The position numbers and the translations under genes were made by a program. Below, piece by piece: positions 1 to 64,000 of a DNA stretch of 64,000 nt (position 1 is the stretch's first letter; every line of letters begins with the position of its first letter). The DNA comes from Acidobacteriota bacterium (lineage in GTDB: Bacteria; Acidobacteriota; Terriglobia; Acidiferrales; UBA7541). The DNA lies in contig QHYH01000120.1 of assembly GCA_003223215.1 (NCBI GenBank), positions 1 through 64,000 on the forward strand, in the 5' to 3' direction. The notes beneath the pieces were generated by a model that saw only the letters and a list, made by a program, of their open reading frames with translations, ran no database searches and was not told the origin of the DNA.

Positions 1-60
1 CATTTAAGAGGCTCCTAAGGTCGCACTTGCGACTGTTCCCTTTCGGAATAGTGGGGTTCT

Positions 61-387
61 GTGAGCAATGAGGTTGTCCTACAATACGTTGGGTTTGAAA
101 CTAGGGGAGCGGTCCGCGAATATGCTTTCACCGTCCGCGGTTCCGGCGGCGAATCCTCCAGCTATTTTGTGACCATCGCGAACGACGCTTTCCTGGCGCA
201 TCGCGTGCGCTATCAGGATGCGCCGGACATCTGTTCCCTGCGGCTTCGCCGGGAATTCGCCACCCAAACCGGCCATCCTTGCTTCATTCGCTTCTACGTC
301 ACGGACGCAGAACTGACTGATTACCAGCACACCCACACGCCGAAAACGAAGCCCGGCACCGCTGCCCACCGGAAAGACAACCAGTAG
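61..387 (+). CDS. Small conserved-looking hypothetical protein, 108 aa
   Basis: I do not recognise a named family. The frame opens with GTG at 61 and ends with TAG at 385-387. The product has no signal peptide and no membrane segment. Its N-terminal half alternates hydrophobic and polar residues (VVLQYVGFETRG, then SSYFVTIANDAFLAHRV), which suggests a small beta-rich fold, and it contains the motif VTDAELTDYQ near residue 80. The last 15 residues are basic and low in complexity. The 3' end runs into an eroded copy of a dispersed repeat, so the C-terminus may not be original. The overlapping minus-strand frame at 79-432 is judged a shadow except where it crosses that repeat. No clear Shine-Dalgarno site precedes the GTG. 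Confidence 0.6.
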   Translation: MSNEVVLQYVGFETRGAVREYAFTVRGSGGESSSYFVTIANDAFLAHRVRYQDAPDICSLRLRREFATQTGHPCFIRFYVTDAELTDYQHTHTPKTKPGTAAHRKDNQ

Positions 388-450
388 GAAAGTGACGCCA
401 GATAATCCCAAGCAAAGAACGCTAAGAGGCAACGGAGACGACCAGAACAG
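371..450 (-). repeat. Eroded fragment of the zinc-ribbon/two-TM gene family (copy E)
   Basis: Read on the minus strand this stretch gives LSVLCLGLSGVTFLLVVF. This lines up with the second membrane segment of the better copies at 45112-45577 and 62878-63144 (LVLWSGLSAITFLLLLVLFW). The nucleotides are also alignable: the plus strand 'agtaggaaagtgacgcc' matches 'agtaggaacatgacggc' near 45.2 kb. Only the middle of the gene remains, and it cannot make the family protein. It is the weakest of the six copies. Confidence 0.4.
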
Positions 451-520
451 AAGAACAGAAGAACAAAAGAAGAACTTTGGATCTTCTATACTATTCAGTT
501 CAATTTAAACCTACGGACAA

Positions 521-1309
521 TTAGGGTTGGAACCGCTGCCACAATTTGGCGAACCTGGCGGGATTGGAAATCCACTGAATAGACTCCGGATCACTTTGAA
601 GGTGATTGTAGATGGGCATCCCTCGGTGAATGCCCAGTTCTGGATAGGTCCGTGCTTTCCTGCAATCCAGTTTTGACACGGAATATGTTGAATTCCGTAT
701 CCAATTGATTTGGCCGCCGTCCGGCATCAAGGGGAACCACGCAAGCCCGCCGTGGGCGCGCACTTGCGCATAGTCAAAGCCATATTGACGGTCGCACCAG
801 GCCCCGAAGATCAGGACCGATTGCGAATCGGCATTTGCCACGAAATGAGCCCAACGGGGAGGCATGACGACGCGGTCGCCCGGCTCTGCTTCGATCGCGA
901 CACATCGGCCGGGATTATCTTCTGAGTTCTCTTGGCCATAGACAATGGCGCGGCCTTCCCAGATCTCAAACAACTCTGGGGTGGACCATCCACAGTGCGG
1001 CGACACAGCGTGAACGTGGCCCTGACTCTGAACGGGACCATCTCCCAAGCTTCCTTTGGCGTACATGACGATGCCAAAGAGCAACTTTCGCCTGACCAGC
1101 TCATCGCGGTCATCGACTCGGCCGACGTCCATGGCAATTGCATATACCGGGTCAGGTCCCTCGCAGTTCGGATCTCGGAGGCTACCCCGAATCGCATCTA
1201 GTGAGCGGTATTCGGGCCTGGGTCCATAGACTCCGGGCCCGTACTCGAAGTTCATGCCGGCTTTCAAGAAGCGGACATCGATGCCTGGATCAAATTCTTG
1301 CTCAGACAT
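521..1309 (-). CDS. Cupin protein of the glucose-6-phosphate isomerase (cupin-type) superfamily, 262 aa
   Basis: This is a single-domain beta-barrel cupin resembling the metal-dependent cupin glucose-6-phosphate isomerases (PF06560-like). The metal-site motif GHVHAVSPHCGWSTPELFEI sits near residues 98-117, and the second cupin motif PGDRVVMPPRWAHFVAN near 142-158. His, His, Glu and His are the expected metal ligands. It is longer than the usual 190 aa of the family. It has no signal peptide, so it acts in the cytosol. It starts 24 bp downstream of another cupin of the same superfamily at 1334-1885, so the two are probably co-transcribed. The tandem pair may be paralogous subunits or act on two different sugar phosphates or keto-sugars. 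Substrate assignment is inference. Confidence 0.7.
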   Translation of the reverse strand: MSEQEFDPGIDVRFLKAGMNFEYGPGVYGPRPEYRSLDAIRGSLRDPNCEGPDPVYAIAMDVGRVDDRDELVRRKLLFGIVMYAKGSLGDGPVQSQGHVHAVSPHCGWSTPELFEIWEGRAIVYGQENSEDNPGRCVAIEAEPGDRVVMPPRWAHFVANADSQSVLIFGAWCDRQYGFDYAQVRAHGGLAWFPLMPDGGQINWIRNSTYSVSKLDCRKARTYPELGIHRGMPIYNHLQSDPESIQWISNPARFAKLWQRFQP

Positions 1310-1333
1310 GAGAACCTTGTGGGATTGGGGAAA

Positions 1334-1885
1334 TCACGCATCGCTTTTGACGAGCATCGCGCTACCCCTGACATTGAGAAGCCGCGCACCGAACCCATAT
1401 GTGCGAATCGATTCGTAATCATGCCCTGCGTCACTTGGCCAGCAGGCAACGAATCGGAGTGGGCTCTTGCCAATGTTTGCGACCCGGTGGGCGACCCTCG
1501 GGCGTATGAAATGAACGGTTCCAGCGCCCATTGGCTCCATCCACGTCGCTCGCGTTTCATCCATCAGCACCAGCGCGCCTTCCCCTTCGATGGTCCCATA
1601 GTACTCCGTGCGATCACGCTTCAGGTGAAAGTGTCCGTGCGTCATGAAGTACTCAGAGTCAACTAGTCCCGGTTCGACGACAGTGGTTCCCCAGAACAGC
1701 CCTCCTTCTGTACCCTCGGGAATAGGACACCAAGCCTGAACCCGGTACACGACTGTAGTTGGATCCATTTCGCGCAACGCCTTTGTGTTTGCGAAGATTC
1801 CGCTCAGTTGCCCAAGCGTCTTGACACTTTCGCGGACTTCCGCGTCAGGGCGTAACAGCCCCTTGGCCCAATCCATTTGCATCAT
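1334..1885 (-). CDS. Cupin-type glucose-6-phosphate isomerase-like protein, 183 aa
   Basis: Length and motifs fit cupin phosphoglucose isomerase, which interconverts glucose-6-phosphate and fructose-6-phosphate. The family motif THGHFHLKRDRTEYYGTIEG (about residues 84-103) provides the two His and the Glu that bind metal. PRVAHRVANIG (about 131-141) supplies the third His. The ATG at 1885 is preceded by CGGAGT at a suitable distance, and a second ATG follows at 1882. It is the first gene of a two-cupin operon. An inverted repeat lies upstream at 1954-1980. The company of a mannose-6-phosphate isomerase, a ROK kinase and a sugar porter suggests it feeds hexose-6-phosphates into glycolysis. Specificity for glucose-6-phosphate is not proven. 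Confidence 0.78.
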   Translation of the reverse strand: MMQMDWAKGLLRPDAEVRESVKTLGQLSGIFANTKALREMDPTTVVYRVQAWCPIPEGTEGGLFWGTTVVEPGLVDSEYFMTHGHFHLKRDRTEYYGTIEGEGALVLMDETRATWMEPMGAGTVHFIRPRVAHRVANIGKSPLRFVACWPSDAGHDYESIRTYGFGARLLNVRGSAMLVKSDA

Positions 1886-1953
1886 CTATTGACTCCGATA
1901 ACGGCCGCGCGCCCTTCCTCCGAGATACAAGCTCGTTCTCATCGCGAGTTTTT

Positions 1954-1980
1954 CTCGCACCGTTTTACGCACGGTGAGAG
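1954..1980. promoter_or_regulatory. Inverted repeat upstream of the cupin operon
   Basis: Arms CTCGCACCGT (1954-1963) and ACGGTGAGAG (1971-1980) pair with one mismatch around a 7-bp spacer. A second, weaker pair GAGATTC/GAATCTC lies at 1978-1984 and 2005-2011. The site is about 70 bp upstream of the first cupin ATG and downstream of the receptor stop. It could be an operator or the stem of a terminator for the receptor gene. The 264-bp interval 1886-2149 contains no gene that I can support. Confidence 0.4.
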
Positions 1981-2149
1981 ATTCGAGCAGCCTGCGCATC
2001 GGCAGAATCTCGTCTTCGCTGTCTACTGTACTCCAAGTACCTGGCAGCGACCGAGTCACCACGGCGAGTCGCTATAGGCATCGGTGCGAAAGGACCATCG
2101 ACAAAAGTTGACGCCGAGAAGACTTCCGTCAAAGCAGCCGGGTTGCGTC

Positions 2150-5100
2150 TCAGAACATCAGCTTCAGGGCAAATTGCGCTTGGCGCGCTGTGCCTGTGCC
2201 AATCTGACTTCCGTTCACGTCAGCGATGGTTCCACCAACACGTCCAAAATTGGGGTTCGCCGTGCAGGAGGCTGGAGAAGTGGTCGTCGCCGCTGTAACC
2301 GCGGTGCAAATGCCGGCGTCCGGGCCACCGAAATTAGGATGGTTCAAAAGATTGAAGAGGTCCGCGCGGAATTGCAGCTTCAACCTTTCTGTGACCGGAA
2401 AATTTTTCATCAAGGACCAGTCCCATTGGAAGAATGCGGGGCCCCGAACGGCGTTGCGCCCCACGGTTCCGATCACCTGGCCCCATTGCCCGTTGTAGGT
2501 TGGTTCGATGGCGAACGCGTTGATGTTATAGCTCGAATCCGGCCAATGGACGTTGGAAAGGTACACGCTCTGACCGGACACATAGTCCGGCCGCATGGGC
2601 AGTCCAAAGAAGCCGCTTATGAGTTGGACGTTTGCGGGAAGCCCTGAGCGCGTTTGAAGTATGGAGGATGTTTGCCATCCGCCGAACGCATTCCGTACTA
2701 GCAAACCGGAGTTCTTGAATTCCGGTAGGTTATAGACTGCGCTGGCCGTCAGATTGTGCCGCACGTCCCAGTCGCCGCTGCCGCGATCAATGCTGGGGTT
2801 CAAGGGATCCGACCAACCGCCGAAGACGTTCACCAAGTCATCGATTTCGTGCGACCAGGTATAGTTGGTTTCGAGCGTGAGTCGCCCGACATTGCGCCGG
2901 AGTTGCACTTGCAGCGCGTTGTAATTCGAGGACAGCGTGTCGTAATTGAGGTTTTCGTTGGCAAAGCCGGAGAATTGGCGGGCAAACGTGACCGCGTTGG
3001 CGGGATTGGCGTTGGGAGCGGCAAAGCTGACGCCAGCTTGCATGTGCTGAGTTTTGTTTCCCGTGTAATTTATGGTCAGAACTGTGTTTCGCGCCACTTC
3101 CTGCTGAACACCAAACAACCAGTTCGTGGAATACGGATCTTTAGGGTTCTGCGGGAAGGCGTTCACGTTTTGTGTCCCTGCCGGCAGCGGCGGGTTGGGT
3201 GATGGGTAGGCTATCGAAAACGGCGGGTTCGCAAAGATGGCTTGAAAAACGTTTACGTTGTAATTCGAAAGTGCCGGTATGTTGGTGACCAGCCCGAAGC
3301 CAAACTGCATGGGCATGTAGAAAATTCCGCCGTACCCATGTACGACTGTTTTTCCCTTGCCAAACGGATCCCAGGAAAACCCGATCCGGGGCGCAAAATC
3401 GGTTTTCGGCGCGTTATATGTTTGGCCGGCGGGAAGAAACGATTGAGTGGCGACGTCGAAATTCTGGAACCGGCCGTGGCCCTCGGTCCACGCCGTGTTG
3501 TATTCGTAGCGAAGCGCCACGCTAAAGGTGAGTTTGCGGGTAATCTTCCAATCGTCCTGTCCATAGAAGTCCCAGTTGGAATTGCGAATGCCGACAAACC
3601 CTGGGAATCCAATTTTCGCCAGGACAAAAGGGTTGTCGTTTTCAAGGTCAGAAAAACTGCCGAAATAGTAGGTTTGTTGCGGGCGCAGCCACTCATTCAG
3701 CCTGTTGACCCGGATTTGCGTCCCCCACTTTACCGTATGCTTCCCAGCCGTTTTGCTCACGCTGTCAAACACTTCGAAGACCGCGAATGGGGTGATCTGG
3801 TTGAAGGTATTCGGTCCGGGCAGCGAGCCTAGATTGGTAAAGAAACCGGCGAACCCAACCAGCGGCTTCGGTGTGTTTGAATTGGTGTCGGAATAGAAAC
3901 GGTTGAGGGCCACACTAAACTCATTGAAAAGGGTGGGACTGAAGGTGTGGGCTTCGTCGAGTTTCCCGAATTGCGTCCTCAGCGCCTGCGGCGACAATTG
4001 GCCCTGGTTGAGGCCTATGGTGTAGTTGGTCAGCGAGTCATTGATGTTGTACCGGCCCGTCAAGCGGTCCTTATCCGAAAGTTGATAGTCCATGCGGACC
4101 GACCCGGTATCCTCACGCAGGGATACCGGAAGAGCAGCGGGATCAAAGACGAGGTTTGCTCCGTGACCGTTTCCCGCATCCGTGTTCGGAACTGCACACG
4201 AGGCAGGTGCCGGAATGGCAGTGCAGCCGGCCGGCAAGGGCGCCATCTGCGCTAAAACGGGCTGCATGGCCGCATTGAACTGCGATCGAGCGTACGCGCT
4301 CAGAGTCTCATTGAGCGCGTTGATGTTGCTGATGCGCTGGCGAACACCCTCGTAGTTGGTAAAGAAAAAAAGCTTGTTCTTGACGATCGGGCCGGCGAGA
4401 TTACCGCCGAACTGATTCATTCGTAAAGGTTGTTTCGAAAGGCCCGTTGTGGCGTTCTCGAAGAAATCCTTGGCATCCAGGGCGTCATTGCGGAAGAAAT
4501 CAAACACCGTGCCGTGGTACTCATTGGTTCCTGATTTGGTGACGATGTTCATCTGCGGGCCAAGCGAAAAGCCGCTTTCCCCGTTGTAGCCGTTATTAGT
4601 GAAATCGATTTCCTGGATACTATCTACGCTCGCACGGGTAACTCGGGCTTGTTCTTGCCCTTCGGTTTCCAGGAAGCCGTTGATATCGCCGCGCGACGCG
4701 TTCTGGCCGTCGATTTTGATATTCAGTCCGGTAAAGACGTTCTCAAGTCCGTTGACACTACCCTGGAAAAATCCCGTCGAGTTGATCGACCCGGGAGCAA
4801 TCTCAAGAAAGTCACTCACGTCCCGGCCGTTGACCGGAAGGTTGGCGATCTGATTGGAGTCCAGCGTCGTGCCCGTTGCGGTTGAAGAGGTATCGACGGT
4901 CGTGGACGTGCCGGTAATAACGATACTCTCCGAGGCGCCCGCCACCGTCAGTGCCAAATTCACCTGTACCGTTGCGCCCACGTTGAGAACGATGGTTTGG
5001 CTGGTGGCTTTTCCGAAGCCGATCGCAGTAGCTGAAACCACATAGTTTCCAGAAGGAAGGGCGGAGGAAACGAAATTTCCACCCTGATCGGTCTGCAGCG

Positions 5101-5320
5101 TTCTTTCGATGGAAGTCCCAACATTGGTGATGGTAATTGTCGCGTGAGGAACCGCCGCGCCAGATGGGTCGGTCACCAGACCCGCGATTGTGCCGGTATC
5201 GAATACTTGCGCCGAGACCGGCCGCACGAGCGGAAAACACGTGACGAAGAAAATCGCGACCTGGAGCAAAGGTTCAACCACGGTGCGCCTTGGGCCACCG
5301 AGATTCGCAGTTCCTGTCAT
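2150..5320 (-). CDS. Oar-like TonB-dependent outer-membrane receptor, 1056 aa
   Basis: Predicted outer-membrane transporter for a glycan-derived or other large ligand. After a signal peptide (about residues 1-38, ending VRPVSAQ) comes a carboxypeptidase-regulatory-like beta-sandwich (TIAGLVTDPSGAAVPHATIT, about 44-125). A plug region follows with LPVNGRDVSDFLEIAPGS, then a long beta-barrel ending FALKLMF with the terminal aromatic residue typical of barrel proteins. I chose the ATG at 5320 because AGGAGT lies just upstream; an upstream ATG at 5338 lacks a site. The architecture is that of the Oar-like receptors abundant in acidobacteria, which work without SusD. The neighbouring MFS porter and sugar-phosphate enzymes suggest a carbohydrate substrate. 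No TonB, ExbB or ExbD gene lies in the window. Confidence 0.9.
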   Translation of the reverse strand: MTGTANLGGPRRTVVEPLLQVAIFFVTCFPLVRPVSAQVFDTGTIAGLVTDPSGAAVPHATITITNVGTSIERTLQTDQGGNFVSSALPSGNYVVSATAIGFGKATSQTIVLNVGATVQVNLALTVAGASESIVITGTSTTVDTSSTATGTTLDSNQIANLPVNGRDVSDFLEIAPGSINSTGFFQGSVNGLENVFTGLNIKIDGQNASRGDINGFLETEGQEQARVTRASVDSIQEIDFTNNGYNGESGFSLGPQMNIVTKSGTNEYHGTVFDFFRNDALDAKDFFENATTGLSKQPLRMNQFGGNLAGPIVKNKLFFFTNYEGVRQRISNINALNETLSAYARSQFNAAMQPVLAQMAPLPAGCTAIPAPASCAVPNTDAGNGHGANLVFDPAALPVSLREDTGSVRMDYQLSDKDRLTGRYNINDSLTNYTIGLNQGQLSPQALRTQFGKLDEAHTFSPTLFNEFSVALNRFYSDTNSNTPKPLVGFAGFFTNLGSLPGPNTFNQITPFAVFEVFDSVSKTAGKHTVKWGTQIRVNRLNEWLRPQQTYYFGSFSDLENDNPFVLAKIGFPGFVGIRNSNWDFYGQDDWKITRKLTFSVALRYEYNTAWTEGHGRFQNFDVATQSFLPAGQTYNAPKTDFAPRIGFSWDPFGKGKTVVHGYGGIFYMPMQFGFGLVTNIPALSNYNVNVFQAIFANPPFSIAYPSPNPPLPAGTQNVNAFPQNPKDPYSTNWLFGVQQEVARNTVLTINYTGNKTQHMQAGVSFAAPNANPANAVTFARQFSGFANENLNYDTLSSNYNALQVQLRRNVGRLTLETNYTWSHEIDDLVNVFGGWSDPLNPSIDRGSGDWDVRHNLTASAVYNLPEFKNSGLLVRNAFGGWQTSSILQTRSGLPANVQLISGFFGLPMRPDYVSGQSVYLSNVHWPDSSYNINAFAIEPTYNGQWGQVIGTVGRNAVRGPAFFQWDWSLMKNFPVTERLKLQFRADLFNLLNHPNFGGPDAGICTAVTAATTTSPASCTANPNFGRVGGTIADVNGSQIGTGTARQAQFALKLMF

Positions 5321-5388
5321 GGTGACTCCTGTCTGCACCTATTCGACCACCAAAATCGCTTTAGCAAGCACCCGAAAAATTGCGTGCA

Positions 5389-5417
5389 TGTTAACGCCCT
5401 TCTGAGACCCAAGTCAA
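5389..5417 (-). promoter_or_regulatory. Possible promoter of the first TonB-dependent receptor
   Basis: On the minus strand a TTGACT -35-like hexamer (5412-5417) is followed after 17 bp by TTAACA (5389-5394). The start codon lies about 70 bp downstream. The -10 match is poor, so this is a weak candidate. The 317-bp interval 5321-5637 otherwise holds no gene that I can support. Confidence 0.25.
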
Positions 5418-5599
5418 CATATTCATGAGCGTTTATGGCAATAACAATCATCATTTCTTTTCTTTTGCGGTCAAAGCTACCTTCGTTTTGGGGAGTTCTG
5501 TGTCGACGGCAAGGCCCTTCAGGAATGTTAAGTCTTTGCGACACGGTAGGTCACGATAGGTTCCGAAGGGCGGGAGTTCCGTCGCGCGGCAAGGAAGAC

Positions 5600-5622
5600 A
5601 CGCTAGCCCCTACGCTAGCCCC
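5600..5622. repeat. Tandem repeat of ACGCTAGCCCC
   Basis: Two copies of ACGCTAGCCCC (5600-5610 and 5612-5622) lie head to tail with a 12-bp period, 15 bp beyond the stop of the MFS gene. The complementary core GGGGCTAG also occurs in the tandem repeat at 37532-37553. Confidence 0.6.
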
Positions 5623-5637
5623 AGAGTGCAGTCCATG

Positions 5638-7017
5638 CTACTTGCCCCACGCTTCTTGAATTTGCTCAAGCGTCCGGCCTTTCGTTTCCGGAACCACTTT
5701 CCAAACGTATAGGAAGCAAATGAGCGAGAGCACTCCATAAATCGCGAACGTTCCCCAAAGCCGCAGCTTGTTCACGAGCGTCAGAAAAGTGAACGTCACC
5801 AGCAGTGTTCCCGACCAAAGAGTCGACGTGGCAATCGAAGCGGCACGGCTCCTTACTTTCGTGGGAAAGATCTCTGAGATGATCAACCAGGGGCCGGGTC
5901 CCATTCCCAGGGCAAAAAAGGCGACGTACAGAAGGATGCTCGCGAGCATCAGAGCCGCTGGGGCGTTGCGGACGTTCAAACCAATAACAAGCACGCCCAG
6001 GGCGAATCCCATTCCGCCACTCGCCGTCATCAAGATGGTTCGACGTCCCCATCGATCAAGAAAGACCATCGCGAAAATCGTGAAGATAAGATTCACCGCG
6101 CCGATGATCACGTTCGCCGCCAATGCCGTACCCGCGGACTGCCCTGGAAAGTGCTCGCTCGCGATGATGGAGCCGTAATAGAGCACGGTATTAATGCCGG
6201 TGATCTGGGAGAACAGAGCTAGGGCAATTCCGACCTCCAGCCGCTTGCGCATTGTTAGGGAGAACACCTCGCGCCAGGAGCCTTCTTCGCCGGAAATAGC
6301 TTTCTCTATCGCTGTTATTTGTTCTTGTGCTGCCTGTTCGCCAAAGATTCGGGCCAGAACACCCCCTCCTTCCCTCCGCCGGCCAGTGCTGATTAGCCAG
6401 CGCGGGCTCTCCGGAATTGCCAAGAGTCCCAAAAGAAATGCAAGAGAAGGGACAGCCGCCACAGCTAGCATCCACCTCCAGCTGGCGTCGCCAAGCCTCG
6501 AGAGTCGCCAGTTGACGAGATAAGCTGCCAGAATGCCGATCACAATCGCGAGTTGGTTTAGCGACACCAAGGTTCCGCGGTTCTTGGATGGGGAGATTTC
6601 TGCAATGTAAACGGGGGTAAGCACGGACGCGAGGCCTATAGCAAGTCCCCCCACAAGCCGCGCCGCAGAGAACGTCGTAACGGTGTTGGCCGCGGCAGCT
6701 CCCAAAGAAGAAACAGCGAACAGAACCGCGGAGAAAATGAGTGACTTCTTGCGGCCATAACGGTCACCGATCATGCTCGCGCTTGCCGCTCCCAGCAAAC
6801 ACCCTAACAGCAAGGAGCTCGCCGCAGCTTCTGTTTGAAAATTAGATAGCGCGAACTGGCGCCGGAGAAGCAGCAGGACTCCGTTAATCACCGCGGTGTC
6901 GAATCCAAAAAGAAAGCCGGAGATAGCGGTCGTGGCTGCCAACATTGTGACGTAGCCCAAAGATTGCGATTTTGAGGTAATGGTGCTTGCCCCCCGGCCC
7001 GAGACGGGTAAATGCAT
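5638..7017 (-). CDS. MFS sugar porter (SP family), 459 aa
   Basis: Inner-membrane sugar:proton symporter of the SP subfamily of the major facilitator superfamily. Hallmarks visible are GFLFGFDTAVINGVL at the first helix, DRYGRKKSL between helices 2 and 3, PESPRWL before the central loop, DRWGRRT between helices 8 and 9, and PETKGRTLEQIQ after helix 12. Twelve hydrophobic segments fit the 459-residue length. The frame is open further upstream, but the ATG at 7017 is preceded by GGAGGAG, and the extension would overlap the next gene. It lies 109 bp downstream of the mannose-6-phosphate isomerase gene on the same strand, so it probably imports the hexose used by that enzyme and the nearby ROK kinase. 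Confidence 0.92.
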   Translation of the reverse strand: MHLPVSGRGASTITSKSQSLGYVTMLAATTAISGFLFGFDTAVINGVLLLLRRQFALSNFQTEAAASSLLLGCLLGAASASMIGDRYGRKKSLIFSAVLFAVSSLGAAAANTVTTFSAARLVGGLAIGLASVLTPVYIAEISPSKNRGTLVSLNQLAIVIGILAAYLVNWRLSRLGDASWRWMLAVAAVPSLAFLLGLLAIPESPRWLISTGRRREGGGVLARIFGEQAAQEQITAIEKAISGEEGSWREVFSLTMRKRLEVGIALALFSQITGINTVLYYGSIIASEHFPGQSAGTALAANVIIGAVNLIFTIFAMVFLDRWGRRTILMTASGGMGFALGVLVIGLNVRNAPAALMLASILLYVAFFALGMGPGPWLIISEIFPTKVRSRAASIATSTLWSGTLLVTFTFLTLVNKLRLWGTFAIYGVLSLICFLYVWKVVPETKGRTLEQIQEAWGK

Positions 7018-7126
7018 GGCTCCTCCAATGGGAACATCCCTGACCGACGTCGACAGGCGAGCTTTTTCTTTTCGCAAACACCTTGAACAGCCTCTATGCC
7101 GCCAAGCGCAGCGGACGCGATCTCGT

Positions 7127-8875
7127 TCAAGCTCGAACAAAGGCCTTGATGGTTGCGCATGTTGATCCGCGCGACTCCCCGCTGGGCCGAATGGTGTAGC
7201 TGCCAACAGCCGCAGGGACGATAAACGTCTCTGCATAATGGACCACAAATGGGTCAAAATTTCCTGTTGGACTTTCAACAGTTGCTTCTCTGCCTTGGAC
7301 CAAGTTCAGTACGTTTACTGTGCCGCGAGTATCGTGAGGAGCTACGTCCGTAAACCAGCATCTGCGGGTCTCGATGAACTCGAGTTCGTGAAGTCCGGTG
7401 CGTTCTTCCTTCCACCCTTGGCCGGCTGCCATCGGCTCTACGCGGTTAACTAGACTCCGTCGGACCCACTCCGTGTTTCTTTCCCATGCAATGTTTGCTT
7501 CTCCGTGGTCAATATGAATCGGCCGCGGCTGGCCATTCAGACCGAGCCGACCCCAGTCCCACAGCTTGAATGTGAATATGTAAGGTGTCGCGCTGATTTC
7601 GAGAACCATGCTGTTCTTGCCCGAGCAATGGACGGTGCCGGCAGGAATGAGAAAGTGATCATGCTTCCGAGCGGGAAATCGGTTGATGTAGTCTTCTGCG
7701 CGGAAAGGGGGACCGCCTTCCTGCGCCGCCCGCAGCTGACGCATCACAGCCTGGCGGTCTATACCGGTCTTGAGGCCGAGATAGACGCAACCATCTGCTG
7801 CAGCATCCAGCAGGTAATAGCTCTCGTCCTGTGTGTAGTCCATGCGGAATTGCTGGCGGATGTACTCGGTGCGGGGGTGTACTTGCAAGGATAGATTTCC
7901 GCCATCCATGGTGTCGAGAAAATCGAAACGAATGGGAAACTCGGTACCGAAGCGGGAATAGATGAAATCCCCTAGGAGCTCCCGAGGCTGCAAAAACGTG
8001 AGGTCGCTAGCCGGCAACTCCATCCGGACATCGCCAAAGCTAAACAGCAGACTGTTCTCTTCAGGAACACAATCAAAGCACCAGGCGTGATTCGGCGCAT
8101 CGTTGGGCAAGTCACAAACCTCTTCCATCCAGTGCCCACCCCACGGACCGGGGTCGAAGTAGGGAACTACACGGAAGGGACGTTTCGCCACTGTTCTCAA
8201 AGCTGCCCGCGCCGTCCTTCCACTAACCAACTTCGGAATCGCGGCATTTGTATCCAGCATAAAATCCGCTTTCGGTAGAAGGTCTTTTTTTAGCCTGTCC
8301 GCGGCGCGCCAATCCACAAAGAAGGCCCGCTTGTATTTCAGGCTGGGACTCTCGGTGAGATTGTCAGCTCCGAGGTTTGAGATCTCATTGCGCCGTTGGC
8401 GCCCTTGGATCTCCCAGCGCGCCATGTCTGCGTACACTAGAATGTCTGCATTCGGACAAACGAGCGCTGCGCCAACACCAACTACGAGCAGCAAACCCCT
8501 CTGCCACGCCTCAACCGTTGCTCGTGCTGAACCGAGACTTGCTTCATCGAAGAAATTCTCCAAGGTGACATCACTCATACGTCCAAAGACCGGGTCGTCG
8601 CCCAACACGTTCTCGAGCATTCTATCGACCTCAGATGCGGGTTTGAGCAGATCCGGGGCATAGATGACTCGATCCGCCCGCAGCCCTTTTTCTAACGCCT
8701 CTCTGATCGAGTTTTCGAAAGCGCCCGGATAGCACTCTACGCAGAGGACGGAGCGGTTCTCCCTTAACGTCTCCTTGAGCCTTGAGATAATGTCCCGCCA
8801 ACCCATCGAGCACTCTGAGCCGGACCCATGAATGGGAATGCAAGGATACTTGTCGTAATTGGAGTTCCTGGGCAT
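7127..8875 (-). CDS. Class I mannose-6-phosphate isomerase with an additional N-terminal domain, 582 aa
   Basis: The C-terminal part (about residues 235-582) is a zinc-dependent class I phosphomannose isomerase, converting mannose-6-phosphate to fructose-6-phosphate. Likely zinc ligands are Gln331 and His333 in LSLQVHP, Glu351 in QDESYY and His416 in PAGTVH. The first 230 residues form an extra domain (VLCVECYPGAFENSI and PDLLKPASEVDRML) that recalls kinase-like P-loop folds, but the usual GxxxxGK[ST] is missing. I therefore call it a degenerate or unassigned domain. Normal ManA proteins are about 300-400 aa. The gene is divergent from the DeoR regulator and precedes the MFS porter, giving a transport plus phosphosugar-isomerisation unit. 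The ATG at 8875 has only a weak AAAAAG upstream. Confidence 0.82.
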   Translation of the reverse strand: MPRNSNYDKYPCIPIHGSGSECSMGWRDIISRLKETLRENRSVLCVECYPGAFENSIREALEKGLRADRVIYAPDLLKPASEVDRMLENVLGDDPVFGRMSDVTLENFFDEASLGSARATVEAWQRGLLLVVGVGAALVCPNADILVYADMARWEIQGRQRRNEISNLGADNLTESPSLKYKRAFFVDWRAADRLKKDLLPKADFMLDTNAAIPKLVSGRTARAALRTVAKRPFRVVPYFDPGPWGGHWMEEVCDLPNDAPNHAWCFDCVPEENSLLFSFGDVRMELPASDLTFLQPRELLGDFIYSRFGTEFPIRFDFLDTMDGGNLSLQVHPRTEYIRQQFRMDYTQDESYYLLDAAADGCVYLGLKTGIDRQAVMRQLRAAQEGGPPFRAEDYINRFPARKHDHFLIPAGTVHCSGKNSMVLEISATPYIFTFKLWDWGRLGLNGQPRPIHIDHGEANIAWERNTEWVRRSLVNRVEPMAAGQGWKEERTGLHELEFIETRRCWFTDVAPHDTRGTVNVLNLVQGREATVESPTGNFDPFVVHYAETFIVPAAVGSYTIRPSGESRGSTCATIKAFVRA

Positions 8876-9440
8876 AAGTCTTTTTCAATGGCAGCCACAG
8901 GCTGGCCAACGATACATTAACCGCCCGAGCGCTGCCGCAGGCGGTTTAATTGGGTAGCGTTCGGCTGCTGAAATAAGAGGGCAACCTGGCTTGCAGCGGA
9001 AGATACGGTATCTTGAATAAAACCCATAGGCTTCCTCTTTCATCAGCTTCAAGAAACTGGCGAGCACAATGCTCGATACGCGACTCGCACTCGCTCCAAT
9101 ATAATCAAACGAAAGCGTAAATAGTTTCGTTTAGGGCACAATCGTAAGTGAAAAGTATCTGGAATGGCTAATTATGTCAAGGCCTTCTCTTTTTCACCGG
9201 CTCTAACAAATCTTTGCTGTGAGCCAAATCTGGCGGCTTTCGAGCGGTTTTGCCCAGGTACTCGCGGAAACCGTTCCACATCCGGACTCTTGCTGTCCGA
9301 GGCTGTCGAACCGGAACTGTCGTCTCTGGCTTGAAATGCGAGCGTGGAGCGTTTGGAATTTCTCTCGGATTCGCGATATAACGCTATGCAAATTCGCGAA
9401 CGTTTTCTGGTTGTGACGGCCCGTCCACTCTCGAGGAGAC
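8876..9440. promoter_or_regulatory. Divergent intergenic region between isomerase and DeoR genes
   Basis: This 565-bp region separates the minus-strand isomerase from the plus-strand regulator and presumably contains both promoters. Within it are a 15-bp perfect inverted repeat, CGAGCA-CAA-TGCTCG (9061-9075), and the AAACGAAA/TTTCGTTT pair described separately. A short open frame at 8885-9067 lacks a start site and was not accepted. I see no RNA gene here. Confidence 0.4.
9107..9132. promoter_or_regulatory. Candidate DeoR-type operator
   Basis: Perfect 8-bp arms AAACGAAA (9107-9114) and TTTCGTTT (9125-9132) flank a 10-bp spacer, so arm centres are 18 bp apart. TTTCG-containing repeats are common in operators of DeoR-family repressors of sugar genes. 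The site lies between the isomerase and the DeoR gene, where an autoregulatory and cluster-controlling operator is expected. Confidence 0.55.
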
Positions 9441-10298
9441 TTGAAGTTGAACAAACGAAGCCGGATCGAAAGGGGGTTAGGGAACATGGGTGGCTCCGTT
9501 GACCGGGACGCCGAAAGCCCGGATAAGCAGCAGGTTCGGCTTACGGCCATTCTCAAAGCCCTGCAAAAAACCGGCTCCGTATCAGTGGAAGGCTTGAGCA
9601 AGGAACTGGATGTTTCGCTTGTGACGATTCGCCGCGATTTGGACACCCTGGAAGGACAAGGCTTGCTCCGCCGCACGCACGGCGGCGCTGTCTCGATCGA
9701 GCCGTTCTTCTACGAGCCATTTCGCAACGACCATTCGTTTCAAGCACAGGTCAAGAGATACGCGGAGGAAAAGCGCAGGATTGGAAGAGCGGCGGCCGGG
9801 CTAATCAAGGAGGGAGAAGTCATCGCCTTGACTCCCGGGACCACAACCACGGAAGTCATTCGCGGGCTGCCCCTCAATCACAAAATAACGGTGGTGACAA
9901 GCACTGTCAACGTGGCCATGGAACTTTCCAAACGCAAGGATTTGGAGGTATTCGTCACGGGAGGACACTTGCGCGGAGACTGGTTTTCGCTCGTGGGATC
10001 CACAGCCGCCCAGAGCCTCGGCCGGCTGCAAATCCACACGCTTTTTATCGGCGCTGATGGCATCGACGCGGGATGGGGTATCAGTTGCTACAATCCTGAC
10101 GAAGCGCAGCTCAATTCAGCGATGGTCAGGCACGCTAAAAGGAAAATTGCCGTCGTCGATCACAGCAAGTTCGGCATCGTTGCAGGTTGGCGCATTTGTC
10201 CCACTTCCGACCTCGACATTCTGATTACTGATTCGGGCGCAACCGACGAGATGACCGCCGCTTTCGAAGCAGCGCAAATACAGGTCATGCGTGTCTGA
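9441..10298 (+). CDS. DeoR-family transcriptional regulator, 285 aa (270 aa from the inner ATG)
   Basis: Sugar-phosphate-responsive repressor. The N-terminal winged helix-turn-helix (about residues 30-85) reads SVEGLSKELDVSLVTIRRDL followed by LLRRTHGGA, the DeoR signature. The C-terminal DeoRC domain (about 95-255) has LTPGTTTTEVIRGL, the isomerase-like loop that binds a sugar phosphate. The TTG start at 9441 has GAGGAG a few bases upstream. An alternative ATG at 9486 has AGGGA before it, so the first 15 residues are uncertain. It is transcribed away from the isomerase-porter genes and converges on the ROK gene. Its ligand is likely a phosphohexose produced by the cluster. Confidence 0.92.
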   Translation: MKLNKRSRIERGLGNMGGSVDRDAESPDKQQVRLTAILKALQKTGSVSVEGLSKELDVSLVTIRRDLDTLEGQGLLRRTHGGAVSIEPFFYEPFRNDHSFQAQVKRYAEEKRRIGRAAAGLIKEGEVIALTPGTTTTEVIRGLPLNHKITVVTSTVNVAMELSKRKDLEVFVTGGHLRGDWFSLVGSTAAQSLGRLQIHTLFIGADGIDAGWGISCYNPDEAQLNSAMVRHAKRKIAVVDHSKFGIVAGWRICPTSDLDILITDSGATDEMTAAFEAAQIQVMRV

Positions 10299-10341
10299 CG
10301 AGGAGAGCGCCGGTCTCGACCGATCGGACCAAGGGTCCAAG

Positions 10342-11286
10342 TTAGCTGCGCCGCTTTTCCGAGAGCAACGGGACCGCCCCTAAAAGAGCTGCGTTGTTAC
10401 CCAGTTCAGCAGCCCGGACTTGCACTTTGCCCCAAGGTGTCCACGCGTATTTTTCAACATGAGATTGCAGGATCGGGATAATACTCAGGGCGCTTTTCAT
10501 CACTCCTCCTCCAAGCACAATGATCTCAGGGTCGTAAGCATGCACGAGAGCGATCGCAGCAGCACACCAGACGCCCAGGCATCGATCTCGAACCGCCAGC
10601 GCCACGGCATCACCGGCTGCCGCCTCTTCAAACAGTTCCTTGAATCCAACTTGTTGATATTTCGACAGCGCGCTCCTGGAGGCCCCCGGCCATTCTTTTA
10701 GAATCAGCGGAAGCGACCAGCCTGCGGCTTCCGCTTCCGCGCATCCAATAGCACCGCACGTGCAGCGGCGTCCCGTAAAGAGAACAGGGATATGGCCTCC
10801 TAAACAGCCAGCCTGCGCGTGTTTTCCTCGAAGCAATTTTCCTTCGATCATCGCCACGCCGCCTATACCGGTGCCCAGCGTCATCATGACGACCTCGGTG
10901 AAACCCCGGGCGGCTCCGGCGTAGACTTCCCCGAGCAATGCCATGCGCGCGTCGTTCTCAATCGTGAGCGGGAGACCGAGAGCCTCGCGCCCCCAAGCGG
11001 GGAGATCGAGTCCTGGAGCATCCTCATACTTTGCGTTTGTCGACAGCACTCGTGCCGTACGGGTATCGACAAGCCCAGGGAATCCCGCGACCACACCCTC
11101 GCAGTCCTTGAGGGAGAGCCCGTTTTCTTTTGCAAGCTTGCGCAAAGTATCCCGGATAGCGGGCAGCAACGCCGCGAGGCCTTGGACACAATCCGCAGCG
11201 ATGGCTTCTTGCGCCAGAATCGTCTGGTCTTCGACGATGCCGCATGTGGCGTGGGTGCCTCCCAGATCAATCGTTAAAGCCCTCAC
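10342..11286 (-). CDS. ROK-family sugar kinase, 314 aa
   Basis: Cytosolic ATP-dependent hexokinase of the ROK family, probably glucokinase or mannokinase. The phosphate-1 loop LTIDLGGTHATCGIV is at residues 4-18. The substrate-binding stretch ENDARMALLGE (about 110-120) contains the catalytic Asp. LGTGIGGVAMIEGKLLRG follows. The zinc-binding ROK motif is present as GHIPVLFTG, then CTCGAIGCAE (about 164-182), with all three cysteines kept. There is no DNA-binding domain, so it is an enzyme and not a repressor. It starts only 13 bp after the stop of the six-hairpin glycosidase gene, so the two form one transcript: glycoside released outside, monosaccharide phosphorylated inside. Sugar specificity is not readable; mannose or glucose fits the adjacent isomerases. 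Confidence 0.9.
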   Translation of the reverse strand: MRALTIDLGGTHATCGIVEDQTILAQEAIAADCVQGLAALLPAIRDTLRKLAKENGLSLKDCEGVVAGFPGLVDTRTARVLSTNAKYEDAPGLDLPAWGREALGLPLTIENDARMALLGEVYAGAARGFTEVVMMTLGTGIGGVAMIEGKLLRGKHAQAGCLGGHIPVLFTGRRCTCGAIGCAEAEAAGWSLPLILKEWPGASRSALSKYQQVGFKELFEEAAAGDAVALAVRDRCLGVWCAAAIALVHAYDPEIIVLGGGVMKSALSIIPILQSHVEKYAWTPWGKVQVRAAELGNNAALLGAVPLLSEKRRS

Positions 11287-11299
11287 TCGTGCTTTCTCC

Positions 11300-13546
11300 T
11301 CAGTTTCCAGAAAGTTCTGCTTCGTTCGACGAAATCACATAGTTCTTCCCTTGATGGCGCAGGTTGACAAGCCGCGCCTGTGGATCAAAGTGCGCAAGCC
11401 GCGAGTGCACTTTAATTCCGCCAAACAAGGTCAACTCCGCCCCGAAGAGCGTATCGATCACAAGGTCCGTGAATCCTCCTCCCGAGATGCAGCACCAATC
11501 ATTAAGGTAGGGTGCATCCGTCGGACATTTGTATGCGGCTCCATGCTCTAGCGGGAAGGCCGTTTCAACAAAATGGGCCTGTCCGATGGGACCTTGGTTC
11601 CCCGCCGCAGCCAGGTTTTTCACCCAAACAGACACGCGCGCGGCCGAATCCGTTTTGTAAAGCCCTTTCGCTGTGACCGGCGCCCACGCGGAATAGGCTC
11701 CCAGCCAGCTGTGGTCCGGACGGATATTCCAGGTCGCGTCCACGTCATCGGGTGAAAGTGCTCGCATCCAATAATCACTGTGGAGTTCTCTCCAGAAGAA
11801 CCGGCTCATTTCTTCCTTCTGGGTATCGCTCAGATCTTCAAACATATTGTCGAGCACAGATAGGAAATCATAACAGTGCCGGACTTCGACAAAGGAGCCG
11901 TCTGGCTGCCCGCACTTCCACCAGCCTTTGCCGGCAACGTAGAGTTCCTGGTTGATTCGTTTAGCCAGCTCGTTCGCCTCGACGCGAAGCCGGGATGCCT
12001 CAGAGGAGTTGCCGCGCCGCTCGAGTAAGTCCGCGACGAAGCGCATGGAAGAAACATTGCCGGCGTTCATGCCGGCGGTCTCGTGCAGATACGTGCTGAC
12101 AACTTCCAAGAGATTCTCGAGTTTGCCGTAGTCGCCCAGACCATGAGAAGTGCTGTCGAGTTGTTTCCAATAAGTTGCGTGAAATACCAGATGATCGAGC
12201 GCCGTCTTATTATCGATGCGCTTATCGAGCCAAGCGAAATCGCCGGTCACTCGCAGATAGTTCTGTGCGCAGCGTACGATGGCCATGTCATTGACGGCAT
12301 ACCACGGTCCGACTCCCTCTCCGGTGACATAGTCCGTGGCGAGATGCTGGTGCATGTCCTCGACGAACCAGGTCTCAACTAGCCGGCGCAGTGCTTCCGG
12401 ATCAAGCAAGGCCAGGCTCAGGGAAGTCAAAGAGGTATCCCAGGGAAAGCTCAGAGTAGGCAACACGCGGCCGCCCAGCGTGAGGTAGGTAGTCCCATAC
12501 TTCGAATCCGGAGAAGCTCGGCGGGCGAAGATCAGGTTTCTGAATCCCGCCTGATAGAGTTTCCAAAGGGATTCGTCATCGGTTTCCAGTTGTGGAAGAT
12601 AGCCCGAAAACTCCGCATTGCCGGGTGTAACGGCGGAGCGCAGCAAGCTATTGAACGCCTGAGCATTCTCTTGCAGCAGCTGCGCAAAATTCGCCTGCAG
12701 ATGGTCATACGTCCCGAGTGCCGCCTGCTGTTCGGCGTCGACCGCGTTCACGTATGTCACTTCCTTTGTCTCCCGAGGACCAAGCGACATTTCGAGAACC
12801 AGCATCCGCCCAGAATCGAGGCGGCTGGCCTTGGGGAGGATGCCTTGCACGGAAAAGGCCTGACTGTGCTGAGCCTCAAAGATCAGACACCCGCGGGAAG
12901 CATCCCAGTGAATACGATTGTCCGCTTCACCGGGCGAGTAGGTGAGCCACGAGGTCGTCTTCTTGGCGACGGCGGCGCGCATATCAAAACCCAAGGAGAC
13001 CATTCGCGCTGCGCTACCGACATTTGTGATTCGAATGACCTCCGCAGCCGCCCGCCTTTTCGCGGGCATGAACGTCTCTGTGGAGAACTTTAGGCCATCG
13101 GCTTGGGTTTCGCGCACGATCCGGTGCGGATACCACCTGAAAGCGATCTCGTCGCCGCCATCGGGATAGGAGAGAAGGATTCGCCCATTCACGAATAGTT
13201 CGCACGAAAGGAGAAATCCCGGGCTCCAGGGCGTGTCCGGCACTCCACAACATGCGAATGGTGGCAAGGAAAGGGCTGTAATTCCCGACACCGATTTTGT
13301 CGCTTGGACATATCCAAATTCGTTTTGCGCGGTGGGCGAGGAATAGAGGTCTCTGAACTTATGCACAAGCCGGTCTGCCCGAAGGTCCTCCACGGCCGGG
13401 ACCGGAGGCAGGCGCTTGGGGGACTGAGGGCCGCCCGGGGCCGTACGAAAATGCATCAGCCTCGGAACGATACCGGCGACCGCGCTCACCTTCAAAAAAG
13501 ACCTGCGACCCCACGCCTTGTGTGATGAAACGTCTTCCTCTGTCAC
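11300..13546 (-). CDS. Tat-exported six-hairpin glycosidase-like protein, 748 aa
   Basis: The N-terminus carries a twin-arginine signal (GRRSFLKVSAVAG, residues 13-25), so the protein is exported folded. The rest is an N-terminal beta-sandwich region (about 50-280) followed by an (alpha/alpha)6 barrel of the six-hairpin type (MGH1/GH63-like). Conserved-looking segments are LSFPWDTSLTSLSLALLDPE, VGPWYAVNDMAI and TWNIRPDHSWLGAYSAWAP, where Asp and Glu residues could be catalytic. I cannot assign a GH family number or substrate. The GTG at 13546 has GGAGG at a good distance. It is the first gene of a two-gene operon with the ROK kinase, and its promoter region contains the twin near-palindromes at 13576-13632. 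Confidence 0.75.
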   Translation of the reverse strand: MTEEDVSSHKAWGRRSFLKVSAVAGIVPRLMHFRTAPGGPQSPKRLPPVPAVEDLRADRLVHKFRDLYSSPTAQNEFGYVQATKSVSGITALSLPPFACCGVPDTPWSPGFLLSCELFVNGRILLSYPDGGDEIAFRWYPHRIVRETQADGLKFSTETFMPAKRRAAAEVIRITNVGSAARMVSLGFDMRAAVAKKTTSWLTYSPGEADNRIHWDASRGCLIFEAQHSQAFSVQGILPKASRLDSGRMLVLEMSLGPRETKEVTYVNAVDAEQQAALGTYDHLQANFAQLLQENAQAFNSLLRSAVTPGNAEFSGYLPQLETDDESLWKLYQAGFRNLIFARRASPDSKYGTTYLTLGGRVLPTLSFPWDTSLTSLSLALLDPEALRRLVETWFVEDMHQHLATDYVTGEGVGPWYAVNDMAIVRCAQNYLRVTGDFAWLDKRIDNKTALDHLVFHATYWKQLDSTSHGLGDYGKLENLLEVVSTYLHETAGMNAGNVSSMRFVADLLERRGNSSEASRLRVEANELAKRINQELYVAGKGWWKCGQPDGSFVEVRHCYDFLSVLDNMFEDLSDTQKEEMSRFFWRELHSDYWMRALSPDDVDATWNIRPDHSWLGAYSAWAPVTAKGLYKTDSAARVSVWVKNLAAAGNQGPIGQAHFVETAFPLEHGAAYKCPTDAPYLNDWCCISGGGFTDLVIDTLFGAELTLFGGIKVHSRLAHFDPQARLVNLRHQGKNYVISSNEAELSGN

Positions 13547-13575
13547 AGTCGCCCTCCAACAGACTAACAGGCCGC

Positions 13576-13632
13576 GATTAGATCATAATTCTGGTCGTTT
13601 GGCTCCTGTTCTATGCCGATTATGATCTAATC
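13576..13632. promoter_or_regulatory. Pair of 15-bp near-palindromic operator-like sites in a divergent promoter
   Basis: Site 1 (13576-13590) is GATTA-GATCA-TAATT and site 2 (13618-13632) is GATTA-TGATC-TAATC. Each has 5-bp arms around a 5-bp centre. The two sites are also inverted copies of one another over 14 perfect bases (13576-13589 and 13619-13632). Their centres are 42 bp apart, close to four helical turns, on the same face of the DNA. They sit between the Tat glycosidase gene (start 13546, minus) and the DUF4185-like gene (start 13742, plus), so one dimeric regulator could control both. Confidence 0.65.
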
Positions 13633-13741
13633 TTACGTAAACAATCATGGTTGGCTTGACCTCTGATCTTGAGCGTTGGTAGCCTTTGGTTTCGACCGGT
13701 TAGTTCTCCCGAAGGCCTGGATGGCATTTACAGGAGGTGCC

Positions 13742-15091
13742 ATGAGAAAGACCCACTTCAGGCCGTTCTGGCGCTTCTCGCTAGGGTTTCTTCTGACCTG
13801 CACGTTCGTCGTGTATGCTCCCGCTGGGTTGACGGCCCAAACCTGTACCGTCACTGCCGGAACCGGCACGCCGGATTCTCACTTCAATGCGGAATACGCC
13901 GAGAATGGTCCGGGAACTGGCAACGAGCCCCTCGGCATGCCCGGGTGGACCGGTGCGGATAGCACTTACTCGGTGCTTCTGCCCAACGGTGACACGGCTT
14001 TTTTCTTTTCTGATTCCTACATCGGAGAGTATCCGACCGCCAGCGGCGACGGGACGGTGAGGACGAATTCGAACGGCTTGCGCACGCGGGCGCCAAATTG
14101 CGGCCCTCCGTTGTGCAATCCGCCGACTGTTCTTTATCACGCTCATAACAGCATTGTCGTGCAAAGCGCAACGACCGGCCAGTTGTCGACTGTTGTAGGT
14201 CCTAAGGACCCGACCTCGGGCTATTCGACCTCGTATTTCGTGCCTGCCGACGGTCTTGTTACAGGACATTTTTATTGGATGGGCGACTCCGTCGTCGTGC
14301 AGGTTGACAGCGCCGGAACAAAGAAGCTTTGGACGTTCCTCATGGAATGGGACAACAGTTTCAATTACTACGGCAGCGCGATCGCCCAACTCACACTGCC
14401 TGACCTTGCGGTTGAGAGCATCACACCGCTCCGTAACGTTCCTCCCGGGAATGTCGTGCACTGGGGAACAGCTTTGTGGCTCGACGGAGACTATGGCAAC
14501 GCTTCGCTTCATGTCTATGGAATTGAGGACAACGGGCAAAACGGCAGGTATCCGTTTGTGGCGCTCACAAATCCCGCGCTTGGAGTTACTGGCGTCGCCG
14601 ACACGAACAACTGGTATGTCTGGAATGGGAACGGCTGGATGCCGGGTTTGACCAACGCTGTCCAAATCATAGGCGCACCAAACGACCCGAACAACGCGGG
14701 CGATTACGTCAGCAGCGAATACAGCGTCAAGAAGATCCACAGCGGCGCGGGAACCACGTACCTGTTGGTAGCCCAAGACACGAAAGTTCCTTTCGGAACT
14801 TGGAAAGATATAGTCCTCTACTCTGCCTGCCGGCCTCAGGGGCCCTTTTCTGCGAAACAGGTGGTGTATTCAACGCCTGAAACTGGCTCCACAAAGGTGC
14901 CAGGAATGACTTCATCGCAGTCTCTCGCGGGAATAATTCTGACATACAACCCGCACGCGCACCCTCAGTACACAAGCAATGGCCAACTTCTGATTTCTTA
15001 TGATTTGAACGCGAGCAATAGCGGCGATCTGGTTTACGCGGACACTTATCGCCCAAAATTCATTCGAGTGAAGATTGCCGGACTGAAATGA
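13742..15091 (+). CDS. Secreted DUF4185/DUF5005-like beta-propeller protein, 449 aa
   Basis: The ATG at 13742 follows a perfect AGGAGGT; the open frame upstream of it is ignored. Residues 1-33 are a signal peptide ending in a PAGLTAQ-like cleavage region. The mature protein begins with the family-like segment GWTGADSTYSVLLPNGDTAF followed by FFSDSYIGE. It continues through blades marked by MGDSVVVQVD, HWGTALWLDG and LISYDLNASN. These features fit the five-bladed-propeller proteins of the DUF4185/DUF5005 type, which resemble glycosidases and often accompany polysaccharide-degrading enzymes. No enzymatic function is established. It is the first of three plus-strand exported proteins and shares its promoter region with the Tat glycosidase. 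Confidence 0.65.
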   Translation: MRKTHFRPFWRFSLGFLLTCTFVVYAPAGLTAQTCTVTAGTGTPDSHFNAEYAENGPGTGNEPLGMPGWTGADSTYSVLLPNGDTAFFFSDSYIGEYPTASGDGTVRTNSNGLRTRAPNCGPPLCNPPTVLYHAHNSIVVQSATTGQLSTVVGPKDPTSGYSTSYFVPADGLVTGHFYWMGDSVVVQVDSAGTKKLWTFLMEWDNSFNYYGSAIAQLTLPDLAVESITPLRNVPPGNVVHWGTALWLDGDYGNASLHVYGIEDNGQNGRYPFVALTNPALGVTGVADTNNWYVWNGNGWMPGLTNAVQIIGAPNDPNNAGDYVSSEYSVKKIHSGAGTTYLLVAQDTKVPFGTWKDIVLYSACRPQGPFSAKQVVYSTPETGSTKVPGMTSSQSLAGIILTYNPHAHPQYTSNGQLLISYDLNASNSGDLVYADTYRPKFIRVKIAGLK

Positions 15092-15102
15092 GTTCCTAGC
15101 AA

Positions 15103-16266
15103 ATGTGCTCGAGTGAACTTACGGCGCGAGACGGCAATCCCGTGAAACAGCTCACACTCTTGCTTTTCGCCCTTTCGTTGCTTTTGAGCTGCACGGCAGC
15201 TTCCTCTTCCAAGCCAGCTTCCCACGCCACCGATTTACCTCGCCCTCTGCCTGAATTCAGCTACGCCGACGGCTGGCTGGGCGCCGACGATGCGTATTCG
15301 CTCGCGCTTACGCCCATGACAAGCCTTTGGCTTTTTGGTGACACGTTCGTGGGGGATCCTGGAACGAAACTGCGCAGCGAATCGAAAGCCATGGTCCGGA
15401 ACAGCATCGGCCTTTCCCGGTGCGAAACGGGTTCACCTTGCGAGATGCAGTACTTCTGGCAGAAGGCGAGCGATCCCAAGCCGCGCTCGTTTTTTGACAC
15501 CGGGACAGACGAGCTATGGTACTGGCCGCTCGATGGATTCCTCGAGGACAAAGTGCTTTCTATTTGTTTGCTGGCAGTACGCAATAAGCCCGGAGCTCGC
15601 CCCGCCGACGCCTTCGGATTCGAAATTGTTGGTACGAAGCTAGCCACAATCGGCAACGCCCACGCATCACCTGACAAGTGGGAGATCGCCGTCCATGACC
15701 TCACCGACGCGCGGCTTTGGGCCGGTGTTTCGCTCGTACCTGACGGAAAATACGTGATCTGGTATACGCAAGTCAGTGAGGGAGAAGGGAAGGGATTTAT
15801 GGCCGTCATGCGAACGCCACAAGGCAAGATGGCCAACCCATCCGGCAGCTGGGAGTATCTCAGAAACGACAATCGCTGGACGGCGGGACTGGCGGGCCCG
15901 GACGCCAAGAAGGTGATCGACCAACCCATCAGCGAAATGTCGGTTCGCTACCACTCTCCGATAAAGAAGTGGCTGGCGATTTCAACCGGTCCTGAATTTC
16001 CTTCGCCGCGCGCAGTTGCGAGGACCGCGGATTCTCCGGTCGGGCCATGGTCCGCGCCGCGCATGATCTACGAGTTCCCAGAAATGAAGCGCGACCGCCC
16101 GGGCTACGACAAAGATACCTTTTGTTATGCGGTAAAGGAGCACACCGAATTCACCGAAAGCAAGATCGCATTGAGTTATGCGTGCAATTCGATGGTTCTC
16201 GCGAAAACCATTGCCAATATGAACATTTATTGCCCGCGCGTGGTGATTCTGGACCTGCCGAAATGA
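15103..16266 (+). CDS. DUF4185-like lipoprotein, 387 aa (374 aa from the inner GTG)
   Basis: This is a divergent paralogue of the preceding gene. It has the same opening motif (DGWLGADDAYSLALTP, then SLWLFGDTFVGD) and another ordered set of propeller blades (YWPLDGFLEDKVLSICLLAV; ISEMSVRYHSPIKKWLAIST). The N-terminus has a hydrophobic stretch and lipobox LLLSC, so it is probably a lipid-anchored exported protein. The ATG at 15103 lacks a good Shine-Dalgarno site. A GTG at 15142 directly before KQLTLLLFALSLLLSC gives a cleaner signal peptide and may be the true start. It lies 11 bp after the upstream stop, so the two are co-transcribed. DUF4185 proteins are predicted glycosidase-like, but the catalytic role is unknown. 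Confidence 0.7.
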   Translation: MCSSELTARDGNPVKQLTLLLFALSLLLSCTAASSSKPASHATDLPRPLPEFSYADGWLGADDAYSLALTPMTSLWLFGDTFVGDPGTKLRSESKAMVRNSIGLSRCETGSPCEMQYFWQKASDPKPRSFFDTGTDELWYWPLDGFLEDKVLSICLLAVRNKPGARPADAFGFEIVGTKLATIGNAHASPDKWEIAVHDLTDARLWAGVSLVPDGKYVIWYTQVSEGEGKGFMAVMRTPQGKMANPSGSWEYLRNDNRWTAGLAGPDAKKVIDQPISEMSVRYHSPIKKWLAISTGPEFPSPRAVARTADSPVGPWSAPRMIYEFPEMKRDRPGYDKDTFCYAVKEHTEFTESKIALSYACNSMVLAKTIANMNIYCPRVVILDLPK

Positions 16267-16326
16267 AACATCCGAGGCAGCCTCAACCTGTATGTGATCG
16301 AAACCGACCGGGGATCCGGGATTGCG

Positions 16327-17202
16327 ATGAGTAGAGCTCCCGCCTACCTTCTGTTTCTGTTGCTGAGCTGTTGTCCGGGGTTATCGCAGGGAACCGGGAG
16401 AGGCTCAGGCGCTACATCCAATCACAATCCACGGGTCAAGGATGCGGTTTTTCACAGCGGCTCTCTCGAGCGCGACATGCGCTATCGCGTGCTCCTTCCC
16501 CTGGGTTATGCGAAGGGCGGAAGATTTCCCGTCGTTTATCTGCTGCACGGACTTTATGGTGATTACCTGAATTGGGACACGCGAACCCAGCTCGAAAATT
16601 ACGCGCGAAATCTGCATCTCCTGATCATCATGCCGGACGCGGACGACTCCTGGTATACAAACTCTGCGACCGTTGCCGGCGACAAGTTTGAGGACTACGT
16701 CGCCAAGGATTTGGTCAATGAAATCGACGAGAAGTATCGCACCATCCGCGACCGCCATGGACGCGCGATAGCCGGTCTCTCGATGGGTGGCTACGGTGCG
16801 GTGAAGTTGACGCTCAAGCATCCTGATTTGTTTGTATTCGCTGGCAGTCTCAGTGGCGCCGTCAATGCTGCGCAAGATCTCGATAAGCTTAGGCCGGAAT
16901 TCCGGGCCAAGCTGGTGGAAATCTTCGGCAATGAGGGAAGTCGCGAGCGCAGCGAAAACGACATTTTCCTCCTGCTGAATAGTTCCCATGCAAACTCATA
17001 TCCGTACTTTTACTTGAGCTGCGGCACAGAGGACTCGTTCCTAGACACAAATCGGGCGTTCGTGCTGCAGCTGGCCTCCCGAAAGATAGCCTATGAGTAC
17101 CACGAGACCCCGGGCGGGCACACCTGGGACTACTGGGACGGAGCACTACAGCCGATGCTCGAGGCTGCGCGACGAGTGCTTTCCGCAAGCCACCCTGAAT
17201 GA
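16327..17202 (+). CDS. Secreted esterase D-type alpha/beta hydrolase, 291 aa
   Basis: Serine hydrolase of the esterase D/feruloyl-esterase-like family (PF00756). The oxyanion region is PVVYLLHGLYGDYLNW, the nucleophile elbow GLSMGGYGA contains the catalytic Ser, the acid lies in SCGTEDSFLD, and the catalytic His in PGGHTWDYWDG. I chose the ATG at 16327 because it directly precedes a signal peptide (AYLLFLLLSCCPGLSQ) with a possible lipobox Cys. A GTG at 16294 would add 11 residues. It follows the two DUF4185-like genes in the same direction and may remove acyl groups (acetyl or feruloyl) from the glycan they act on. Confidence 0.85.
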   Translation: MSRAPAYLLFLLLSCCPGLSQGTGRGSGATSNHNPRVKDAVFHSGSLERDMRYRVLLPLGYAKGGRFPVVYLLHGLYGDYLNWDTRTQLENYARNLHLLIIMPDADDSWYTNSATVAGDKFEDYVAKDLVNEIDEKYRTIRDRHGRAIAGLSMGGYGAVKLTLKHPDLFVFAGSLSGAVNAAQDLDKLRPEFRAKLVEIFGNEGSRERSENDIFLLLNSSHANSYPYFYLSCGTEDSFLDTNRAFVLQLASRKIAYEYHETPGGHTWDYWDGALQPMLEAARRVLSASHPE

Positions 17203-17608
17203 GGCGAGTGAACTCTTGCGAATCTCGCCAAGACAAACGCCTGACCCGGGGAAACATTCCTTTGCACCAACGGCGCTTATGAAGGCTGCGACGATCAACA
17301 ACGCCGGCAGCTTGACGGAGTAATGTGCGAGCACTGCCTGCTACTGCCAGCAGAAGACATCCACAGTGCGCTGGCATGCGCCTTGGAAAAAGGGCCATGA
17401 CCTGCGACGGATTAGGGAATGGAACCGTATTGACGGCTTGACGGCAAGAGAGTGTTCATACTCAAGCGCCACGGAAGAGGGACGCACCCACCATTTCGAT
17501 CCGCAGAGCAAACTGCCGGCAAGAAAACACGGCCTTAGCGCGACCGGCTTATAGCATTGATTCGACGCGCTCGCTCGGGAAGTTGCTTCGCTCCCGGTAT
17601 TGGCACGT
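17203..17608. other. 406-bp interval without a supported gene
   Basis: Directly after the esterase stop, GGCGAG (17203-17208) and CTCGCC (17224-17229) can form a 6-bp stem, but no T-run follows, so terminator function is doubtful. A minus-strand frame at about 17334 begins like a short secreted peptide (KLPALLIVAAFISAVGA) but overlaps the esterase end and lacks a start site. A plus-strand open stretch at 17345-17554 has no start and is not recognised. The genes on either side converge here. Confidence 0.35.
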
Positions 17609-18679
17609 TTATACAGGCGACTGGAAAGACTGGAGCACGCCCCGCAGGTAACCGAGCGCATAAGCCATCCCGGCGTGCCAGGTGGCAGCGCAGGTCATCT
17701 GGGGAGTATGGTCAGGGATGATCACGCCATCAAACCCGTTCGTCTCGTAGATGCGCAGGGCGCGAACTATGTCGACGTCGCCTTCATCGATGAAAACTTC
17801 ATGATATCGAGGCACTTTGCCTTTTACGTTCCGGCAGTGCACATAGGCAATGTTGCCTTGCTTAGAATATTTGTCGATCGCTTCATAAACGTCGCCATCA
17901 CTCATTTCGGCGACTGTGCCTTGGCAGAACTCGAGCGCATTGTAGTGACTCGGATAGATGTCCAGCAGCCGCTGGAAAAGCTGCGGCTGATAAACCATCC
18001 GGGCGGTACCTCTTAATGTGGGCATCGGCGGGTCATCGGGATGGGCCGCGAGTCTGACTCCCGCCTCTTCAGCCACCGGAACGACTTCGGTAAGGAAGTC
18101 GGCCAGACGCTTCCACATCTGTTCGGAAGTCACCGTTCCAATCGTCCCCGGCGGCGCCGCCGCGTCGTATGTCATGTTCCAGAGTTGTCCGCTCGGGATC
18201 GGCGTTTCATCCGGTCCTTCCTTGCCAAGGAAACCAACAGACTCGGCTTCCCCCCGGGCGAAATGGCCTTGCACATGCCCCCAGACTCCTGCAATGCTGA
18301 AGTTGTAGCCGAGAACAGGAATCCCCGCTTTCCCTAGCCGCCGGATGATGGTCTTCAAATCTTCCAGCTGATCGCGCTTGCTGGGCCCGTCGAGCAAAAT
18401 GTCGTACCAATGGGAAGGATCAAGATTCTCTATGGCGGCCAGTTCCAGACCATGCTCGTTGATGGCATTCTTCAAATCCCGCAGTTCTTCGTAGGTCCAA
18501 AGCTTCCCCCGATTGTCGCTGACGCCCCAATTCGTCCTTCCATCTGTTCCGGGAAGTCTGACAGTCCCAGCAAAGTAATTGACCCAGTGAGCGACTATGT
18601 GCGTTGCCCCAGCCTGCCTGGCAAAACGAAAGTTCTCGGGAGTGAGCATATGCCGATAAAGTCCAAGCCCCAATTTCAT
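17609..18679 (-). CDS. uxuA: Mannonate dehydratase (UxuA family), 356 aa
   Basis: TIM-barrel enzyme that dehydrates D-mannonate to 2-keto-3-deoxy-D-gluconate (KDG). Family marks are GHVQGHFARGEA, LAAHPDDPPMPTLRG with the His-Pro-Asp-Asp cluster, NALEFCQGT, VHCRNVKG and IIPDHTPQM, which together give the metal-binding and catalytic residues. The length is shorter than the 394 residues of E. coli UxuA but matches a common shorter type. I start it at the ATG at 18679, preceded by GGAGG; the frame is open 36 codons further up without a signal. It is the last gene of the minus-strand train. The train lacks glucuronate isomerase and mannonate oxidoreductase, so mannonate probably comes from mannose oxidation. 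Confidence 0.9.
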   Translation of the reverse strand: MKLGLGLYRHMLTPENFRFARQAGATHIVAHWVNYFAGTVRLPGTDGRTNWGVSDNRGKLWTYEELRDLKNAINEHGLELAAIENLDPSHWYDILLDGPSKRDQLEDLKTIIRRLGKAGIPVLGYNFSIAGVWGHVQGHFARGEAESVGFLGKEGPDETPIPSGQLWNMTYDAAAPPGTIGTVTSEQMWKRLADFLTEVVPVAEEAGVRLAAHPDDPPMPTLRGTARMVYQPQLFQRLLDIYPSHYNALEFCQGTVAEMSDGDVYEAIDKYSKQGNIAYVHCRNVKGKVPRYHEVFIDEGDVDIVRALRIYETNGFDGVIIPDHTPQMTCAATWHAGMAYALGYLRGVLQSFQSPV

Positions 18680-18918
18680 GGTCAAATCCTCCACAAAACA
18701 AAGGTGTGCTGACAGGAAACGATCTCGAAGGATCCACGTGCGGTGTTCTGGACAGCCTGCCGCCGCCCGCCGTGGGTGCCGCACCACCCAGAATGCCGGC
18801 GACCAAGACGCTTGGGAGGATTGCCGTCATGGCCATCCTCCCAGAAAGGTCTGCAACCTGCGCAAGGGGCGTGCATCGCTCGACGGCCCGCTCCATATCA
18901 CCACCAATCTCTCAAACC
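18680..18918. other. 239-bp gap inside the minus-strand gene train
   Basis: This is the largest gap within the operon-like train, between the RraA-like gene and uxuA. It contains overlapping short frames on both strands with no start sites or recognisable content. It may hold an internal promoter for uxuA, but I see no convincing -35/-10 pair. Confidence 0.3.
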
Positions 18919-19593
18919 TCAAAAGCGCCCGTGTTTCCGATAGGCTTCCACGGGATGAACGCCTTCTAAGATGGCCTTTCGGACTTCGTTTTCCGTGTGC
19001 ACTACTTCTTCCGCGCGCTCGAGGACCTGTGGCATGACCTCTCGGGGAATCACAACCACTCCGTCGTTATCGCCAACAATGAAGTCTCCGCGCCGAATCG
19101 TGACTTCGCCGATGGTAATGGGCCGTCCGTAAGTGATTAGTTTCCATCGACCGGCGATATCCCGAGGCGTTCGATAACGGCAAAAAACCGGAAATCCCAG
19201 CTTCCTTATGTAGTCGGTATCACGAGCGCCGCCATCGATCACAGCTCCCCGGGCACCCCGAAATTGGGCCGCCTCGCTCGATAGCTCGCCGATATGAGCG
19301 CAGATGCCGTCGTTTGGTTGTGACACGATAACGTCACCTGGTTGGAGGTCGCCTAGCATTTGGAGTACTGGAATATAAATCTCCTCCGGGTCCTTGCTTG
19401 AAGTCTGCTGCCCCTCTACGGTCATTGCCGCTCCGGCCACTCTTTGATCCCAGTTGAGGCTCTGGATCGCCGCTGGGAGGCATTGCTTCGAGTAACCCAT
19501 TTCATCCAGAACATCGGCGATGGCTCCGGTGTAGATCAGCGAAAATCGCCGACATGCGTCTTCCACGTTTAAATCGCGGGATTCAGGAGCCAT
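18919..19593 (-). CDS. RraA-family protein, probable HMG/CHA-type class II aldolase, 224 aa
   Basis: RraA-fold protein. The key loop RGARGAVIDGGARDTDYIRK (about residues 119-138) contains the Arg and Asp used for substrate and divalent-metal binding. GDVIVSQPNDGICAHIGEL (about 89-107) is the other conserved block. Family members include 4-hydroxy-4-methyl-2-oxoglutarate/4-carboxy-4-hydroxy-2-oxoadipate aldolases and oxaloacetate decarboxylases; true RraA RNase E regulators are shorter. The ATG at 19593 has GGAGAAA upstream, and the longer frame into the next gene is rejected. In a train with an SDR, a lactonase and mannonate dehydratase, a retro-aldol cleavage of a 2-keto-3-deoxy sugar acid is the likely job. 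That is inference from context. Confidence 0.8.
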   Translation of the reverse strand: MAPESRDLNVEDACRRFSLIYTGAIADVLDEMGYSKQCLPAAIQSLNWDQRVAGAAMTVEGQQTSSKDPEEIYIPVLQMLGDLQPGDVIVSQPNDGICAHIGELSSEAAQFRGARGAVIDGGARDTDYIRKLGFPVFCRYRTPRDIAGRWKLITYGRPITIGEVTIRRGDFIVGDNDGVVVIPREVMPQVLERAEEVVHTENEVRKAILEGVHPVEAYRKHGRF

Positions 19594-19681
19594 TTTTCTC
19601 CGTTGTCGGCCTCTGCGGAACGGAACACATCTTGCGCCTCCGGGTTTCGCTGTGCCTGATTTTGATTCAAGCCTTGGTGAG

Positions 19682-20899
19682 TCATGACTTTTTTGCAAGG
19701 CTTGTTGCAGCAAGCCCAGACGCCCGCACTCGGACGCGGTCGCGGCCACGAGCGTCGCTTAGGAGAATCTCGCTATCCGTCAAGCGCAGCCCTCGTAAAT
19801 GAGCGAAGTCCTCGGGGACAGCCGCTAGGAAGCTGAGATACTGCACGGTGCGCGAACCGCGCGCCGGGACCATCGAAAAATGCCCTGTCCCATATAGCGG
19901 GCCTTGGGCAAAAGCTTCACGGCGGAGTAAAGGAAAGGGAGTTGAGCCAAATTCAATCCCGCGGACCTGGCACCGGCCATTCCAAGGCGGATAGCGTCTC
20001 GCGCGGTTCTCCTCCCAACTGACCGCCCACGGAAAATCGCTACGGTGAAAGCAGTAGCCAAAGAGAAGATTCGCTTCGCGGTTCAGTGCTGCGATATATC
20101 CGATCTCCCGCCTCGGATCGAGCAGAGCCGTTGCCACAAATCCCTTCCCGGAACGGATGAAGGGTTGTGTAAGATCAACGAAGTTTCCTTGCAGATCCGG
20201 GGCACGTGGCCATTTAAAATCGCACGAGGATCGAAGCAGTTCTTTGCCTTCGTAACCATGAGGATAGGTTCTCCCCTTGAGTGCCGGTACGCAAATGCAA
20301 CTCGCCTGGGAGTCGAGGAATGGCGGACCAAGCGTGACATGCTGCGTCCAATGAAAGAAATGATCTGCCTTCCTTTCGTTCTTCACGGTTTCTTCGAAAT
20401 AAGCGACCGACTCCCCTCGCCGGAGAGTGAGTTCGCGTTCGAAGCGAAGTTCTGCCACCGGCAACCGCACTGACAGCTTAAGACTGACCTCTTGCGGGCG
20501 CACCCCAATACGCTCTTTCCGCCATCGAAGACTTGGCGCTTCGCCATGAATCGAGAGTCCCTGCCGGGCTTCCTCCTCCGAAGGCGAGCCAAAAAAGTCC
20601 AAGCACAAATTGTGACCGGTGATACCGGAAAGCGTTCGACCCGTGGCCGGAGACCCATAGCGCGCCGCATGCTGCCCTGGCCGGTAGTGATAAGGCTCAA
20701 TCGTCTTCCACGGCGGCACCCAGAGCGGATTGAGGGTGGATAAGCCCTTGCGCTCGCGGAACCGGAACTCGGCAATGTGCCCGCCCCCGGTTAGAGTGAC
20801 CAAATGGACGAGATCGTTCACGAGCACGAAGGCTTCGCGCCCATGCCATTTCGCTTTGGAACAACCTAGCACTTTTTTCTCGAGCCGCGCGGGGATCAA
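19682..20899 (-). CDS. Aldose 1-epimerase-like (galactose mutarotase fold, DUF4432-like) protein, 405 aa
   Basis: The sequence has the look of a galactose-mutarotase-like beta-sandwich: GGGHIAEFRFRE near residues 38-49, LSIHGEAPSLRW with a candidate catalytic His near 115-126, HFFHWTQHVTLGPPF near 180-194, and FPLLRREAF late in the chain. It has no signal peptide, so it is cytosolic. The likely start is TTG at 20899, 11 bp after the GH38 stop and without its own Shine-Dalgarno site, which implies translational coupling. In this operon it could equilibrate anomers of the released hexose before the dehydrogenase acts. The family also includes uncharacterised non-epimerases, so the reaction is uncertain. 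Confidence 0.62.
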   Translation of the reverse strand: MIPARLEKKVLGCSKAKWHGREAFVLVNDLVHLVTLTGGGHIAEFRFRERKGLSTLNPLWVPPWKTIEPYHYRPGQHAARYGSPATGRTLSGITGHNLCLDFFGSPSEEEARQGLSIHGEAPSLRWRKERIGVRPQEVSLKLSVRLPVAELRFERELTLRRGESVAYFEETVKNERKADHFFHWTQHVTLGPPFLDSQASCICVPALKGRTYPHGYEGKELLRSSCDFKWPRAPDLQGNFVDLTQPFIRSGKGFVATALLDPRREIGYIAALNREANLLFGYCFHRSDFPWAVSWEENRARRYPPWNGRCQVRGIEFGSTPFPLLRREAFAQGPLYGTGHFSMVPARGSRTVQYLSFLAAVPEDFAHLRGLRLTDSEILLSDARGRDRVRVRASGLAATSLAKKS

Positions 20900-20910
20900 G
20901 ACGACGCCAG

Positions 20911-23900
20911 TCAGCGCACGAGGGCCGGAAGGGTAGACGTCCCTTTTACGCGCACCGTAACAATCTGGTGCGGCTTGATGTCAAACTTAAATCCGTGATC
21001 GCCGACCAGCTGAAGTGCCAGCTGGTTTGCCTCCATGGCGTTGCATCTCCATGCGGACTCAACCTTCAACAACGGAATGGTTATTTCCGCTGGCCCGGCT
21101 TCGCCGCCAATTTCGAGGAACCGGAGGATGGTACCCTGATCGTCTTCCGCCTCCTTCCAGGTCAGGAGCAGCACGTTGGGCCGATTCACCTCGAGGAAGC
21201 TGCCCTGCTTGCTGTCCAGCGGACGCGGGAGGTTAATGGCTTTGTCCTGAGATGTAATCCGGTCGGTCTCAAGCGGAGTGCTCTCCTCCCAACCGAGGCG
21301 ACTGAGAGAAGCAGCGTCGAGCTTGCGACCACTGGTAAACACATAACGAAAGACAAAATCCCCGCCTTGGCCGGCTCGATAGTTCGTGTCCCAGTAATTG
21401 TTCATCACGTAAGAGAAGAGCGCCGGCTTGCGCTGGCCGAACTCACGCGGCCAAATTCCGCGAGCAATGTCTCCAAAGGTGACGAGTGAAGCGTCGAGGG
21501 GGAAAATGGCGGCTGCCACGTTGCCATCTTGAGCCGCGGTCCAGTGCTGGACCGAAAACCACTCAAGGCCCGCACCGGGTAGCATGTCCTTGGCAGGGTC
21601 GACGACGCCATTCTGGATTTCATACTCGAACCGCGGATGCTCCATAGCAAGGGGAAAAGCGAAGTATACGGCTTCTTTGCTGAAGGTTTTCTCTTTACGG
21701 ATTTGGTTTATGAATTCGATCTTTTTCTGCGTGTCGAAAAGGATGATCCGAGTTTCGATTCTCGGGGTGTTTACATCAGAGCTCTCCAGTTTTGCTACTG
21801 TTCCAAAGCTTGTGTGGACGACGGAAACGAGCTTTCCTCCGCCCGCAGGCTGTATGTGCAGGTCCGGGACGGGTGAAATGGCTCGATACTGGACCAAGCG
21901 GTTTGGGAGCTCGTCGGCCCCGCTGACATACAGATACTGGCCAAAACGGTAGGGCGATGAGGAGTCGACGATGTCCCGCGCGAGCTCCTTGTCAAAAATG
22001 CTTCGTACCGCGCCGCTCTCGGGGTCCAATGTGACGCGATAGTAGGGGCTTTCGACGACTTCGCCATGCGAGGATGCGTTCTCGGCGGGCTGTCCTTTTA
22101 CCATCCTTAATTCATAAGCCTTGTAGCCAACGGCTGGAACGTCCACGGCGAGGAAACGGACACGGCTGTATAACTTGAAGTCCGAGACCGTCTCATACTG
22201 GACAACCTCCTGGGTCTTCTGATCGACGATTTCCCACCCGTGATCCAAATCGAAGTCTACAAAGCTGCTACGTGTCCAGTTGAGGCCGTTAAATACGAGA
22301 AGCGTATTGGGCGGATCACTAACGAAATCAGCGATCACCCCGAGGCTGCGTTCGACGATGTCGTTGACCAAGGCATGCGCGCGGACCGCGAAGGCGTCTT
22401 TCACGGCCAGCTGTTCCACTGACTCCTGGCTCTCGGGTGCGGTGATGCTGCGTGAGTCTCCCCAGGTGTGTTCGTCCATCAGCACCATTTCCTTCCACAA
22501 GTCGTCGAGCTTGCCGCGGTCAAGCAGGAACTTTGGATTGACCAGCGTGCTGACCGTGGAAAGTTTTTCCGCAGACAGCGCCCGGGCCTCGTTTGCCCTT
22601 TCAAGCGCCGCATAAGCGGCATCAGCAGCAATTCCGTCTTCCCAATAGGGGCCCCCATCTCCCCGGTAAGTTGGGATCGCGTCCCCCGCTTCTTTTGCGA
22701 TCTCGCCTATTGCCTTGGAAAAGTCTGAGAACTCCAGCTTGGGATATGTGTAGATTTTGTTCCAGGCGGAGACAATTTCCGCTTGCTGCGGAAAGAGATC
22801 GGTGTTCTCCACTTGCGTTCCGTAGAGAAGAACGGAGTGGGGCTTGTAGGAAGGAGAACCGTAGATCTGCAAAAATATGGGCAGAGCGTCATGACCCGCC
22901 GCCACTTGAGGGGGCATTCCAAACAGCGTCAGCATCTGGTGATAGTGGCGGGAATACCACATCAGCACCCTGCCGCCATCAGGCCCTTCCCACCAGAAGG
23001 GCGACTTTTCGTGCAGATGTCCCAGCAGGAGCATAGGGCCGCGGTAATTATCGCTGGCTGCAATGAAATACTTCAGCCCCGCTTCTGACAGAACTGAAGC
23101 GTATGACCAAGAGTAAGAAGGTACGTCGGTGATATTCGCATACTCCCATGGGCCGCCGTGTTTTTGATTGAAAGCGTAGCCCCAATAGAGAGAGCGAAGC
23201 AGCGTCTCCGCCGTCGGAAAGCCGGTGAGCAGGCTTGCGTACTGTGACGGAATATGGATTTTGCCGTCCTGAACCATGCGGTACAGCTTTTCCCTGTCGG
23301 CTTGGCTGCGACTGTGAAGAAATTGCTCTGCTTCCCATGCGCCGTCTAAACTGAACTCGAAACCAGGGTACTTCTCGGCAAGGGGTGCGATTTCATCGAT
23401 CCCGCGGCTGTGAACCTCCGCTACTTTGGCCTGAAAGTCGGTATAGCCGACGTCGAGATGCTCGTGGGGGACGACGAAGACGGTCCATTTCTTGCCGGGA
23501 ACAATTCGTTCTGTAAAGCGACGAGTCCTACCGTTGAGATGCACCGAGACCGTTGTTTCGCAGGAGCTCTCGAAGGCCGGGACGGAAAATTCCACTCGTT
23601 GTTCTCCGAAGGCCCGGTCGGCGGTCAAAGGTTGGCGAAACACGTCTCCGTTCAGCAAAAGCTCAACACTGCCACGCTCGGGCTTCTCGTGAAAACCGAC
23701 AAATACGTCGATGAGCTCCCGGAGCTTGCCGTCTTCCATGCGATAGAAAATGGTGGGAACGATCTGCGACCGTACGGCCGAGGCTTCATATCCTCCGGTA
23801 CCTACGTGGTCAAGCTCCAGAGCGTCGTAAACGAGCCCGGAGTCTCCGATCGGCACTCCCTCCGAATTTGTTTCGTCTCCCGGTGAAGGCTCATCCACGG

Positions 23901-24444
23901 CCGTAAATTCCAATTGATTGCTCCCTTGGCGCAAAAAGGAGGCGGGGAAGTCAAACGTTATCGTGTCAGTTGAATACTCCGGGAAAAATGCCCCATAGAC
24001 GTCGCCCATCGCGTAATCAAGCTTCGGGTGCTGGTAGAAACGCCCTGCGTGTCCATTGACGTCCACCTGGAGGGCAGAAATACGCGGGTGCTCCACGAGC
24101 AGCGCAATCTTCATTTCATAAAGACCAACGGGCTGATCCCGCAGTTCAAACTGCACGCGAACAGGATGGCTTCGGCTTCCCGCCCCACCGTTTGCCGAAC
24201 CGGGCTGAAAAGCGTACCAATCCTTGCTAGGCTGGCTTTTGCCGATCACAAAGGCGGGTGCTCGCGCCGGCGGTTGGCCCTCATGGAATTCCGCCGATGA
24301 TCCGTCAAAGCTGCCGATGCGCCATACCGTCTCGACATTTGGTTCGTCACTGGGCCGCGCGGCTTCAGAAGGTCTTGCCGACACGCATAGTCCAAGCGCC
24401 AGCAGAGACGCCAACCATTGGTTGTGGACTTTTCCTCCTTTCAT
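20911..24444 (-). CDS. Secreted GH38-like alpha-mannosidase, 1177 aa
   Basis: After a signal peptide (about 1-29) comes a beta-sandwich region of about 290 residues, partly resembling the rhamnogalacturonan-lyase domain III/CBM-like fold. The GH38 catalytic barrel starts at VVPHEHLDVGYTD, where His327, His329 and Asp331 are zinc ligands. The probable nucleophile is Asp440 in NITDVPSYSWSYASVL. FWWEGPDGGRVLMWYSRHYH and LMDEHTWGDSRS mark the end of the catalytic and middle domains, and the C-terminal all-beta domains complete the enzyme. GH38 enzymes remove alpha-mannose residues. The start has AAAGGAGG immediately upstream. It lies 33 bp after the SDR gene and is coupled to the mutarotase-like gene, linking mannose release to its oxidation. 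Confidence 0.88.
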   Translation of the reverse strand: MKGGKVHNQWLASLLALGLCVSARPSEAARPSDEPNVETVWRIGSFDGSSAEFHEGQPPARAPAFVIGKSQPSKDWYAFQPGSANGGAGSRSHPVRVQFELRDQPVGLYEMKIALLVEHPRISALQVDVNGHAGRFYQHPKLDYAMGDVYGAFFPEYSTDTITFDFPASFLRQGSNQLEFTAVDEPSPGDETNSEGVPIGDSGLVYDALELDHVGTGGYEASAVRSQIVPTIFYRMEDGKLRELIDVFVGFHEKPERGSVELLLNGDVFRQPLTADRAFGEQRVEFSVPAFESSCETTVSVHLNGRTRRFTERIVPGKKWTVFVVPHEHLDVGYTDFQAKVAEVHSRGIDEIAPLAEKYPGFEFSLDGAWEAEQFLHSRSQADREKLYRMVQDGKIHIPSQYASLLTGFPTAETLLRSLYWGYAFNQKHGGPWEYANITDVPSYSWSYASVLSEAGLKYFIAASDNYRGPMLLLGHLHEKSPFWWEGPDGGRVLMWYSRHYHQMLTLFGMPPQVAAGHDALPIFLQIYGSPSYKPHSVLLYGTQVENTDLFPQQAEIVSAWNKIYTYPKLEFSDFSKAIGEIAKEAGDAIPTYRGDGGPYWEDGIAADAAYAALERANEARALSAEKLSTVSTLVNPKFLLDRGKLDDLWKEMVLMDEHTWGDSRSITAPESQESVEQLAVKDAFAVRAHALVNDIVERSLGVIADFVSDPPNTLLVFNGLNWTRSSFVDFDLDHGWEIVDQKTQEVVQYETVSDFKLYSRVRFLAVDVPAVGYKAYELRMVKGQPAENASSHGEVVESPYYRVTLDPESGAVRSIFDKELARDIVDSSSPYRFGQYLYVSGADELPNRLVQYRAISPVPDLHIQPAGGGKLVSVVHTSFGTVAKLESSDVNTPRIETRIILFDTQKKIEFINQIRKEKTFSKEAVYFAFPLAMEHPRFEYEIQNGVVDPAKDMLPGAGLEWFSVQHWTAAQDGNVAAAIFPLDASLVTFGDIARGIWPREFGQRKPALFSYVMNNYWDTNYRAGQGGDFVFRYVFTSGRKLDAASLSRLGWEESTPLETDRITSQDKAINLPRPLDSKQGSFLEVNRPNVLLLTWKEAEDDQGTILRFLEIGGEAGPAEITIPLLKVESAWRCNAMEANQLALQLVGDHGFKFDIKPHQIVTVRVKGTSTLPALVR

Positions 24445-24477
24445 CTCCCCTCCTTTGAACGATAGTTCGATTCAGCT

Positions 24478-25299
24478 TCAGTGGGAGCCTGGCACCCTTG
24501 TGGTGCCGGTTCCCGACTCTTGAAAGATCGTGCCGCCCACGGGGACCGATAATCCTCCGTCCACCATAACGGCCGATCCCGTCACAAAAGAGGCTAGGTC
24601 ACTTGCCAGGAACACAATGACTCGGGCGACTTCTTCGGGCTTTCCCATGCGACCAAGCAGATGCAGCTGATTGCAGGCTTCAAGCACGCGGTCGGGATGA
24701 GCATCGAGACTGGCGGCCCAGCGCAGCATCGGGGTGTCAATCGCGCCCGGCAAGACGCAGTTAGCGCGTATATTTTGCTTGGCATAGTCAAGCGCAATGC
24801 TTCGGACCAAGCCCAGCAAACCATGCTTGCTTACAACGTAATGGACTGAATTGCGCTGGGCCGCGACCGACTGTGCCGAGCCGGTAACCACAATGGCCCC
24901 GCCTCCCCGCCGGATCATCTCGGGAATGGCGTGCTTCGACATGAGGAAAGCACTCTTCAAATTAATGTTCAGAACTTCATCCCATTCCGCCTCGCTTGCG
25001 CTCGTCGCGGTTCCGTAACGCTGAATGCCGGCGTTGCTGACTAGAACGTCCAGCCCTCCGAATTCGGCGACAATTTGGGGTATAAGCCGTTGTACTTCGC
25101 TCCCCTTGCTGACATCCGCGGAAAACAAAACCGCCTTCCGACCGCGTCCCTGAACCTCAGTAACTGTCGTTTCGCCCAGCTTCCGGTCTCGATCCACGAC
25201 AGCTACAGCTGCATTGCGCTCCGCGAATTCCCGCACGCAAGCTTGGCCGATTCCGGAGGCTCCACCCGTTATGACGACAACCTTGCCTTCGAAATTCAT
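24478..25299 (-). CDS. SDR-family dehydrogenase, candidate aldose dehydrogenase, 273 aa
   Basis: Classical short-chain dehydrogenase: TGGASGIGQA at residues 11-20 is the NAD(P)-binding glycine motif. VVDRDRK follows strand 2, where the Asp favours NAD. NAGIQ is near 91, the catalytic Ser lies in VTGSAQS, and YVVSK supplies Tyr and Lys. PGAIDTPM matches the usual PG segment. The terminal residues (FQESGTGTTRVPGSH) are an unusual tail. In an operon with a lactonase and mannonate dehydratase it is best read as a hexose (mannose) 1-dehydrogenase making an aldonolactone. SDR sequences alone do not prove substrate. Confidence 0.85.
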   Translation of the reverse strand: MNFEGKVVVITGGASGIGQACVREFAERNAAVAVVDRDRKLGETTVTEVQGRGRKAVLFSADVSKGSEVQRLIPQIVAEFGGLDVLVSNAGIQRYGTATSASEAEWDEVLNINLKSAFLMSKHAIPEMIRRGGGAIVVTGSAQSVAAQRNSVHYVVSKHGLLGLVRSIALDYAKQNIRANCVLPGAIDTPMLRWAASLDAHPDRVLEACNQLHLLGRMGKPEEVARVIVFLASDLASFVTGSAVMVDGGLSVPVGGTIFQESGTGTTRVPGSH

Positions 25300-25408
25300 C
25301 AGAATTCTCCCGATCCGCGGGGAATCGATGATTTATATCTTCCCTTGCGGCCCGGCTCGAAAGTCCCGCCCTTCCACCGGACGTTGTCAAAGACTTCACC
25401 TGCAAAAC

Positions 25409-26254
25409 TCATGATCGCTGGTGCCACAAGAGCTGACCTTTGATCTTCAGATCGAGCGCGGCTATGTGGTCACGGCCAAGATTGCTGACGAACAACTGAT
25501 CGAAGTTTGGTCCCCCAAAAGCGCAGTTTGTAGGCTGACACAAAAGCAAGTTCTCGGGGTCCTGGCACAAAAGCTCCACATTCCGTTGTAAGTCCACCCG
25601 ATAAATGCAATTCGAGGCATAGGTGGTCACGTACAAGTTCCCGCGGGCGTCAAAAGCCAGCCCGTCTGGGATACGCGCAAAACCTTCAGCAAATACTTCG
25701 GGAAGACCGCTTCTGCCGTCCGGGAGGATTTCGATCCGCAATACGCGATCCAGATTGCTTTCCACGACATACAGGTATCGCTCAGCTGCATCCAGCGCCA
25801 GGCCGTTTGCAAAGTGAAATGGACCGGGCGAAAAGATTTCGGCTTCGCAGCCGGGCCGCCACCGGCAGACCAAGCCATTCGCCTCTTTCCATTTGCCCGA
25901 GTCGCTGAAGTAGAGATTGCCGCGGGAGTCGAAGACGCTGAAGTTGGGATTCACGAGCGGGCGTCCGTCGGCTTGTTCCGCGAGCACGACCACGTCGCCG
26001 CGCTGCGACACACGAAGCAGTGAACGGCGGCCGATGTCGCAAACGTAGATATTCTCGTCGCGGTCAAGCGTGATGCCCAGGCAAAAGCCGCCTGTTGCCG
26101 CAAATTTCTGCACTTTCATCCCATCGGCAGAAATGCGATAGACCTCTCCTGTCTCGCCACCTGCATAAATGGATCCGTCGCGAGCCACGGCAAGGCCCTC
26201 TGGATGATTCAGCTGGCTCACCAAGTTCCGCACTTCGGAAATGGGATAGAGCAT
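25409..26254 (-). CDS. SMP-30/gluconolactonase-like beta-propeller protein, 281 aa
   Basis: Six-bladed propeller of the SMP-30/gluconolactonase/LRE-like type. Repeated blade motifs are HPEGLAVARDGSIYAGGETG, LDRDENIYVCDIGRR, NPNFSVFDSRGNLYFSDSG, HFANGLALDAAERYLYVVES, PDGLAFDARGNLYVTTY and PTNCAFGGPNFDQLFVSN. The Glu near the N-terminus (PEG), the Asn of PNF, the Asn of ANG and the Asp of PDG are the usual metal ligands. There is no signal peptide, so it is cytosolic. It lies 109 bp upstream of the SDR gene and 21 bp downstream of a TPR gene in the same train. It probably hydrolyses the aldonolactone made by the SDR; a regulatory propeller role cannot be excluded. Confidence 0.85.
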   Translation of the reverse strand: MLYPISEVRNLVSQLNHPEGLAVARDGSIYAGGETGEVYRISADGMKVQKFAATGGFCLGITLDRDENIYVCDIGRRSLLRVSQRGDVVVLAEQADGRPLVNPNFSVFDSRGNLYFSDSGKWKEANGLVCRWRPGCEAEIFSPGPFHFANGLALDAAERYLYVVESNLDRVLRIEILPDGRSGLPEVFAEGFARIPDGLAFDARGNLYVTTYASNCIYRVDLQRNVELLCQDPENLLLCQPTNCAFGGPNFDQLFVSNLGRDHIAALDLKIKGQLLWHQRS

Positions 26255-26275
26255 CGTTCTTATGCCGCTGTCCTG

Positions 26276-27850
26276 TTATTCCTCGGAACTGCCATGTTTA
26301 GGCTGCAGCCTTCGGAAGAGCTCGAATTCTTTTTCTGCTTCGGCGGCCTGATTCAAACGGGCCAGCAGACCTCCAAGCAGAAAATGAAATCGGTAATTTT
26401 GCGGATCGAGCTGCACGAGTTTCTCCAGAGTTTCCCGCGCCCCGTTCAGCTTGCCGTCGCGAATCTGGAGCCGCGCATAATATTCATTGGCCGAAATGTT
26501 GCGAGGATCGTGGGCGAGTGCGCTTCTGATCAGCGCCGAGGCATCCTGGGGGTTGCCTGCTTCGAGGGCATAACGCCCGAGCTGAGCCTCTGCTTCGGCG
26601 TTTTTCGGATCGAGACGAAGGACTTCGGCTAGCGCCGCTCTGGCATTTTCGGTTTGCGCCATATCCCCATAAGCCCGGGCAAGCGATAAACGGGCGCTTA
26701 GGCGTCTTGGATCGAATCGGAGGCACTCCTTGTAGGCCTTCACGGCATCCTGCAGTCGATTTTGGCTCGCAAGGAGGTCGCCCGTTGCCTCGCGAAGGGC
26801 AGGGTCAGACGGATGAACGCTAAGCGCTAAAGTCAGCACAGAGTTGGCCCGCTCGAAGTTCCCGTCGTGCATCAATTCTTCGGCCAGCGCATAGGAGATA
26901 TCGGTGCGGCCTGGGGCCTTACCCTTGGCCTCATTCATCCAATCGGCTGCTGCCTGGTGCCGGCCGATCGCTGATTCAGCGAGCCCGATGCGGAAGTAAG
27001 GCTCGGGGTTCGCTGGGTCGTCCCGGATCGCGGCGCTATATGCGGCGTGCGCTTGGTCGAAACGTCCTAGCTTGGAGTAGGCCATGCCTAGATTAATGTT
27101 CGCCGCCCCGTCTCGTTCGACAGGTGGAATGGCCTCAAACTGTCCCGCGGCCAAGTGGTATTCGCCATGCTCAGCTAGAAGCAGGCCTAGAGAAAAATGA
27201 GTCTTCGAGTCCACACCCGGGAGACTTGCAAGTTGGATTGCCGTCTGTTTTGCTTGGTTTGCTTTTCCTGCGCCGTAGTAAGCCTCTGTTAATTCGAACA
27301 GTTCAAGCGGATCTTGCGACCGCTGGAACGCTCCAGCATCAAAGTAGAAAACTGCGCGCTGGTACTGTTTCTTCCGAAGATAAAAGCTGCCCAGGTTCAG
27401 GCAAGCCGTGGGATTTCCCGGATCGAGCTCCAGCACTTTTTCAAACTCCGCAATGCCAATCGTTTGCTTCCCCGACCGGATGTAACTTGCCGCAAGGTTA
27501 TTGCGAAAGCGAGTATCGTGGGGATCTAGCCGAATCGCACGGCCGAAGGCAGCCTGCGCTTCGTTGTGATGTCCGTCGCCGTCGTAAGCAAGTCCCAACC
27601 TGTTCCACAGCTCGGGCACATCCGGACAGCTGCCCACGGCTTCAGCCAGGAGTTGCTGAGCCTCGCTGGAGCCGTGTTGAGCCAGGAGCTGCTTTCCTTT
27701 TTCGAGTGCCGCCGTGCAATCCGCGTTTCTAGATGCCCCCTCTGACGGAAAGCCTTGACCAGCCACGCCCAGAACCGCGGTGGTGAGGCCAAACATAAAG
27801 ACAAAGATGCCGGCGGCGGCTCTCAGCACCGCTCCAACTCCGTCCATCAC
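26276..27850 (-). CDS. Exported TPR-repeat protein, 524 aa
   Basis: An N-terminal hydrophobic segment (AAAGIFVFMFGLTTAVLGVAG, here split around residues 10-31) is a probable signal peptide or membrane anchor. From about residue 55 to the end the chain is tandem TPR helices: repeated patterns include LGLAYDGDGHHNEAQAAFGR, LGSFYLRKKQYQRAVFYFDA and LARAYGDMAQTENARAALAE, with about a dozen repeats. The GTG at 27850 is followed by ATG at 27847. The GAGG site overlaps the stop of the upstream TPR gene, so the two are translationally coupled. Sitting between an Oar-like receptor and glycan enzymes, it may act as a periplasmic scaffold or glycan-handling partner. No binding function can be read directly. 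Confidence 0.85.
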   Translation of the reverse strand: MMDGVGAVLRAAAGIFVFMFGLTTAVLGVAGQGFPSEGASRNADCTAALEKGKQLLAQHGSSEAQQLLAEAVGSCPDVPELWNRLGLAYDGDGHHNEAQAAFGRAIRLDPHDTRFRNNLAASYIRSGKQTIGIAEFEKVLELDPGNPTACLNLGSFYLRKKQYQRAVFYFDAGAFQRSQDPLELFELTEAYYGAGKANQAKQTAIQLASLPGVDSKTHFSLGLLLAEHGEYHLAAGQFEAIPPVERDGAANINLGMAYSKLGRFDQAHAAYSAAIRDDPANPEPYFRIGLAESAIGRHQAAADWMNEAKGKAPGRTDISYALAEELMHDGNFERANSVLTLALSVHPSDPALREATGDLLASQNRLQDAVKAYKECLRFDPRRLSARLSLARAYGDMAQTENARAALAEVLRLDPKNAEAEAQLGRYALEAGNPQDASALIRSALAHDPRNISANEYYARLQIRDGKLNGARETLEKLVQLDPQNYRFHFLLGGLLARLNQAAEAEKEFELFRRLQPKHGSSEE

Positions 27851-27856
27851 GCAACC

Positions 27857-29632
27857 TCAGCGATTACCTGTCGAAACAACCACGAGAGTTTCCGTTAGAG
27901 AGTCCTTAGCAAATTGCTGCAGATCTCGGTCGCCCTGCTCCTGAACCTGGGCGAACAATGCGTCGGCTTTGGCTCTTTCGCCCTTCCGCTGATATGCCCG
28001 CGCCAGCAAGTAAGCGATGGAACTCGAGTTCGGATCGATGGACCGCGCATGCTCAAGATCAACGAGCGCCGTCTTGGCGTCCCCTCGGGCGAGTTCCAGT
28101 TTCGCCCGATCCACATACGCGTGGGCGAAGTTTGGCTCGAGTGAAACTGCTGTGTTAATCGACTCCAGCGCTTCCTGGAACTCCGAGCTTTCTGGAGCTG
28201 CGCCCTTTTGAATCAGACTTTCCGTCAGGAAGTAATAGCAGCGCGGGTCTTTAGGCCCATGGACGGCAGCCTTCCTGAATGATTGAATAGCGCCATTCAG
28301 GTTCCCTTCTTCCAGTTCGGAGATGCCCATCGCCAGATAACCTCCGTAATCTTCCGGCGCCATCTCGATGGCACGCTGATAGTCCCGCTTCGCTTCGTCA
28401 AAGCGCGCTGCGAGCGTATAGGCGATTCCCCGGCTTAGGAACAATTCGTGAGCTTGCGGGATTCTCGCAATGCCTTCTGTAAGCATTTCCGCCGCAAGCT
28501 TGTAGTTCAAGTGCTGGCTCGCCAGCGTGGCAATGTTGAGGTAGTTCCGTGGGTTTGTCGGATTTTGGAGGATGCCTTCCCGGAAGGCTTCATACGCCTC
28601 CTGCGTCTGTCCGCCCTTCTCTTCGGCAACACCCAGCAGGCTGTAAAGCTCGGGCTCGGTTCCCCCCGTCGCAAGAACCGGTTTGAGCGTCTGGATGCAC
28701 TTTTGATAGTCCCGCTCGTTGAAGTAGGCCAAGGCCAAGCCGTAGTTGCGCCGGAACCGGTCGGGGTAATCGGTCGGCAGTTTGTTGAACTCTTGGATAG
28801 CCTCTTTCGAAAGCTTGGCCTGCCCGAGCATCCACGCCAACTTAAAGCGCATGTCATTTGTAAGGTCGGGCCGCCCCACAAGGTCTTTCAGAGTTTCCGC
28901 GGCCCGTGCGATGTCCCGAGTGTTTAGCTGTGCTTCGGCGCCCATAAGCGCTAGGCTTGGATCGGCAGCCATCTCCGCGGGAATGCGAGAAAAATAGGCG
29001 AGCGCCGCTGGATAGCTTTTTCGTTCCAATTCATATTGTCCAAGAATTGAATTAACCGGGCCGTCGTCGGGATGCAAGACGATCAACGGCTCGAGCTCCC
29101 CTGCGGCGTCCTGCTTTCGACCCTTGCTCCAATAAAGAATGCCCAGCTCCCGGCGCGCCAGCCAGTAGCTCGGGTCGACGGCAAGCGCCCTCTTTAGGGT
29201 ATCTATGGCTTCATCGGACCTACCCATCAAAGCCAACGCAATGCCTTCGCCGCTCAAAGCGTCGGGGTTAAGAGGGCTCTGCTTCTCGAGGAGGCGAAAC
29301 TCGGCGAGAGCTTCACCGTAGCGCTTTTCATGAAGCAGCAGCATTCCTTGCTGAATCACCGTATCTGCCTGTTGGCGTGACGAAACTTCTTTCTCGTCCC
29401 GTTTCTGATTCGTCGTTTGCGCTTGAGGCTGGGAGGGCGCGATGAGCGTGATGGAAACCACAAAAGGGATGTGACACAGACGCAAGACAGCTGCTCTTCG
29501 TCGAGCACGCCCACGTTTGGATCCGGTCATTCTCACAAAGCAACGCCATGCGGCAAAAGACTTCAGCATATCCGGAGCTCCAAACTTATCGTGGCGCAGA
29601 GCGACAGGAAGAATCTCGAACATGCGAAGCAC
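27857..29632 (-). CDS. Exported TPR-repeat protein, up to 591 aa
   Basis: A second TPR solenoid of about 14 repeats (for example LGILYWSKGRKQDAAGELEP, LGVAEEKGGQTQEAYEAFRE, VDRAKLELARGDAKTALVDL). The best signal peptide begins at the internal ATG at 29530 (MTGSKRGRARRRAAVLRLC, then a hydrophobic core and PQAQ). The listed GTG at 29632 and an ATG at 29569 with GGAG upstream are alternatives, so the N-terminus is uncertain by up to 34 residues. The gene follows the TonB-dependent receptor by 84 bp and overlaps the control region of the next TPR gene. The pair of adjacent TPR genes directly after a receptor is the arrangement discussed in the findings. Confidence 0.85.
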   Translation of the reverse strand: MLRMFEILPVALRHDKFGAPDMLKSFAAWRCFVRMTGSKRGRARRRAAVLRLCHIPFVVSITLIAPSQPQAQTTNQKRDEKEVSSRQQADTVIQQGMLLLHEKRYGEALAEFRLLEKQSPLNPDALSGEGIALALMGRSDEAIDTLKRALAVDPSYWLARRELGILYWSKGRKQDAAGELEPLIVLHPDDGPVNSILGQYELERKSYPAALAYFSRIPAEMAADPSLALMGAEAQLNTRDIARAAETLKDLVGRPDLTNDMRFKLAWMLGQAKLSKEAIQEFNKLPTDYPDRFRRNYGLALAYFNERDYQKCIQTLKPVLATGGTEPELYSLLGVAEEKGGQTQEAYEAFREGILQNPTNPRNYLNIATLASQHLNYKLAAEMLTEGIARIPQAHELFLSRGIAYTLAARFDEAKRDYQRAIEMAPEDYGGYLAMGISELEEGNLNGAIQSFRKAAVHGPKDPRCYYFLTESLIQKGAAPESSEFQEALESINTAVSLEPNFAHAYVDRAKLELARGDAKTALVDLEHARSIDPNSSSIAYLLARAYQRKGERAKADALFAQVQEQGDRDLQQFAKDSLTETLVVVSTGNR

Positions 29633-29715
29633 TAAGTCCGTTCGCGAATTTGACTTGAAGAATTCTCACTCGTTTCCTGCGCTCCCCGGTTGTCCAGGCA
29701 GCCTTCTGCGTCATC

Positions 29716-32700
29716 CTACCAGAGAAGTTTCAGCGAGAACTGAATCTCCCGCGCCGATGCGGCGCTGAAAATCTCCATAAATCCGGGAGAACCGACCCCG
29801 GTCCTCGATTCACCACCCAAGGTGCTGAAGCCTCCGCTGGCACCTCCGCCCGGAGGGGCAAAATTTACGTTGTTGAGGACGTTGAAGAACTCCGAGCGGA
29901 ACTGGAAGGATTTCGACTCTGCAAACTTGAAGCTCTTAAACAGGGCAAAATCCAGGTTTTGCAGCTTGGGGCCCCGAAGCGTGTTGCGCCCGAGCGTCCC
30001 GAATGTGAAAGGCGCGGGAAGCGTGAAAGCCGCTGGGTTGTACCAGGCGTGTGGACCTTGCTGGAATCCAGGAGGCAGAAGCGGGACGCCGGAAACCGGA
30101 TTGGCCCGCTGCGTTTCGCTTGATGGATTAATGTTGGCATTATCAAACGGGACGGTAACCGTAAACGGCTGACCGCTTTCGAGCGTCAGAATGCCGCTGA
30201 TCTGCCAGCCTCCGATGAGCAAATCGCCTGCCCGCCCGACGTTGCCCCCAAGGGGCATGCCTTTGCCGAAAGGAAGCGCATATGCATAACTGAAAACAAA
30301 GATATGCGGAATATTGAAATCGCAAGCGCCGTAATCCGCCTTGACGTTGTAAGGGTTTTGAATACTGCCAGACTGTCCTTCGTCCTGAATGGACAGGCAA
30401 CGAGACCAGGTGTAGGAACCGAGAAGTGTGAGGTTGTGCGAAAGCCGCTGCTCTAGTTTAGCCTGAAGGGCATTGTAGTTGCCCACTCCAGAATTGAAAT
30501 CTGCCGGAAACTGACCAAAGAAGGGAAACGGTGTACGAGGAGCAACGGGACCGGGCCCCATCTTGCTCGGGAGCGGCGCATTGTACATCGGTTGAATGAA
30601 AAGATGCCGGCTCTCTGACCCGACGTAGTTTACCGTCGCTGTCAAATTCGGCGTTATCGCGTGCTGAACGCCGAAATTGTACTCCATGGCGTAAGGAATC
30701 CTCAGGCGCGGGTCCGCACCGAACGCGATGGCGGGAGTAGGGTTGGCCGGCGGCAGAAATGAGCTTGCTGGGGGAAGCGCGTTCCAGAACAACGATGGCA
30801 CCGCGCGGTTCAGGCCCCCCTCGGAAATCCCTGCGCCGAACGGCCAGGCAATGCGGGGATCCTGGGATTCCTGAACAAGGGTGTTGTTATGGTCTGTGAA
30901 CATGGCGAAGGCTCCACGGACCACCGTTCGCGGCCGAGCCGAATATGCGAAACCAAACCGTGGCTGCCATCCATCGTACTTGGGATCGAAATAGGTTTTC
31001 CTCACGTTCGGGAAGGGCCAGGACGGAGGATTGGGATTCGACGCCGTGGGCGGCTGGACAAAGGGAACCGGTATCAGGAAACAGGACTGTATGACTTGAT
31101 TGATGTCCGATTGGGTTTGCAGGCTTCCGTCCGGGGGAATGGGGCACTCTGGATTCCAGCCCGAAACCTGGTCATTCTTGTAGTGTGCGGGCGGAACGAA
31201 ATCGTAGCGAAGACCAATCTGGATGTTCAGCTTTTTGCTGGCCTGCCATTTATCTTGGATGTAATAACCTTGCCAAGTGGTTCGGTCGTCCGCTGCCGTG
31301 TTACCGACGAAGCCGAAAAGGCTGGATGGCGTGTTCAGCAGCATGCTGGCGAGACCGTCCCCGGTTTGCGAGGCGTTCAGACTGTTTCCGTAAGTCGCGC
31401 TGCTCGGGAACTGATCAAACCCCACCGATGCTCCCCAACCGTCATCGAAACTGTGAATATGATAGAACATGAAGCCGGCACTGAACGTGTTCGACCCGCG
31501 AATTTTCTGAAAGTCAGCGCTGACTTCGTGGGACCGGATGGGACCGAGTGGGATCGCGAACTGGCCGGTTCCGCCAAGGCGTGGAGCCAGGCTGATTTGG
31601 GGAACGATCGGAATGCCGTCCCGCACGGGCTCAAACGCTGCCGTGTTGGTAGCCGCTAACAGGTCTGGGCCACCTGGAATGTTCGTGGTGCCGAAAATCG
31701 TCTGCGTGTAACCGTAATGAAAGGACCCCAGGAGCGTAGGGGTGAACAGATGAGTGTAACCCAAGCCAACGACGCGGGCGTGGTTCTTCGAAGTGTTCGC
31801 GCCGGTTAGCAGCGAGGTCGCAAAAGTCTCATTCGGCTGGGTGTAATAGAAGGTTCCGTAGAGCGTGTCATTGTTTGAAAAGGTATGGTCTATTCGGACG
31901 CCGAATTGATCACTCGAGATAACCTGAGCGCTCGAAGTGGCTAGGTTAGGAAAACTATTCCCGCCCGGGCCGAAATTGGGTAAGGGATAGAAGGCCTTGA
32001 GGTAGGCAAGAGCCTGAGCGTTCAGCATGGCGGCCGGAATCGTATTTCCCGGAAAGGGTTCGCGAACAAAACCGCTCGTTTGCGCCGGCAGGCCGGTCAC
32101 AGGGTCAACAGTGCCCGCCGTTACCATTCGCGTCGTATAAGGGTTGTAGATTTGCCCCACGAATACGGGTCGGCCCAAAGGGTCGACAATGGGCTGGTTG
32201 GTCGTAGGATCAACGGCCTGCTGGGTCGTCAGCAAGCCTGAGAAATCTCCGCCCAGCTCACCGGCCGTTGGCACGTTGTTGAAGAGAGTGAACCCTTTGC
32301 TCGATCGGAAGCCCTCCCAGTATCCAGAGAAATACGTTTTCGAATCGCGCCCGTTATACAGACCCCAGGGCGTCGGCAAAATCACTGGCCCTCCAACGGT
32401 GAGGCCGTACTGGTTCTGGCGGAAGGCGGGTTTCTTTTGCTTTGCGAAATTGTCAAAAAAGTTCGCCGCATCCAACTTGTCATTTCGCAGGAACTCCCAG
32501 AGGTCGCCGTGAATTTCATTGCTCCCCGATTTGGTGACTACGTTGACGTTGGCGCCAGACGAGATGCTGAACTGCGCGTCTGTCATTTGCGACTGTACGT
32601 TAAATTCCTGAATGGCGTCGGGAGGCGGGCTGATGGCCCAGGTGTTGTCAAAGATGGCGTTGTTGAGAACCCCGTCCAGAGTGAAGTTGTTTTGCTGGCC

Positions 32701-33294
32701 ACGCTGACCATTCACTGACGGGCTGATTCCGCCGCCGCCAATGGGAATCACGAAGAACGATTGCTGGCCGCTTTCCTTGGGAGTAGCGCCAGGAGTCAGC
32801 AGCACCAGTTGAGTGAACTGCCGCCCGTTCAGCGGAAGATCAACCACTTGCTTGGAACCGATCACCTGATCCAATGTCGCATTGGCCGTTTCAAGCGCTG
32901 GGGGAGCAGACGTAACCTCGACGTGCTGTGTTACTGCACCCACATTTAGCGTGTAATCTGCCTCCACGTCTTGGTTAACGAGGAGTTCGACGCGCGACTG
33001 TAACACCTTCGCGAAGCCTGTTTTCGAAACGGTCACGGAGTACTGGCCCGGAGGTAGTTGCGTGATGGTGTAAAACCCTGCCTGGTTGGCGCTGGCGTTC
33101 CGCGTCAGGCCGGTAGCTAAATTGGTCACCTCCACGGTTGCCCCAGGGACTACGGCGCCAGTGGAATCAATCACCGTCCCGTGAAAGGCGCCGTTCACAG
33201 TCTGCGCCTGGGCAAGTTGTTGCGGCAGGCTTCCCCATGCCGCCGTCGAAAGGACCAGAGAGAGTATCGTTGTCCTCCTTTTCTTCGATGACAT
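29716..33294 (-). CDS. Oar-like TonB-dependent outer-membrane receptor, 1192 aa
   Basis: The signal peptide (residues 1-31, ending QQLAQAQ) is followed by a carboxypeptidase-regulatory-like domain (FHGTVIDSTGAVVPGATVEV). The plug then has VDLPLNGRQFTQLVLLTPGA and NFTLDGVLNNAIFD. The barrel ends in FSLKLLW with a terminal Trp. I start it at the ATG at 33294, which has AGGAGGA in front; an open frame reaches 33321. It is 51 bp downstream of the GntR regulator and heads the catabolic train that includes GH38. The most economical reading is that it imports a mannose-containing oligosaccharide, although GH38 is itself exported. It belongs to the same family as the receptors at 2150 and 49757 but is diverged, so it is not a recent duplicate. 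Confidence 0.9.
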   Translation of the reverse strand: MSSKKRRTTILSLVLSTAAWGSLPQQLAQAQTVNGAFHGTVIDSTGAVVPGATVEVTNLATGLTRNASANQAGFYTITQLPPGQYSVTVSKTGFAKVLQSRVELLVNQDVEADYTLNVGAVTQHVEVTSAPPALETANATLDQVIGSKQVVDLPLNGRQFTQLVLLTPGATPKESGQQSFFVIPIGGGGISPSVNGQRGQQNNFTLDGVLNNAIFDNTWAISPPPDAIQEFNVQSQMTDAQFSISSGANVNVVTKSGSNEIHGDLWEFLRNDKLDAANFFDNFAKQKKPAFRQNQYGLTVGGPVILPTPWGLYNGRDSKTYFSGYWEGFRSSKGFTLFNNVPTAGELGGDFSGLLTTQQAVDPTTNQPIVDPLGRPVFVGQIYNPYTTRMVTAGTVDPVTGLPAQTSGFVREPFPGNTIPAAMLNAQALAYLKAFYPLPNFGPGGNSFPNLATSSAQVISSDQFGVRIDHTFSNNDTLYGTFYYTQPNETFATSLLTGANTSKNHARVVGLGYTHLFTPTLLGSFHYGYTQTIFGTTNIPGGPDLLAATNTAAFEPVRDGIPIVPQISLAPRLGGTGQFAIPLGPIRSHEVSADFQKIRGSNTFSAGFMFYHIHSFDDGWGASVGFDQFPSSATYGNSLNASQTGDGLASMLLNTPSSLFGFVGNTAADDRTTWQGYYIQDKWQASKKLNIQIGLRYDFVPPAHYKNDQVSGWNPECPIPPDGSLQTQSDINQVIQSCFLIPVPFVQPPTASNPNPPSWPFPNVRKTYFDPKYDGWQPRFGFAYSARPRTVVRGAFAMFTDHNNTLVQESQDPRIAWPFGAGISEGGLNRAVPSLFWNALPPASSFLPPANPTPAIAFGADPRLRIPYAMEYNFGVQHAITPNLTATVNYVGSESRHLFIQPMYNAPLPSKMGPGPVAPRTPFPFFGQFPADFNSGVGNYNALQAKLEQRLSHNLTLLGSYTWSRCLSIQDEGQSGSIQNPYNVKADYGACDFNIPHIFVFSYAYALPFGKGMPLGGNVGRAGDLLIGGWQISGILTLESGQPFTVTVPFDNANINPSSETQRANPVSGVPLLPPGFQQGPHAWYNPAAFTLPAPFTFGTLGRNTLRGPKLQNLDFALFKSFKFAESKSFQFRSEFFNVLNNVNFAPPGGGASGGFSTLGGESRTGVGSPGFMEIFSAASAREIQFSLKLLW

Positions 33295-33345
33295 GGCTCC
33301 TCCTGTAAACCAACGATTCACGACGCGAGAAGAGAAATGAGAAAG

Positions 33346-34107
33346 TCATTCTGGCGCTGCTACGTTTTCTCTAATTTGCCGCCAGAAATCGCGGGTCATT
33401 TCCTCCAGGAATTCCCGGCAAGCCGACGGCTCGGCAGTTTTCACTTTGTTGATAATTTCGCGATGCTGGTGAGCGATAGCCGGCAAGTTAAGCCGAGTGT
33501 GGCGAAACGATCGGATCAGAACGTAGGCAAACTGCGGGGTGGCCACGGCACGCAAGGCCTTTTCCACGCACCGATTTCCGGACATCCGCCACAGCGTTTC
33601 GTGGAACTCCAAATCGCTCCTGGAGAATGCCCAGAAGTCGCCTGCTTCAGCGCCGGCTTTCATCCCATCCCAGGCCTGTTCGAGGCTCTCAAGATCCTCG
33701 CCATTGGGCCTGCCAGCTTCGCGCGCCAGCTGTACGGCTAAACCCTCAAGCTCCATCCTGAAACGGTAGATTTGATTGATGTCCTCTAGCGAGTAGTCCG
33801 TTATAAACGTGCCTTTGTTGGGAACCCGAACAACGAATCCCTGGAACTCCAACTCTTGCAGTGCTTCGCGGACAACGTTTTGTGCGACTTGCATCTGTCT
33901 GCTGAGCAAGGTTTCGGTCAGTCTCTGGCCCGGCAAAAGATTGCCGCGCAAAATCGCTTCTCGAAGTCTCGTCAGAACCATCTCCCGAAGGCTGACGGGG
34001 GTGATCGGCTGGAATTCAACTTTTTCCTTCGTTGTCGCGCTGCTGGCCGGATTATCGATCATTGGTAATCGCCCGGCAGTATGGATCGAGGCAGCTGCGG
34101 GTTGCAT
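33346..34107 (-). CDS. GntR-family regulator with FCD domain, 253 aa
   Basis: FadR-subfamily regulator. The winged HTH (about residues 38-105) reads LREMVLTRLREAILRGNLLP then GQRLTETLLSRQM and VREALQELEFQGFVVRVPNK. The C-terminal FCD all-helical domain (about 112-245) contains the metal-site pattern with Asp and several His (DLEFHETLWRMSGN and IAHQHREIINKV), which usually binds a sugar acid or carboxylate. The ATG at 34107 has GGAGA upstream. It is the first gene of the minus-strand train and divergent from the Crp/Fnr gene. UxuR/ExuR/GntR-type members commonly sense aldonates or uronates, so mannonate or KDG is a reasonable ligand guess. Confidence 0.9.
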   Translation of the reverse strand: MQPAAASIHTAGRLPMIDNPASSATTKEKVEFQPITPVSLREMVLTRLREAILRGNLLPGQRLTETLLSRQMQVAQNVVREALQELEFQGFVVRVPNKGTFITDYSLEDINQIYRFRMELEGLAVQLAREAGRPNGEDLESLEQAWDGMKAGAEAGDFWAFSRSDLEFHETLWRMSGNRCVEKALRAVATPQFAYVLIRSFRHTRLNLPAIAHQHREIINKVKTAEPSACREFLEEMTRDFWRQIRENVAAPE

Positions 34108-34128
34108 TGATCTCCGTTATGCGTTTTC

Positions 34129-34142
34129 TTGATACAGATCAA
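34129..34142. promoter_or_regulatory. Small inverted repeat upstream of the GntR gene
   Basis: TTGAT-ACAG-ATCAA is a 14-bp inverted repeat (5-bp arms, 4-bp centre) starting 22 bp upstream of the GntR start codon. Its position and size fit an autoregulatory GntR/FCD operator. No second copy was found in the train. Confidence 0.4.
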
Positions 34143-34294
34143 CTGTCGACGGGGTGACATCAGAAAGAGCGTTGGCCGGAAATCAGGTATAAACCCGATT
34201 TACACCATCATTCGAGTCGCCCAATCATCCGCAGCCGAAGGAGCCGCCATGATTTCCCCTTGCCTCCGCGTAATCCCATTAGCGGAACCATGGA

Positions 34295-35227
34295 TTGAGT
34301 CGAGCGGGGATGTGTCTCCTAGGCCATAGTCTCGTGCTGTCGAAACAACGCCAAGATCCTGAGCCTTCAGCTAGAAACGCGACAACTATGGATCAAGCAA
34401 AACTGCGCCTGGGCGGTTCACAAAGCAGCCGCGGGGAGAGGGACTTTTCCCTGTTTCCAGCAGCGGAATACCCCGCCAAGGTCCGCTTGTTCCAACAGGG
34501 TAGCCGGGCAGAATGTGCGTACTTTGTCGCTTCGGGAATTACAAAACTAACTTGCATTAATCCATCGGGGAAGGAGCTCATTGTGGGTTTGCGCGGGCCC
34601 GGTTCGTTACTCGGAACAGCAGCGGTTATTCTTAGTACGGTTTATCCGGCGACCGCGTCGACTGTGACTCCTTGTAGCCTGAGGCGTGTATCGGCGACCG
34701 AACTTGACGGCTTACTAAGCACCAATTTGGACTTCTGCCGGTATTTACAAGAGATGCAGGCGCGAGAAGTTCATGCCCATCTTGAACTTATGATCGATGT
34801 AGTCTCGCGGACTGCTCAATATAGGCTCGCCAAACTTCTCTTTGATGCTTTTGTAATTCGCGATATGCACTCGGGAACTGATCGGAGCTTACCGATACCT
34901 CTCAAACAATGGGAAATCGCGGAGTTGCTCGCGGTAACTCCCGAGCACACCAGCCGCGTGTTGAGACGATTAGAAAAGGAAGGTTTGATTTCGCGGAAAC
35001 GAAACATCCTTTTCGTTCTCGACGCCCAAAGACTGGCTTCGTTTCTCGACGGGACATGGCCTCTTCGGTCCGACGACTCACCTCGCGCCTTAGCTGAAGG
35101 TCCAGCAGGAAGAATCAAGAGCGGACATCTCTCGCAATGCGTAGCTAATAACGGATCCCACGCGGCGTCACGGCCACCGCACATAGCCGCCCACGAACAT
35201 ATACAAGATTCCGACAAGAATGCGTGA
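34295..35227 (+). CDS. Crp/Fnr-family transcriptional regulator, 310 aa
   Basis: A cyclic-nucleotide-binding-like beta-barrel (about residues 55-150: LFQQGSRAECAYFVASGITK, LVGLRGPGSLLGT in similar register) is followed by the long C-helix and a Crp-type HTH (about 190-250: PLKQWEIAELLAVTPEHTSR, then VLRRLEKEGLISRKRN). No Fnr-type Cys cluster is present. The extra 50 residues after the HTH are basic and His-rich (AASRPPHIAAHEHIQDSD) and unusual. The start is uncertain: TTG at 34295, ATG at 34310 or ATG at 34388 are all possible, and the last begins closest to the conserved core. It is divergent from the GntR regulator and might respond to a global signal for the neighbouring cluster. Confidence 0.85.
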   Translation: MSRAGMCLLGHSLVLSKQRQDPEPSARNATTMDQAKLRLGGSQSSRGERDFSLFPAAEYPAKVRLFQQGSRAECAYFVASGITKLTCINPSGKELIVGLRGPGSLLGTAAVILSTVYPATASTVTPCSLRRVSATELDGLLSTNLDFCRYLQEMQAREVHAHLELMIDVVSRTAQYRLAKLLFDAFVIRDMHSGTDRSLPIPLKQWEIAELLAVTPEHTSRVLRRLEKEGLISRKRNILFVLDAQRLASFLDGTWPLRSDDSPRALAEGPAGRIKSGHLSQCVANNGSHAASRPPHIAAHEHIQDSDKNA

Positions 35228-35257
35228 TGTCGCCGCAACGAATCGCGGCCTCGCCGC

Positions 35258-35820
35258 TCAGTGACCGTGGTTCGTGCGTAGCCAATCGATCCGCCAGCAC
35301 CGGCCGCGCACTGGCACCCAGACGAGCTTCTTTGGCGGTGTCCCTCTCGCGTGGTGGTACAGCAAAGCGGTCCGCTCATAGAATCCGCGAGTGTGCCAGG
35401 AATCGCGGAATCCGAACCGGTGGAAATCCAGGTGATGACAAAACTCGTGACACAGAGTCGCTAAGGAAGGTGCCGAAGGAGGTGATCTCTTTGCGTATCG
35501 CGGTCCGTTTCCAAACACGGATCACCAGCGTATCCGGGTCGTAGTCGCCAAAAAGCTCGGCAATCGAGCGCTCCCGCGCTCTGAGCGGTCGGGCGGCAAC
35601 GGACGCTGCATTCCGGCACGCGGTAAAAGTTGGAGGCAATTCGAAGAAACCCCATGCAGGCGCGCTGAACATCTCTGGTTGTACCGTCCTTCATTGCCGC
35701 CTCGATCGAGTCTGCGCTGGTTAAAAGCCGTGCGCCGGACGGCAAAGGGGTTGCATTGCGCCGGTCGCTGTCGAGAAAGGATCCGACGTTGCTTTTCCGG
35801 GGAGGAGCGTCGGTGAACAT
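35258..35820 (-). pseudogene. Frameshifted HExxH metallopeptidase-like gene
   Basis: Three frames join into one coherent protein of about 185 aa. From the ATG at 35820 it runs to FLRIASNFYRVPECSVR. A shift leads to AARPLRARERSIAELFGDYD and on to RKEITSFGTFL. A second shift gives ATLCHEFCHHLDFHRFGF then WHTRGFYERTALLYHHARG. The HEFCHH segment is a zinc-peptidase-like HExxH motif, and the conserved downstream His/Arg block supports a real enzyme family, which I cannot name. The second shift is explained by one extra base in CCTTAGCG near 35460-35465. The first lies near 35600-35615. Either the gene is decaying or both are assembly errors. Confidence 0.7.
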
Positions 35821-35951
35821 TCTTATTCATTGTCTCTCAATTGCGGAAATCGTGCGTTGCGACCCCTGCGCGTACGTGTTGGGAAATCAGCCGTTTTAGC
35901 CGCAAACGCTTCTTGCTGCGGATCGAAAAGGCGACTGTTGGAATTCTGGAA

Positions 35952-35965
35952 GCGCCTGCAGGCGC
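35952..35965. repeat. Perfect 14-bp palindrome
   Basis: GCGCCTGCAGGCGC is fully self-complementary. It lies between the frameshifted gene and the alcohol dehydrogenase stop. It could be an extragenic palindrome, but no further copies were noticed in the window. Confidence 0.4.
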
Positions 35966-36032
35966 GTTCCGCGTGGGAATTAGTTCGGACGCAGCTGGCT
36001 TAAGCATTGATTGCCGCGTGCAAGCCTGGGAT

Positions 36033-37199
36033 TTATGATACGACTTTGCCGTGGAGGAGTTCGACGACTCCCTTGATGTACTCGGGACGAGCAAAGTCTT
36101 GGTCGAACGCGTGTTTGACTTGGTCAAGGGTGTGATAACGATGTGAGAGCAATGGCGCAACGTCTACGGTTCCCCGTTCGAGGAGCTGGAGTGCACGTCG
36201 GTAGACTGCTGGGCGGCAGTTCTCGTCAAACCCGCCCGAACCACCGACTGGCGACACGAGGACCGGTTCTTTGTACTGCAGCCCGTTCAGCACGCTTAAG
36301 TCGATGCCGCCGTGGCCATGACTGTAGAGCAGCAGCGTACCTTGCTTGCGGAGGACGCCGGGAAGAAGGGAGAAGACGCGTCCGGCGCCCGATGACTCGA
36401 TCACGAGCTCGGCCATGCGGCCACCGGTCCGCTCACCAACCGCCTCAATGATGTCCTGTGATGCCGGGTCGATGACTTCGGCTCCGAACGCCGCCGCCAA
36501 GTCACGTTTCCGCGCGTTTGGCTCGCTCACGAGCAACAGTCCATCGAAACCGAGCACGCGCCGGAGATACTGAGTGAAAAGAAGCCCGGCTGGCCCGGCA
36601 CCGAGGATCATTGCCGCCCGCACACGCCGCTCGGGTATTTCGGCAGCGAGGCTGTAACGCGCGCTGGCCGCCCGGGCGAGGGCGTTCATGGAATGAACGA
36701 CGCAGGCAAGAGGCTCAGTCAGCGCTGCCTGCACGGGCTCGAGCTCCGAATTAACCGAAATAGCGTTAACGGCTGGGATGGCGATGAACTCAGCGAGACC
36801 GCCAGGAGCGCCTGTGATGCCGTGCTCGGCGTAAAACTCGCATTGATGAGAGTCTCCACTCGCGCAGTATTCGCAGAGCGCTTGCCGCCCCCGGCTCATA
36901 CAATTCAGGCCCTGATCGATCGCAACGAGGTCGCCTTCGCGCAGATCACTGACCTCTGCGCCCACTGCAACGACCTTCCCTGAGATCTCGTGGCCGAGAA
37001 TCTGCGGGTGACGAGTGAGAGGCACAGGCTGTCCTCTCTCGTCCATGTTGTAGTTGGCCTCGCCTTGGTATATGTGCAGGTCGGTGCCGCAAAGCCCCAC
37101 CGCCGCCACGCGGAGCAGCACGTCGCGGGGCCCCAGCTGGGGAGTTGGTACGTTTCGTACCGCCAGAGCCCGCACATCGTGGAGCACGCAAGCCCGCAT
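36033..37199 (-). CDS. Zinc-containing alcohol/polyol dehydrogenase (MDR family), 388 aa
   Basis: Medium-chain dehydrogenase. The catalytic zinc site is GLCGTDLHIYQGE plus ILGHEISGKVVAVG. A structural zinc lobe is suggested by four Cys in MSRGRQALCEYCASGDSHQC with an earlier Cys. The Rossmann motif is ILGAGPAGLLFTQYL with SEPNARKR after strand 2. The length and the long catalytic-domain loop fit threonine/sorbitol/glucose dehydrogenase-like members. The ATG at 37199 begins the conserved MRACVLHDV; an ATG at 37256 would add 19 residues, and neither has a strong Shine-Dalgarno site. It stands alone between a pseudogene and a VOC gene. A sugar or polyol substrate is plausible given the surroundings. 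Confidence 0.85.
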   Translation of the reverse strand: MRACVLHDVRALAVRNVPTPQLGPRDVLLRVAAVGLCGTDLHIYQGEANYNMDERGQPVPLTRHPQILGHEISGKVVAVGAEVSDLREGDLVAIDQGLNCMSRGRQALCEYCASGDSHQCEFYAEHGITGAPGGLAEFIAIPAVNAISVNSELEPVQAALTEPLACVVHSMNALARAASARYSLAAEIPERRVRAAMILGAGPAGLLFTQYLRRVLGFDGLLLVSEPNARKRDLAAAFGAEVIDPASQDIIEAVGERTGGRMAELVIESSGAGRVFSLLPGVLRKQGTLLLYSHGHGGIDLSVLNGLQYKEPVLVSPVGGSGGFDENCRPAVYRRALQLLERGTVDVAPLLSHRYHTLDQVKHAFDQDFARPEYIKGVVELLHGKVVS

Positions 37200-37739
37200 T
37201 GTTTTAAAATCAGGGCTTCTTCCGCCGCCAGTTGTTCTCGGGAAGTCGCAGTGCATATGCCGGGATGCCTTCCGACCTCGTCAAACATCGAGCGAAAGCG
37301 CTGGGACTCTGGGTATTCTACATGGAATTATCGGGGTTGCTGAGGTTGGGCGCCGGACCAAGGAGCATCTGGCTCCCAGAAGCCTTTTGCTCGAACCGTC
37401 CTGGCTGACATGGACCCAACCCAGCGCCAACTCGTCAATATCGCAGCTCGTAGGTCATACAACCCTACATAGACCGCGACCGCACCAGTAGCGGCTTAGA
37501 CTCGTATTCGCCCTCTGGGGGCGGTAAACTCGGGCTAGTAAGGGGCTAGTAAGTTCGCTCGGAGCGGGTAGTTTCCGGATTGCCGTCACTCAGCAGGAGG
37601 CGCGACGAGGGTTGCTATCGCTGTACGACAGCATCTCCTCTCGCTGGCCGGGCATTCGCTGAAATGTTTATTGTGTCTATGCCCGATCGCCCCCGCAAGC
37701 CTGATTGGAATGGTTTGAAATCGTTTGAAATAAGAGAGA
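37200..37739. other. 540-bp interval without a supported gene
   Basis: Between the dehydrogenase start and the stop of the VOC gene. It contains the tandem GGGCTAGTAAG repeat listed separately and short frames with no start sites. The promoter of the dehydrogenase should be in its lower-coordinate part, but I see no clear elements. Confidence 0.3.
37532..37553. repeat. Tandem repeat of GGGCTAGTAAG
   Basis: Two exact 11-bp copies (37532-37542 and 37543-37553). The GGGCTAG core is shared with the reverse complement of the tandem repeat at 5600-5622. Confidence 0.6.
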
Positions 37740-38240
37740 TCAGGAGGCACTCGCAGCGCGGGCTGCCTGTTGGCTGACCATTTGTTCCTTCATCTTCTGT
37801 TGCATTTCCTTAGGTGTGGGTTGTGCAATGTGGGTAGCGACCATCCAAGTGTAACCCTCGGGATCGACAACGGTTCCACAGCGGTCGCCCCAAAACATAT
37901 CCATCACGGGTCCCTTGGGCGCGGCACCGAGCTTTACGGCCTTGGCAACCGTCTTGTCTGCGTTCTCCGTCAGCAGATACAAACTCGTCGGCGAGGCGCC
38001 AATTGTTTTCGCGCTGCGGGAACCCATCTGCGGCATTTCCGGCCCCAACATTAAAGTCGTGCCGCGGAGCGTCAGCTCGGCATGGATCGCCTTGCCGTCT
38101 GGACCATTCATGATCCCCCGTTTGGCAAAGCCGAATGCCTTTTGATAAAAGTCGGCTGCCGCTTTCACGTCGGTCACCGTTAACATTGCCGTTACTGAAC
38201 CGTAGAGCTTTTTATTGAGCGGATCGATTTTTCTGGGCAT
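37740..38240 (-). CDS. VOC-superfamily (glyoxalase/bleomycin-resistance-like, PhnB-type) protein, 166 aa
   Basis: Single vicinal-oxygen-chelate module pair: TAMLTVTDVKAAADFYQKAF (about residues 16-35) and LYLLTENADKTVAKAVKLGA (about 89-108), ending VVDPEGYTWMVATHI. The last segment is characteristic of PhnB-like/3-demethylubiquinone methyltransferase-like VOC proteins. The C-terminal 25 residues are a charged helix (PKEMQQKMKEQMVSQQ). The ATG at 38240 has AAAGGAG upstream; the frame is open 56 codons further up but without a site. Function is unknown beyond fold. The 294-bp stretch 38241-38534 upstream holds no gene that I can support. Confidence 0.85.
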   Translation of the reverse strand: MPRKIDPLNKKLYGSVTAMLTVTDVKAAADFYQKAFGFAKRGIMNGPDGKAIHAELTLRGTTLMLGPEMPQMGSRSAKTIGASPTSLYLLTENADKTVAKAVKLGAAPKGPVMDMFWGDRCGTVVDPEGYTWMVATHIAQPTPKEMQQKMKEQMVSQQAARAASAS

Positions 38241-38534
38241 AACACTCCTTTCGTGAGGCGAGTAATCGAATTGAATTTCGGCGGAAAGTTGCTCATGATG
38301 CACCGCTCGAAGAATCTTCTGGGCAGCGGGGGGCAAGAATACTTCAAATAGAAACGTCCGGTCAACGTGCGAGTCGATGGCGCAGCACAACTCGCCGACT
38401 CTTCCCACGCCCGAGCGATGCTGACGAATACCAGTGGCGATACTGCTTTTGTACTGTCTGGGCCAAGAGCTATCTCAAGCTACAAATGGTCAATCCAATC
38501 AAACCGAGGCTCGGATGGATACCATCCCGAACTT

Positions 38535-39095
38535 TCAAATCCGGAATCTAGATTTTAGGGACAGTCCGTCACCCTGGATCCGCCGCCTCTGGCCTTCTCT
38601 GATCTGCCGTTCGAGATACGCCTTTGTGAAATGCTCGTCGAGGCGCTTCGATTGCCCCATTTTCTGCAGCAACTCTTCAAGCGAAATACCACGATCGCTC
38701 ATGTCAAGCATGGCCAGAGCCTGCAGAGGTCTAGCGTCCGCCGAGCAGAATCGATGTTCGGGGCATCGGCCTGCCAGCATCAGCTCGAACGCTTCCTGCT
38801 CACCAGGATCAATACTTTCAGAAAAGAGGGGATCAAACTGGTTCATCAACTCGGATAGTTCACTGAGATCCGCTTGGAGTTCTTTCACCTTATTCTGAGC
38901 AATCAGGGAAGCGAGTTGGATGGGATTGTGCTGCCCCCCGACCACGAAATATTTTGCTTCGTGGCGGGCGACCACCGCGGGAACCATCACTTCGAAAGAG
39001 GCGACCATCTGATGCCAAAGTCCGAGTTCGTGGGCTTCAATGATTACGTTCGCATCAAGCAATACTAAGGGCGGCTTCACTGGGTTGCTGCTCAA
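38535..39095 (-). CDS. PIN-like domain protein, partner of an XRE-ImmA/IrrE protein, 186 aa
   Basis: The N-terminus PLVLLDANVIIEAHELGLW is the first strand and acidic residue of a PIN-like nuclease. A central region with acidic residues (SIDPGEQEAFELMLAG) is followed by FCSADARPLQALAML, where the Asp fits the third acidic position. The C-terminus is basic and helical (LERQIREGQRRR). PIN domains are metal-dependent RNases used as toxins. It overlaps the end of the XRE-ImmA/IrrE gene by 41 bp in another frame, so the two are translationally linked. Toxin activity is inferred from fold and context only; all acidic residues appear intact, so it may be active. Confidence 0.7.
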   Translation of the reverse strand: MSSNPVKPPLVLLDANVIIEAHELGLWHQMVASFEVMVPAVVARHEAKYFVVGGQHNPIQLASLIAQNKVKELQADLSELSELMNQFDPLFSESIDPGEQEAFELMLAGRCPEHRFCSADARPLQALAMLDMSDRGISLEELLQKMGQSKRLDEHFTKAYLERQIREGQRRRIQGDGLSLKSRFRI

Positions 39096-40197
39096 GTGCT
39101 TTCACTTTCCCGCGAAGCTCCGCCAGACTGACCCCGATAAGCTCGGCCAATTTCGCGCGTGATAGTTGCCCCTTTTGAAAGCACAGGAAGCAAAGTCTCA
39201 CATAGCGGTCGGACAAGTCTTTAGGCTTCCACCATTTGTCCGGCATCGTAGAGCGGTCAACGTCCCGAAATGCAGGGTCGGCCAACACCTTTCTCACATC
39301 CTCCGCATCAATCTGTCGCAGGTTTACCAAGCGCCACAGGAGCGCTTCGGTCGAAACATCAAATTCCCGCGCAATCTCGACGAGATCCGCATAGCTGATT
39401 TTTCTTTCCTTCAACCTCTCCGCAAAAGCACTCAGCACGCATTCCGCAGGAAGCAGCAAACAAGAAGCAAAAGAGTTCGCAAGCCTCTCAAACCTGTCTT
39501 TCAGTTCTTTCTCTCGACGGAGTCGCTCAGGGGGCATAACATTCCACGTCAGCAGATGAAAGAGCTCATGGGCAAAATTGTAGTTGCGCCGCCATGGCGA
39601 CTCCGAGGAATTCATCAAGATCGCTTGTCCAAAGTCACCCACCGCCGATGCCGCGGAGCCCGACAACTCCTCTCGATAGAAGATTTTGACTCCAAAATCC
39701 TCCTCGAGGACCTTCGTCAGCGACGTCGCGGGCACCCGTCCGAGGTTCATCGTCTTACCAACTTCCACTGCGAGTTCAGCTGCCTCACGGTATCCAAGCT
39801 CTTCGCCGGATATCTCGGCGGGTCGTAGCCGGGACTTCGGCCGAATCCCGGACAGCTTTTCAACAAGATGGTAGTTGTGCGACAGGTGCAGGAATTCTGT
39901 TTCGATCTTCTGGTAGTTGTTCTCGGGCTGCTCTCGCCACAGGACGACGGGTTCCGCGAGAGCATCTTCTTTTAGAAGCTCATTAATGCTCGTGTGCAAC
40001 ACGGAGGAAATCCGGGCAAGTTCCCATGCCTTGACTTGCCGCTCTCCATTCTCGATCTGCGAGATGGTCTGGACGTGTTCGAATTCCAGTAGCGCGCTGA
40101 GTTCTTGCTGTGACATACCGAGTCGTTTGCGTGCTTCCCGAACTCGAAGGCCTAACGTTTGATTTAGATTCATTGGAGTCAAGGATGAAGAATTCAT
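39055..40197 (-). CDS. XRE regulator fused to ImmA/IrrE-type zinc peptidase, 380 aa
   Basis: The XRE helix-turn-helix covers about residues 14-75 (LRVREARKRLGMSQQELSAL, then QTISQIENGERQVKAWELAR). The ImmA/IrrE (COG2856) peptidase domain covers about 150-290. Its NFAHELFHLLTW supplies zinc ligands His210 and His214 and the catalytic Glu211, and FASCLLLPAECV is the usual following block. A C-terminal helix-turn-helix-like tail (LSRAKLAELIGVSLAELRGK) ends the protein. Related proteins act as antitoxins or as derepressing proteases that cut partner regulators. A 15-bp palindrome 40 bp upstream is a candidate operator. It is the first gene of a two-gene unit with the PIN-like protein. Confidence 0.88.
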   Translation of the reverse strand: MNSSSLTPMNLNQTLGLRVREARKRLGMSQQELSALLEFEHVQTISQIENGERQVKAWELARISSVLHTSINELLKEDALAEPVVLWREQPENNYQKIETEFLHLSHNYHLVEKLSGIRPKSRLRPAEISGEELGYREAAELAVEVGKTMNLGRVPATSLTKVLEEDFGVKIFYREELSGSAASAVGDFGQAILMNSSESPWRRNYNFAHELFHLLTWNVMPPERLRREKELKDRFERLANSFASCLLLPAECVLSAFAERLKERKISYADLVEIAREFDVSTEALLWRLVNLRQIDAEDVRKVLADPAFRDVDRSTMPDKWWKPKDLSDRYVRLCFLCFQKGQLSRAKLAELIGVSLAELRGKVKALEQQPSEAALSIA

Positions 40198-40237
40198 TCA
40201 AATTACAGCTGGATTATCGTCGAAGCACACTAACAAA

Positions 40238-40252
40238 TCAAGAAAATCTTGA
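40238..40252. promoter_or_regulatory. Candidate XRE operator
   Basis: TCAAGA-AAA-TCTTGA is a perfect 15-bp inverted repeat 40 bp upstream of the XRE-ImmA/IrrE start codon. Dimeric XRE regulators typically bind such sites to repress their own operon. A weak hairpin in the leader is the alternative reading. Confidence 0.45.
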
Positions 40253-40435
40253 GGCCTACGATACGGCACGCCTAACTCGCTCAAAACAAGGCAGTTAACG
40301 CACGTGGACGTCGGTCAAACGGAAGAAGCTGGATCCGACCCAATTCTTATTCGGGCCGATGCGTCTCCAACGAGTGGCGGTTGCGAACGAGGTCACTTCT
40401 ATCTGTGGCCTTAAGTCTTATACACCCTCGTAGAA

Positions 40436-40660
40436 CTAGTTCTGCGCCGCGACTGTGGACAGGAACTCCTGGGCGTGCGCGAGCTCGACGCGATTGGAGT
40501 TGCCGCTGGCGCAAACTTTCAACAGTTGCTGGTAGTAGGCGGTGGCTTTGCCCGGTTGCTTGGCCATTTCAGCAGCCTGCCCGGCTCCGTAGAGTGAATT
40601 AAACCGGTAGGGACTGACATAGTGTAACGGGTCGCGATCTTTTCCGTTAACTTTCTCAAA
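40436..40660 (-). pseudogene. C-terminal remnant of a TPR-type protein
   Basis: The minus strand encodes YRFNSLYGAGQAAEMAKQPG followed by KATAYYQQLLKVC and RVELAHAQEFLSTVAAQN before a TAG at 40436-40438. This is typical of the last TPR-like helices of acidobacterial TPR proteins. An in-frame stop lies upstream near 40655, and no start codon or N-terminal repeats remain. It is a truncated relic. The intervals 40253-40435 and 40661-40879 hold nothing else I can support. Confidence 0.55.
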
Positions 40661-40879
40661 TTAGCCTCGGTCATTTACCACCCTGTTTCTCAGATTCCTT
40701 CAGCAAGCGCGGAGCAAACGAGCATCCCGGCCGATGCATCCTGAGCCTTTTCGCTCCCTGTCTTCCCCGATTCCAGTTGAGAGCGGCGTGGCACGCTACG
40801 AAAATAGGTCGCGACCGCAGCACGCGCTTACCTTTGTGCGTTATCATTGCCCTCGAATCCATAACTGTAGGAGTCCTAG

Positions 40880-43800
40880 ATGCGCCTTAAGCGGCCAGTT
40901 CTGACCTACCTCCTTCTTTCGCTGACGTGCACCTTCGCGGAAAGTCAGCAACCTTCGGTCCAGCAGGACTCCCGTTCTGCCAAATCCGCCCGCAGCGAGA
41001 GCAACGCCACGGAGCCGTACGTATTTGAGCTGGTTCAAAACAAGATCGCGTTCGAAGCTGATGGTAAGGGTTACCGCGACCTGGTGATGAGAGCCCGCGT
41101 CAAGTCTGAATCGGCCGTTCGAGAATTTGGTCTTCTGATCTATCCTTTTGCGGCAAGTTTTGAAACCGTTCAAATTCCTTACGTTCGCGTTCGCAAGCCC
41201 GACGGAAGCCTCGTTGAAACACCTGCCTCGGATGTTCAGGAACTCGACTCCGCCGTCAGCCGCGAAGCACCGATGTATACCGATCAGCGGGAAAAGCATG
41301 TCGCCGTCAAATCTCTTTCCGTCGGCGATACGTTGGAGGTCAATGTTCACTGGACAATCCATGATCCCATCGCCCGAGGCCATTTTTGGTACGATCATTC
41401 TTTTTTTCGTGATGGTGTTTGTCTTAAGGAAATTCTGGAAATTGATGTACCGCACAATCTTCCAGTCAAATTGCGCAATCCCGACTTTCAACCTTCTGTC
41501 CAGGACGACGGCGCTCGGCGCGTATACACGTTTGAGAACGTAAATCTCAAGAGGAAGGAAGAATCCAAAATTCCCGCGTGGGAGAAAGGCTACAAAGGCG
41601 TCCCGCCTCCGGACGTTCAAGTTTCATCCTTTTCTTCCTGGAAAGAGGTGGGCGACTGGTTCGAGGCTTTGGTCAAACCAAAGTCGGCGGCAACCCCCGA
41701 AATCCGCTCGAAGGCGGAAGAACTGACCAAAGGCAAGACAACCAACGAGGACAAAATACGCGCGCTCTACGACTTCGTCTCAACGCGTTTTCGTTATATC
41801 GGGATCGACCTAGGTCTCAGTCGTTACACTCCTCATTCCGCCGCTGAGGTTCTTGCCAACCGCTACGGGGATTGCAAGGACAAACACACGCTCGTTGCTG
41901 CCCTCCTTCAGGCGATTGGCATATCCTCTTACCCCGTCCTGATTAGTTCAAACTTTCGCATCGATCCAGCGTTTCCCTCGCCCAGCCTGTTCGACCATGT
42001 CATTACGGCCCTTCCTCAGGGGGAATCTTTTGCCTTTCTCGATACCACTCCTGAAGTCGCTCCGTTTGGATTCTTGCTCCGCCAGCTGCGCGATCGGCAG
42101 GCTTTGATTATTCTGCCGTCTGGCAGTGCCCGCCTCGCCAGCACCCCTGCAGATCCGCCAATCTCAAACTACGAGGTTTTCCGAACTGATGCATCCATCG
42201 ATGCTAAGGGAACGCTCGATGCAAAGATAAAGATGGAAGAGCGCGGAGATGGCGAAGTTGCCCTCCGCCTCGCCTACCGTTCGACGCCTCAGAATAACTG
42301 GCAGGAGCTCACGCAGAGAATCGTGGCTGGAATGGGTTTCGCCGGCACGGTGAGTGATGTCTCTGTGGAACAACCCGAAGATACAGCGCAGGCGTTCTGG
42401 GTAGCATTTGCGTACCACCGCTCCGATTTACCCGACTGGAAAGACCGCCGCATTGTTTTTCCCGCTCCGCCCATTTTCATTCAGGAACTGAATGAGGAAC
42501 AAAAGGTCTCCAAAGATCCCCTCCCATTGGGTTCTCCCCAGGAGGTAACATACGAAGCCACGGTCAAATTTCCAAAAGGCTTTTCCCCGCTGCTTCCCCA
42601 GAAAATCGAACGCAAGTACGACTTCGCCGAGTTTTCCGCGACCTACTCCATTAAAGAAGACACGTTGCATGGCACTCTGCATTTCAAGACTTTGTTGCAC
42701 GAAGTCCCCGGCCCAGATCGTTCCAAGTTCAGTACCCTGGCTAAGGCTATAGAGGACGCGGAGCGCAGCTACATATTTCTCAAGGGGGCTCTTCGAGGGA
42801 CAGGCGTACTTGGAGGTGTACTTCCCCCGGCCATTCTTTTTGGAAACTCTCCTGCAGCCATCCCCCAACTCGAACAAGCTCTGGAGGCTGACCCGGACAA
42901 TGGCGCGATCCTTCTTCGGTTGAGCGCGCTGTATTGCGACGCCGGACGCGCCTCCGATGCAGTCGCTCTTCTGAAAAAGGCCATGGAAGCACACCCCGAC
43001 GTCCCGCAGCACCTCCATGTTGCTTTGGGCAAAGCGTATCTGCGAATCCCTGATGCGGACAAGGCCATCGCCGAATTCAAGCAGGGCCTTGGGGATGACG
43101 CCGAGCCCAACGACCTTAACGATGTTGCTTACGCCCTGGCCGAAACCAATGCCCAGCTTCCGCTGGCGCTCGATTATTCCACTCGCGCTGTTTCGGCTCT
43201 TTCTGAAAAGACTATGGACATTTCTCCAGAAGATGCAGAGCCTTCCGATTTTTCGCTCATGCTTCAACTGGCTGCGAACTGGGATACGCTTGGCTGGATC
43301 AAGTTCCGCATCGCCGACTTTGCCGGCGCGGAGAGGTATCTGCAACCCGCGTGGGAGCTTGTGCAGAGCGCCGTCATTGGAGAGCACCTCGTGGAAACAT
43401 ACGAAAAACTTGGAAAGAAAAAAAGGGCAGCGGCAATTTGCAACATGGCCCTGTCTTCTTACCTGCCTAGTAGAGACCCTGCTACTCGCCAAAAGCTGTC
43501 CGACGAGATGAATCGTCTTCGCCCTTATTCGGGCGCCTCAAGGTCCTCCCCTTCAGGCAACGGCGGCATGGCTCTGAGCGATATGCGTTCTCTCCAGGTC
43601 CCTTTCCGACCCAAACTCCGGGCCAATTCTGTCAGCGCGAATTTCGTGATCTCAATCAGCAATGGCCACAAAACCGCCGGTGCGGTCTTCCAGACTGGGG
43701 CCGAAGAGTTGCGGGATGCTACCGCCGCTTTGGCCGCTCTTAAGTATCCTCAGTCGTTTCCAGACAACACTGCGACCCGCGTAATCCGCAAGGCAATTTT

Positions 43801-43906
43801 GAGTTGCTCCATTTATTCCAAGAGCTGTACGCTCGTTTTAATGCTCCCCACGGACGCTGCCGTCCCTGTGCCTTTCCAGGTTGCCGCGCCGACGAATCAG
43901 GATTAA
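40880..43906 (+). CDS. Exported DUF3857/transglutaminase-like/TPR protein, 1008 aa
   Basis: The signal peptide (residues 1-22) is followed by a DUF3857 beta-sandwich (about 50-230). A papain-like transglutaminase core (about 275-395) comes next with a complete triad: Cys332 in NRYGDCKDKHTLVAALL, His373 in FDHVITAL and Asp388 in FAFLDTTPE. A second beta domain (about 420-640) and TPR repeats (about 670-880; AIPQLEQALEADPDNGAILL is the first) follow, with a further C-terminal domain. The architecture is common in acidobacteria and Bacteroidetes as a periplasmic or surface protein. The natural substrate is unknown. The ATG has TAGGAG at good spacing. It is a stand-alone gene, with no partner on the same strand. 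Confidence 0.88.
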   Translation: MRLKRPVLTYLLLSLTCTFAESQQPSVQQDSRSAKSARSESNATEPYVFELVQNKIAFEADGKGYRDLVMRARVKSESAVREFGLLIYPFAASFETVQIPYVRVRKPDGSLVETPASDVQELDSAVSREAPMYTDQREKHVAVKSLSVGDTLEVNVHWTIHDPIARGHFWYDHSFFRDGVCLKEILEIDVPHNLPVKLRNPDFQPSVQDDGARRVYTFENVNLKRKEESKIPAWEKGYKGVPPPDVQVSSFSSWKEVGDWFEALVKPKSAATPEIRSKAEELTKGKTTNEDKIRALYDFVSTRFRYIGIDLGLSRYTPHSAAEVLANRYGDCKDKHTLVAALLQAIGISSYPVLISSNFRIDPAFPSPSLFDHVITALPQGESFAFLDTTPEVAPFGFLLRQLRDRQALIILPSGSARLASTPADPPISNYEVFRTDASIDAKGTLDAKIKMEERGDGEVALRLAYRSTPQNNWQELTQRIVAGMGFAGTVSDVSVEQPEDTAQAFWVAFAYHRSDLPDWKDRRIVFPAPPIFIQELNEEQKVSKDPLPLGSPQEVTYEATVKFPKGFSPLLPQKIERKYDFAEFSATYSIKEDTLHGTLHFKTLLHEVPGPDRSKFSTLAKAIEDAERSYIFLKGALRGTGVLGGVLPPAILFGNSPAAIPQLEQALEADPDNGAILLRLSALYCDAGRASDAVALLKKAMEAHPDVPQHLHVALGKAYLRIPDADKAIAEFKQGLGDDAEPNDLNDVAYALAETNAQLPLALDYSTRAVSALSEKTMDISPEDAEPSDFSLMLQLAANWDTLGWIKFRIADFAGAERYLQPAWELVQSAVIGEHLVETYEKLGKKKRAAAICNMALSSYLPSRDPATRQKLSDEMNRLRPYSGASRSSPSGNGGMALSDMRSLQVPFRPKLRANSVSANFVISISNGHKTAGAVFQTGAEELRDATAALAALKYPQSFPDNTATRVIRKAILSCSIYSKSCTLVLMLPTDAAVPVPFQVAAPTNQD

Positions 43907-44123
43907 GCGTGTCGCGGCCCGCTGGATGACCACGTTTTCGCTGCATGTAGCGAGCACCCCAGGGATATCGACCGTTGCCTATGCAACCTAGGATCCTATC
44001 CCGCCACCTTTGGGGGAAAAGAATCTGAGAAACCGGCCCTGCGTGAATTTGGTTATATGAGGAAAAGCATTGCGACCCGTTACACGTGGCGCCCATGGCT
44101 TCGTTTGCGCAATCCGATTCGGC

Positions 44124-44490
44124 AACCACGACTCCATTAAGCACGTGGTGGTAATTTTTGATGAAAACATAACTTTTGATCTCTACTTCGCTACATACCC
44201 CGTAGCGGCGAATCCCCCAGGTGAACCTACGTTCACCGCCGAACCGGGCACCCCTTCCGTGAACGGCCTTACCGGTTCTCTTCTGACGAACAACCCGAAT
44301 GGCACCAATCCAGCGCGCCTGGATCGCAGTCAGGCAATTACTTGCAGCAACAATCATAGTTACACGCCGGAACAGGCGGCAGCGCACGGCGGATTGTTAG
44401 ACAAATTTGTCGCCACCTCTTGTGGCGGGTCGAGGATCAATTTGAACTACTTCGACGCAAACACAGTGACCGCGATGTGGAATTATGCCC
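44124..44490 (+). pseudogene. N-terminal fragment of a PF04185-type phosphoesterase
   Basis: The translated segment SIKHVVVIFDENITFDLYFA, then TYPVAANPPGEPTFTAEPGT and TVTAMWNYAQ, is the N-terminal part of the phosphoesterase family that includes phospholipase C and acid phosphatase AcpA-like enzymes. The fragment has no signal peptide and no plausible start. The usual His of the FDHYF motif is Leu here. It stops making sense exactly after NYAQ at 44490, where reversed toxin-antitoxin sequence begins. More than half of the enzyme is missing, so it cannot be active. Confidence 0.75.
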
Positions 44491-44511
44491 AGCGTCCACT
44501 AGGAGCTTCAT
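44491..44511 (-). pseudogene. Seven-codon stub of a DUF5615-like toxin gene
   Basis: The minus strand reads MKLLVDA, the characteristic start of DUF5615 PIN-like toxins. Its ATG overlaps the stop of the DUF433 antitoxin (ATGA). The next bases belong to the opposite-strand phosphoesterase fragment, so the toxin was cut off after about seven codons. Confidence 0.6.
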
Positions 44512-44739
44512 GCGCGAGGCAGAGTAACTTCGCGCTCTTCGGCAAGCCACGCGGCGTAGCGCAGCGCTTGAAGAATGTCTTCACGCTCCAAATAAGGATA
44601 GTCCGCCAACAACTCCTCGATGGTATGGCCAGCACCGATCTGTCCCCACGATCATGCCGACCGTGACACGCATGCCTCGGATGCAGGGTTTTCCGCCCAT
44701 CACGGTGGGATCACGAGTAATGCGATCCAATTGCGCCAT
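44508..44739 (-). pseudogene. DUF433 antitoxin gene with a single-base frameshift
   Basis: From the ATG at 44739 (GGGAG upstream) the frame gives AQLDRITRDPTVMGGKPCIR then GMRVTVGMIVG, the DUF433 (VapB-like) antitoxin signature. The frame then breaks at a run of four G near 44640-44645. Removing one G restores QIGAGHTIEELLADYPYLER, then EDILQALRYAAWLAEEREVT and a TGA at 44508-44510. The full protein would be about 76 aa. The extra G in a homopolymer may be a true mutation or a sequencing error. The partner toxin is reduced to a stub, so no functional module remains in any case. Confidence 0.75.
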
Positions 44740-44956
44740 AGACGTCTCCCGCCAAAATGATGCGTAGCATTGAGAATAGCATGCCTTGGTCTTGGCGATC
44801 CTGACTAGTTCGTGGCAGCGATTCCGCAACCGACTCGTCGGAAGTTAAGTTATACAAATATGAAGCACAATCAAAGGCCGCCACGTCTTTGATCTCGGCC
44901 GTCGTCCACTCTTGTCCCATCTGCTTCAGCAAATTCTCAGCAACAACGAAGCTCAT
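44711..44956 (-). CDS. Small hypothetical protein, 81 aa
   Basis: Not recognised. The ATG at 44956 overlaps by ATGA the end of the reading frame that follows the repeat copy A (44953-45111). The first 40 residues (SFVVAENLLKQMGQEWTTAE, then IKDVAAFDCASYLYNL) look like a compact helical protein. The remainder runs over the promoter and start of the DUF433 gene and is probably not original. It could be a truncated gene whose 3' end was replaced when the antitoxin sequence arrived. Confidence 0.35.
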   Translation of the reverse strand: MSFVVAENLLKQMGQEWTTAEIKDVAAFDCASYLYNLTSDESVAESLPRTSQDRQDQGMLFSMLRIILAGDVYGAIGSHYS

Positions 44957-45111
44957 TTCTTCTTCAGCTCCGCCTTCAGTTCAAGATGACGTTCACGTGA
45001 GTCGCCCCCGACTCCTCTTCGGGCTCGGATAACGTAATCGAGGCGCCACGATAAATTGACGTCCAACGAGCGGTAATAAAGAGGCTTGCCCAGGTTGCTG
45101 ATTTCGTAGCG

Positions 45112-45577
45112 CTAAAATTCCTGCTCCGTTAAAGTGCCACAGCGGTGGCAGAGGAACGAGCGTTCCCACCGGGAGTATCGGCGCTTGTGCGTGAACTGAT
45201 TGTGCCTCCAGAAGAGAACCACAAACAGTAGGAACATGACGGCAGATAACCCCGAGAAAAGAATCAACCGAGCCGACCAAGAATCTTTGGTAACAATGTT
45301 GATGTAGAAGACGATCCAGCCGATCGAGAGAAACACCACCACCCACCAGAGAGTCAGCTTGCGATACGACCACTTCACTGGAGGAGTTAGCTGCTTCGAC
45401 AGAACGGACTGATGAAAACCACGAGTGGTTGCCTTTCCGATTACGAAATCCGGGCCATGGCCGCCAGCCGCGACAGCGCGCCATCGAGTGTGGGCAACTG
45501 TACAAAAGAGTCCTTCTTGGTAGGCGAGAGAAACCTTCTTGAGGTCTGTGCTGTTGCAGTTCGGGCAGCGTAAGCAT
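45112..45577 (-). pseudogene. Zinc-ribbon/two-TM protein, best copy (A), probable frameshift at codon 2
   Basis: The conceptual protein begins RCPNCNSTDLKKVSLAYQEG (an N-terminal CxxC zinc ribbon), then TPPVKWSYRKLTLWWVVVFL and two membrane segments, then FWRHNQFTHKRRYSRWERSF and a C-terminal CHRCGTLTEQEF. An ATG at 45577 is one base out of frame with CPNC: one extra T in ATGCTTACGCTG separates them. Either the gene is frameshifted or only the shorter product starting at a GTG at 45378 (88 aa) is made. It would be a membrane protein with zinc-binding ends; function unknown. Five other copies lie in this window. Confidence 0.6.
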
Positions 45578-45651
45578 GCGCTTTAAGTTTAAGCCAGGCA
45601 GAGCTGGGTCGGTTGCGCCCGCGTTTGGTGTTGGCGCACTAGCGCGTCACG

Positions 45652-45882
45652 CTAGTCATCGCGTTGTCCTTTCGTCTTTGTTCGTTTGCCCTTACCCCAA
45701 TAGCGTGCAGCCTTGTGCCGCCTAAGCTTGGCCAAGTCTGCTTCAGACCAGAACCTTAAACGGACACCAGAAATCACCTGCACAGCCGGTTCCGGGACGA
45801 GCTTGTTGCGAATCCAGCGGTGCAGTGTGCGACGGTCTACCCCTAATAGCCGAGCCGCTTCAGAAATGGAGTACGTTCGCAT
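45652..45882 (-). CDS. Small MerR/excisionase-type HTH DNA-binding protein, 76 aa
   Basis: The protein opens with YSISEAARLLGVDRRTLHRW, an HTH_17 helix-turn-helix as found in excisionases and MerR-like regulators. It continues with a wing (VSGVRLRF-like) and FWSEADLAKLRRHKAARYWG, and ends in a basic tail. It is a single DNA-binding domain with no effector part. The ATG is at 45882. No integrase is present in the window, so it may be a remnant of a mobile element or a small stand-alone regulator. An inverted repeat ACTAGCG/CGCTAGT spans its stop codon (45638-45656). Confidence 0.7.
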   Translation of the reverse strand: MRTYSISEAARLLGVDRRTLHRWIRNKLVPEPAVQVISGVRLRFWSEADLAKLRRHKAARYWGKGKRTKTKGQRDD

Positions 45883-46229
45883 TTTAATGATGCCCCATGG
45901 TGTGACATTTGTCAGCCATAATCTTAAGCGCGTGCGATCACCGCCTCAATGTGTCGCCGAGACCATGGCAAAGCCTATCGTAATTCCAAGCCTGCGGGAA
46001 ACCTTTGCAAGCATCCGCAGTGTCGAAGGTTTATTTTTTGGGCATTAGTACTATTTACGAAAAATTGCTTCGCCTGCATGCTGGTCCGGTAGCAGCATTT
46101 CGCAACCCCAACGGTAAGTCTGCTGAGGATTCGCAAGAATGTCGAACACGGGTCCATATCGGTGAGCAACATTTCCGCCGCCGCGCGGCCCGCGTTCACT
46201 TGCCTGCAATCTGTTGGAGGAGCTTCACT
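45883..46229. other. 347-bp interval without a supported gene
   Basis: Divergent region between the HTH gene and the 68-aa gene. It contains an open frame in register with the latter from 46005, but composition and the lack of a start site argue against it being translated. No motif stands out. Confidence 0.3.
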
Positions 46230-46436
46230 ATGCTTCCGACTGCCTGTGTCATGAAACTTTTGACAGATGAAGCGGAGACGTTGGAGGGAGACGCCCGCCG
46301 AGTCGAGGCTATGCTTCCGAAATTGCCTGACTCGGAGCGCGAAGAGTGGAAGGAAACCGCGAAGGAATATCGGGAGCGGGCTAGCGACTACAAATCCATC
46401 ATCGAGGCGATAAAAGGGAATCGCGCAAAACACTGA
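46230..46436 (+). CDS. Small helical hypothetical protein, 68 aa
   Basis: The ATG at 46230 follows GGAGGAG at ideal spacing, which decides the start despite a longer open frame. The product is highly charged and helical (LLTDEAETLEGDARRVEAML, then SEREEWKETAKEYRERASDY), a likely short coiled coil of cytosolic location. I know no family for it. It is followed 26 bp later by another small gene on the same strand, so the two may be co-transcribed. Confidence 0.5.
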   Translation: MLPTACVMKLLTDEAETLEGDARRVEAMLPKLPDSEREEWKETAKEYRERASDYKSIIEAIKGNRAKH

Positions 46437-46462
46437 TTCCGTGAACGGGACGTATGTAAACG

Positions 46463-46711
46463 ATGAACGGATTCAAGCCACCGACCTGGAGTACAAAACG
46501 AAGTGCGCGAGGGGCGCGCCTCCCTTTTTGCATCCTTACTGTCGTCGGCGATGTGCTCGACGATGGAGAGCTGCATTTCGTAGAGACAGCACAAACCTTT
46601 GAAGCCGCAAGACGGCGTATCGACGCACTCGCAAAGGTCCGGCCACATCAGTACGTCATCTACAATAGAGAAACGGGAGAACGCGTCTTCATTACCCCAA
46701 AGCCCGCATAA
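46463..46711 (+). CDS. Small hypothetical protein, 82 aa
   Basis: Unrecognised. Residues 20-80 look like a compact alpha/beta domain: PFCILTVVGDVLDDGELHFV, ETAQTFEAARRRIDALAKV and QYVIYNRETGERVFI. The pattern of strand, helix with regularly spaced Arg/Ala, and a strand ending in YNRETGE recalls small stress-type or toxin-partner proteins, but no name is justified. It has no signal peptide. It follows the 68-aa gene and precedes a hairpin at 46836 that could end this small operon. Confidence 0.5.
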   Translation: MNGFKPPTWSTKRSARGARLPFCILTVVGDVLDDGELHFVETAQTFEAARRRIDALAKVRPHQYVIYNRETGERVFITPKPA

Positions 46712-46835
46712 AAACCTTCGTACTGTAATATGGGCTGCGAACCTGAGCCAGCTATCCTTTGGCTGGAGAAACCTTCCACGCTGTTACACCCGATCGCAGT
46801 GGCGCTGGTTGTGGGTACATACGTCTAGAAGACAT

Positions 46836-46853
46836 CCGGCTTGAGAAAGCCGG
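46836..46853. terminator. Hairpin between convergent genes
   Basis: CCGGCTT (46836-46842) and AAGCCGG (46847-46853) form a 7-bp stem with a GAGA loop. The hairpin lies between the plus-strand small gene ending at 46711 and the minus-strand mannanase ending at 46928. There is no strong T-run, so termination efficiency is uncertain. Confidence 0.4.
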
Positions 46854-46927
46854 CTAAGGTGTAAATCCTTCGGACCCGTGTTCGAGCAAAATCTTCACGG
46901 CCGCCCACGCTCTCTCTGGTACCAATT

Positions 46928-48946
46928 TCACTGCGTACGCAGGTTATCCAGGTAGTAGATTCCCCCTCCGCTGAAGTAAACCCACATTCCTTGAAGGACA
47001 GTGGTGTCGACTGGCAATGAACCCAAGCATGCGGCAGTCGACGTCAGCAAGGTCCCCAAATCCACCGTTATCGTTGTACTGGTGTTGGGCTGGATGTAGC
47101 CAAAGCTGGTTTGGCACCAGTGGTAATCCTTCCCAACCTGAAGCGCCACCGCTTCCGAAGTGCCCGCCGAGGTGGTGGTAATGTCCATTAGAATCTGGTG
47201 CACATTTGACAAGGGCAGCGGGAGCGGCGGCACTCCGTAGGAAGGGCCGAACCAGCCGCCCCCGGTCGTGGTAATCTGCAGACTGTGTGTGCAATTCGTC
47301 GCAAACAACGTGCTCTGCGCCGTTGTCCCCGCACCGGCATTGAAACTAGCCGCCGTCCAGGTATCGGTGCCATCTTCAAAGTTATATAGCTCTCCGGGAA
47401 GCCCCTGCACTTTCACGATGATGTTCGCCGGGTTGGATACTCGTCCGGCCACATCCGTATCCGTGTACGGCGTGCTCAGGTTGCCCGAAACGCAGGTCGA
47501 TGCCGGCGTGAACCGCACGTTTCCGCCGGGGAGCACCTCGTAAGTTCCAAACTGCGTCGTGTAGCTCGTGTGCTGGCCGGGAGTCGACGGATCCAGGTTG
47601 ATCGAGTCCACATCCAGGGGCGCGGTGTAGGTAATGTCGTTGGCCGTGACATTCAGCGTCATTGGTGTGTTGTTCGGTGTGGTTGCGGTATCGTTGTCCG
47701 CCACCGGCGGGTAGTTGAAGGGCGAGAGGAACTCCATGGTTTTTGCAAAATTCGTAAACGCAATGCACACCGGGCCCGGGCAATAAACGGTGTATCCGTC
47801 GTAATCCGGGTAATAACTCCCGTTGTCCTGCTTATCTGAGAGGATCCAGTAGAGCGCGCCGGCTCCGTTGTCCTGCAGCACGGTTTTCTCCCATTCGAAA
47901 TAAATGGGATTACGCAGCGCCTTATTCAAATCCCCAAACTCGCCGAGAATGGCGCGGTCGCCGAGCCGCTGAGAATACTGAATGTGCGACGCGATCCACT
48001 GGGTGCCCCAGGACGGGTCCTTGCCCCAGGAGTCCGGGTACAAATGGAAGGACATCACATCCATGCTGGGCAGGGAGGCCAAGGCAATCGTATCCACTCC
48101 CTGGCTGCAGTTGAGGGTGAAGTCCGAAGAGGTCGGATCAAGGCAGTAAAAGCCTTCGTCTCCGGCGGACAGCAGGTGTTTAGGGTCGATATTCTTTACG
48201 AATGTGCTGACGTCCGCGGCCCAGTTGTTTAGGGTATGCGTTGTGCAGTTGCCGGATGTCGGGTAGGCTCCTCCTGCGCCACAACGCGGCTCGTTGGCCA
48301 GTTCCCACCCCAGGATCGTGGCGTCGTCCTTGTACTGCAGGCCGGTATAGGTGTTGGTGCGATTCAGCAAGTGGGCGATCCAGTCTTTGTACCATTTCCG
48401 GATGGTAGGATCGGTGTAGAACTGGTCGTGATACTGCCCTCCGAGCCAGCGCACATACTGATCCATCCCGCCGAAGCTGTTCCAGTTATTCACGAACGGG
48501 ATGATCACCTTCAAATTCTGCAGCCCCGCCTCGTAAATGACGTAGTCGAGGTGTTCCAAGCCGTTCGCTCCGTCATTGAAAGCGGGCGCGCTGCCATCCC
48601 AGTAATGGAAGTAGACTCCATTGTGGATCCCATCCACGGAATTGGAGCCGTTCTGGTTGCCGATGTCGATGAACCCCCAGAATCGGAAGACATTGAAATT
48701 ATGCTGCGCCGCGGTCGTGAACAGTTCATTCACCATCGTTTGCGACGCATACATCGGATAGTAATTGTTCGCTCCGGCCACGCGAAACGGCTGGCCGCGA
48801 TGGTGAAGTTGCCGGCCGATGCGGTTCACAAAATGGCGGCCCAGTGCGTCTGTTTCATCGGGAACGCCCTGTTGCGCCTTTGCTACAGGCTGTAGACCGA
48901 GAAGAATTGCTGCCAATCCTGGAAGAATCGACCGATAACACTTCAT
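46928..48946 (-). CDS. Secreted GH5-type beta-mannanase with accessory domains, 672 aa
   Basis: The ATG at 48946 has AAGGAG upstream and is followed by a signal peptide (LPGLAAILLGLQPVAKAQ). The GH5 barrel (about residues 45-400) carries the acid/base Glu in LGWELANEPRCGAGG, a signature of subfamily 7 endo-beta-1,4-mannanases. DVMSFHLYPDSWG follows, and the nucleophile Glu lies in RAILGEFGDLNKA. A cadherin/Big-type linker domain follows (PVADNDTATTPNNTPMTLNV, about 420-530). The C-terminal domain (LYNFEDGTDTWTAASF to IYYLDNLRTQ, about 530-672) looks like a carbohydrate-binding module. Subfamily assignment is from motif memory only. It is divergent from the third receptor cluster and fits the mannan theme of the window. 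Confidence 0.82.
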   Translation of the reverse strand: MKCYRSILPGLAAILLGLQPVAKAQQGVPDETDALGRHFVNRIGRQLHHRGQPFRVAGANNYYPMYASQTMVNELFTTAAQHNFNVFRFWGFIDIGNQNGSNSVDGIHNGVYFHYWDGSAPAFNDGANGLEHLDYVIYEAGLQNLKVIIPFVNNWNSFGGMDQYVRWLGGQYHDQFYTDPTIRKWYKDWIAHLLNRTNTYTGLQYKDDATILGWELANEPRCGAGGAYPTSGNCTTHTLNNWAADVSTFVKNIDPKHLLSAGDEGFYCLDPTSSDFTLNCSQGVDTIALASLPSMDVMSFHLYPDSWGKDPSWGTQWIASHIQYSQRLGDRAILGEFGDLNKALRNPIYFEWEKTVLQDNGAGALYWILSDKQDNGSYYPDYDGYTVYCPGPVCIAFTNFAKTMEFLSPFNYPPVADNDTATTPNNTPMTLNVTANDITYTAPLDVDSINLDPSTPGQHTSYTTQFGTYEVLPGGNVRFTPASTCVSGNLSTPYTDTDVAGRVSNPANIIVKVQGLPGELYNFEDGTDTWTAASFNAGAGTTAQSTLFATNCTHSLQITTTGGGWFGPSYGVPPLPLPLSNVHQILMDITTTSAGTSEAVALQVGKDYHWCQTSFGYIQPNTSTTITVDLGTLLTSTAACLGSLPVDTTVLQGMWVYFSGGGIYYLDNLRTQ

Positions 48947-49613
48947 GCGGGAAACTCCTTGTGCGCCGGTTATCTTTATCGAAAGCTGGCGAAGTAAGTG
49001 ACAGGGCGCACGTTCCTTACCATCGCCGAAGCTCTGGCTATACGCAACCTCGCGGACACCGTTCGGCATTGGAAAGCCCGTATCCGGAGATCCGCACCTC
49101 CGAGCGCGGAACCCTTCTCCGTTTCGGCGGAGGTCAGTTTCCGGTGGACACTGCCAGACCGAGAATCATATGTCAAATGGTACCCATGGGAGGCGTGGGA
49201 GGATGAAACGCCCTGGCTGCTAAGACAGCGGCTTTTGCGGCTGCCGAAATCCGAGGTAACCGGGAGTCAGCTCGGTGCGATCCGTCTGGCGAGCCTACGC
49301 TGGTCTGGGATAGTTGGAGAGAATCGCCGGCTGTTGCATCGCCGTGAGATTCTGAAATCCTCCGCCGCTCCTGCAAGAAAGTTCTTTATTGATGCGAGAA
49401 ACGGATGCGTGTCCAAAGAATATCAACACGAACTTGCCGTCTTCCGACCTAGAGACTAAATATCTCCGAAAGCAGCCATTGTGAAGTGGGGTACCGAGTC
49501 GCTGGTGTGATCCCCCGGTTCGCGATTCGTTGGCATCGCAGAACTGTGGACCATCCAAGGCTTGGCAGCACTCGAGTCAAAGAAAAAAGCGCGATTTTGG
49601 ACTGTTTTTCAGG
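48947..49613. other. Divergent intergenic region, no supported gene
   Basis: About 670 bp between the mannanase start and the promoter-like site of the third receptor. A plus-strand frame at 48998-49459 and a minus-strand frame at 49173-49376 have no start sites or recognisable content. Promoters for both neighbours should be here. Confidence 0.35.
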
Positions 49614-49642
49614 TTGACAGCATCGAAAAGCTTTATCAGAAT
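49614..49642 (+). promoter_or_regulatory. Candidate sigma-70-type promoter of the third receptor
   Basis: A perfect TTGACA (49614-49619) is followed after 17 bp by CAGAAT (49637-49642), four of six matches to the -10 consensus. It lies 115 bp upstream of the receptor ATG at 49757. Confidence 0.4.
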
Positions 49643-49756
49643 CCGGCCGAATGTGAAGTTTGGGGTCGTTTTGCCGAGGTCAGCGCGGTTCCACATTGCT
49701 GGAGCAAGCGTGCTGATGCGATTTCCCAACAAGAGAGAAGCGTGGAGGTGTGCTTT

Positions 49757-52700
49757 ATGAAGCGCGTGTCTTTGCTTGGGCCTGTTGCGCTGCTGTCCGT
49801 CGGCCTTGCTCAAATCACCTCGGCGCAAAACAGCGGAGCGATTACTGGGACCGTAGTGGACCAAAAGGGCGGCGTGATTGTCGGCGCTTCTGTGCAAGGC
49901 GTGGATGAGAGTAAGGGGATTGTCATGGCAGAGGCGACCACGGGGACGGAAGGAACCTTTACGCTGCAGCCCTTGCAGCCGGGAACGTACACCGTGCGGG
50001 TCAGCGCGAAAGGCATGAAGGAGCTCGAGCAGAAAGGAATCGTGCTGGATTCGCGGCAGGTTCTGGGGCTTAGCCAGTTGATGATGAGGGTCGGTGCCGC
50101 GAGCGAGTCGGTGACCGTGGAAGCCACGACGCCGCTCGTGGAAACTGCGACTTCGGATCATGCTGCGGTTATTGACTCGCGGCAAGTGACAGAAATCAGC
50201 ATGAACGGGCGGGACTTCCAGTCGCTGGTGCGCACCCTGCCTGGAGTCGTGTCGAACGATTCTTCGGATTTCCGGCTGGCGTTCAACAACACAGACTCGT
50301 TTCACGTGGACGGGTTACGAGGCAGCGATAACAATGTTTTTTTGGACGGGGCGATCAATACGGACGTCGGCGCCAATGATGGCCAGTACACGCAGTTGAG
50401 CATGGATGCCGTGGGAGAATTCAAGCTGCAGACGAGCAACTTCGCCGCGGAGTACGGCCGAAACCCGGGCGTTCTTCTGGCGATAAACACGAAGAGCGGA
50501 GGGAAACAGTTTCATGGCACGGTGTGGGAGTTCAATCGCGAAGACGGGTTTGACGCGAACCAATTCTTCAACAAGGTTGACCCGAACGGGCTGCATAAGA
50601 GCGTGCCTAACGCAAATGGCAAGCTGCGATTCAACCAGTTCGGGGTCAACCTTGGAGGACCCATTCCCGTGTGGAAGGCCTCACCCTGGCACGCGTCGAA
50701 GATGTTCTTTTTTTTCAATTATGAAGGCACGCGTGCCGGTCGGCCGAATGGTGGCACGAGCTACAACATGCCTAACCCCGCATGGCTGGGAATGGGGACG
50801 GCCAACGGGAATGCCGATTTTTCTTCGGCGTTCACAGGGACAAACATCCCCACCATTGCGCCAACCTGTCCGAATCAAAACATCGATACGGGCACGGTGT
50901 TTGAACCCGGTACGATTCAGCGCAATGCCAGCCAGCAGATTACTTGCGGAACGCCGTTTCCCGGGAACATCATCCCAAGCTCGATGTTCAGCTCCCAGCT
51001 AAGCGCGTGGGTGAATTACCTCAAACCGTTCTACAAAACGGGTGCATTTCTGGATAAAACGCCGGGTAACGCAGGCCAATTTATCGTGCCATTCCAGGAC
51101 AACTACACCTTTACCAAGGATCAAAAGATCGTTCGCTACGATTGGAACATCAACGCCAAGACCAACTTCTTCTTCCGTTGGGTGGACGATTCGCAGCGCG
51201 AAGCCCAGCAGTTCGGGATCTTCAGTTGGGGCACCTTTCCAGGGGTGCCGGAATATCGCAAGAAGCCGGGGTCAAGCTGGTCGTGGAACCTGGTAAACGT
51301 CATTTCGCCCTCGGTCACCAACGAATTCATTTTCGGCTACAACCATCTTACCCAAGTGGTAGATCTCAGCGAGGCGCAGTCCGTCACCGATAAGACCGGG
51401 CTCGGCTTTACCTACGGGGATCTGTTCCCGAGCGCCAATATCCGGAACTTGGTGCCTGGGGTAGTGGCGGACTTCGGCAGGCTGGTGCACCAGAGCTTCA
51501 TGCCCGGATGGACCAGCGAGGCTCGGCAGTTTACTTGGACCGACAACGTGACCAAGACTACGGGGCCCCACGTAGTGAAATTTGGCGTGTTCTTCGATTA
51601 CAACCAGGCAGGCCAACAACCCGCGACGCAAGAGACTCCCGTCTTCACCTTCGCAAGCCAAGGCAACAACAGCTTTGTGAGCGATACGAATAACGGGGTG
51701 GCAAACCTCGTTTTAGGCAACTACTTCAACGTCACGCAGGGGAACGGCATCTTTTTCGGCGCCTTCCGTTTCCATCAGTTTGAAATGTATGGACAAGATA
51801 CTTGGAAGCTAAACAGGAAGCTGACGCTCGATTATGGGTTACGCTGGGCTTATATCGGGCCGACCTACACGGTCAAACCTTTCTTGCAGTATTACTTCGA
51901 TCCTAGCAAATACGATCCGGCGCAGGCCGTCACAATCGATACGCGCCAGACTTATGTTCCCGGCAACATCTTCCAGGGAGCCATTTGCACGATCAACACG
52001 CCCGCGACTCCGGCGGGCGATCCCGACACCAGCCCTAACCCGTGTGCGGGATTGACCAATTTCGGCAACCCCTACAACGGCATGGTGCAGGAAGGCAACG
52101 CCATACCACCAGGCTACGTCGACCACAAATATGGGAACATTGAACCTCGCGTCGGCTTCGCCTATGATCCGGCGGGCAATGGCAAAATGGCCATTCGAGG
52201 CGGCTTTGGCATTTTCCACGAACGCATTCGCCAAAATGTGAACAGTTTTGATGGTCTCGGCAACCCGCCGCTGGCCTCCCAGCCAACTATCTACAACGGA
52301 CGGATAGACACCCTCACCGCGGCTGCCGTGTCACAAGGCGCCCTCCAGGTATCGTCCCTTCGGGTCCTGGCCAAAGACGGGAAGATCCCCACGTTGTATG
52401 CATGGAGCCTGGGCGTGCAGCGAGAATTGCCGTGGAAGATGGCTCTGGACGCAACCTATGTGGGGAACCTGGGGCGCCATCTGCAATACATCACGGATCT
52501 CAACCAACTGCCGCTGAGTAGCACCACCGGAGGTATTACCACGCCTCCGCCGAATAACACCTGGCTGGCCATCGCCCCGTATAAAGGGTACTCCCAAGTG
52601 AACTATACCGATTATGGCGCGAACAGCAAATACAACGCCTTGCAATTGAGACTGTGGCGGCGGTTCACCAAGAACCTCACCATGAGCGCGGACTATACCT

Positions 52701-53392
52701 ACAGCAAGAACATCGACCTTAGCGACACGGACGACACGTTCGCCTCCGTGCGAGACCGCTTCCATCCGAAACTGGACTACGGGCCGACCGGCTGGGATCG
52801 TCCAAACGTCTTTAACGTGAATTACGTTTACGATTTCCCCGACTTTCGGAGCAAGAACGCGTTCATGCGCGATGCCCTAGGCGGTTGGGAATCGTCCGGT
52901 GTGATCCGGGCCTGGAGCGGCACACCCTTTCCTATGACGTGTGGAGGCGATTCCGGGGAAACCGGGAGTGTGTTTAGTGCGGCCAGCCCATTCTGTGATC
53001 GCGTTGGCGGGCAGCCAGTTTATGCACCGCAGCATAGAGACACCCTTGGTACTCCCGGCTCCCTCATCCAGTGGATCAACCCGTTAGCCTTCGCCGAGCC
53101 GCTGCCGGGCACCGTTGGCAATACCACCAGGAATGAGTTCCGCGGGCCGAGTTATCAGAACTGGAATTTGTCGCTCTTTAAGAATTTCAACTTCTCGGAG
53201 AGCCGGCGACTCCAGCTTCGCCTGGAAACGTTCAACACCTGGAATCATCTCCAATTTGCGGGCGTCAACAATAGCATATCCACGCAAGGAGCTGGTTTGC
53301 CCACAAATGCGTCCTTAGTGGGCAATTCCGGCAAGATTAACAGCACACGGGACCAGCGGCAGATCCAGTTGGGAGCAAAATTCTACTTCTAA
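49757..53392 (+). CDS. Oar-like TonB-dependent outer-membrane receptor, 1211 aa
   Basis: The ATG at 49757 follows GGAGGT. The open frame reaches back to 49562 without a site. The signal peptide (residues 1-24, ending QITSAQ) leads into the regulatory-like domain (SGAITGTVVDQKGGVIVGAS). The plug has ISMNGRDFQSLVRTLPGVVS and FHVDGLRGSDNNVFLDGAIN. The long barrel ends QLGAKFYF. It is the first of three plus-strand genes: receptor, TPR protein, ASPIC/UnbV protein. As for the other two receptors, the ligand is unknown; the divergent mannanase suggests a mannan oligosaccharide. The three receptors differ strongly outside the conserved motifs. Confidence 0.9.
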   Translation: MKRVSLLGPVALLSVGLAQITSAQNSGAITGTVVDQKGGVIVGASVQGVDESKGIVMAEATTGTEGTFTLQPLQPGTYTVRVSAKGMKELEQKGIVLDSRQVLGLSQLMMRVGAASESVTVEATTPLVETATSDHAAVIDSRQVTEISMNGRDFQSLVRTLPGVVSNDSSDFRLAFNNTDSFHVDGLRGSDNNVFLDGAINTDVGANDGQYTQLSMDAVGEFKLQTSNFAAEYGRNPGVLLAINTKSGGKQFHGTVWEFNREDGFDANQFFNKVDPNGLHKSVPNANGKLRFNQFGVNLGGPIPVWKASPWHASKMFFFFNYEGTRAGRPNGGTSYNMPNPAWLGMGTANGNADFSSAFTGTNIPTIAPTCPNQNIDTGTVFEPGTIQRNASQQITCGTPFPGNIIPSSMFSSQLSAWVNYLKPFYKTGAFLDKTPGNAGQFIVPFQDNYTFTKDQKIVRYDWNINAKTNFFFRWVDDSQREAQQFGIFSWGTFPGVPEYRKKPGSSWSWNLVNVISPSVTNEFIFGYNHLTQVVDLSEAQSVTDKTGLGFTYGDLFPSANIRNLVPGVVADFGRLVHQSFMPGWTSEARQFTWTDNVTKTTGPHVVKFGVFFDYNQAGQQPATQETPVFTFASQGNNSFVSDTNNGVANLVLGNYFNVTQGNGIFFGAFRFHQFEMYGQDTWKLNRKLTLDYGLRWAYIGPTYTVKPFLQYYFDPSKYDPAQAVTIDTRQTYVPGNIFQGAICTINTPATPAGDPDTSPNPCAGLTNFGNPYNGMVQEGNAIPPGYVDHKYGNIEPRVGFAYDPAGNGKMAIRGGFGIFHERIRQNVNSFDGLGNPPLASQPTIYNGRIDTLTAAAVSQGALQVSSLRVLAKDGKIPTLYAWSLGVQRELPWKMALDATYVGNLGRHLQYITDLNQLPLSSTTGGITTPPPNNTWLAIAPYKGYSQVNYTDYGANSKYNALQLRLWRRFTKNLTMSADYTYSKNIDLSDTDDTFASVRDRFHPKLDYGPTGWDRPNVFNVNYVYDFPDFRSKNAFMRDALGGWESSGVIRAWSGTPFPMTCGGDSGETGSVFSAASPFCDRVGGQPVYAPQHRDTLGTPGSLIQWINPLAFAEPLPGTVGNTTRNEFRGPSYQNWNLSLFKNFNFSESRRLQLRLETFNTWNHLQFAGVNNSISTQGAGLPTNASLVGNSGKINSTRDQRQIQLGAKFYF

Positions 53393-53573
53393 CGTCAACG
53401 GCGGTTCAGTCGACGCACGCGAAGCCTGACCCAGTTGGGACGGCTTTCGCCAAACCATCCTTGCAGTTGTGGTGGCAACGGGTTACTTGTGTGGTGGCCA
53501 ACCGGGGAATGCCATTTTTCCCCGGGGTGTTATGATGCCAGGGAATCTCGCCCCAGGGTAATTTGAAGGTTCC

Positions 53574-54737
53574 ATGGATGCTGACGGGCGTCTTGTGTTG
53601 AAATCTTTGGCAGTCCTTGCGTTCGCCACGGTGCTCTGCTGCGCTCCCGTTCGTTCCGATTCCAGCACGGAGAAGATCTTCGAAAGCGCGTCGGCAGCGC
53701 TCAGGAAAGGCGACTACGCAGCCGCGGAGGTCGGTTTCCGCAAGGTTTTGCAAGCGGAACCTAGGAACATCGGGGCAATGAGCAACCTCGGCGTGGTCTA
53801 TTCGCGCACACTGCGCTACGCGCGGGCGATCGAGATTTACAAGCGCGCACTGCGATTGAGCCCGCGGGAGCAAGGCGTGCTGCTGAATCTGGGGCTCGTC
53901 TATCTCAAGCAAGACGATTACGGGCGCGCAAAGCCGTATTTTGAGCGGCTTCACAGGATGGATCCGAAAAACGCGCAGGCTGCGAATTTGCTCGCCACGT
54001 GCCTGGTTTACGGAGGCGAGCCGGCGGGGGCCTTCGAGGTACTGAAACCTCTGATGGAAGGCACTCCCGATCCGGCAACATTGTATTTGCTTGGCGTGGC
54101 GTATTCGCGCAGCGGACAAGCGGAAGCGGGCGAGCAGATCTTCGCAAAGCTCCTCACCAATGGTTCCACGAAGGCGCAGGCAAGTTTCCTGCTAGGGCAG
54201 GCATATTACGACTCGGCGCGTTTTGAGGAAGCCGAGCAGGCGTTTAAGAGCGCGCTGAAGGTTGACGCCCACTTTCCTGGTGCGCACCGCGAACTGGGAA
54301 AGGTATACATCAGCTTGCGCCGCAGCGAGGAAGCGGAAAAAGAGCTTCGCGCAGCTCTTGACCAGGACGGCGAGGACACCAGCGCGATCTATTTTCTCGG
54401 CGCACTCTATGTGCAGAACGGGGAATATCGAAAGAGCGTGCCGCTGCTCGAGCAGGCTCACAAAGTGATCCCTGACTCCTGGTCGGCAGCGTATTACCTG
54501 GGCAAGGCAAAACTGAAAATGAACCAAGCACGGAACGCTGTTCCCCTGCTCGAGGAGGCGGCGGAGCTGAATCCGGACGAGCCGAGCGTGTTTTATCTCC
54601 TGGCGACCGGGTTGAAAGCCCTGGGGCGGAATCAAGAGGCCAAGGCTGCCCTGAAGCGCGTATCGGAATTGCACGCCACGAGCCTGGAAGCGGAGAAAAA
54701 GGCATTGCGGGATGCGAACGTGGTGGGAACGAGATAG
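53574..54737 (+). CDS. Exported TPR-repeat protein, 387 aa
   Basis: The ATG at 53574 is followed by a signal peptide (LVLKSLAVLAFATVLCCAPV, residues 8-27). About ten TPR units fill the rest: YAAAEVGFRKVLQAEPRNIG, YARAIEIYKRALRLSPREQG, FEEAEQAFKSALKVDAHFPG and EEAEKELRAALDQDGEDTSA are clear examples. The protein should form a periplasmic or surface solenoid. It starts 181 bp after the receptor stop; a CCGGGG/CCCCGG stem at 53502-53525 lies between and could attenuate transcription. The next gene encodes an ASPIC/UnbV protein, forming the receptor-TPR-ASPIC trio. Confidence 0.87.
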   Translation: MDADGRLVLKSLAVLAFATVLCCAPVRSDSSTEKIFESASAALRKGDYAAAEVGFRKVLQAEPRNIGAMSNLGVVYSRTLRYARAIEIYKRALRLSPREQGVLLNLGLVYLKQDDYGRAKPYFERLHRMDPKNAQAANLLATCLVYGGEPAGAFEVLKPLMEGTPDPATLYLLGVAYSRSGQAEAGEQIFAKLLTNGSTKAQASFLLGQAYYDSARFEEAEQAFKSALKVDAHFPGAHRELGKVYISLRRSEEAEKELRAALDQDGEDTSAIYFLGALYVQNGEYRKSVPLLEQAHKVIPDSWSAAYYLGKAKLKMNQARNAVPLLEEAAELNPDEPSVFYLLATGLKALGRNQEAKAALKRVSELHATSLEAEKKALRDANVVGTR

Positions 54738-54938
54738 ACAAAGGTCAGTAGTTAGAACTTTTGGATCGGGCAGCGAGAGAAGAGCGGTGTGCTGTGGGGC
54801 GCTAGCATCGCGCGCGACCGATAGTTGCAGGAATGGAGACGCAGCATCCCGTCGGGATCGGGGGTGCTGCTGCCCTGATAGGACTTGGGGCGACAAACTT
54901 CAGAGGCGGACACTAGGTTGAAGTGCGGAGCAAGGAAA

Positions 54939-56687
54939 ATGACGCTGGCGCTGGCGAGCGTAATTGCAGCGTCGGGGGCGCGGGCACAAGGCGTGGCGAT
55001 GGGGTCGGGGCCGCGGCCGGGCATCAAACCGATCCAATGCAAGGGACGCGGGATTCCTCAATTGGAGGACATCACGCAGAAGGCTGGGATTCGCTTCACG
55101 CACTCCTCGGCGCCGGAGAACCGCTACATCGTGGAATCCATGAGCGGCGGAGTGATTCTAGTGGACTATGACCGCGATGGCTGGCCGGACATTTATTTTA
55201 CGAATGCCCCCACGGTCGAGATGGCGCTGCGGGGCGAAACGGCCCCCGGGGCCTTGTATCACAACAATCATGACGGCACGTTTACCGACGTGACCGCGAG
55301 GTCCGGGATGCAAACGCCGTGTTTTGGAATGGGGGGAGCGGTCGGAGATTACGATAACGACGGCTGGCCGGATATTTATCTGACCTGCCTGGCCGGGAAC
55401 GTGCTGTACCACAACAATGGAGATGGCACATTCACCGATGTGACGCCGAAGGCGGGAGTGCGGGATGGCCGATGGTCCACGGGGGCGGCGTTTGCAGACT
55501 ACGATGGAGACGGCTTTCTCGATTTGATGGTGGCGAATTACGTGGACCTGGACCTGAGGCACTTGCCCGTATTCGGCAGCGGTGCGACGTGCAAATTTAT
55601 GGGGATTGACGTACAGTGCGGTCCTCGCGGATTGAAGGGCGCAGGCGATTCGCTGTTCCACAACAACGGAGACGGGACGTTCGCCGACGTTTCGAAAAAG
55701 GCCGGAGTAGACGACGCAAAGGGCTTTTACGGCCTGACGGTGGTGTGGGCGGACTTCAACAATACCGGACGCCCGGACATTTATATAGCCAATGATTCGA
55801 CAGCGAGTTATTTGTACCGGAATGCGGGGAACGGCAAATTTACGGAGATTGGCTTGGAGTCAGGGACGGCGCTGGGGGAAGACGGCCACGAGATGGCGGG
55901 CATGGGCGTGGCCGTTGGCGACTATTTGCATACCGGACGGCCATCGCTGGTGGTCGCAAATTTTGCGCTGGACAATAGCCCGCTGTTCCGCAACGACGGC
56001 GAATGGAGTTTTGAGGATGTTTCGTATCCATCCGGAATAGGTTTGCCGTCGGTACGTTGGGTCAAGTGGGGCGACGCGTTCGTGGATTTGGATAACGATG
56101 GATGGCTGGATTTGATTACGGTCAATGGCCACGTTTATCCGCAAGTGGATACCTTGTCGTCGGGAGCGCGGTATCGCCAGCCGAAGCTGGTGCAATTCAA
56201 TCAAGGAGATGGAACGTTCTGCGACGCGAGCGATCAGGCTGGGCCGGCGATTCTGGAGCCGCGAGTGTCGCGCGGGTTGGCCGTGGGGGACTTATTTAAC
56301 GACGGCAATATGGACGCGGTTGTGGAGGATCTAGTGGGTTCCCCTATGATCCTGCGCAATCATGGGATCGCCGGGCGTCATTGGGTGAGTTTCGAGTTGG
56401 CGGGAACCAAGAGCAACCGCCTAGCCATCGGAGCAAAGGTAAAAATTGTAGCGTGCGGCGTGACCCAGACCGAAGAGATTCACAGCGGGGGGAGTTATCT
56501 CTCACAAAACGATTTGCGCGTCCATTTTGGTTTGAACAAGGCAACGATGATCGACAGTGTGGAGATTCGCTGGCCTTCGGGGTCGCTCGATCGCGTGAAG
56601 AACTTGGCCGTGGACCGGTTCTATGCAGTACTTGAAGGCAAGGGCATAGTGCCTCCGGAACAAATCCGCCCGCTTAAGAAGCCTTAG
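54939..56687 (+). CDS. Secreted FG-GAP/VCBS repeat protein with UnbV/ASPIC domain (CRTAC1-like), 582 aa
   Basis: The signal peptide MTLALASVIAASGARAQG begins at the ATG at 54939, with AAGG/GGAG upstream; a TTG at 54885 gives a longer frame that I reject. Seven or more FG-GAP/VCBS blades carry DYDRDGWPDIYF, DYDNDGWPDIYL, DYDGDGFLDLMV and similar calcium-binding loops, folding into a propeller. The C-terminal ASPIC/UnbV domain (about residues 480-570) includes RLAIGAKVKIVACGVTQTEE and VHFGLNKATMIDSVEIRWPS. Such proteins are secreted or surface-exposed and are thought to bind ligands or other proteins. The enzymatic role, if any, is unknown. It follows the TPR gene by about 200 bp on the same strand. 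Confidence 0.88.
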   Translation: MTLALASVIAASGARAQGVAMGSGPRPGIKPIQCKGRGIPQLEDITQKAGIRFTHSSAPENRYIVESMSGGVILVDYDRDGWPDIYFTNAPTVEMALRGETAPGALYHNNHDGTFTDVTARSGMQTPCFGMGGAVGDYDNDGWPDIYLTCLAGNVLYHNNGDGTFTDVTPKAGVRDGRWSTGAAFADYDGDGFLDLMVANYVDLDLRHLPVFGSGATCKFMGIDVQCGPRGLKGAGDSLFHNNGDGTFADVSKKAGVDDAKGFYGLTVVWADFNNTGRPDIYIANDSTASYLYRNAGNGKFTEIGLESGTALGEDGHEMAGMGVAVGDYLHTGRPSLVVANFALDNSPLFRNDGEWSFEDVSYPSGIGLPSVRWVKWGDAFVDLDNDGWLDLITVNGHVYPQVDTLSSGARYRQPKLVQFNQGDGTFCDASDQAGPAILEPRVSRGLAVGDLFNDGNMDAVVEDLVGSPMILRNHGIAGRHWVSFELAGTKSNRLAIGAKVKIVACGVTQTEEIHSGGSYLSQNDLRVHFGLNKATMIDSVEIRWPSGSLDRVKNLAVDRFYAVLEGKGIVPPEQIRPLKKP

Positions 56688-57137
56688 GTATGCGCAAGAG
56701 ACGGCGAGCTGCCGGCGCTACTTTGAAACGTGGACTCGGCGATGCCAGTTTGTACTGGGGGTCGGAAGGCCTACCGACACGGAGAGAGATACGGCGTCGG
56801 GCGCGTGCTTTAGGCGTGCCCCTACAAGAAAGTCTGGGATAATTGTGTCGCATCGGCTTCGAGAAATTCGTCGCCGATGGTAGTTGCGCTAGGAGCCAAC
56901 GCACCCGCGGCTTCGTGACGACTGATACTGGCTACTGCAAAGTGGCCGGTGCTGATTGGGATAGACTCTTTGCGCGGAAGATGTACCCGCACGCATAAAA
57001 GACGAGCTCGCCGGACAGCCCGTTTCTCCCGTACGGCGTCGTTGCCGGGCGCAAGTAACCAACGTGAGCGTCTTTGCTGTGCCGCCAAGAAGATTGTCTT
57101 CGTCTTCGTTCGGCGCAACCCCTGCGGCCAACACGCC
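56688..57137. other. 450-bp interval without a supported gene
   Basis: Downstream of the ASPIC gene. Several minus-strand open frames overlap here but have no consistent start or recognisable domain. The tail of one (AGALAPSATTIGDEFLEADA) might be a protein fragment, but I could not support it. Confidence 0.3.
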
Positions 57138-57263
57138 TCAGAACTCGATCTTCGCGACCAGCTGCAGAATGCGCGGGGACCGCACGCCGCTGATGGCGCC
57201 GAACCCAAACTTGTTGACCAAATTTCCGCTCGAATCGTACGGCAGGCTCGTAATCGTCGGGTT
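57138..57263 (-). pseudogene. C-terminal tail of a TonB-dependent receptor
   Basis: The minus strand encodes NPTITSLPYDSSGNLVNKFG then FGAISGVRSPRILQLVAKIE and a final Phe before the stop. This is a typical last beta-strand of an Oar-like receptor, ending in an aromatic residue. Nothing of the remaining barrel is present: the next bases upstream are copy F of the zinc-ribbon/TM repeat on the other strand. It is a 41-codon relic of a fourth receptor gene. Confidence 0.65.
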
Positions 57264-57274
57264 CGTTAGCCTGG

Positions 57275-57358
57275 AATGCTGTTTTGTCGCCCCTGTTGAT
57301 TCTTTTCTCGGCGTTGTCAGCCGCCACGTTCCTACTGTTGCTGGTTCTGCGCCGGTAA
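57275..57358 (+). repeat. Fragment of the zinc-ribbon/two-TM gene family (copy F)
   Basis: The plus strand encodes NAVLSPLLILFSALSAATFL then LLLVLRR and a stop, matching the second membrane segment of copies B and C. It is in opposite orientation to the other copies and directly abuts the receptor tail at 57138-57263. Confidence 0.6.
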
Positions 57359-57400
57359 AAGAAGGCTGCCAGCCAGTGAACGCTCCGCGAATAGCGGGAT

Positions 57401-57646
57401 TCACAAATTTGGCGGCCACTTCCGGGCGGTGTGGAAGACGCGCAGAACTTCCACTCTGTCCTCACGGATGTAGGGCGTACCCGTAAACACCATCTCCTCG
57501 ATCTGCCACTCGTTTACGGCGATGTACTGACGGATGGCTTCGGCAGCAATGAAAGAGCGGCTGCGGCGCTGCGCCTTGGCCAGACCGTCAATGCGTCTCC
57601 GCAGCTCCGGCTCCAGCCGCAGCGTCATTACCCTCTTTTCCGCCAT
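57401..57646 (-). CDS. RHH antitoxin fused in frame to the C-terminal tail of a RelE/ParE toxin, 81 aa
   Basis: The ATG at 57646 has GGAGG upstream. Residues 1-51 are a ribbon-helix-helix antitoxin: KRVMTLRLEPELRRRIDGLA, then KAQRRSRSFIAAEAIRQYIA and VNEWQIEE. Residues 52-81 are the end of a RelE/ParE-type toxin: MVFTGTPYIREDRVEVLRVF then HTARKWPPNL. The toxin's first 60-70 residues are absent. The simplest explanation is an internal deletion that kept the frame. The product could still bind DNA through the RHH part, but cannot be a complete toxin. It is divergent from the AAA/DUF4143 gene, sharing a 106-bp control region. Confidence 0.7.
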   Translation of the reverse strand: MAEKRVMTLRLEPELRRRIDGLAKAQRRSRSFIAAEAIRQYIAVNEWQIEEMVFTGTPYIREDRVEVLRVFHTARKWPPNL

Positions 57647-57718
57647 GAATATCCTCCGAATACAAAAGAACACTGTGTATTCAAACTCGGTTCGGCAACC
57701 GGCTCTCCTGACATGGCT

Positions 57719-57742
57719 TGCGATATATTCGATTCTATCGCA
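57719..57742. promoter_or_regulatory. Inverted repeat and promoter region of the AAA ATPase gene
   Basis: TGCGATA (57719-57725) and TATCGCA (57736-57742) are perfect 7-bp arms around a 10-bp spacer, immediately followed by a TATTAT -10-like hexamer (57743-57748) and the ATPase ATG at 57753. The mRNA would have almost no leader. The site is well placed for binding by the divergently encoded ribbon-helix-helix protein. Confidence 0.5.
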
Positions 57743-57752
57743 TATTATAACC

Positions 57753-58913
57753 ATGTGGATTACACGCGATGTAGAGCCCAAACTGCAGCGATCGGCACGA
57801 ACGCGTCCGGTCATGGTGCTCACAGGGGCTCGTCAGACCGGAAAGACCTCTACCCTTCTGCGGCTGTTTCCTAATCACGCGTTTGTCTCGCTGGATCTCC
57901 CCAGCGAAGCGGAACAGGCCGAGAAGGAACCCGATAATTTTCTTCGCCGCCATCCCGCCCCGGCAATCATTGATGAGGTGCAATACGCACCAGGCTTATT
58001 CCGGCATCTCAAAGTAGCCGTGGACACCAGGCGCGCAAGCAACGGGCAGTTCCTGCTCACAGGCTCACAAAAATTCACCTTAATGAAGAGCGTCTCGGAA
58101 TCCTTGGCTGGACGGGCGGACATCCTTGAACTAGAGACCCTTTCGCTGGCCGAGATTCGGGCCGCCCTGCCGCAAACGAAGCTAGAGGCGGCCATCGTTC
58201 GCGGGGGTTTTCCGGAACTACACGCCAACCCAGACATCGACCACGCGACCTTTTACAACTCCTATCTTGCAACCTATCTCCAGCGCGACGTTCGATCATT
58301 GGCCAACGTCGGCAATCTCAGGGACTTTGAGCGGTTTTTGCGTGCTTGCGCCCTGCGCTCTGCCAACTTGCTGAACAAGGCTGATCTGGCACGTGATGTG
58401 GGTATTGCCCCTTCCACAGCGAATCATTGGCTGTCGACCCTGGAGGCCTCGGGGCAGGTCGTGCTACTCGAGCCGTGGTTCTCGAACCGCACAAAGTCCA
58501 TCGTGAAGAGTCCGAAGCTCTATCTGGCCGACACCGGACTGCTCTGTGCTTTGTTGAATATTGGTTCTGAAGATGCCCTTCACCAATCACCGGCGGTGGG
58601 CGCGATCTGGGAAACATTTGTCTTCGCCCAGTTGCGTAGCCGCGAACGCCGAGCGGGACGCGCAGGAAGTTTGTTCTTTTGGCGTGATCGTACACGTGAA
58701 GTGGACTTCGTAGTCGATGTCGGCGGGCGATTGGAACTCTTTGAGGCGAAGTGGACCGAATTACCCGCCGAAAGCGACGTCGTGAATGTAGATTTCATGC
58801 GAAAGACACTGGGCAAAGCGAGGGTCATCAGTGGAGCGGTTGTTTCTCGAACGCCGAACAGCTTTCCCATCGTCAATGGATTGCGGGCCCCGGCGATATC
58901 TGAATTGATCTGA
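57753..58913 (+). CDS. AAA-family ATPase with C-terminal DUF4143, 386 aa
   Basis: The N-terminal AAA_14 domain (about residues 1-130) has Walker A VLTGARQTGKTS, a Walker B-like AIIDEVQYAP and sensor FLLTGSQKF. A winged-helix-like segment (NLLNKADLARDVGIAPSTAN) follows. The DUF4143 domain, with the restriction-endonuclease-like core REVDFVVDVGGRLELFEAKW, makes up the C-terminal third. This architecture is common in bacteria; function is uncertain, with proposed links to mobile elements or defence. I place the start at the ATG at 57753, since the longer frame overlaps the antitoxin gene. No Shine-Dalgarno site is visible, and the gene may be leaderless. Confidence 0.85.
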   Translation: MWITRDVEPKLQRSARTRPVMVLTGARQTGKTSTLLRLFPNHAFVSLDLPSEAEQAEKEPDNFLRRHPAPAIIDEVQYAPGLFRHLKVAVDTRRASNGQFLLTGSQKFTLMKSVSESLAGRADILELETLSLAEIRAALPQTKLEAAIVRGGFPELHANPDIDHATFYNSYLATYLQRDVRSLANVGNLRDFERFLRACALRSANLLNKADLARDVGIAPSTANHWLSTLEASGQVVLLEPWFSNRTKSIVKSPKLYLADTGLLCALLNIGSEDALHQSPAVGAIWETFVFAQLRSRERRAGRAGSLFFWRDRTREVDFVVDVGGRLELFEAKWTELPAESDVVNVDFMRKTLGKARVISGAVVSRTPNSFPIVNGLRAPAISELI

Positions 58914-59023
58914 GGCACGCCTCTGGCCACCTTCGACATGTCTTCCCCTGGGGGAGCGGCGATAGCCCGCGAGCCTGGTTAAGGTAGCCGCAGCATGCTC
59001 TCCGCTCCCGGCCAGGAGGAACT

Positions 59024-59095
59024 ATGCCCTACAGAATAGCCGGAATCGATGTTCATAAGAAGGTGAGGGACCGTCACTTTCCTTCCAGTCTCTGA
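59024..59095 (+). mobile_element. N-terminal stub of an IS110-family transposase
   Basis: An excellent AGGAGGA at 59014-59020 precedes an ATG whose product opens PYRIAGIDVHKK, the DEDD-transposase start typical of IS110/IS1111 elements. After about 14 codons the sequence diverges and stops at 59093-59095. The rest of the transposase is missing. Confidence 0.65.
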
Positions 59096-59161
59096 GTGAC
59101 GCCAAACCTCGTGGCTACCTGGCCCTTGCCGGTCAAACTGGAAACCAAACGAGAACACCCT

Positions 59162-59181
59162 CCTCGCCCTAAAGGGCGAGG
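59162..59181. repeat. Palindrome after a TnpB-like tail
   Basis: CCTCGCCC (59162-59169) and GGGCGAGG (59174-59181) form an 8-bp stem with a TAAA loop. On the minus strand the hairpin begins at the stop codon of the TnpB-like remnant at 59169-59273, as in the right ends of IS200/IS605-type elements. Twenty bases (59171-59190) are repeated, inverted, at 61017-61036. Confidence 0.5.
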
Positions 59182-59273
59182 ATTCCTACGGTCTCCTGCT
59201 GTTTTTGCAGGATGACTTCGGCGGGTTCCTGGATGCACTTCGAGTTCGGGCAGGACTGGCTGCCTAAGCGCAT
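59169..59273 (-). mobile_element. Probable C-terminal tail of a TnpB-type protein (copy 1)
   Basis: The minus strand encodes CIQEPAEVILQKQQETVGIL then AL and TAG. The element QEPAE and the ending VGILAL are shared with the remnant at 60961-61041 (KQEPAESALVETKPGFVGIL). Both are followed by a GC-rich hairpin. This is the layout of the 3' end of IS200/IS605 or IS607 tnpB genes. The body of the gene is absent. The family call rests on layout and memory of TnpB tails and is moderate. Confidence 0.4.
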
Positions 59274-59312
59274 CCGCTACTACCCTCTGCCTACACGACC
59301 TTCGTGCAAAGC

Positions 59313-59375
59313 CTATTCCTGCTCCGTTACAGTGCCACAGCGTTGGCAGAGAAACGAGCGTTCCCAGTGGGCATA
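59313..59375 (-). repeat. C-terminal fragment of the zinc-ribbon/two-TM gene family (copy D)
   Basis: The minus strand encodes YAHWERSFLCQRCGTVTEQE before TAG, almost identical to the ends of copies A and B (RYSQWERSFLCQRCGTLTEQ). Only the C-terminal CxxC segment survives. Confidence 0.65.
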
Positions 59376-59433
59376 TCAATGGAGGGCAGCGAACGATATA
59401 TTTCCCGCACGAGGCATGAACCTGTCGCGTTTC

Positions 59434-59637
59434 CTAGGACGATTCCGCTTCCAGGGCGGCTGCTTGTGCCCGCAATTCGGCGGGAGGGACCTCGACCACC
59501 TTTCCATCGCGCCAGATGTAGATGGGCAAGCCTTGCCGAGCGTGCTCGACAAGCACTCTCTCCACAGCAGCTTTGAGCGCCATTTCGGCGCGCTGTTCCA
59601 AAGGCAGGTTCAAAACGTTTGCGGGGGGCTTTGTCAT
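59434..59637 (-). CDS. Small putative antitoxin of a zeta-like toxin locus, 67 aa
   Basis: The product reads LEQRAEMALKAAVERVLVEH then ARQGLPIYIWRDGKVVEVPP. This resembles short helical proteins, ending in a conserved 'GLP-WRDGKVV' strand, that are commonly encoded next to zeta/AAA_33-type kinases and annotated as their antitoxins. The ATG at 59637 overlaps the stop of the zeta-like gene (ATGA), so the two were translationally coupled. Unlike most such loci, the small gene is second. It appears intact while its partner is frameshifted. Confidence 0.6.
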   Translation of the reverse strand: MTKPPANVLNLPLEQRAEMALKAAVERVLVEHARQGLPIYIWRDGKVVEVPPAELRAQAAALEAESS

Positions 59638-60211
59638 GGCTTTCCGTAGCGAGCAATCAGTCCGTCGTAAATCTCTTGGTCCATTATACGAAGGCTCGCG
59701 AATTTCTCAAAGGCAATGACATCAGGCGCGGTGCCTGAGTTATCAAGGAGCGTCCACGAATCACTAAGAGACCTGTAGAGGAGCAAGAAGTTTCGAATCG
59801 AGCGGTCAAATCGACGGCGCACCACAGTTTCCGGCACGTCGTGGCCACCGCCCATGACCCTGGCTTTCACTCTGGTCAGCGCGAGTTCAACGGTTGGAAC
59901 CCACAGGAAGAAAAAGTGGACTTCATCTCCCAGCTTCTTGAGGCGGCGAATCACGCTCAAGTAGCTCCGGCCCGCAAGAGTCGTCTCAAAGCCGAAGCTC
60001 TCGCGGTGTTTTACAGCGAGCTTAATCTCTTCGAGCATCAGCCGCCCGGCGCGGAAGGCAGCGGCTTCGGGCCTGAATGGTGACACTCCCTGTGCGATCA
60101 AATCTGCGTTGATGAAATTCCTACAGTCCGCGTAAGCCGGCAAGAATTCTCTCGCGAACGTGTCTTGCCAACGCCGTTCGGCCCGGCAATGACGTAAACA
60201 CTCGGATTCAA
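59634..60211 (-). pseudogene. Zeta-toxin/AAA_33-like kinase gene broken at the Walker A motif
   Basis: From a TTG at 60211 one frame gives PSVYVIAGPNGVGKT, a perfect P-loop. One missing base near 60160-60163 shifts the reading frame. The continuation TFAREFLPAYADCRNFINAD, then FGFETTLAGRSYLSVIRRL and GGGHDVPETVVRRRFDRSIR, lies in the next frame and runs to the stop at 59634. The joined protein of about 190 aa would be a complete zeta-like kinase with the substrate Asp and Arg-rich lid. As sequenced, no product contains both the P-loop and the rest. The break could also be an assembly error. Confidence 0.75.
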
Positions 60212-60332
60212 GATCGCGCCTTCCCGAGGCGGCCCCCATGATACGGTAGCAGCGAGCGCCAGCTTCGTTAACGTGATGTTTGGCTGCGGTCCTTCATCCC
60301 CAAAAACCCTAAAAAACCCGCATCCTCATTGG

Positions 60333-60497
60333 TCATTCCGTTAAAGTGCCACAGCGTTGGCAGCGGAACGAGCGTTCCCACTGGGAGTACAGGCGCTTGT
60401 AGGCGGACTGATTGTGCCTCCAGAAGAGAACCACAAACAGTGGGAAGATGGCGACAGATATCCTAAAGAAAAGAATCAACGGAGGCGACAAAACAGC
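60333..60497 (-). repeat. Fragment of the zinc-ribbon/two-TM gene family (copy C)
   Basis: This 55-codon in-frame stretch (AVLSPPLILFFRISVAIFPL, then FVVLFWRHNQSAYKRLYSQW and ERSFRCQRCGTLTE) keeps the second membrane segment and the C-terminal CxxC. The zinc ribbon and first membrane segment are gone, replaced by a PIN toxin start. It ends three codons before the usual EQEF. Confidence 0.7.
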
Positions 60498-60577
60498 AGA
60501 AGAATGTGCAGCCCATCAGGCTGAAGCGCCGCAGACACCACAATGTTCGTGTCAACGACGAGTCGAAGCGAAATCAT
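60476..60577 (-). pseudogene. Truncated PIN-domain toxin gene
   Basis: The ATG at 60577 overlaps the stop of the Phd/YefM-type antitoxin. The first 23 codons (MISLRLVVDTNIVVSAALQP, then DGL) are the start of a PIN toxin with the first catalytic Asp. The following codons (HILLLFCRLR) come from copy C of the zinc-ribbon/TM repeat read out of frame, and the frame then stops. The remaining catalytic residues are missing. Confidence 0.7.
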
Positions 60578-60873
60578 CTGCGCTTCGTTTTCTTGTCACG
60601 CGCAGCCCTAATGATGCGGTCAATTTGCTGCGAAGTGAGAACGTCCGTCCCTTTCGCCTTCGACTCTTCGCCGATGATCGTGAGAACTTCGGGCTCTGGA
60701 GCTGCAAGCCGTACATAGTCACGGATACTGAGGAGGATCGCGCGGGGCACCCCGCGTTTCTCGATCACCAGTGAGCGACGCTGATCCACGACCCGTTGCA
60801 GGAGTTTGCCAAAATTGGTGCGTGCCTGCAGGGCAGTCACGACGATACTCTCTTTCTTTTGTGTCCTCGCCAT
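60574..60873 (-). CDS. Phd/YefM-type antitoxin, 99 aa
   Basis: Type II antitoxin. The N-terminal DNA-binding fold reads VVTALQARTNFGKLLQRVVD, then SLVIEKRGVPRAILLSIRDY, typical of the Phd/YefM family. The C-terminal arm (SKAKGTDVLTSQQIDRIIRA) would normally wrap the toxin. The start is ATG at 60873, or TTG at 60876. It is intact, while the downstream PIN toxin overlapping it by ATGA is truncated after 23 codons, so it is an orphan antitoxin. It may still bind its own operator. Confidence 0.82.
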   Translation of the reverse strand: MARTQKKESIVVTALQARTNFGKLLQRVVDQRRSLVIEKRGVPRAILLSIRDYVRLAAPEPEVLTIIGEESKAKGTDVLTSQQIDRIIRAARDKKTKRR

Positions 60874-60960
60874 CAAATCAACTCATCAGTTGGATTATAC
60901 GAACATACGAACTGTGCAGTCTGCTTGCAACGCCTTTTGATCGAGAACGGCAGAATCCTC

Positions 60961-61051
60961 GAATCGATGAAACAGGAACCCGCCGAAAGTGCTCTGGTTG
61001 AAACCAAACCAGGCTTCGTAGGAATCCTCGCCCTTTTTTAAGGGCGGGAGG
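60961..61051 (+). mobile_element. Probable TnpB C-terminal tail with 3' hairpin (copy 2)
   Basis: The plus-strand frame ending at 61041 closes with SMKQEPAESALVETKPGFVG then ILALF and TAA. A hairpin, CGCCCTT (61029-61035) against AAGGGCG (61040-61046), extended by CCT/AGG with a bulge (61026-61051), begins inside the last codons and runs past the stop, and GATGTCAA follows. This is the organisation of an IS200/IS605-type right end, where tnpB meets its guide-RNA-like structure. The upstream body of the gene is missing. Confidence 0.45.
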
Positions 61052-61058
61052 ATGTCAA

Positions 61059-61262
61059 ATGCATGTTGTTGAGGGGACAGCTGCCCAGTTGTTTAGCGGC
61101 ACCCTCAATCCTTCATTTACCTGCACTCTGAACAATACAACACCGAACCCGACGGGGCCTGCGAATACGGTGAAAGTTGGGTGCATTTTCATAAGGCTCG
61201 CCGGCGGGCCTGGCAATGCAACGGATACCGGCGCAGTGGTGAACATCACCGGTCCTAATTGA
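61059..61262 (+). CDS. Hypothetical fragment of a secreted protein, 67 aa
   Basis: Unrecognised. The composition is Thr, Asn, Gly and Pro rich (SFTCTLNNTTPNPTGPANTV, then GNATDTGAVVNITGPN) with two Cys, as in extracellular beta proteins. It has no signal peptide. It begins right after the TnpB-like end at 61051. It may be the C-terminal part of a gene interrupted by that element; no matching N-terminal part is visible upstream. Confidence 0.35.
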   Translation: MHVVEGTAAQLFSGTLNPSFTCTLNNTTPNPTGPANTVKVGCIFIRLAGGPGNATDTGAVVNITGPN

Positions 61263-61300
61263 AATAAATTGAAATAGGGCAGCCATCATAAGCCGAACTG

Positions 61301-61337
61301 CACTCGGCGCATCCGCCTAACGAGTGGGCCGATTTTT
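61301..61337. terminator. Possible terminator between convergent genes
   Basis: CACTCG (61301-61306) and CGAGTG (61321-61326) form a 6-bp stem with a 14-nt loop, followed by GGCCGA and a run of five T (61333-61337). It sits just beyond the fragment ending at 61262 and before the stop of the sialidase-fold gene. Confidence 0.35.
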
Positions 61338-61356
61338 GCCTTAAACCAGAGGTACT

Positions 61357-62709
61357 CTACTTCTGTTGTGCCAAAACCGTCTGGGGTAGCGGATTGCCTA
61401 GGCTGTCCTGGGTCAGCGTGTCATCCACGTACACAATAGCCGCTGAACCGTTCCGAGGATCGATGCCAATCTCAAACAAGTCAAGCAGGTTGCGTGTGCC
61501 TGGCGCACAGGCTGTTCCCTGGGTACAGATGACGCCCACATGGTTCGGGCTAGCGCTCACCAGGCTCTGCGAAAAGTTTGCGCCGTTGTTAGTTGTCTGC
61601 GCTAGGTAGACGTTCCACACTGCGCCGGCAGCGTTCGCTCCCGCGGTGCCGTAATAGACCACGTCAACGGTGCCGGCCTGGGCGGCTACCCATGGGAAAA
61701 CCGCCGTCTTTGCCGGGGCCGTGTTGACGATAACCGGCGAGGACCAACTTGCACCCGCATCGGCCGAAAACGAAAAATACACATTAGTTCCGGATTTACT
61801 CGCGTTCGACCAAGTGGCATAGACGTTGCCGTTCGTGGGATCCACCGCTACCACCGGAAACACATTTGCGTTCGTGCTCAATAGCGGCCCCGCAAAGACA
61901 AGAATGGGCGTCCAATGCATCCCGGCATTCGTACTGCGGGACACAAATGTGTTGCTATAGTCGGCCGTCTTAGCTTTGAGGATCCCGACCTCGCCGGAGG
62001 CGAAGACCTGATACACATTATGGCTTACCGGATCGGCAACGATGGGCCCGGCGATGTTGTTAAATGTGGCGCTTCCCGTGGTCGACCCGGCACCGGTGAT
62101 CGCATCGCCCACTCGGGTCCACGTAAAGCCATCATCCTCGGAACGCTGCACACGGATCAGGGCCGAGTTCTTCGAATCGTGGTAGGAAATGTATACGTGC
62201 GCTCCGTCCGATGTGATCCAAGGGCGGTCATTACCGGCGAAATCAATGATCTGCGCGGTGCAGTCGGTGACGCTAAAGTCGGGTGAAGCGGGGTCCGCAC
62301 AGCGGATGGCGGATACCGAGATCTGCGCTGCGCGAAACGGCTGGTTGATCGGAATAACCAATGTCGTGGCGTGCAGCGCGCCGGTCGAACCGAGGTCCAC
62401 GCTGGCATCGCCGCCGCCAAACACCACGGTGAAACCCGCCTTCTTCAAAGCACTGTCGATGGCGCCCTGCAGGTTCGGCGTGGCTCCGAAATCGCCGGTC
62501 CACAGCTGCGTGCCGTTGGGGAGCAACCACGACAACGAAGTTATCGCCATGAAACCACCGTTGAACGCGATCTCTGGCTCGCTGCTACCGAAGGACAACT
62601 GCAAGGGGGTGATGGAAAAGCTCGGAGCACCCTGCGCGCGGACGGCAACCGCCCACATCCCCGAAAGAATGCCCAAGATCAGCACGACCGCAATTAGCGT
62701 TTTGCGCAT
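61357..62709 (-). CDS. Secreted BNR/sialidase-fold protein, 450 aa
   Basis: The ATG at 62709 has GGGAG upstream and a signal peptide (residues 1-25, ending VAVRAQ). Four BNR-type Asp-box motifs mark a sialidase-like propeller: SEDDGFTWTRV, STNAGMHWTPI, SADAGASWSSP and TTNNGANFSQS. Between them are NDRPWITSDGAHVYISYHDS and DPTNGNVYATWS. Active-site residues of true sialidases (Arg triad, Tyr/Glu pair) cannot be assigned, so the role may be binding rather than hydrolysis. It is a single gene in a patch of remnants, but itself complete. Confidence 0.82.
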   Translation of the reverse strand: MRKTLIAVVLILGILSGMWAVAVRAQGAPSFSITPLQLSFGSSEPEIAFNGGFMAITSLSWLLPNGTQLWTGDFGATPNLQGAIDSALKKAGFTVVFGGGDASVDLGSTGALHATTLVIPINQPFRAAQISVSAIRCADPASPDFSVTDCTAQIIDFAGNDRPWITSDGAHVYISYHDSKNSALIRVQRSEDDGFTWTRVGDAITGAGSTTGSATFNNIAGPIVADPVSHNVYQVFASGEVGILKAKTADYSNTFVSRSTNAGMHWTPILVFAGPLLSTNANVFPVVAVDPTNGNVYATWSNASKSGTNVYFSFSADAGASWSSPVIVNTAPAKTAVFPWVAAQAGTVDVVYYGTAGANAAGAVWNVYLAQTTNNGANFSQSLVSASPNHVGVICTQGTACAPGTRNLLDLFEIGIDPRNGSAAIVYVDDTLTQDSLGNPLPQTVLAQQK

Positions 62710-62877
62710 AGTTTAACTCCCTGTTTGTATTTAAGACTGTTCGGCTGGTCGCCTGGGGGACTCGGCGACCAGCAATATACGCCCGACCGCCTGGTCAATG
62801 CAACGTCCAGTCGGTTTTCAATCTACGGACTAAGACTAAGGCAGAGATGGCTTGCTCAGTTTGCTGATTTCGTGGCG

Positions 62878-63144
62878 CTAAAATTCTTGCTCCGTTAGAG
62901 TGCCACAGCGTTGGCAGAGGAACGAGCGTTCCCACTGGGAATAGCGACGCTTGTAGGCGAACTGATTGTGCCTCCAGAAGAGAACCAGCAGCAATAAGAA
63001 CGTGATGGCAGATAATCCCGACCACAGAACCAACGGAGGCGACAAGACAGCAGCAGAATTTTTAGTAATGGTGTTTATGTAGAAGACGATCCAGCCGATC
63101 GAGAGAAACACCACCACCCACCAGAGAGTCAGCTTTCGGTACGA
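62878..63144 (-). pseudogene. Zinc-ribbon/two-TM gene family, copy B, 5' truncated
   Basis: The minus strand encodes SYRKLTLWWVVVFLSIGWIV, then the second membrane segment, FWRHNQFAYKRRYSQWERSF and LCQRCGTLTEQEF with TAG. It is about 80 percent identical to copy A by eye. The codon for Trp in KWSY is TGA here, and the zinc-ribbon half upstream is missing. A shorter product could start at a GTG at 63117. Homology with copy A continues about 25 bp beyond the stop. Confidence 0.7.
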
Positions 63145-63148
63145 TCAC

Positions 63149-63313
63149 TCGCTGAACCTGCTCGAACGCCCGCGGCAGAAGTTGCTCATGCACTCCTACC
63201 TGTATTCAACGTTCACTGCCATACAGCGGATTGAAAGACGACTGTCGCAGCACCGGCAAAAGGGTCTCTCAAATGTGCCTCAAGCCATTCTGCACCGTGC
63301 ATTTTCTCGATGA
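63149..63313 (+). other. Unrecognised open stretch
   Basis: A 54-codon plus-strand frame (SLNLLERPRQKLLMHSYLYS, then TFTAIQRIERRLSQHRQKG) has amphipathic helices like the C-terminal end of a larger protein, but no start. It abuts copy B of the repeat, so it may be another truncated gene. Confidence 0.25.
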
Positions 63314-63335
63314 CGCAAGGCACGACACGCGCGAT

Positions 63336-63626
63336 CTAGATCGCTGCTGCTAACCGACGAATCCGATCCACCTGGTCGGCCCAGGTGTACGAAAGCAGGG
63401 TGAGACGCCCCGAATCGCTGGTGATATCGACCGGCGATGGATCGCAACCCGCTCGATCAATGATCCGGATTACAGGCGTAAGGAACGGTGCACCATCGAT
63501 GAAAACACTCTCCAGACGTACGGGCGATAAAGGATTCCCCCAGGTGCCGCCGGGCCATTCGTAGCGATATCGATCGCAACGCAAATTGAGTCCCCCGCTC
63601 GTGCCCATCTCAAGAAGTCGAGGCCT
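63336..63626 (-). pseudogene. Internal fragment of a DUF2332-family protein
   Basis: The minus strand encodes RPRLLEMGTSGGLNLRCDRY, then YEWPGGTWGNPLSPVRLESV and CDPSPVDITSDSGRLTLLSY before a stop after VDRIRRLAAAI. This is the central block of DUF2332 (PF10094) proteins, which are usually over 300 aa. Both the N-terminal and C-terminal thirds are missing. The upstream bases belong to another gene fragment in a different frame. Confidence 0.7.
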
Positions 63627-63888
63627 TAACCGAGTGCCCGTGAGTGCGTTTAGCCCAATAGCCGCGTCCAGGTAGCGGAACTTTGAGTTTTCTGCAGATC
63701 TTTGCCAAAGCCACTGAAATCCCATAGGACGGAGCGATCTTTGCAACGGGCTGACTCCACACTTGCTCGTAGAGTTCCTGTCTCCTGTAGACGTCTTGAC
63801 GGTTCACGGTTTGGCACCCGGAAGAGATAAATAGAGGAGATAGAAATCGTACGAAATCTGTCGAGGTTGGTTCGTTCTGTTGTTTCAT
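63610..63888 (-). pseudogene. N-terminal fragment of an HTH-containing hypothetical protein
   Basis: The frame from the ATG at 63888 contains RRQELYEQVWSQPVAKIAPS, then YGISVALAKICRKLKVPLPG and RGYWAKRTHGHSVK. This is a helix-turn-helix block seen at the N-terminus of a family of uncharacterised bacterial proteins. After SVK it stops within a few codons, where DUF2332 sequence begins in another frame. The remaining C-terminal part of the family is absent, so this is a truncated gene fused to another remnant near 63626. Confidence 0.55.
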
Positions 63889-64000
63889 CGCTATCTGGTT
63901 GGGTTGGTCCTAGCGCTAGCAACCAAACTTGTAAACGACCAGAGGTGCTAGTTCAAGCTGCAAAATGTTCAAAGGCAAGTGAGTGCGTGAGCGCGTTTCG

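Follow-up and report, generated by a model that had tools for sequence, protein, structure and literature searches.

A recurring gene module for putative non-phosphorylative aldose oxidation beside an alpha-mannosidase-family gene in an acidobacterial genome

Which sugar would be consumed, and by which route, by a tight train of ten genes in the genome of an Acidobacteriota bacterium? The train lies in a 64,000-nucleotide stretch of contig QHYH01000120.1 (the window, meaning the whole stretch of DNA that was analysed), and an earlier note had read it as a full chain from alpha-mannosides through mannose and mannonate to pyruvate and glyceraldehyde. The ten consecutive genes and the families named for them were confirmed: all ten open reading frames lie on the minus strand at 17609–34107, at inter-frame distances of −68 to 131 bases as listed, and the Pfam families agree.

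Gene content of the train and the proposed route

The train begins with a GntR/FCD transcriptional regulator (33346..34107, 253 aa; Pfam FCD 67 bits, GntR 53 bits) and a TonB-dependent receptor (29716..33321, 1201 aa; CarboxypepD_reg 73.8 bits, OMP_b-brl_4 679 bits), which matches at 41% a receptor preceding GH38 in genome G107 and which we call Oar-type. Two proteins of Pfam TPR families follow; the first (27857..29632, 591 aa) has a 30% match across 342 residues near GH38 in G107, and the second (26276..27850, 524 aa) has no match in the compared loci (E 1e-12, 30% of its length). The receptor is paired with these TPR proteins instead of standing in a SusC/SusD type arrangement, and no SusD partner was found among 23 window genes scanned with Pfam.

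The proposed lactonase is an SMP-30/gluconolactonase-family protein (25409..26254, 281 aa) that scores 88.7 bits against Pfam SGL (cut-off 26.3) and passes no NCBIfam cut-off. Beside it, the proposed aldose 1-dehydrogenase is a short-chain dehydrogenase (SDR; 24478..25299, 273 aa; Pfam adh_short_C2 225 bits). Among the best 25 of its 236 NCBIfam matches, it narrowly passes NF005559 “glucose 1-dehydrogenase”, a broad subfamily model (216.2 vs 215 bits), and stays below NF005007 “aldose dehydrogenase” (245.2 vs 341 bits); L-rhamnose 1-dehydrogenase (NF053807) is also missed (188.9 vs 400 bits). The GH38 alpha-mannosidase-family protein (20911..24444, 1177 aa), which carries an N-terminal PF14683 domain and, judged by eye, a signal-peptide-like start, exceeds the Pfam cut-offs in its N domain (68.9 vs 25 bits) and two C-domains (37 vs 25 and 46.3 vs 22 bits). 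Its HEHLD, ITD and DEH motifs align with the metal site of 7ufs, in which we take the key positions to be His-x-Asp, the nucleophile Asp and a late His; the nearest solved GH38 proteins score about 26 bits against it, and the alpha-mannosidase role is a predicted one. Relatives at 40–48% occur in G107, G330, G267 and G188. The earlier mutarotase-like call for the next protein (19682..20899, 405 aa) is weak in sequence (DUF4432, 21.7 bits, below the cut-off of 32.5) and draws instead on the predicted fold, which best matches galactose mutarotases (3mwx, E 1.7e-11) at low confidence (pLDDT 61, pTM 0.73); homologs at 49% in G267 and 42% in G292 lie in genomes that also have SGL and SDR genes.

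The last two genes encode the candidate lyase and dehydratase. The RraA-like protein (18919..19593, in a frame reaching 19749) scores 113 bits against Pfam RraA-like (cut-off 24.5) and below NCBIfam ligK (80.1 vs 304.5 bits) and PRK09262 (85.7 vs 179 bits), and the Arg-Asp motif of such proteins is present in 13 of 13 aligned. The UxuA-like TIM barrel (17609..18679), a proposed aldonate dehydratase, scores 179 bits against Pfam UxuA (cut-off 23.7), and its predicted fold (pLDDT 88) is closest to mannonate dehydratases (3ban, TM 0.75, 24% identity). Sequence and homolog lengths suggest that the two likely start at 19593 and 18679 (MKLGLG), respectively. In the UxuA-like protein H212, C251, H280 and H323, presumably the expected metal ligands and catalytic His, are kept in all 20 rows of alignment A3; in alignment A1, C251 is missing from one row, the second PF03786 protein of the same genome. 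Two gaps, each six columns long, follow the PDH motif in the alignment with that second protein, and the stretch that in true ManD bears the catalytic Tyr (which we take to be Tyr325 in S. suis) seems to be missing from the UxuA-like family. We name the protein UxuA-like rather than ManD because it falls below both NCBIfam mannonate dehydratase cut-offs (145.9 vs 191 and 103.7 vs 199.6 bits).

Taken together, the train probably serves uptake and catabolism within an alpha-mannoside utilisation locus, by non-phosphorylative aldose oxidation; all reactions and cellular locations of this route are what we infer. The receptor would take in glycan fragments, and GH38 would cut alpha-linked mannose or a manno-configured sugar. 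In the cytoplasm the mutarotase-fold protein would equilibrate the aldose, the SDR would convert it to a lactone and the SMP-30 protein would open the lactone. The UxuA-like enzyme would then carry out a dehydration to a 2-keto-3-deoxy acid, which the RraA-like protein would probably cleave to pyruvate and an aldehyde.

Recurrence of the set in other bacteria

Conserved co-occurrence, which had been proposed as a check, was found. We compared 80 loci with UxuA-like relatives (at most 21 kb each), in which gene families were counted by tblastn on DNA with chosen queries (E 1e-10), genes were called by codon usage, and phylum labels were our own, taken from record titles. RraA-like genes occur in 28 of these loci, SDR in 48, lactonases in 21 (7 SGL and 14 PF10282-type) and GH38 in 16. 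SDR, lactonase and RraA stand together in 11 of the 80, ten from Bacteroidota and one from Paenibacillus, and GH38 is present in all 11; their lactonase is of PF10282, unrelated to SMP-30. The Paenibacillus aceris locus (L052) repeats the window set with GH38, FCD, RraA, UxuA-like, SDR, lactonase and mutarotase-like genes. In seven flavobacterial genomes, the GH38 genes at or next to the set number 2 of 2, 2 of 2, 3 of 3 and 3 of 4 (the fourth 6.7 kb off) in four of them and 1 of 2 in two others, and in Arenibacter one of four is at the edge of the locus and another 8 kb away.

The partners elsewhere match those of the window at family level only (RraA 33–38%, GH38 20–29%), as do the SDRs of Flavobacteria and Paenibacillus (32–38%). 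Closer SDR relatives are found in seven SGL loci of Chloroflexota/Thermomicrobia (45–49%), where the SMP-30 protein matches at 38–44%, and in the sister genome G267 (SDR 57%, SMP-30 49%). In G267 the matching SDR, SMP-30, mutarotase-like and GH38 genes are accompanied by a mandelate-racemase-type (MR/MLE) dehydratase in place of the UxuA-like one, a substitution between unrelated families also seen in G292. The UxuA-like protein's own nearest relatives (74–75%; loci L026–L028) have no GH38, RraA or SDR gene nearby. The GH38-linked rows do not form a single group in the UxuA tree, which has three changes, at least two of them forced by the starred branches.

RraA and GH38 were associated in the 70 of 80 loci of at least 11 kb (12 with both, 14 with RraA only, 3 with GH38 only, 41 with neither; Fisher's test, p 0.0002), an association confounded by kinship because 13 of the 16 GH38 loci are from Bacteroidota, GH38 being present in 3 of the 64 loci outside that phylum. 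Control PF03786 loci, a small set all from the same genome or its class, contained GH38, RraA or lactonase in 0 of 6 cases, and the small protein at L092:1824-2240 matched no Pfam family. What can be read directly from sequence is which genes are present, the families they belong to, the retention of metal-site residues and the recurrence across phyla.

Identity of the sugar and of the cleaving enzyme

Part of the full mannose-oxidation chain claimed earlier stands: candidates for dehydrogenase, lactonase, dehydratase and C-C lyase occur together, in the window beside an alpha-mannosidase-family gene and in the compared loci. Three parts were weakened, namely D-mannose as the sugar, the RraA-like protein as KDG aldolase and the lack of any other outlet for KDG. 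The first doubt arises from the wider locus. A ROK-family sugar kinase (10342..11286, minus strand; PF00480 158 bits) has homologs at 63% in G267 and 55% in G107, each about 15 kb or less from GH38. A 582-aa mannose-6-phosphate-isomerase (PMI)-like protein (7127..8875, minus) has no Pfam or NCBIfam match, resembles ManA (1qwr, E 4e-11) at residues 230–456, and has homologs in G267 (68%), G107 (51%), L077 (61%), L159 (37%) and L102 (29%). Around these genes lie a DeoR-family regulator (9441..10298, plus; 52% in G107), a sugar-porter MFS transporter (5638..7278, minus; Sugar_tr 384 bits; TIGR00879 363 bits, over the cut-off), a second Oar-type receptor (2150..5338, minus; 39% to the receptor in the G267 locus), a putative esterase (16294..17202, plus; PF00756; 58% in G267, adjoining the PMI-like gene) and a DUF4185 protein (15103..16266, plus; 40% on the same G267 contig); window positions 11300–13546 gave no Pfam family. 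A cupin-type GPI homolog also neighbours the train; the earlier note named neither it nor the ROK, PMI-like and sugar-porter genes. An exclusive oxidation of mannose was dropped as a candidate, ROK and PMI-like genes lying near GH38 in other genomes.

With the kinase and isomerase-like genes adjoining the train and found again near GH38 in G267 and G107, phosphorylation may be the fate of mannose and oxidation that of another sugar. The oxidised sugar would be D-mannose, the leading candidate at chances just short of even, or a close derivative. Under a two-route alternative, which we regard as possible if rather doubtful, D-mannose released by GH38 would pass through the ROK kinase and the PMI-like protein, and the SDR, lactonase, dehydratase and lyase would burn a partner sugar such as a 6-deoxyhexose. 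The UxuA family, however, is known for D-mannonate, which fits mannose; PMI-like genes occur in only 2 and ROK genes in 1 of the 80 loci (stretches at most 21 kb), and one cell may have two routes for one sugar. The case for two routes is made by the ROK, PMI-like, GPI-like and sugar-porter genes adjoining the train and by G267, where esterase, PMI-like, ROK, RhaT-type transporter, mutarotase-like, SDR, GH38, MR/MLE dehydratase and SGL genes share a single strand (the one gap, of about 0.75 kb, is ahead of the SDR) and where 2,4-didehydro-3-deoxy-L-rhamnonate hydrolase is the closest match of a divergent FAH-family gene (239 bits vs a cut-off of 500). Similarly, G107 unites PMI-like, GH38, ROK and the UxuA-SDR-RraA set within one region, Pseudozobellia has PMI-like, ROK and two GH92 genes about 30 kb or less from the set, and a planctomycete genome paper predicts mannose use via ROK kinases and PMI (PMC5673643).

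The end of the route is similarly balanced. To our knowledge, KDG aldolase activity has not been reported for the RraA family, for which the literature consulted names other reactions, and we give about even chances to the RraA-like protein being the cleaving enzyme. The reported absence of a KDG kinase holds for the train but not for the genome, in which a KDG-kinase-like gene on contig C190 (61% to an acidobacterial homolog) adjoins a KDPG aldolase gene. Together with three DHDPS-family matches, this pair weakens the idea that KDG would have no other outlet, and a replacement of all KDG cleavage by RraA was dropped. RraA-like and KDPG aldolase genes share a locus in 8 of the 28 RraA loci, all eight acidobacterial and with UxuA-like genes, six also with KDG kinase; moreover, FlDet, an RraA-family protein, is a dehydratase/decarboxylase acting on KDGR (PMC8563752). 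These loci and FlDet weaken the KDG aldolase reading and, with the C190 pair, lend some credit to a role of the RraA-like protein other than C-C lyase, which we nevertheless judge to be the lesser prospect: KDPG aldolase or KDG kinase occurs in 0 of the 16 GH38 loci and RraA in 13 of them, and the C190 pair has neighbours of a like kind, of which an enolase-superfamily gene (28.8% to a query) and an amidohydrolase were identified computationally and FucP-like and UxaA-like genes by eye.

Uronate catabolism, named earlier as a refuting case, is not favoured and appears very unlikely as the role of the UxuA-like gene. UxuA is classically a hexuronate enzyme, four UxuA-like relatives adjoin MFS proteins nearest to a galactonate transporter model (233–267 bits, below the cut-off of 395), and UxaC is present, away from the locus, in 6 of 8 genomes searched (G107 and five carriers of the set). 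As had been claimed, however, UxaC has no match in the whole assembly (97.65% complete; absences checked family by family, with this search positive in 7 of 14 control genomes), nor in G267; the train has no uronate enzyme gene, and the SDR and lactonase would be without a place. Similarly improbable is an aromatic-type branch, in which the UxuA-like protein would hydrate and RraA would perform a 4-hydroxy-4-methyl-2-oxoglutarate-type aldol cleavage. Such a branch was proposed for Paenibacillus sp. B2, where RraA and uxuA, alike by family description, are adjacent and, unlike our reading of the set, assigned to DDVA (lignin) degradation, uxuA being strongly raised by DDVA; a figure legend in the same source states that the later steps are not yet demonstrated (PMC12673573). 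The neighbours in the window and the Paenibacillus loci are instead SDR, mutarotase-like, and lactonase (L052) or GH38 (L044, L052) genes.

Overall, the best reading is a non-phosphorylative aldose module that recurs and is linked to the use of alpha-mannosides. A bolder version seems unlikely: a widespread bacterial non-phosphorylative route for D-mannose from alpha-mannans, assembled several times with SMP-30 or PF10282 lactonases, UxuA-like or mandelate-racemase dehydratases and RraA-like or FAH-type ends, and with the RraA-like protein as KDG aldolase.

Comparison with known systems

In textbooks, bacteria phosphorylate and isomerise mannose. If true, the recurring set would open an oxidative fate as well for this major sugar of fungi and algae in soil and marine bacteria with alpha-mannosidase loci, and would give functions to genes now annotated “mannonate dehydratase” and “RraA family”. 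Non-phosphorylative oxidation of L-rhamnose/L-fucose and of galactose (De Ley-Doudoroff) likewise uses an SDR, an SMP-30-type lactonase, a dehydratase and a pyruvate-yielding cleavage; the dehydratases of those routes are of the enolase superfamily or IlvD type and their end enzymes differ, whereas the window has UxuA-like and RraA-like proteins. Our literature search, judged mostly on titles and abstract openings and covering few subscription papers, returned no bacterial report of the module among the matches listed. The combination, which the earlier note expected to be unusual, is so in part, since adjacent RraA and uxuA genes have been published for Paenibacillus (PMC12673573), and two manD genes with RraA near beta-mannanases for haloarchaea (PMC10963439).

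Several published systems share elements with the train. A cell-free cascade from mannose to lactate names mannonate dehydratase, mannonolactone and “non-phosphorylative”, but is an engineered enzyme mix and not a natural gene set (PMC6901390). FlDet of Flavobacterium sp. UMI-01 is, by description, RraA-like, acts on a 2-keto-3-deoxy sugar acid and is encoded beside a polysaccharide lyase gene; unlike the cleaving enzyme proposed here, it is no aldolase and its KDGR derives from alginate (PMC8563752). In xanthan and alpha-mannan loci (PMC12827396, PMC9213526), GH38/GH92 enzymes are likewise expected to remove alpha-mannose, yet the main texts have no hit for “dehydratase”, and that of PMC12827396 none for “aldolase” or “short-chain” either. 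For the haloarchaeon Natronoglomus mannanivorans, an oxidative mannose route with ManD dehydration followed by Entner-Doudoroff is predicted, and there, as in the window, mannan enzymes adjoin manD genes and an RraA-family gene; that route, also a prediction only, differs in belonging to Archaea, in acting on beta-mannan through GH5/GH26/GH2 and in ending with KDG kinase and KDPG aldolase (PMC10963439).

Gene content and active sites of the train

The window is part of contig C219 in a host genome of 8.8 Mb (97.65% complete), and positions 17609-34107 are filled by ten ORFs, all on the minus strand. Read 5' to 3', they encode a GntR/FCD regulator, a receptor that we take to be of the Oar type, two TPR proteins, an SMP-30/SGL protein, an SDR, a GH38 protein with an N-terminal PF14683 domain, a mutarotase-fold protein, an RraA-like protein and a UxuA-like protein, so the train and families described in the earlier note were borne out. 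An N-terminal PF14683 domain also occurs in a GH92 protein of Pseudozobellia (L159:2532-5765). In Acidobacteriota, TPR proteins paired with Oar-type receptors may correspond to SusC/SusD. Further along the window (49562-56687), a TPR protein and an FG-GAP/ASPIC-UnbV protein come after a third Oar-type receptor; relatives of the FG-GAP/ASPIC-UnbV protein occur close to GH38 or UxuA-like genes in loci L142, L081 and L087.

One family alignment (A3) conserves residues H212, C251, H280 and H323 of the UxuA-like protein in 20 of 20 rows; in another (A1), the second PF03786 protein of the host genome lacks the Cys. Compared with this second protein, the UxuA-like family shows two gaps of six columns each behind the PDH motif, in a stretch where true ManD presumably bears its catalytic tyrosine. 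The predicted UxuA-like model (pLDDT 88) resembled mannonate dehydratases most closely and sugar 3-epimerases next, with a 2-hydroxy-3-keto-glucal hydratase ranking lower. The Arg-Asp motif of RraA was kept in 13/13 sequences. Neither the UxuA-like nor the RraA-like protein reaches the NCBIfam cut-off of any named activity, and the SDR is barely above that of a broad model named glucose 1-dehydrogenase.

Co-occurrence around UxuA-like relatives

Genome contigs were scanned for UxuA-like relatives and the best 80 of 128 loci were kept; by phylum labels that we assigned, these were 22 Chloroflexota (including Thermomicrobia), 17 Acidobacteriota, 16 Bacteroidota, 11 Verrucomicrobiota, 5 Bacillota and 9 others. 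In these best 80 of 128 loci, tblastn detected SDR (48), RraA-like (28), GH38 (16), enolase-superfamily (14), mutarotase-like (13), CaiB-type (10), KDPG aldolase (9) and KDG kinase (KDGK; 6) genes, as well as lactonases of the PF10282 type (14) and SGL type (7), and no FAH gene (0/80). On the conserved co-occurrence that had been proposed as a check, SDR, lactonase and RraA came together in 11 of these 80 loci, all 11 with GH38. Ten of the 11 are from Bacteroidota and the other is from Paenibacillus aceris (L052), which carries the functional set of the window with a PF10282-type lactonase in place of SGL, assigned by likeness to a protein of Maribacter aquimaris (locus L092) that is itself a PF10282-type Pfam match. 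Partner identities to the window's genes are at family level (RraA 33-38%, SDR 32-38%, GH38 20-29%). Seven Chloroflexota loci (L039, L049, L053, L064, L065, L067, L070) combine mutarotase-like and SGL genes with an SDR that is 45-49% identical to the window's; the seven have a ribose-type ABC gene in 6/7, an enolase-superfamily gene in 4/7 and RraA in 0/7.

We also observed solute-binding-like, enoyl-CoA hydratase-family and CaiB-type CoA transferase genes near SDR and UxuA-like genes in L092 (5752-9953), L074, L075, L084 and L103; flavobacterial loci differ in this, L105 having no CaiB near SDR/UxuA-like and L088 and L102 having none of the three. CaiB also adjoins SDR and SGL in L039 and L049, so sugar acid use may include a CoA step here. 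In Arenibacter palladensis (L103:6893-8716) an enoyl-CoA hydratase-like protein and a PF10282-type lactonase appear as a single 607-residue ORF, perhaps by fusion or sequencing error. A small protein of ~140 residues (L092:1824-2240 and relatives; 18 members in 12 loci) has no Pfam match and adjoins RraA or SDR in the flavobacterial loci read.

GH38 matches were searched in seven flavobacterial genomes and paired with locus contigs by coordinates, in two also by length. They lay at the locus in Maribacter polysiphoniae (2/2), M. aquimaris (2/2), Aureibaculum luteum (3/3), Pseudozobellia (3/4, the fourth 6.7 kb away) and the genomes of L074 and L075 (1/2 each); of four in Arenibacter, one was at the locus edge, another 8 kb outside and the remaining two about 60 to 70 kb away. 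The M. aquimaris locus also contains GH92, GH76-family and MGH1-like genes and Pseudozobellia has two GH92 genes, so alpha-mannan is likely the food of both. Outside Bacteroidota, GH38 was found in 3/64 loci, and the link is weaker in Paenibacillus because three genomes carry 8, 14 and 5 GH38 matches.

Several results count against a recurring oxidative aldose module tied to alpha-mannoside use. The closest UxuA relatives (L026, L027, L028; 74-75%) have no RraA, SDR or GH38 around the UxuA-like gene. On a UxuA tree of 83 rows, with bootstrap not settled, the G107 row labelled GH38 by hand and 49 rows in no group left out of the count, GH38-linked rows require three changes, of which starred branches force at least two; the GH38 link therefore arose more than once or was lost. 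RraA-like and KDPG aldolase genes share a locus in eight cases, all Acidobacteriota and one group on this tree. In the host genome itself, contig C190 carries a KDGK-like gene next to a KDPG aldolase gene; the genome also has another KDPG aldolase match, interrupted by a stop, and three DHDPS-family matches.

Loci with mandelate-racemase-type dehydratases

Among 297 genomes of the phylum, own included, a GH38 relative was found in 37 (E 1e-40; at most two candidates scored per genome) and an SGL relative in 3 (1e-30; at most eight), and the two were close together in the host genome and G267, with no further case among the 297. On one strand, G267 has an esterase, PMI-like (mannose-6-phosphate-isomerase-like), ROK, RhaT-type transporter and mutarotase-like (about 48%) genes, then, after a gap of ~0.75 kb, SDR (57%), GH38 (45%), a mandelate-racemase-type dehydratase and SGL (49%); a FAH-family gene and FCD regulator are divergent from this run. 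The dehydratase is closest to glucarate-dehydratase-related proteins (3vc5) and below every NCBIfam cut-off, and G267 gave no match to RraA, KDPG aldolase, the KDGK query or UxaC. Similarly, G292 (L144) has SGL (39%), mutarotase-like (about 41%), SDR (33%) and another mandelate-racemase-type (MR/MLE) dehydratase, a few genes past a receptor and a GH38 24% identical to the window's. Relatives of the dehydrogenase, lactonase and mutarotase-like genes are thus partnered by UxuA-like proteins in some loci and by MR/MLE enzymes in others, which supports, by inference, that the UxuA-like protein acts as a dehydratase.

One sugar or two, and known systems

That the dehydrogenase, lactonase, dehydratase and lyase would form a chain serving an aldose is a sound functional inference, strengthened because unrelated proteins fill two steps in other loci. 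The earlier note had gone further and spelled out mannose oxidation; mannose is better taken as a candidate aldose of this chain, and RraA as a candidate lyase. A strong rival is that mannose takes a kinase/isomerase route and the oxidative set serves another sugar, since kinase and isomerase-like genes share regions in the window, G267, G107 and Pseudozobellia. Left of the train lie an esterase, two DUF4185/DUF5005-like proteins, a 748-residue ORF (11300-13546, between the ROK kinase and the DUF4185 genes; no match in Pfam or NCBIfam), the ROK kinase, a DeoR regulator, the PMI-like protein (582 residues; match to mannose-6-phosphate isomerase 1qwr, E 4e-11), a sugar porter, another Oar-type receptor and a cupin-type GPI homolog. 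Some of these genes, PMI-like and ROK, accompany GH38 elsewhere: the PMI-like protein is 68%, 51%, 37% and 29% identical to those of G267, G107, L159 and L102, all with GH38 near, and the kinase 63% and 55% to those of G267 and G107. A verrucomicrobial PMI-like gene (L077; 61%) directly adjoins a UxuA-like gene, without GH38. The GPI homolog, 11300-13546 and 13676-15091 had zero matches in the loci compared.

The combination had also been called unusual, which holds for its link to GH38: among the matches listed by literature searches, none described such a bacterial module with a GH38 link. Already in print are RraA adjoining uxuA (PMC12673573) and, near beta-mannanases, manD together with RraA (PMC10963439).
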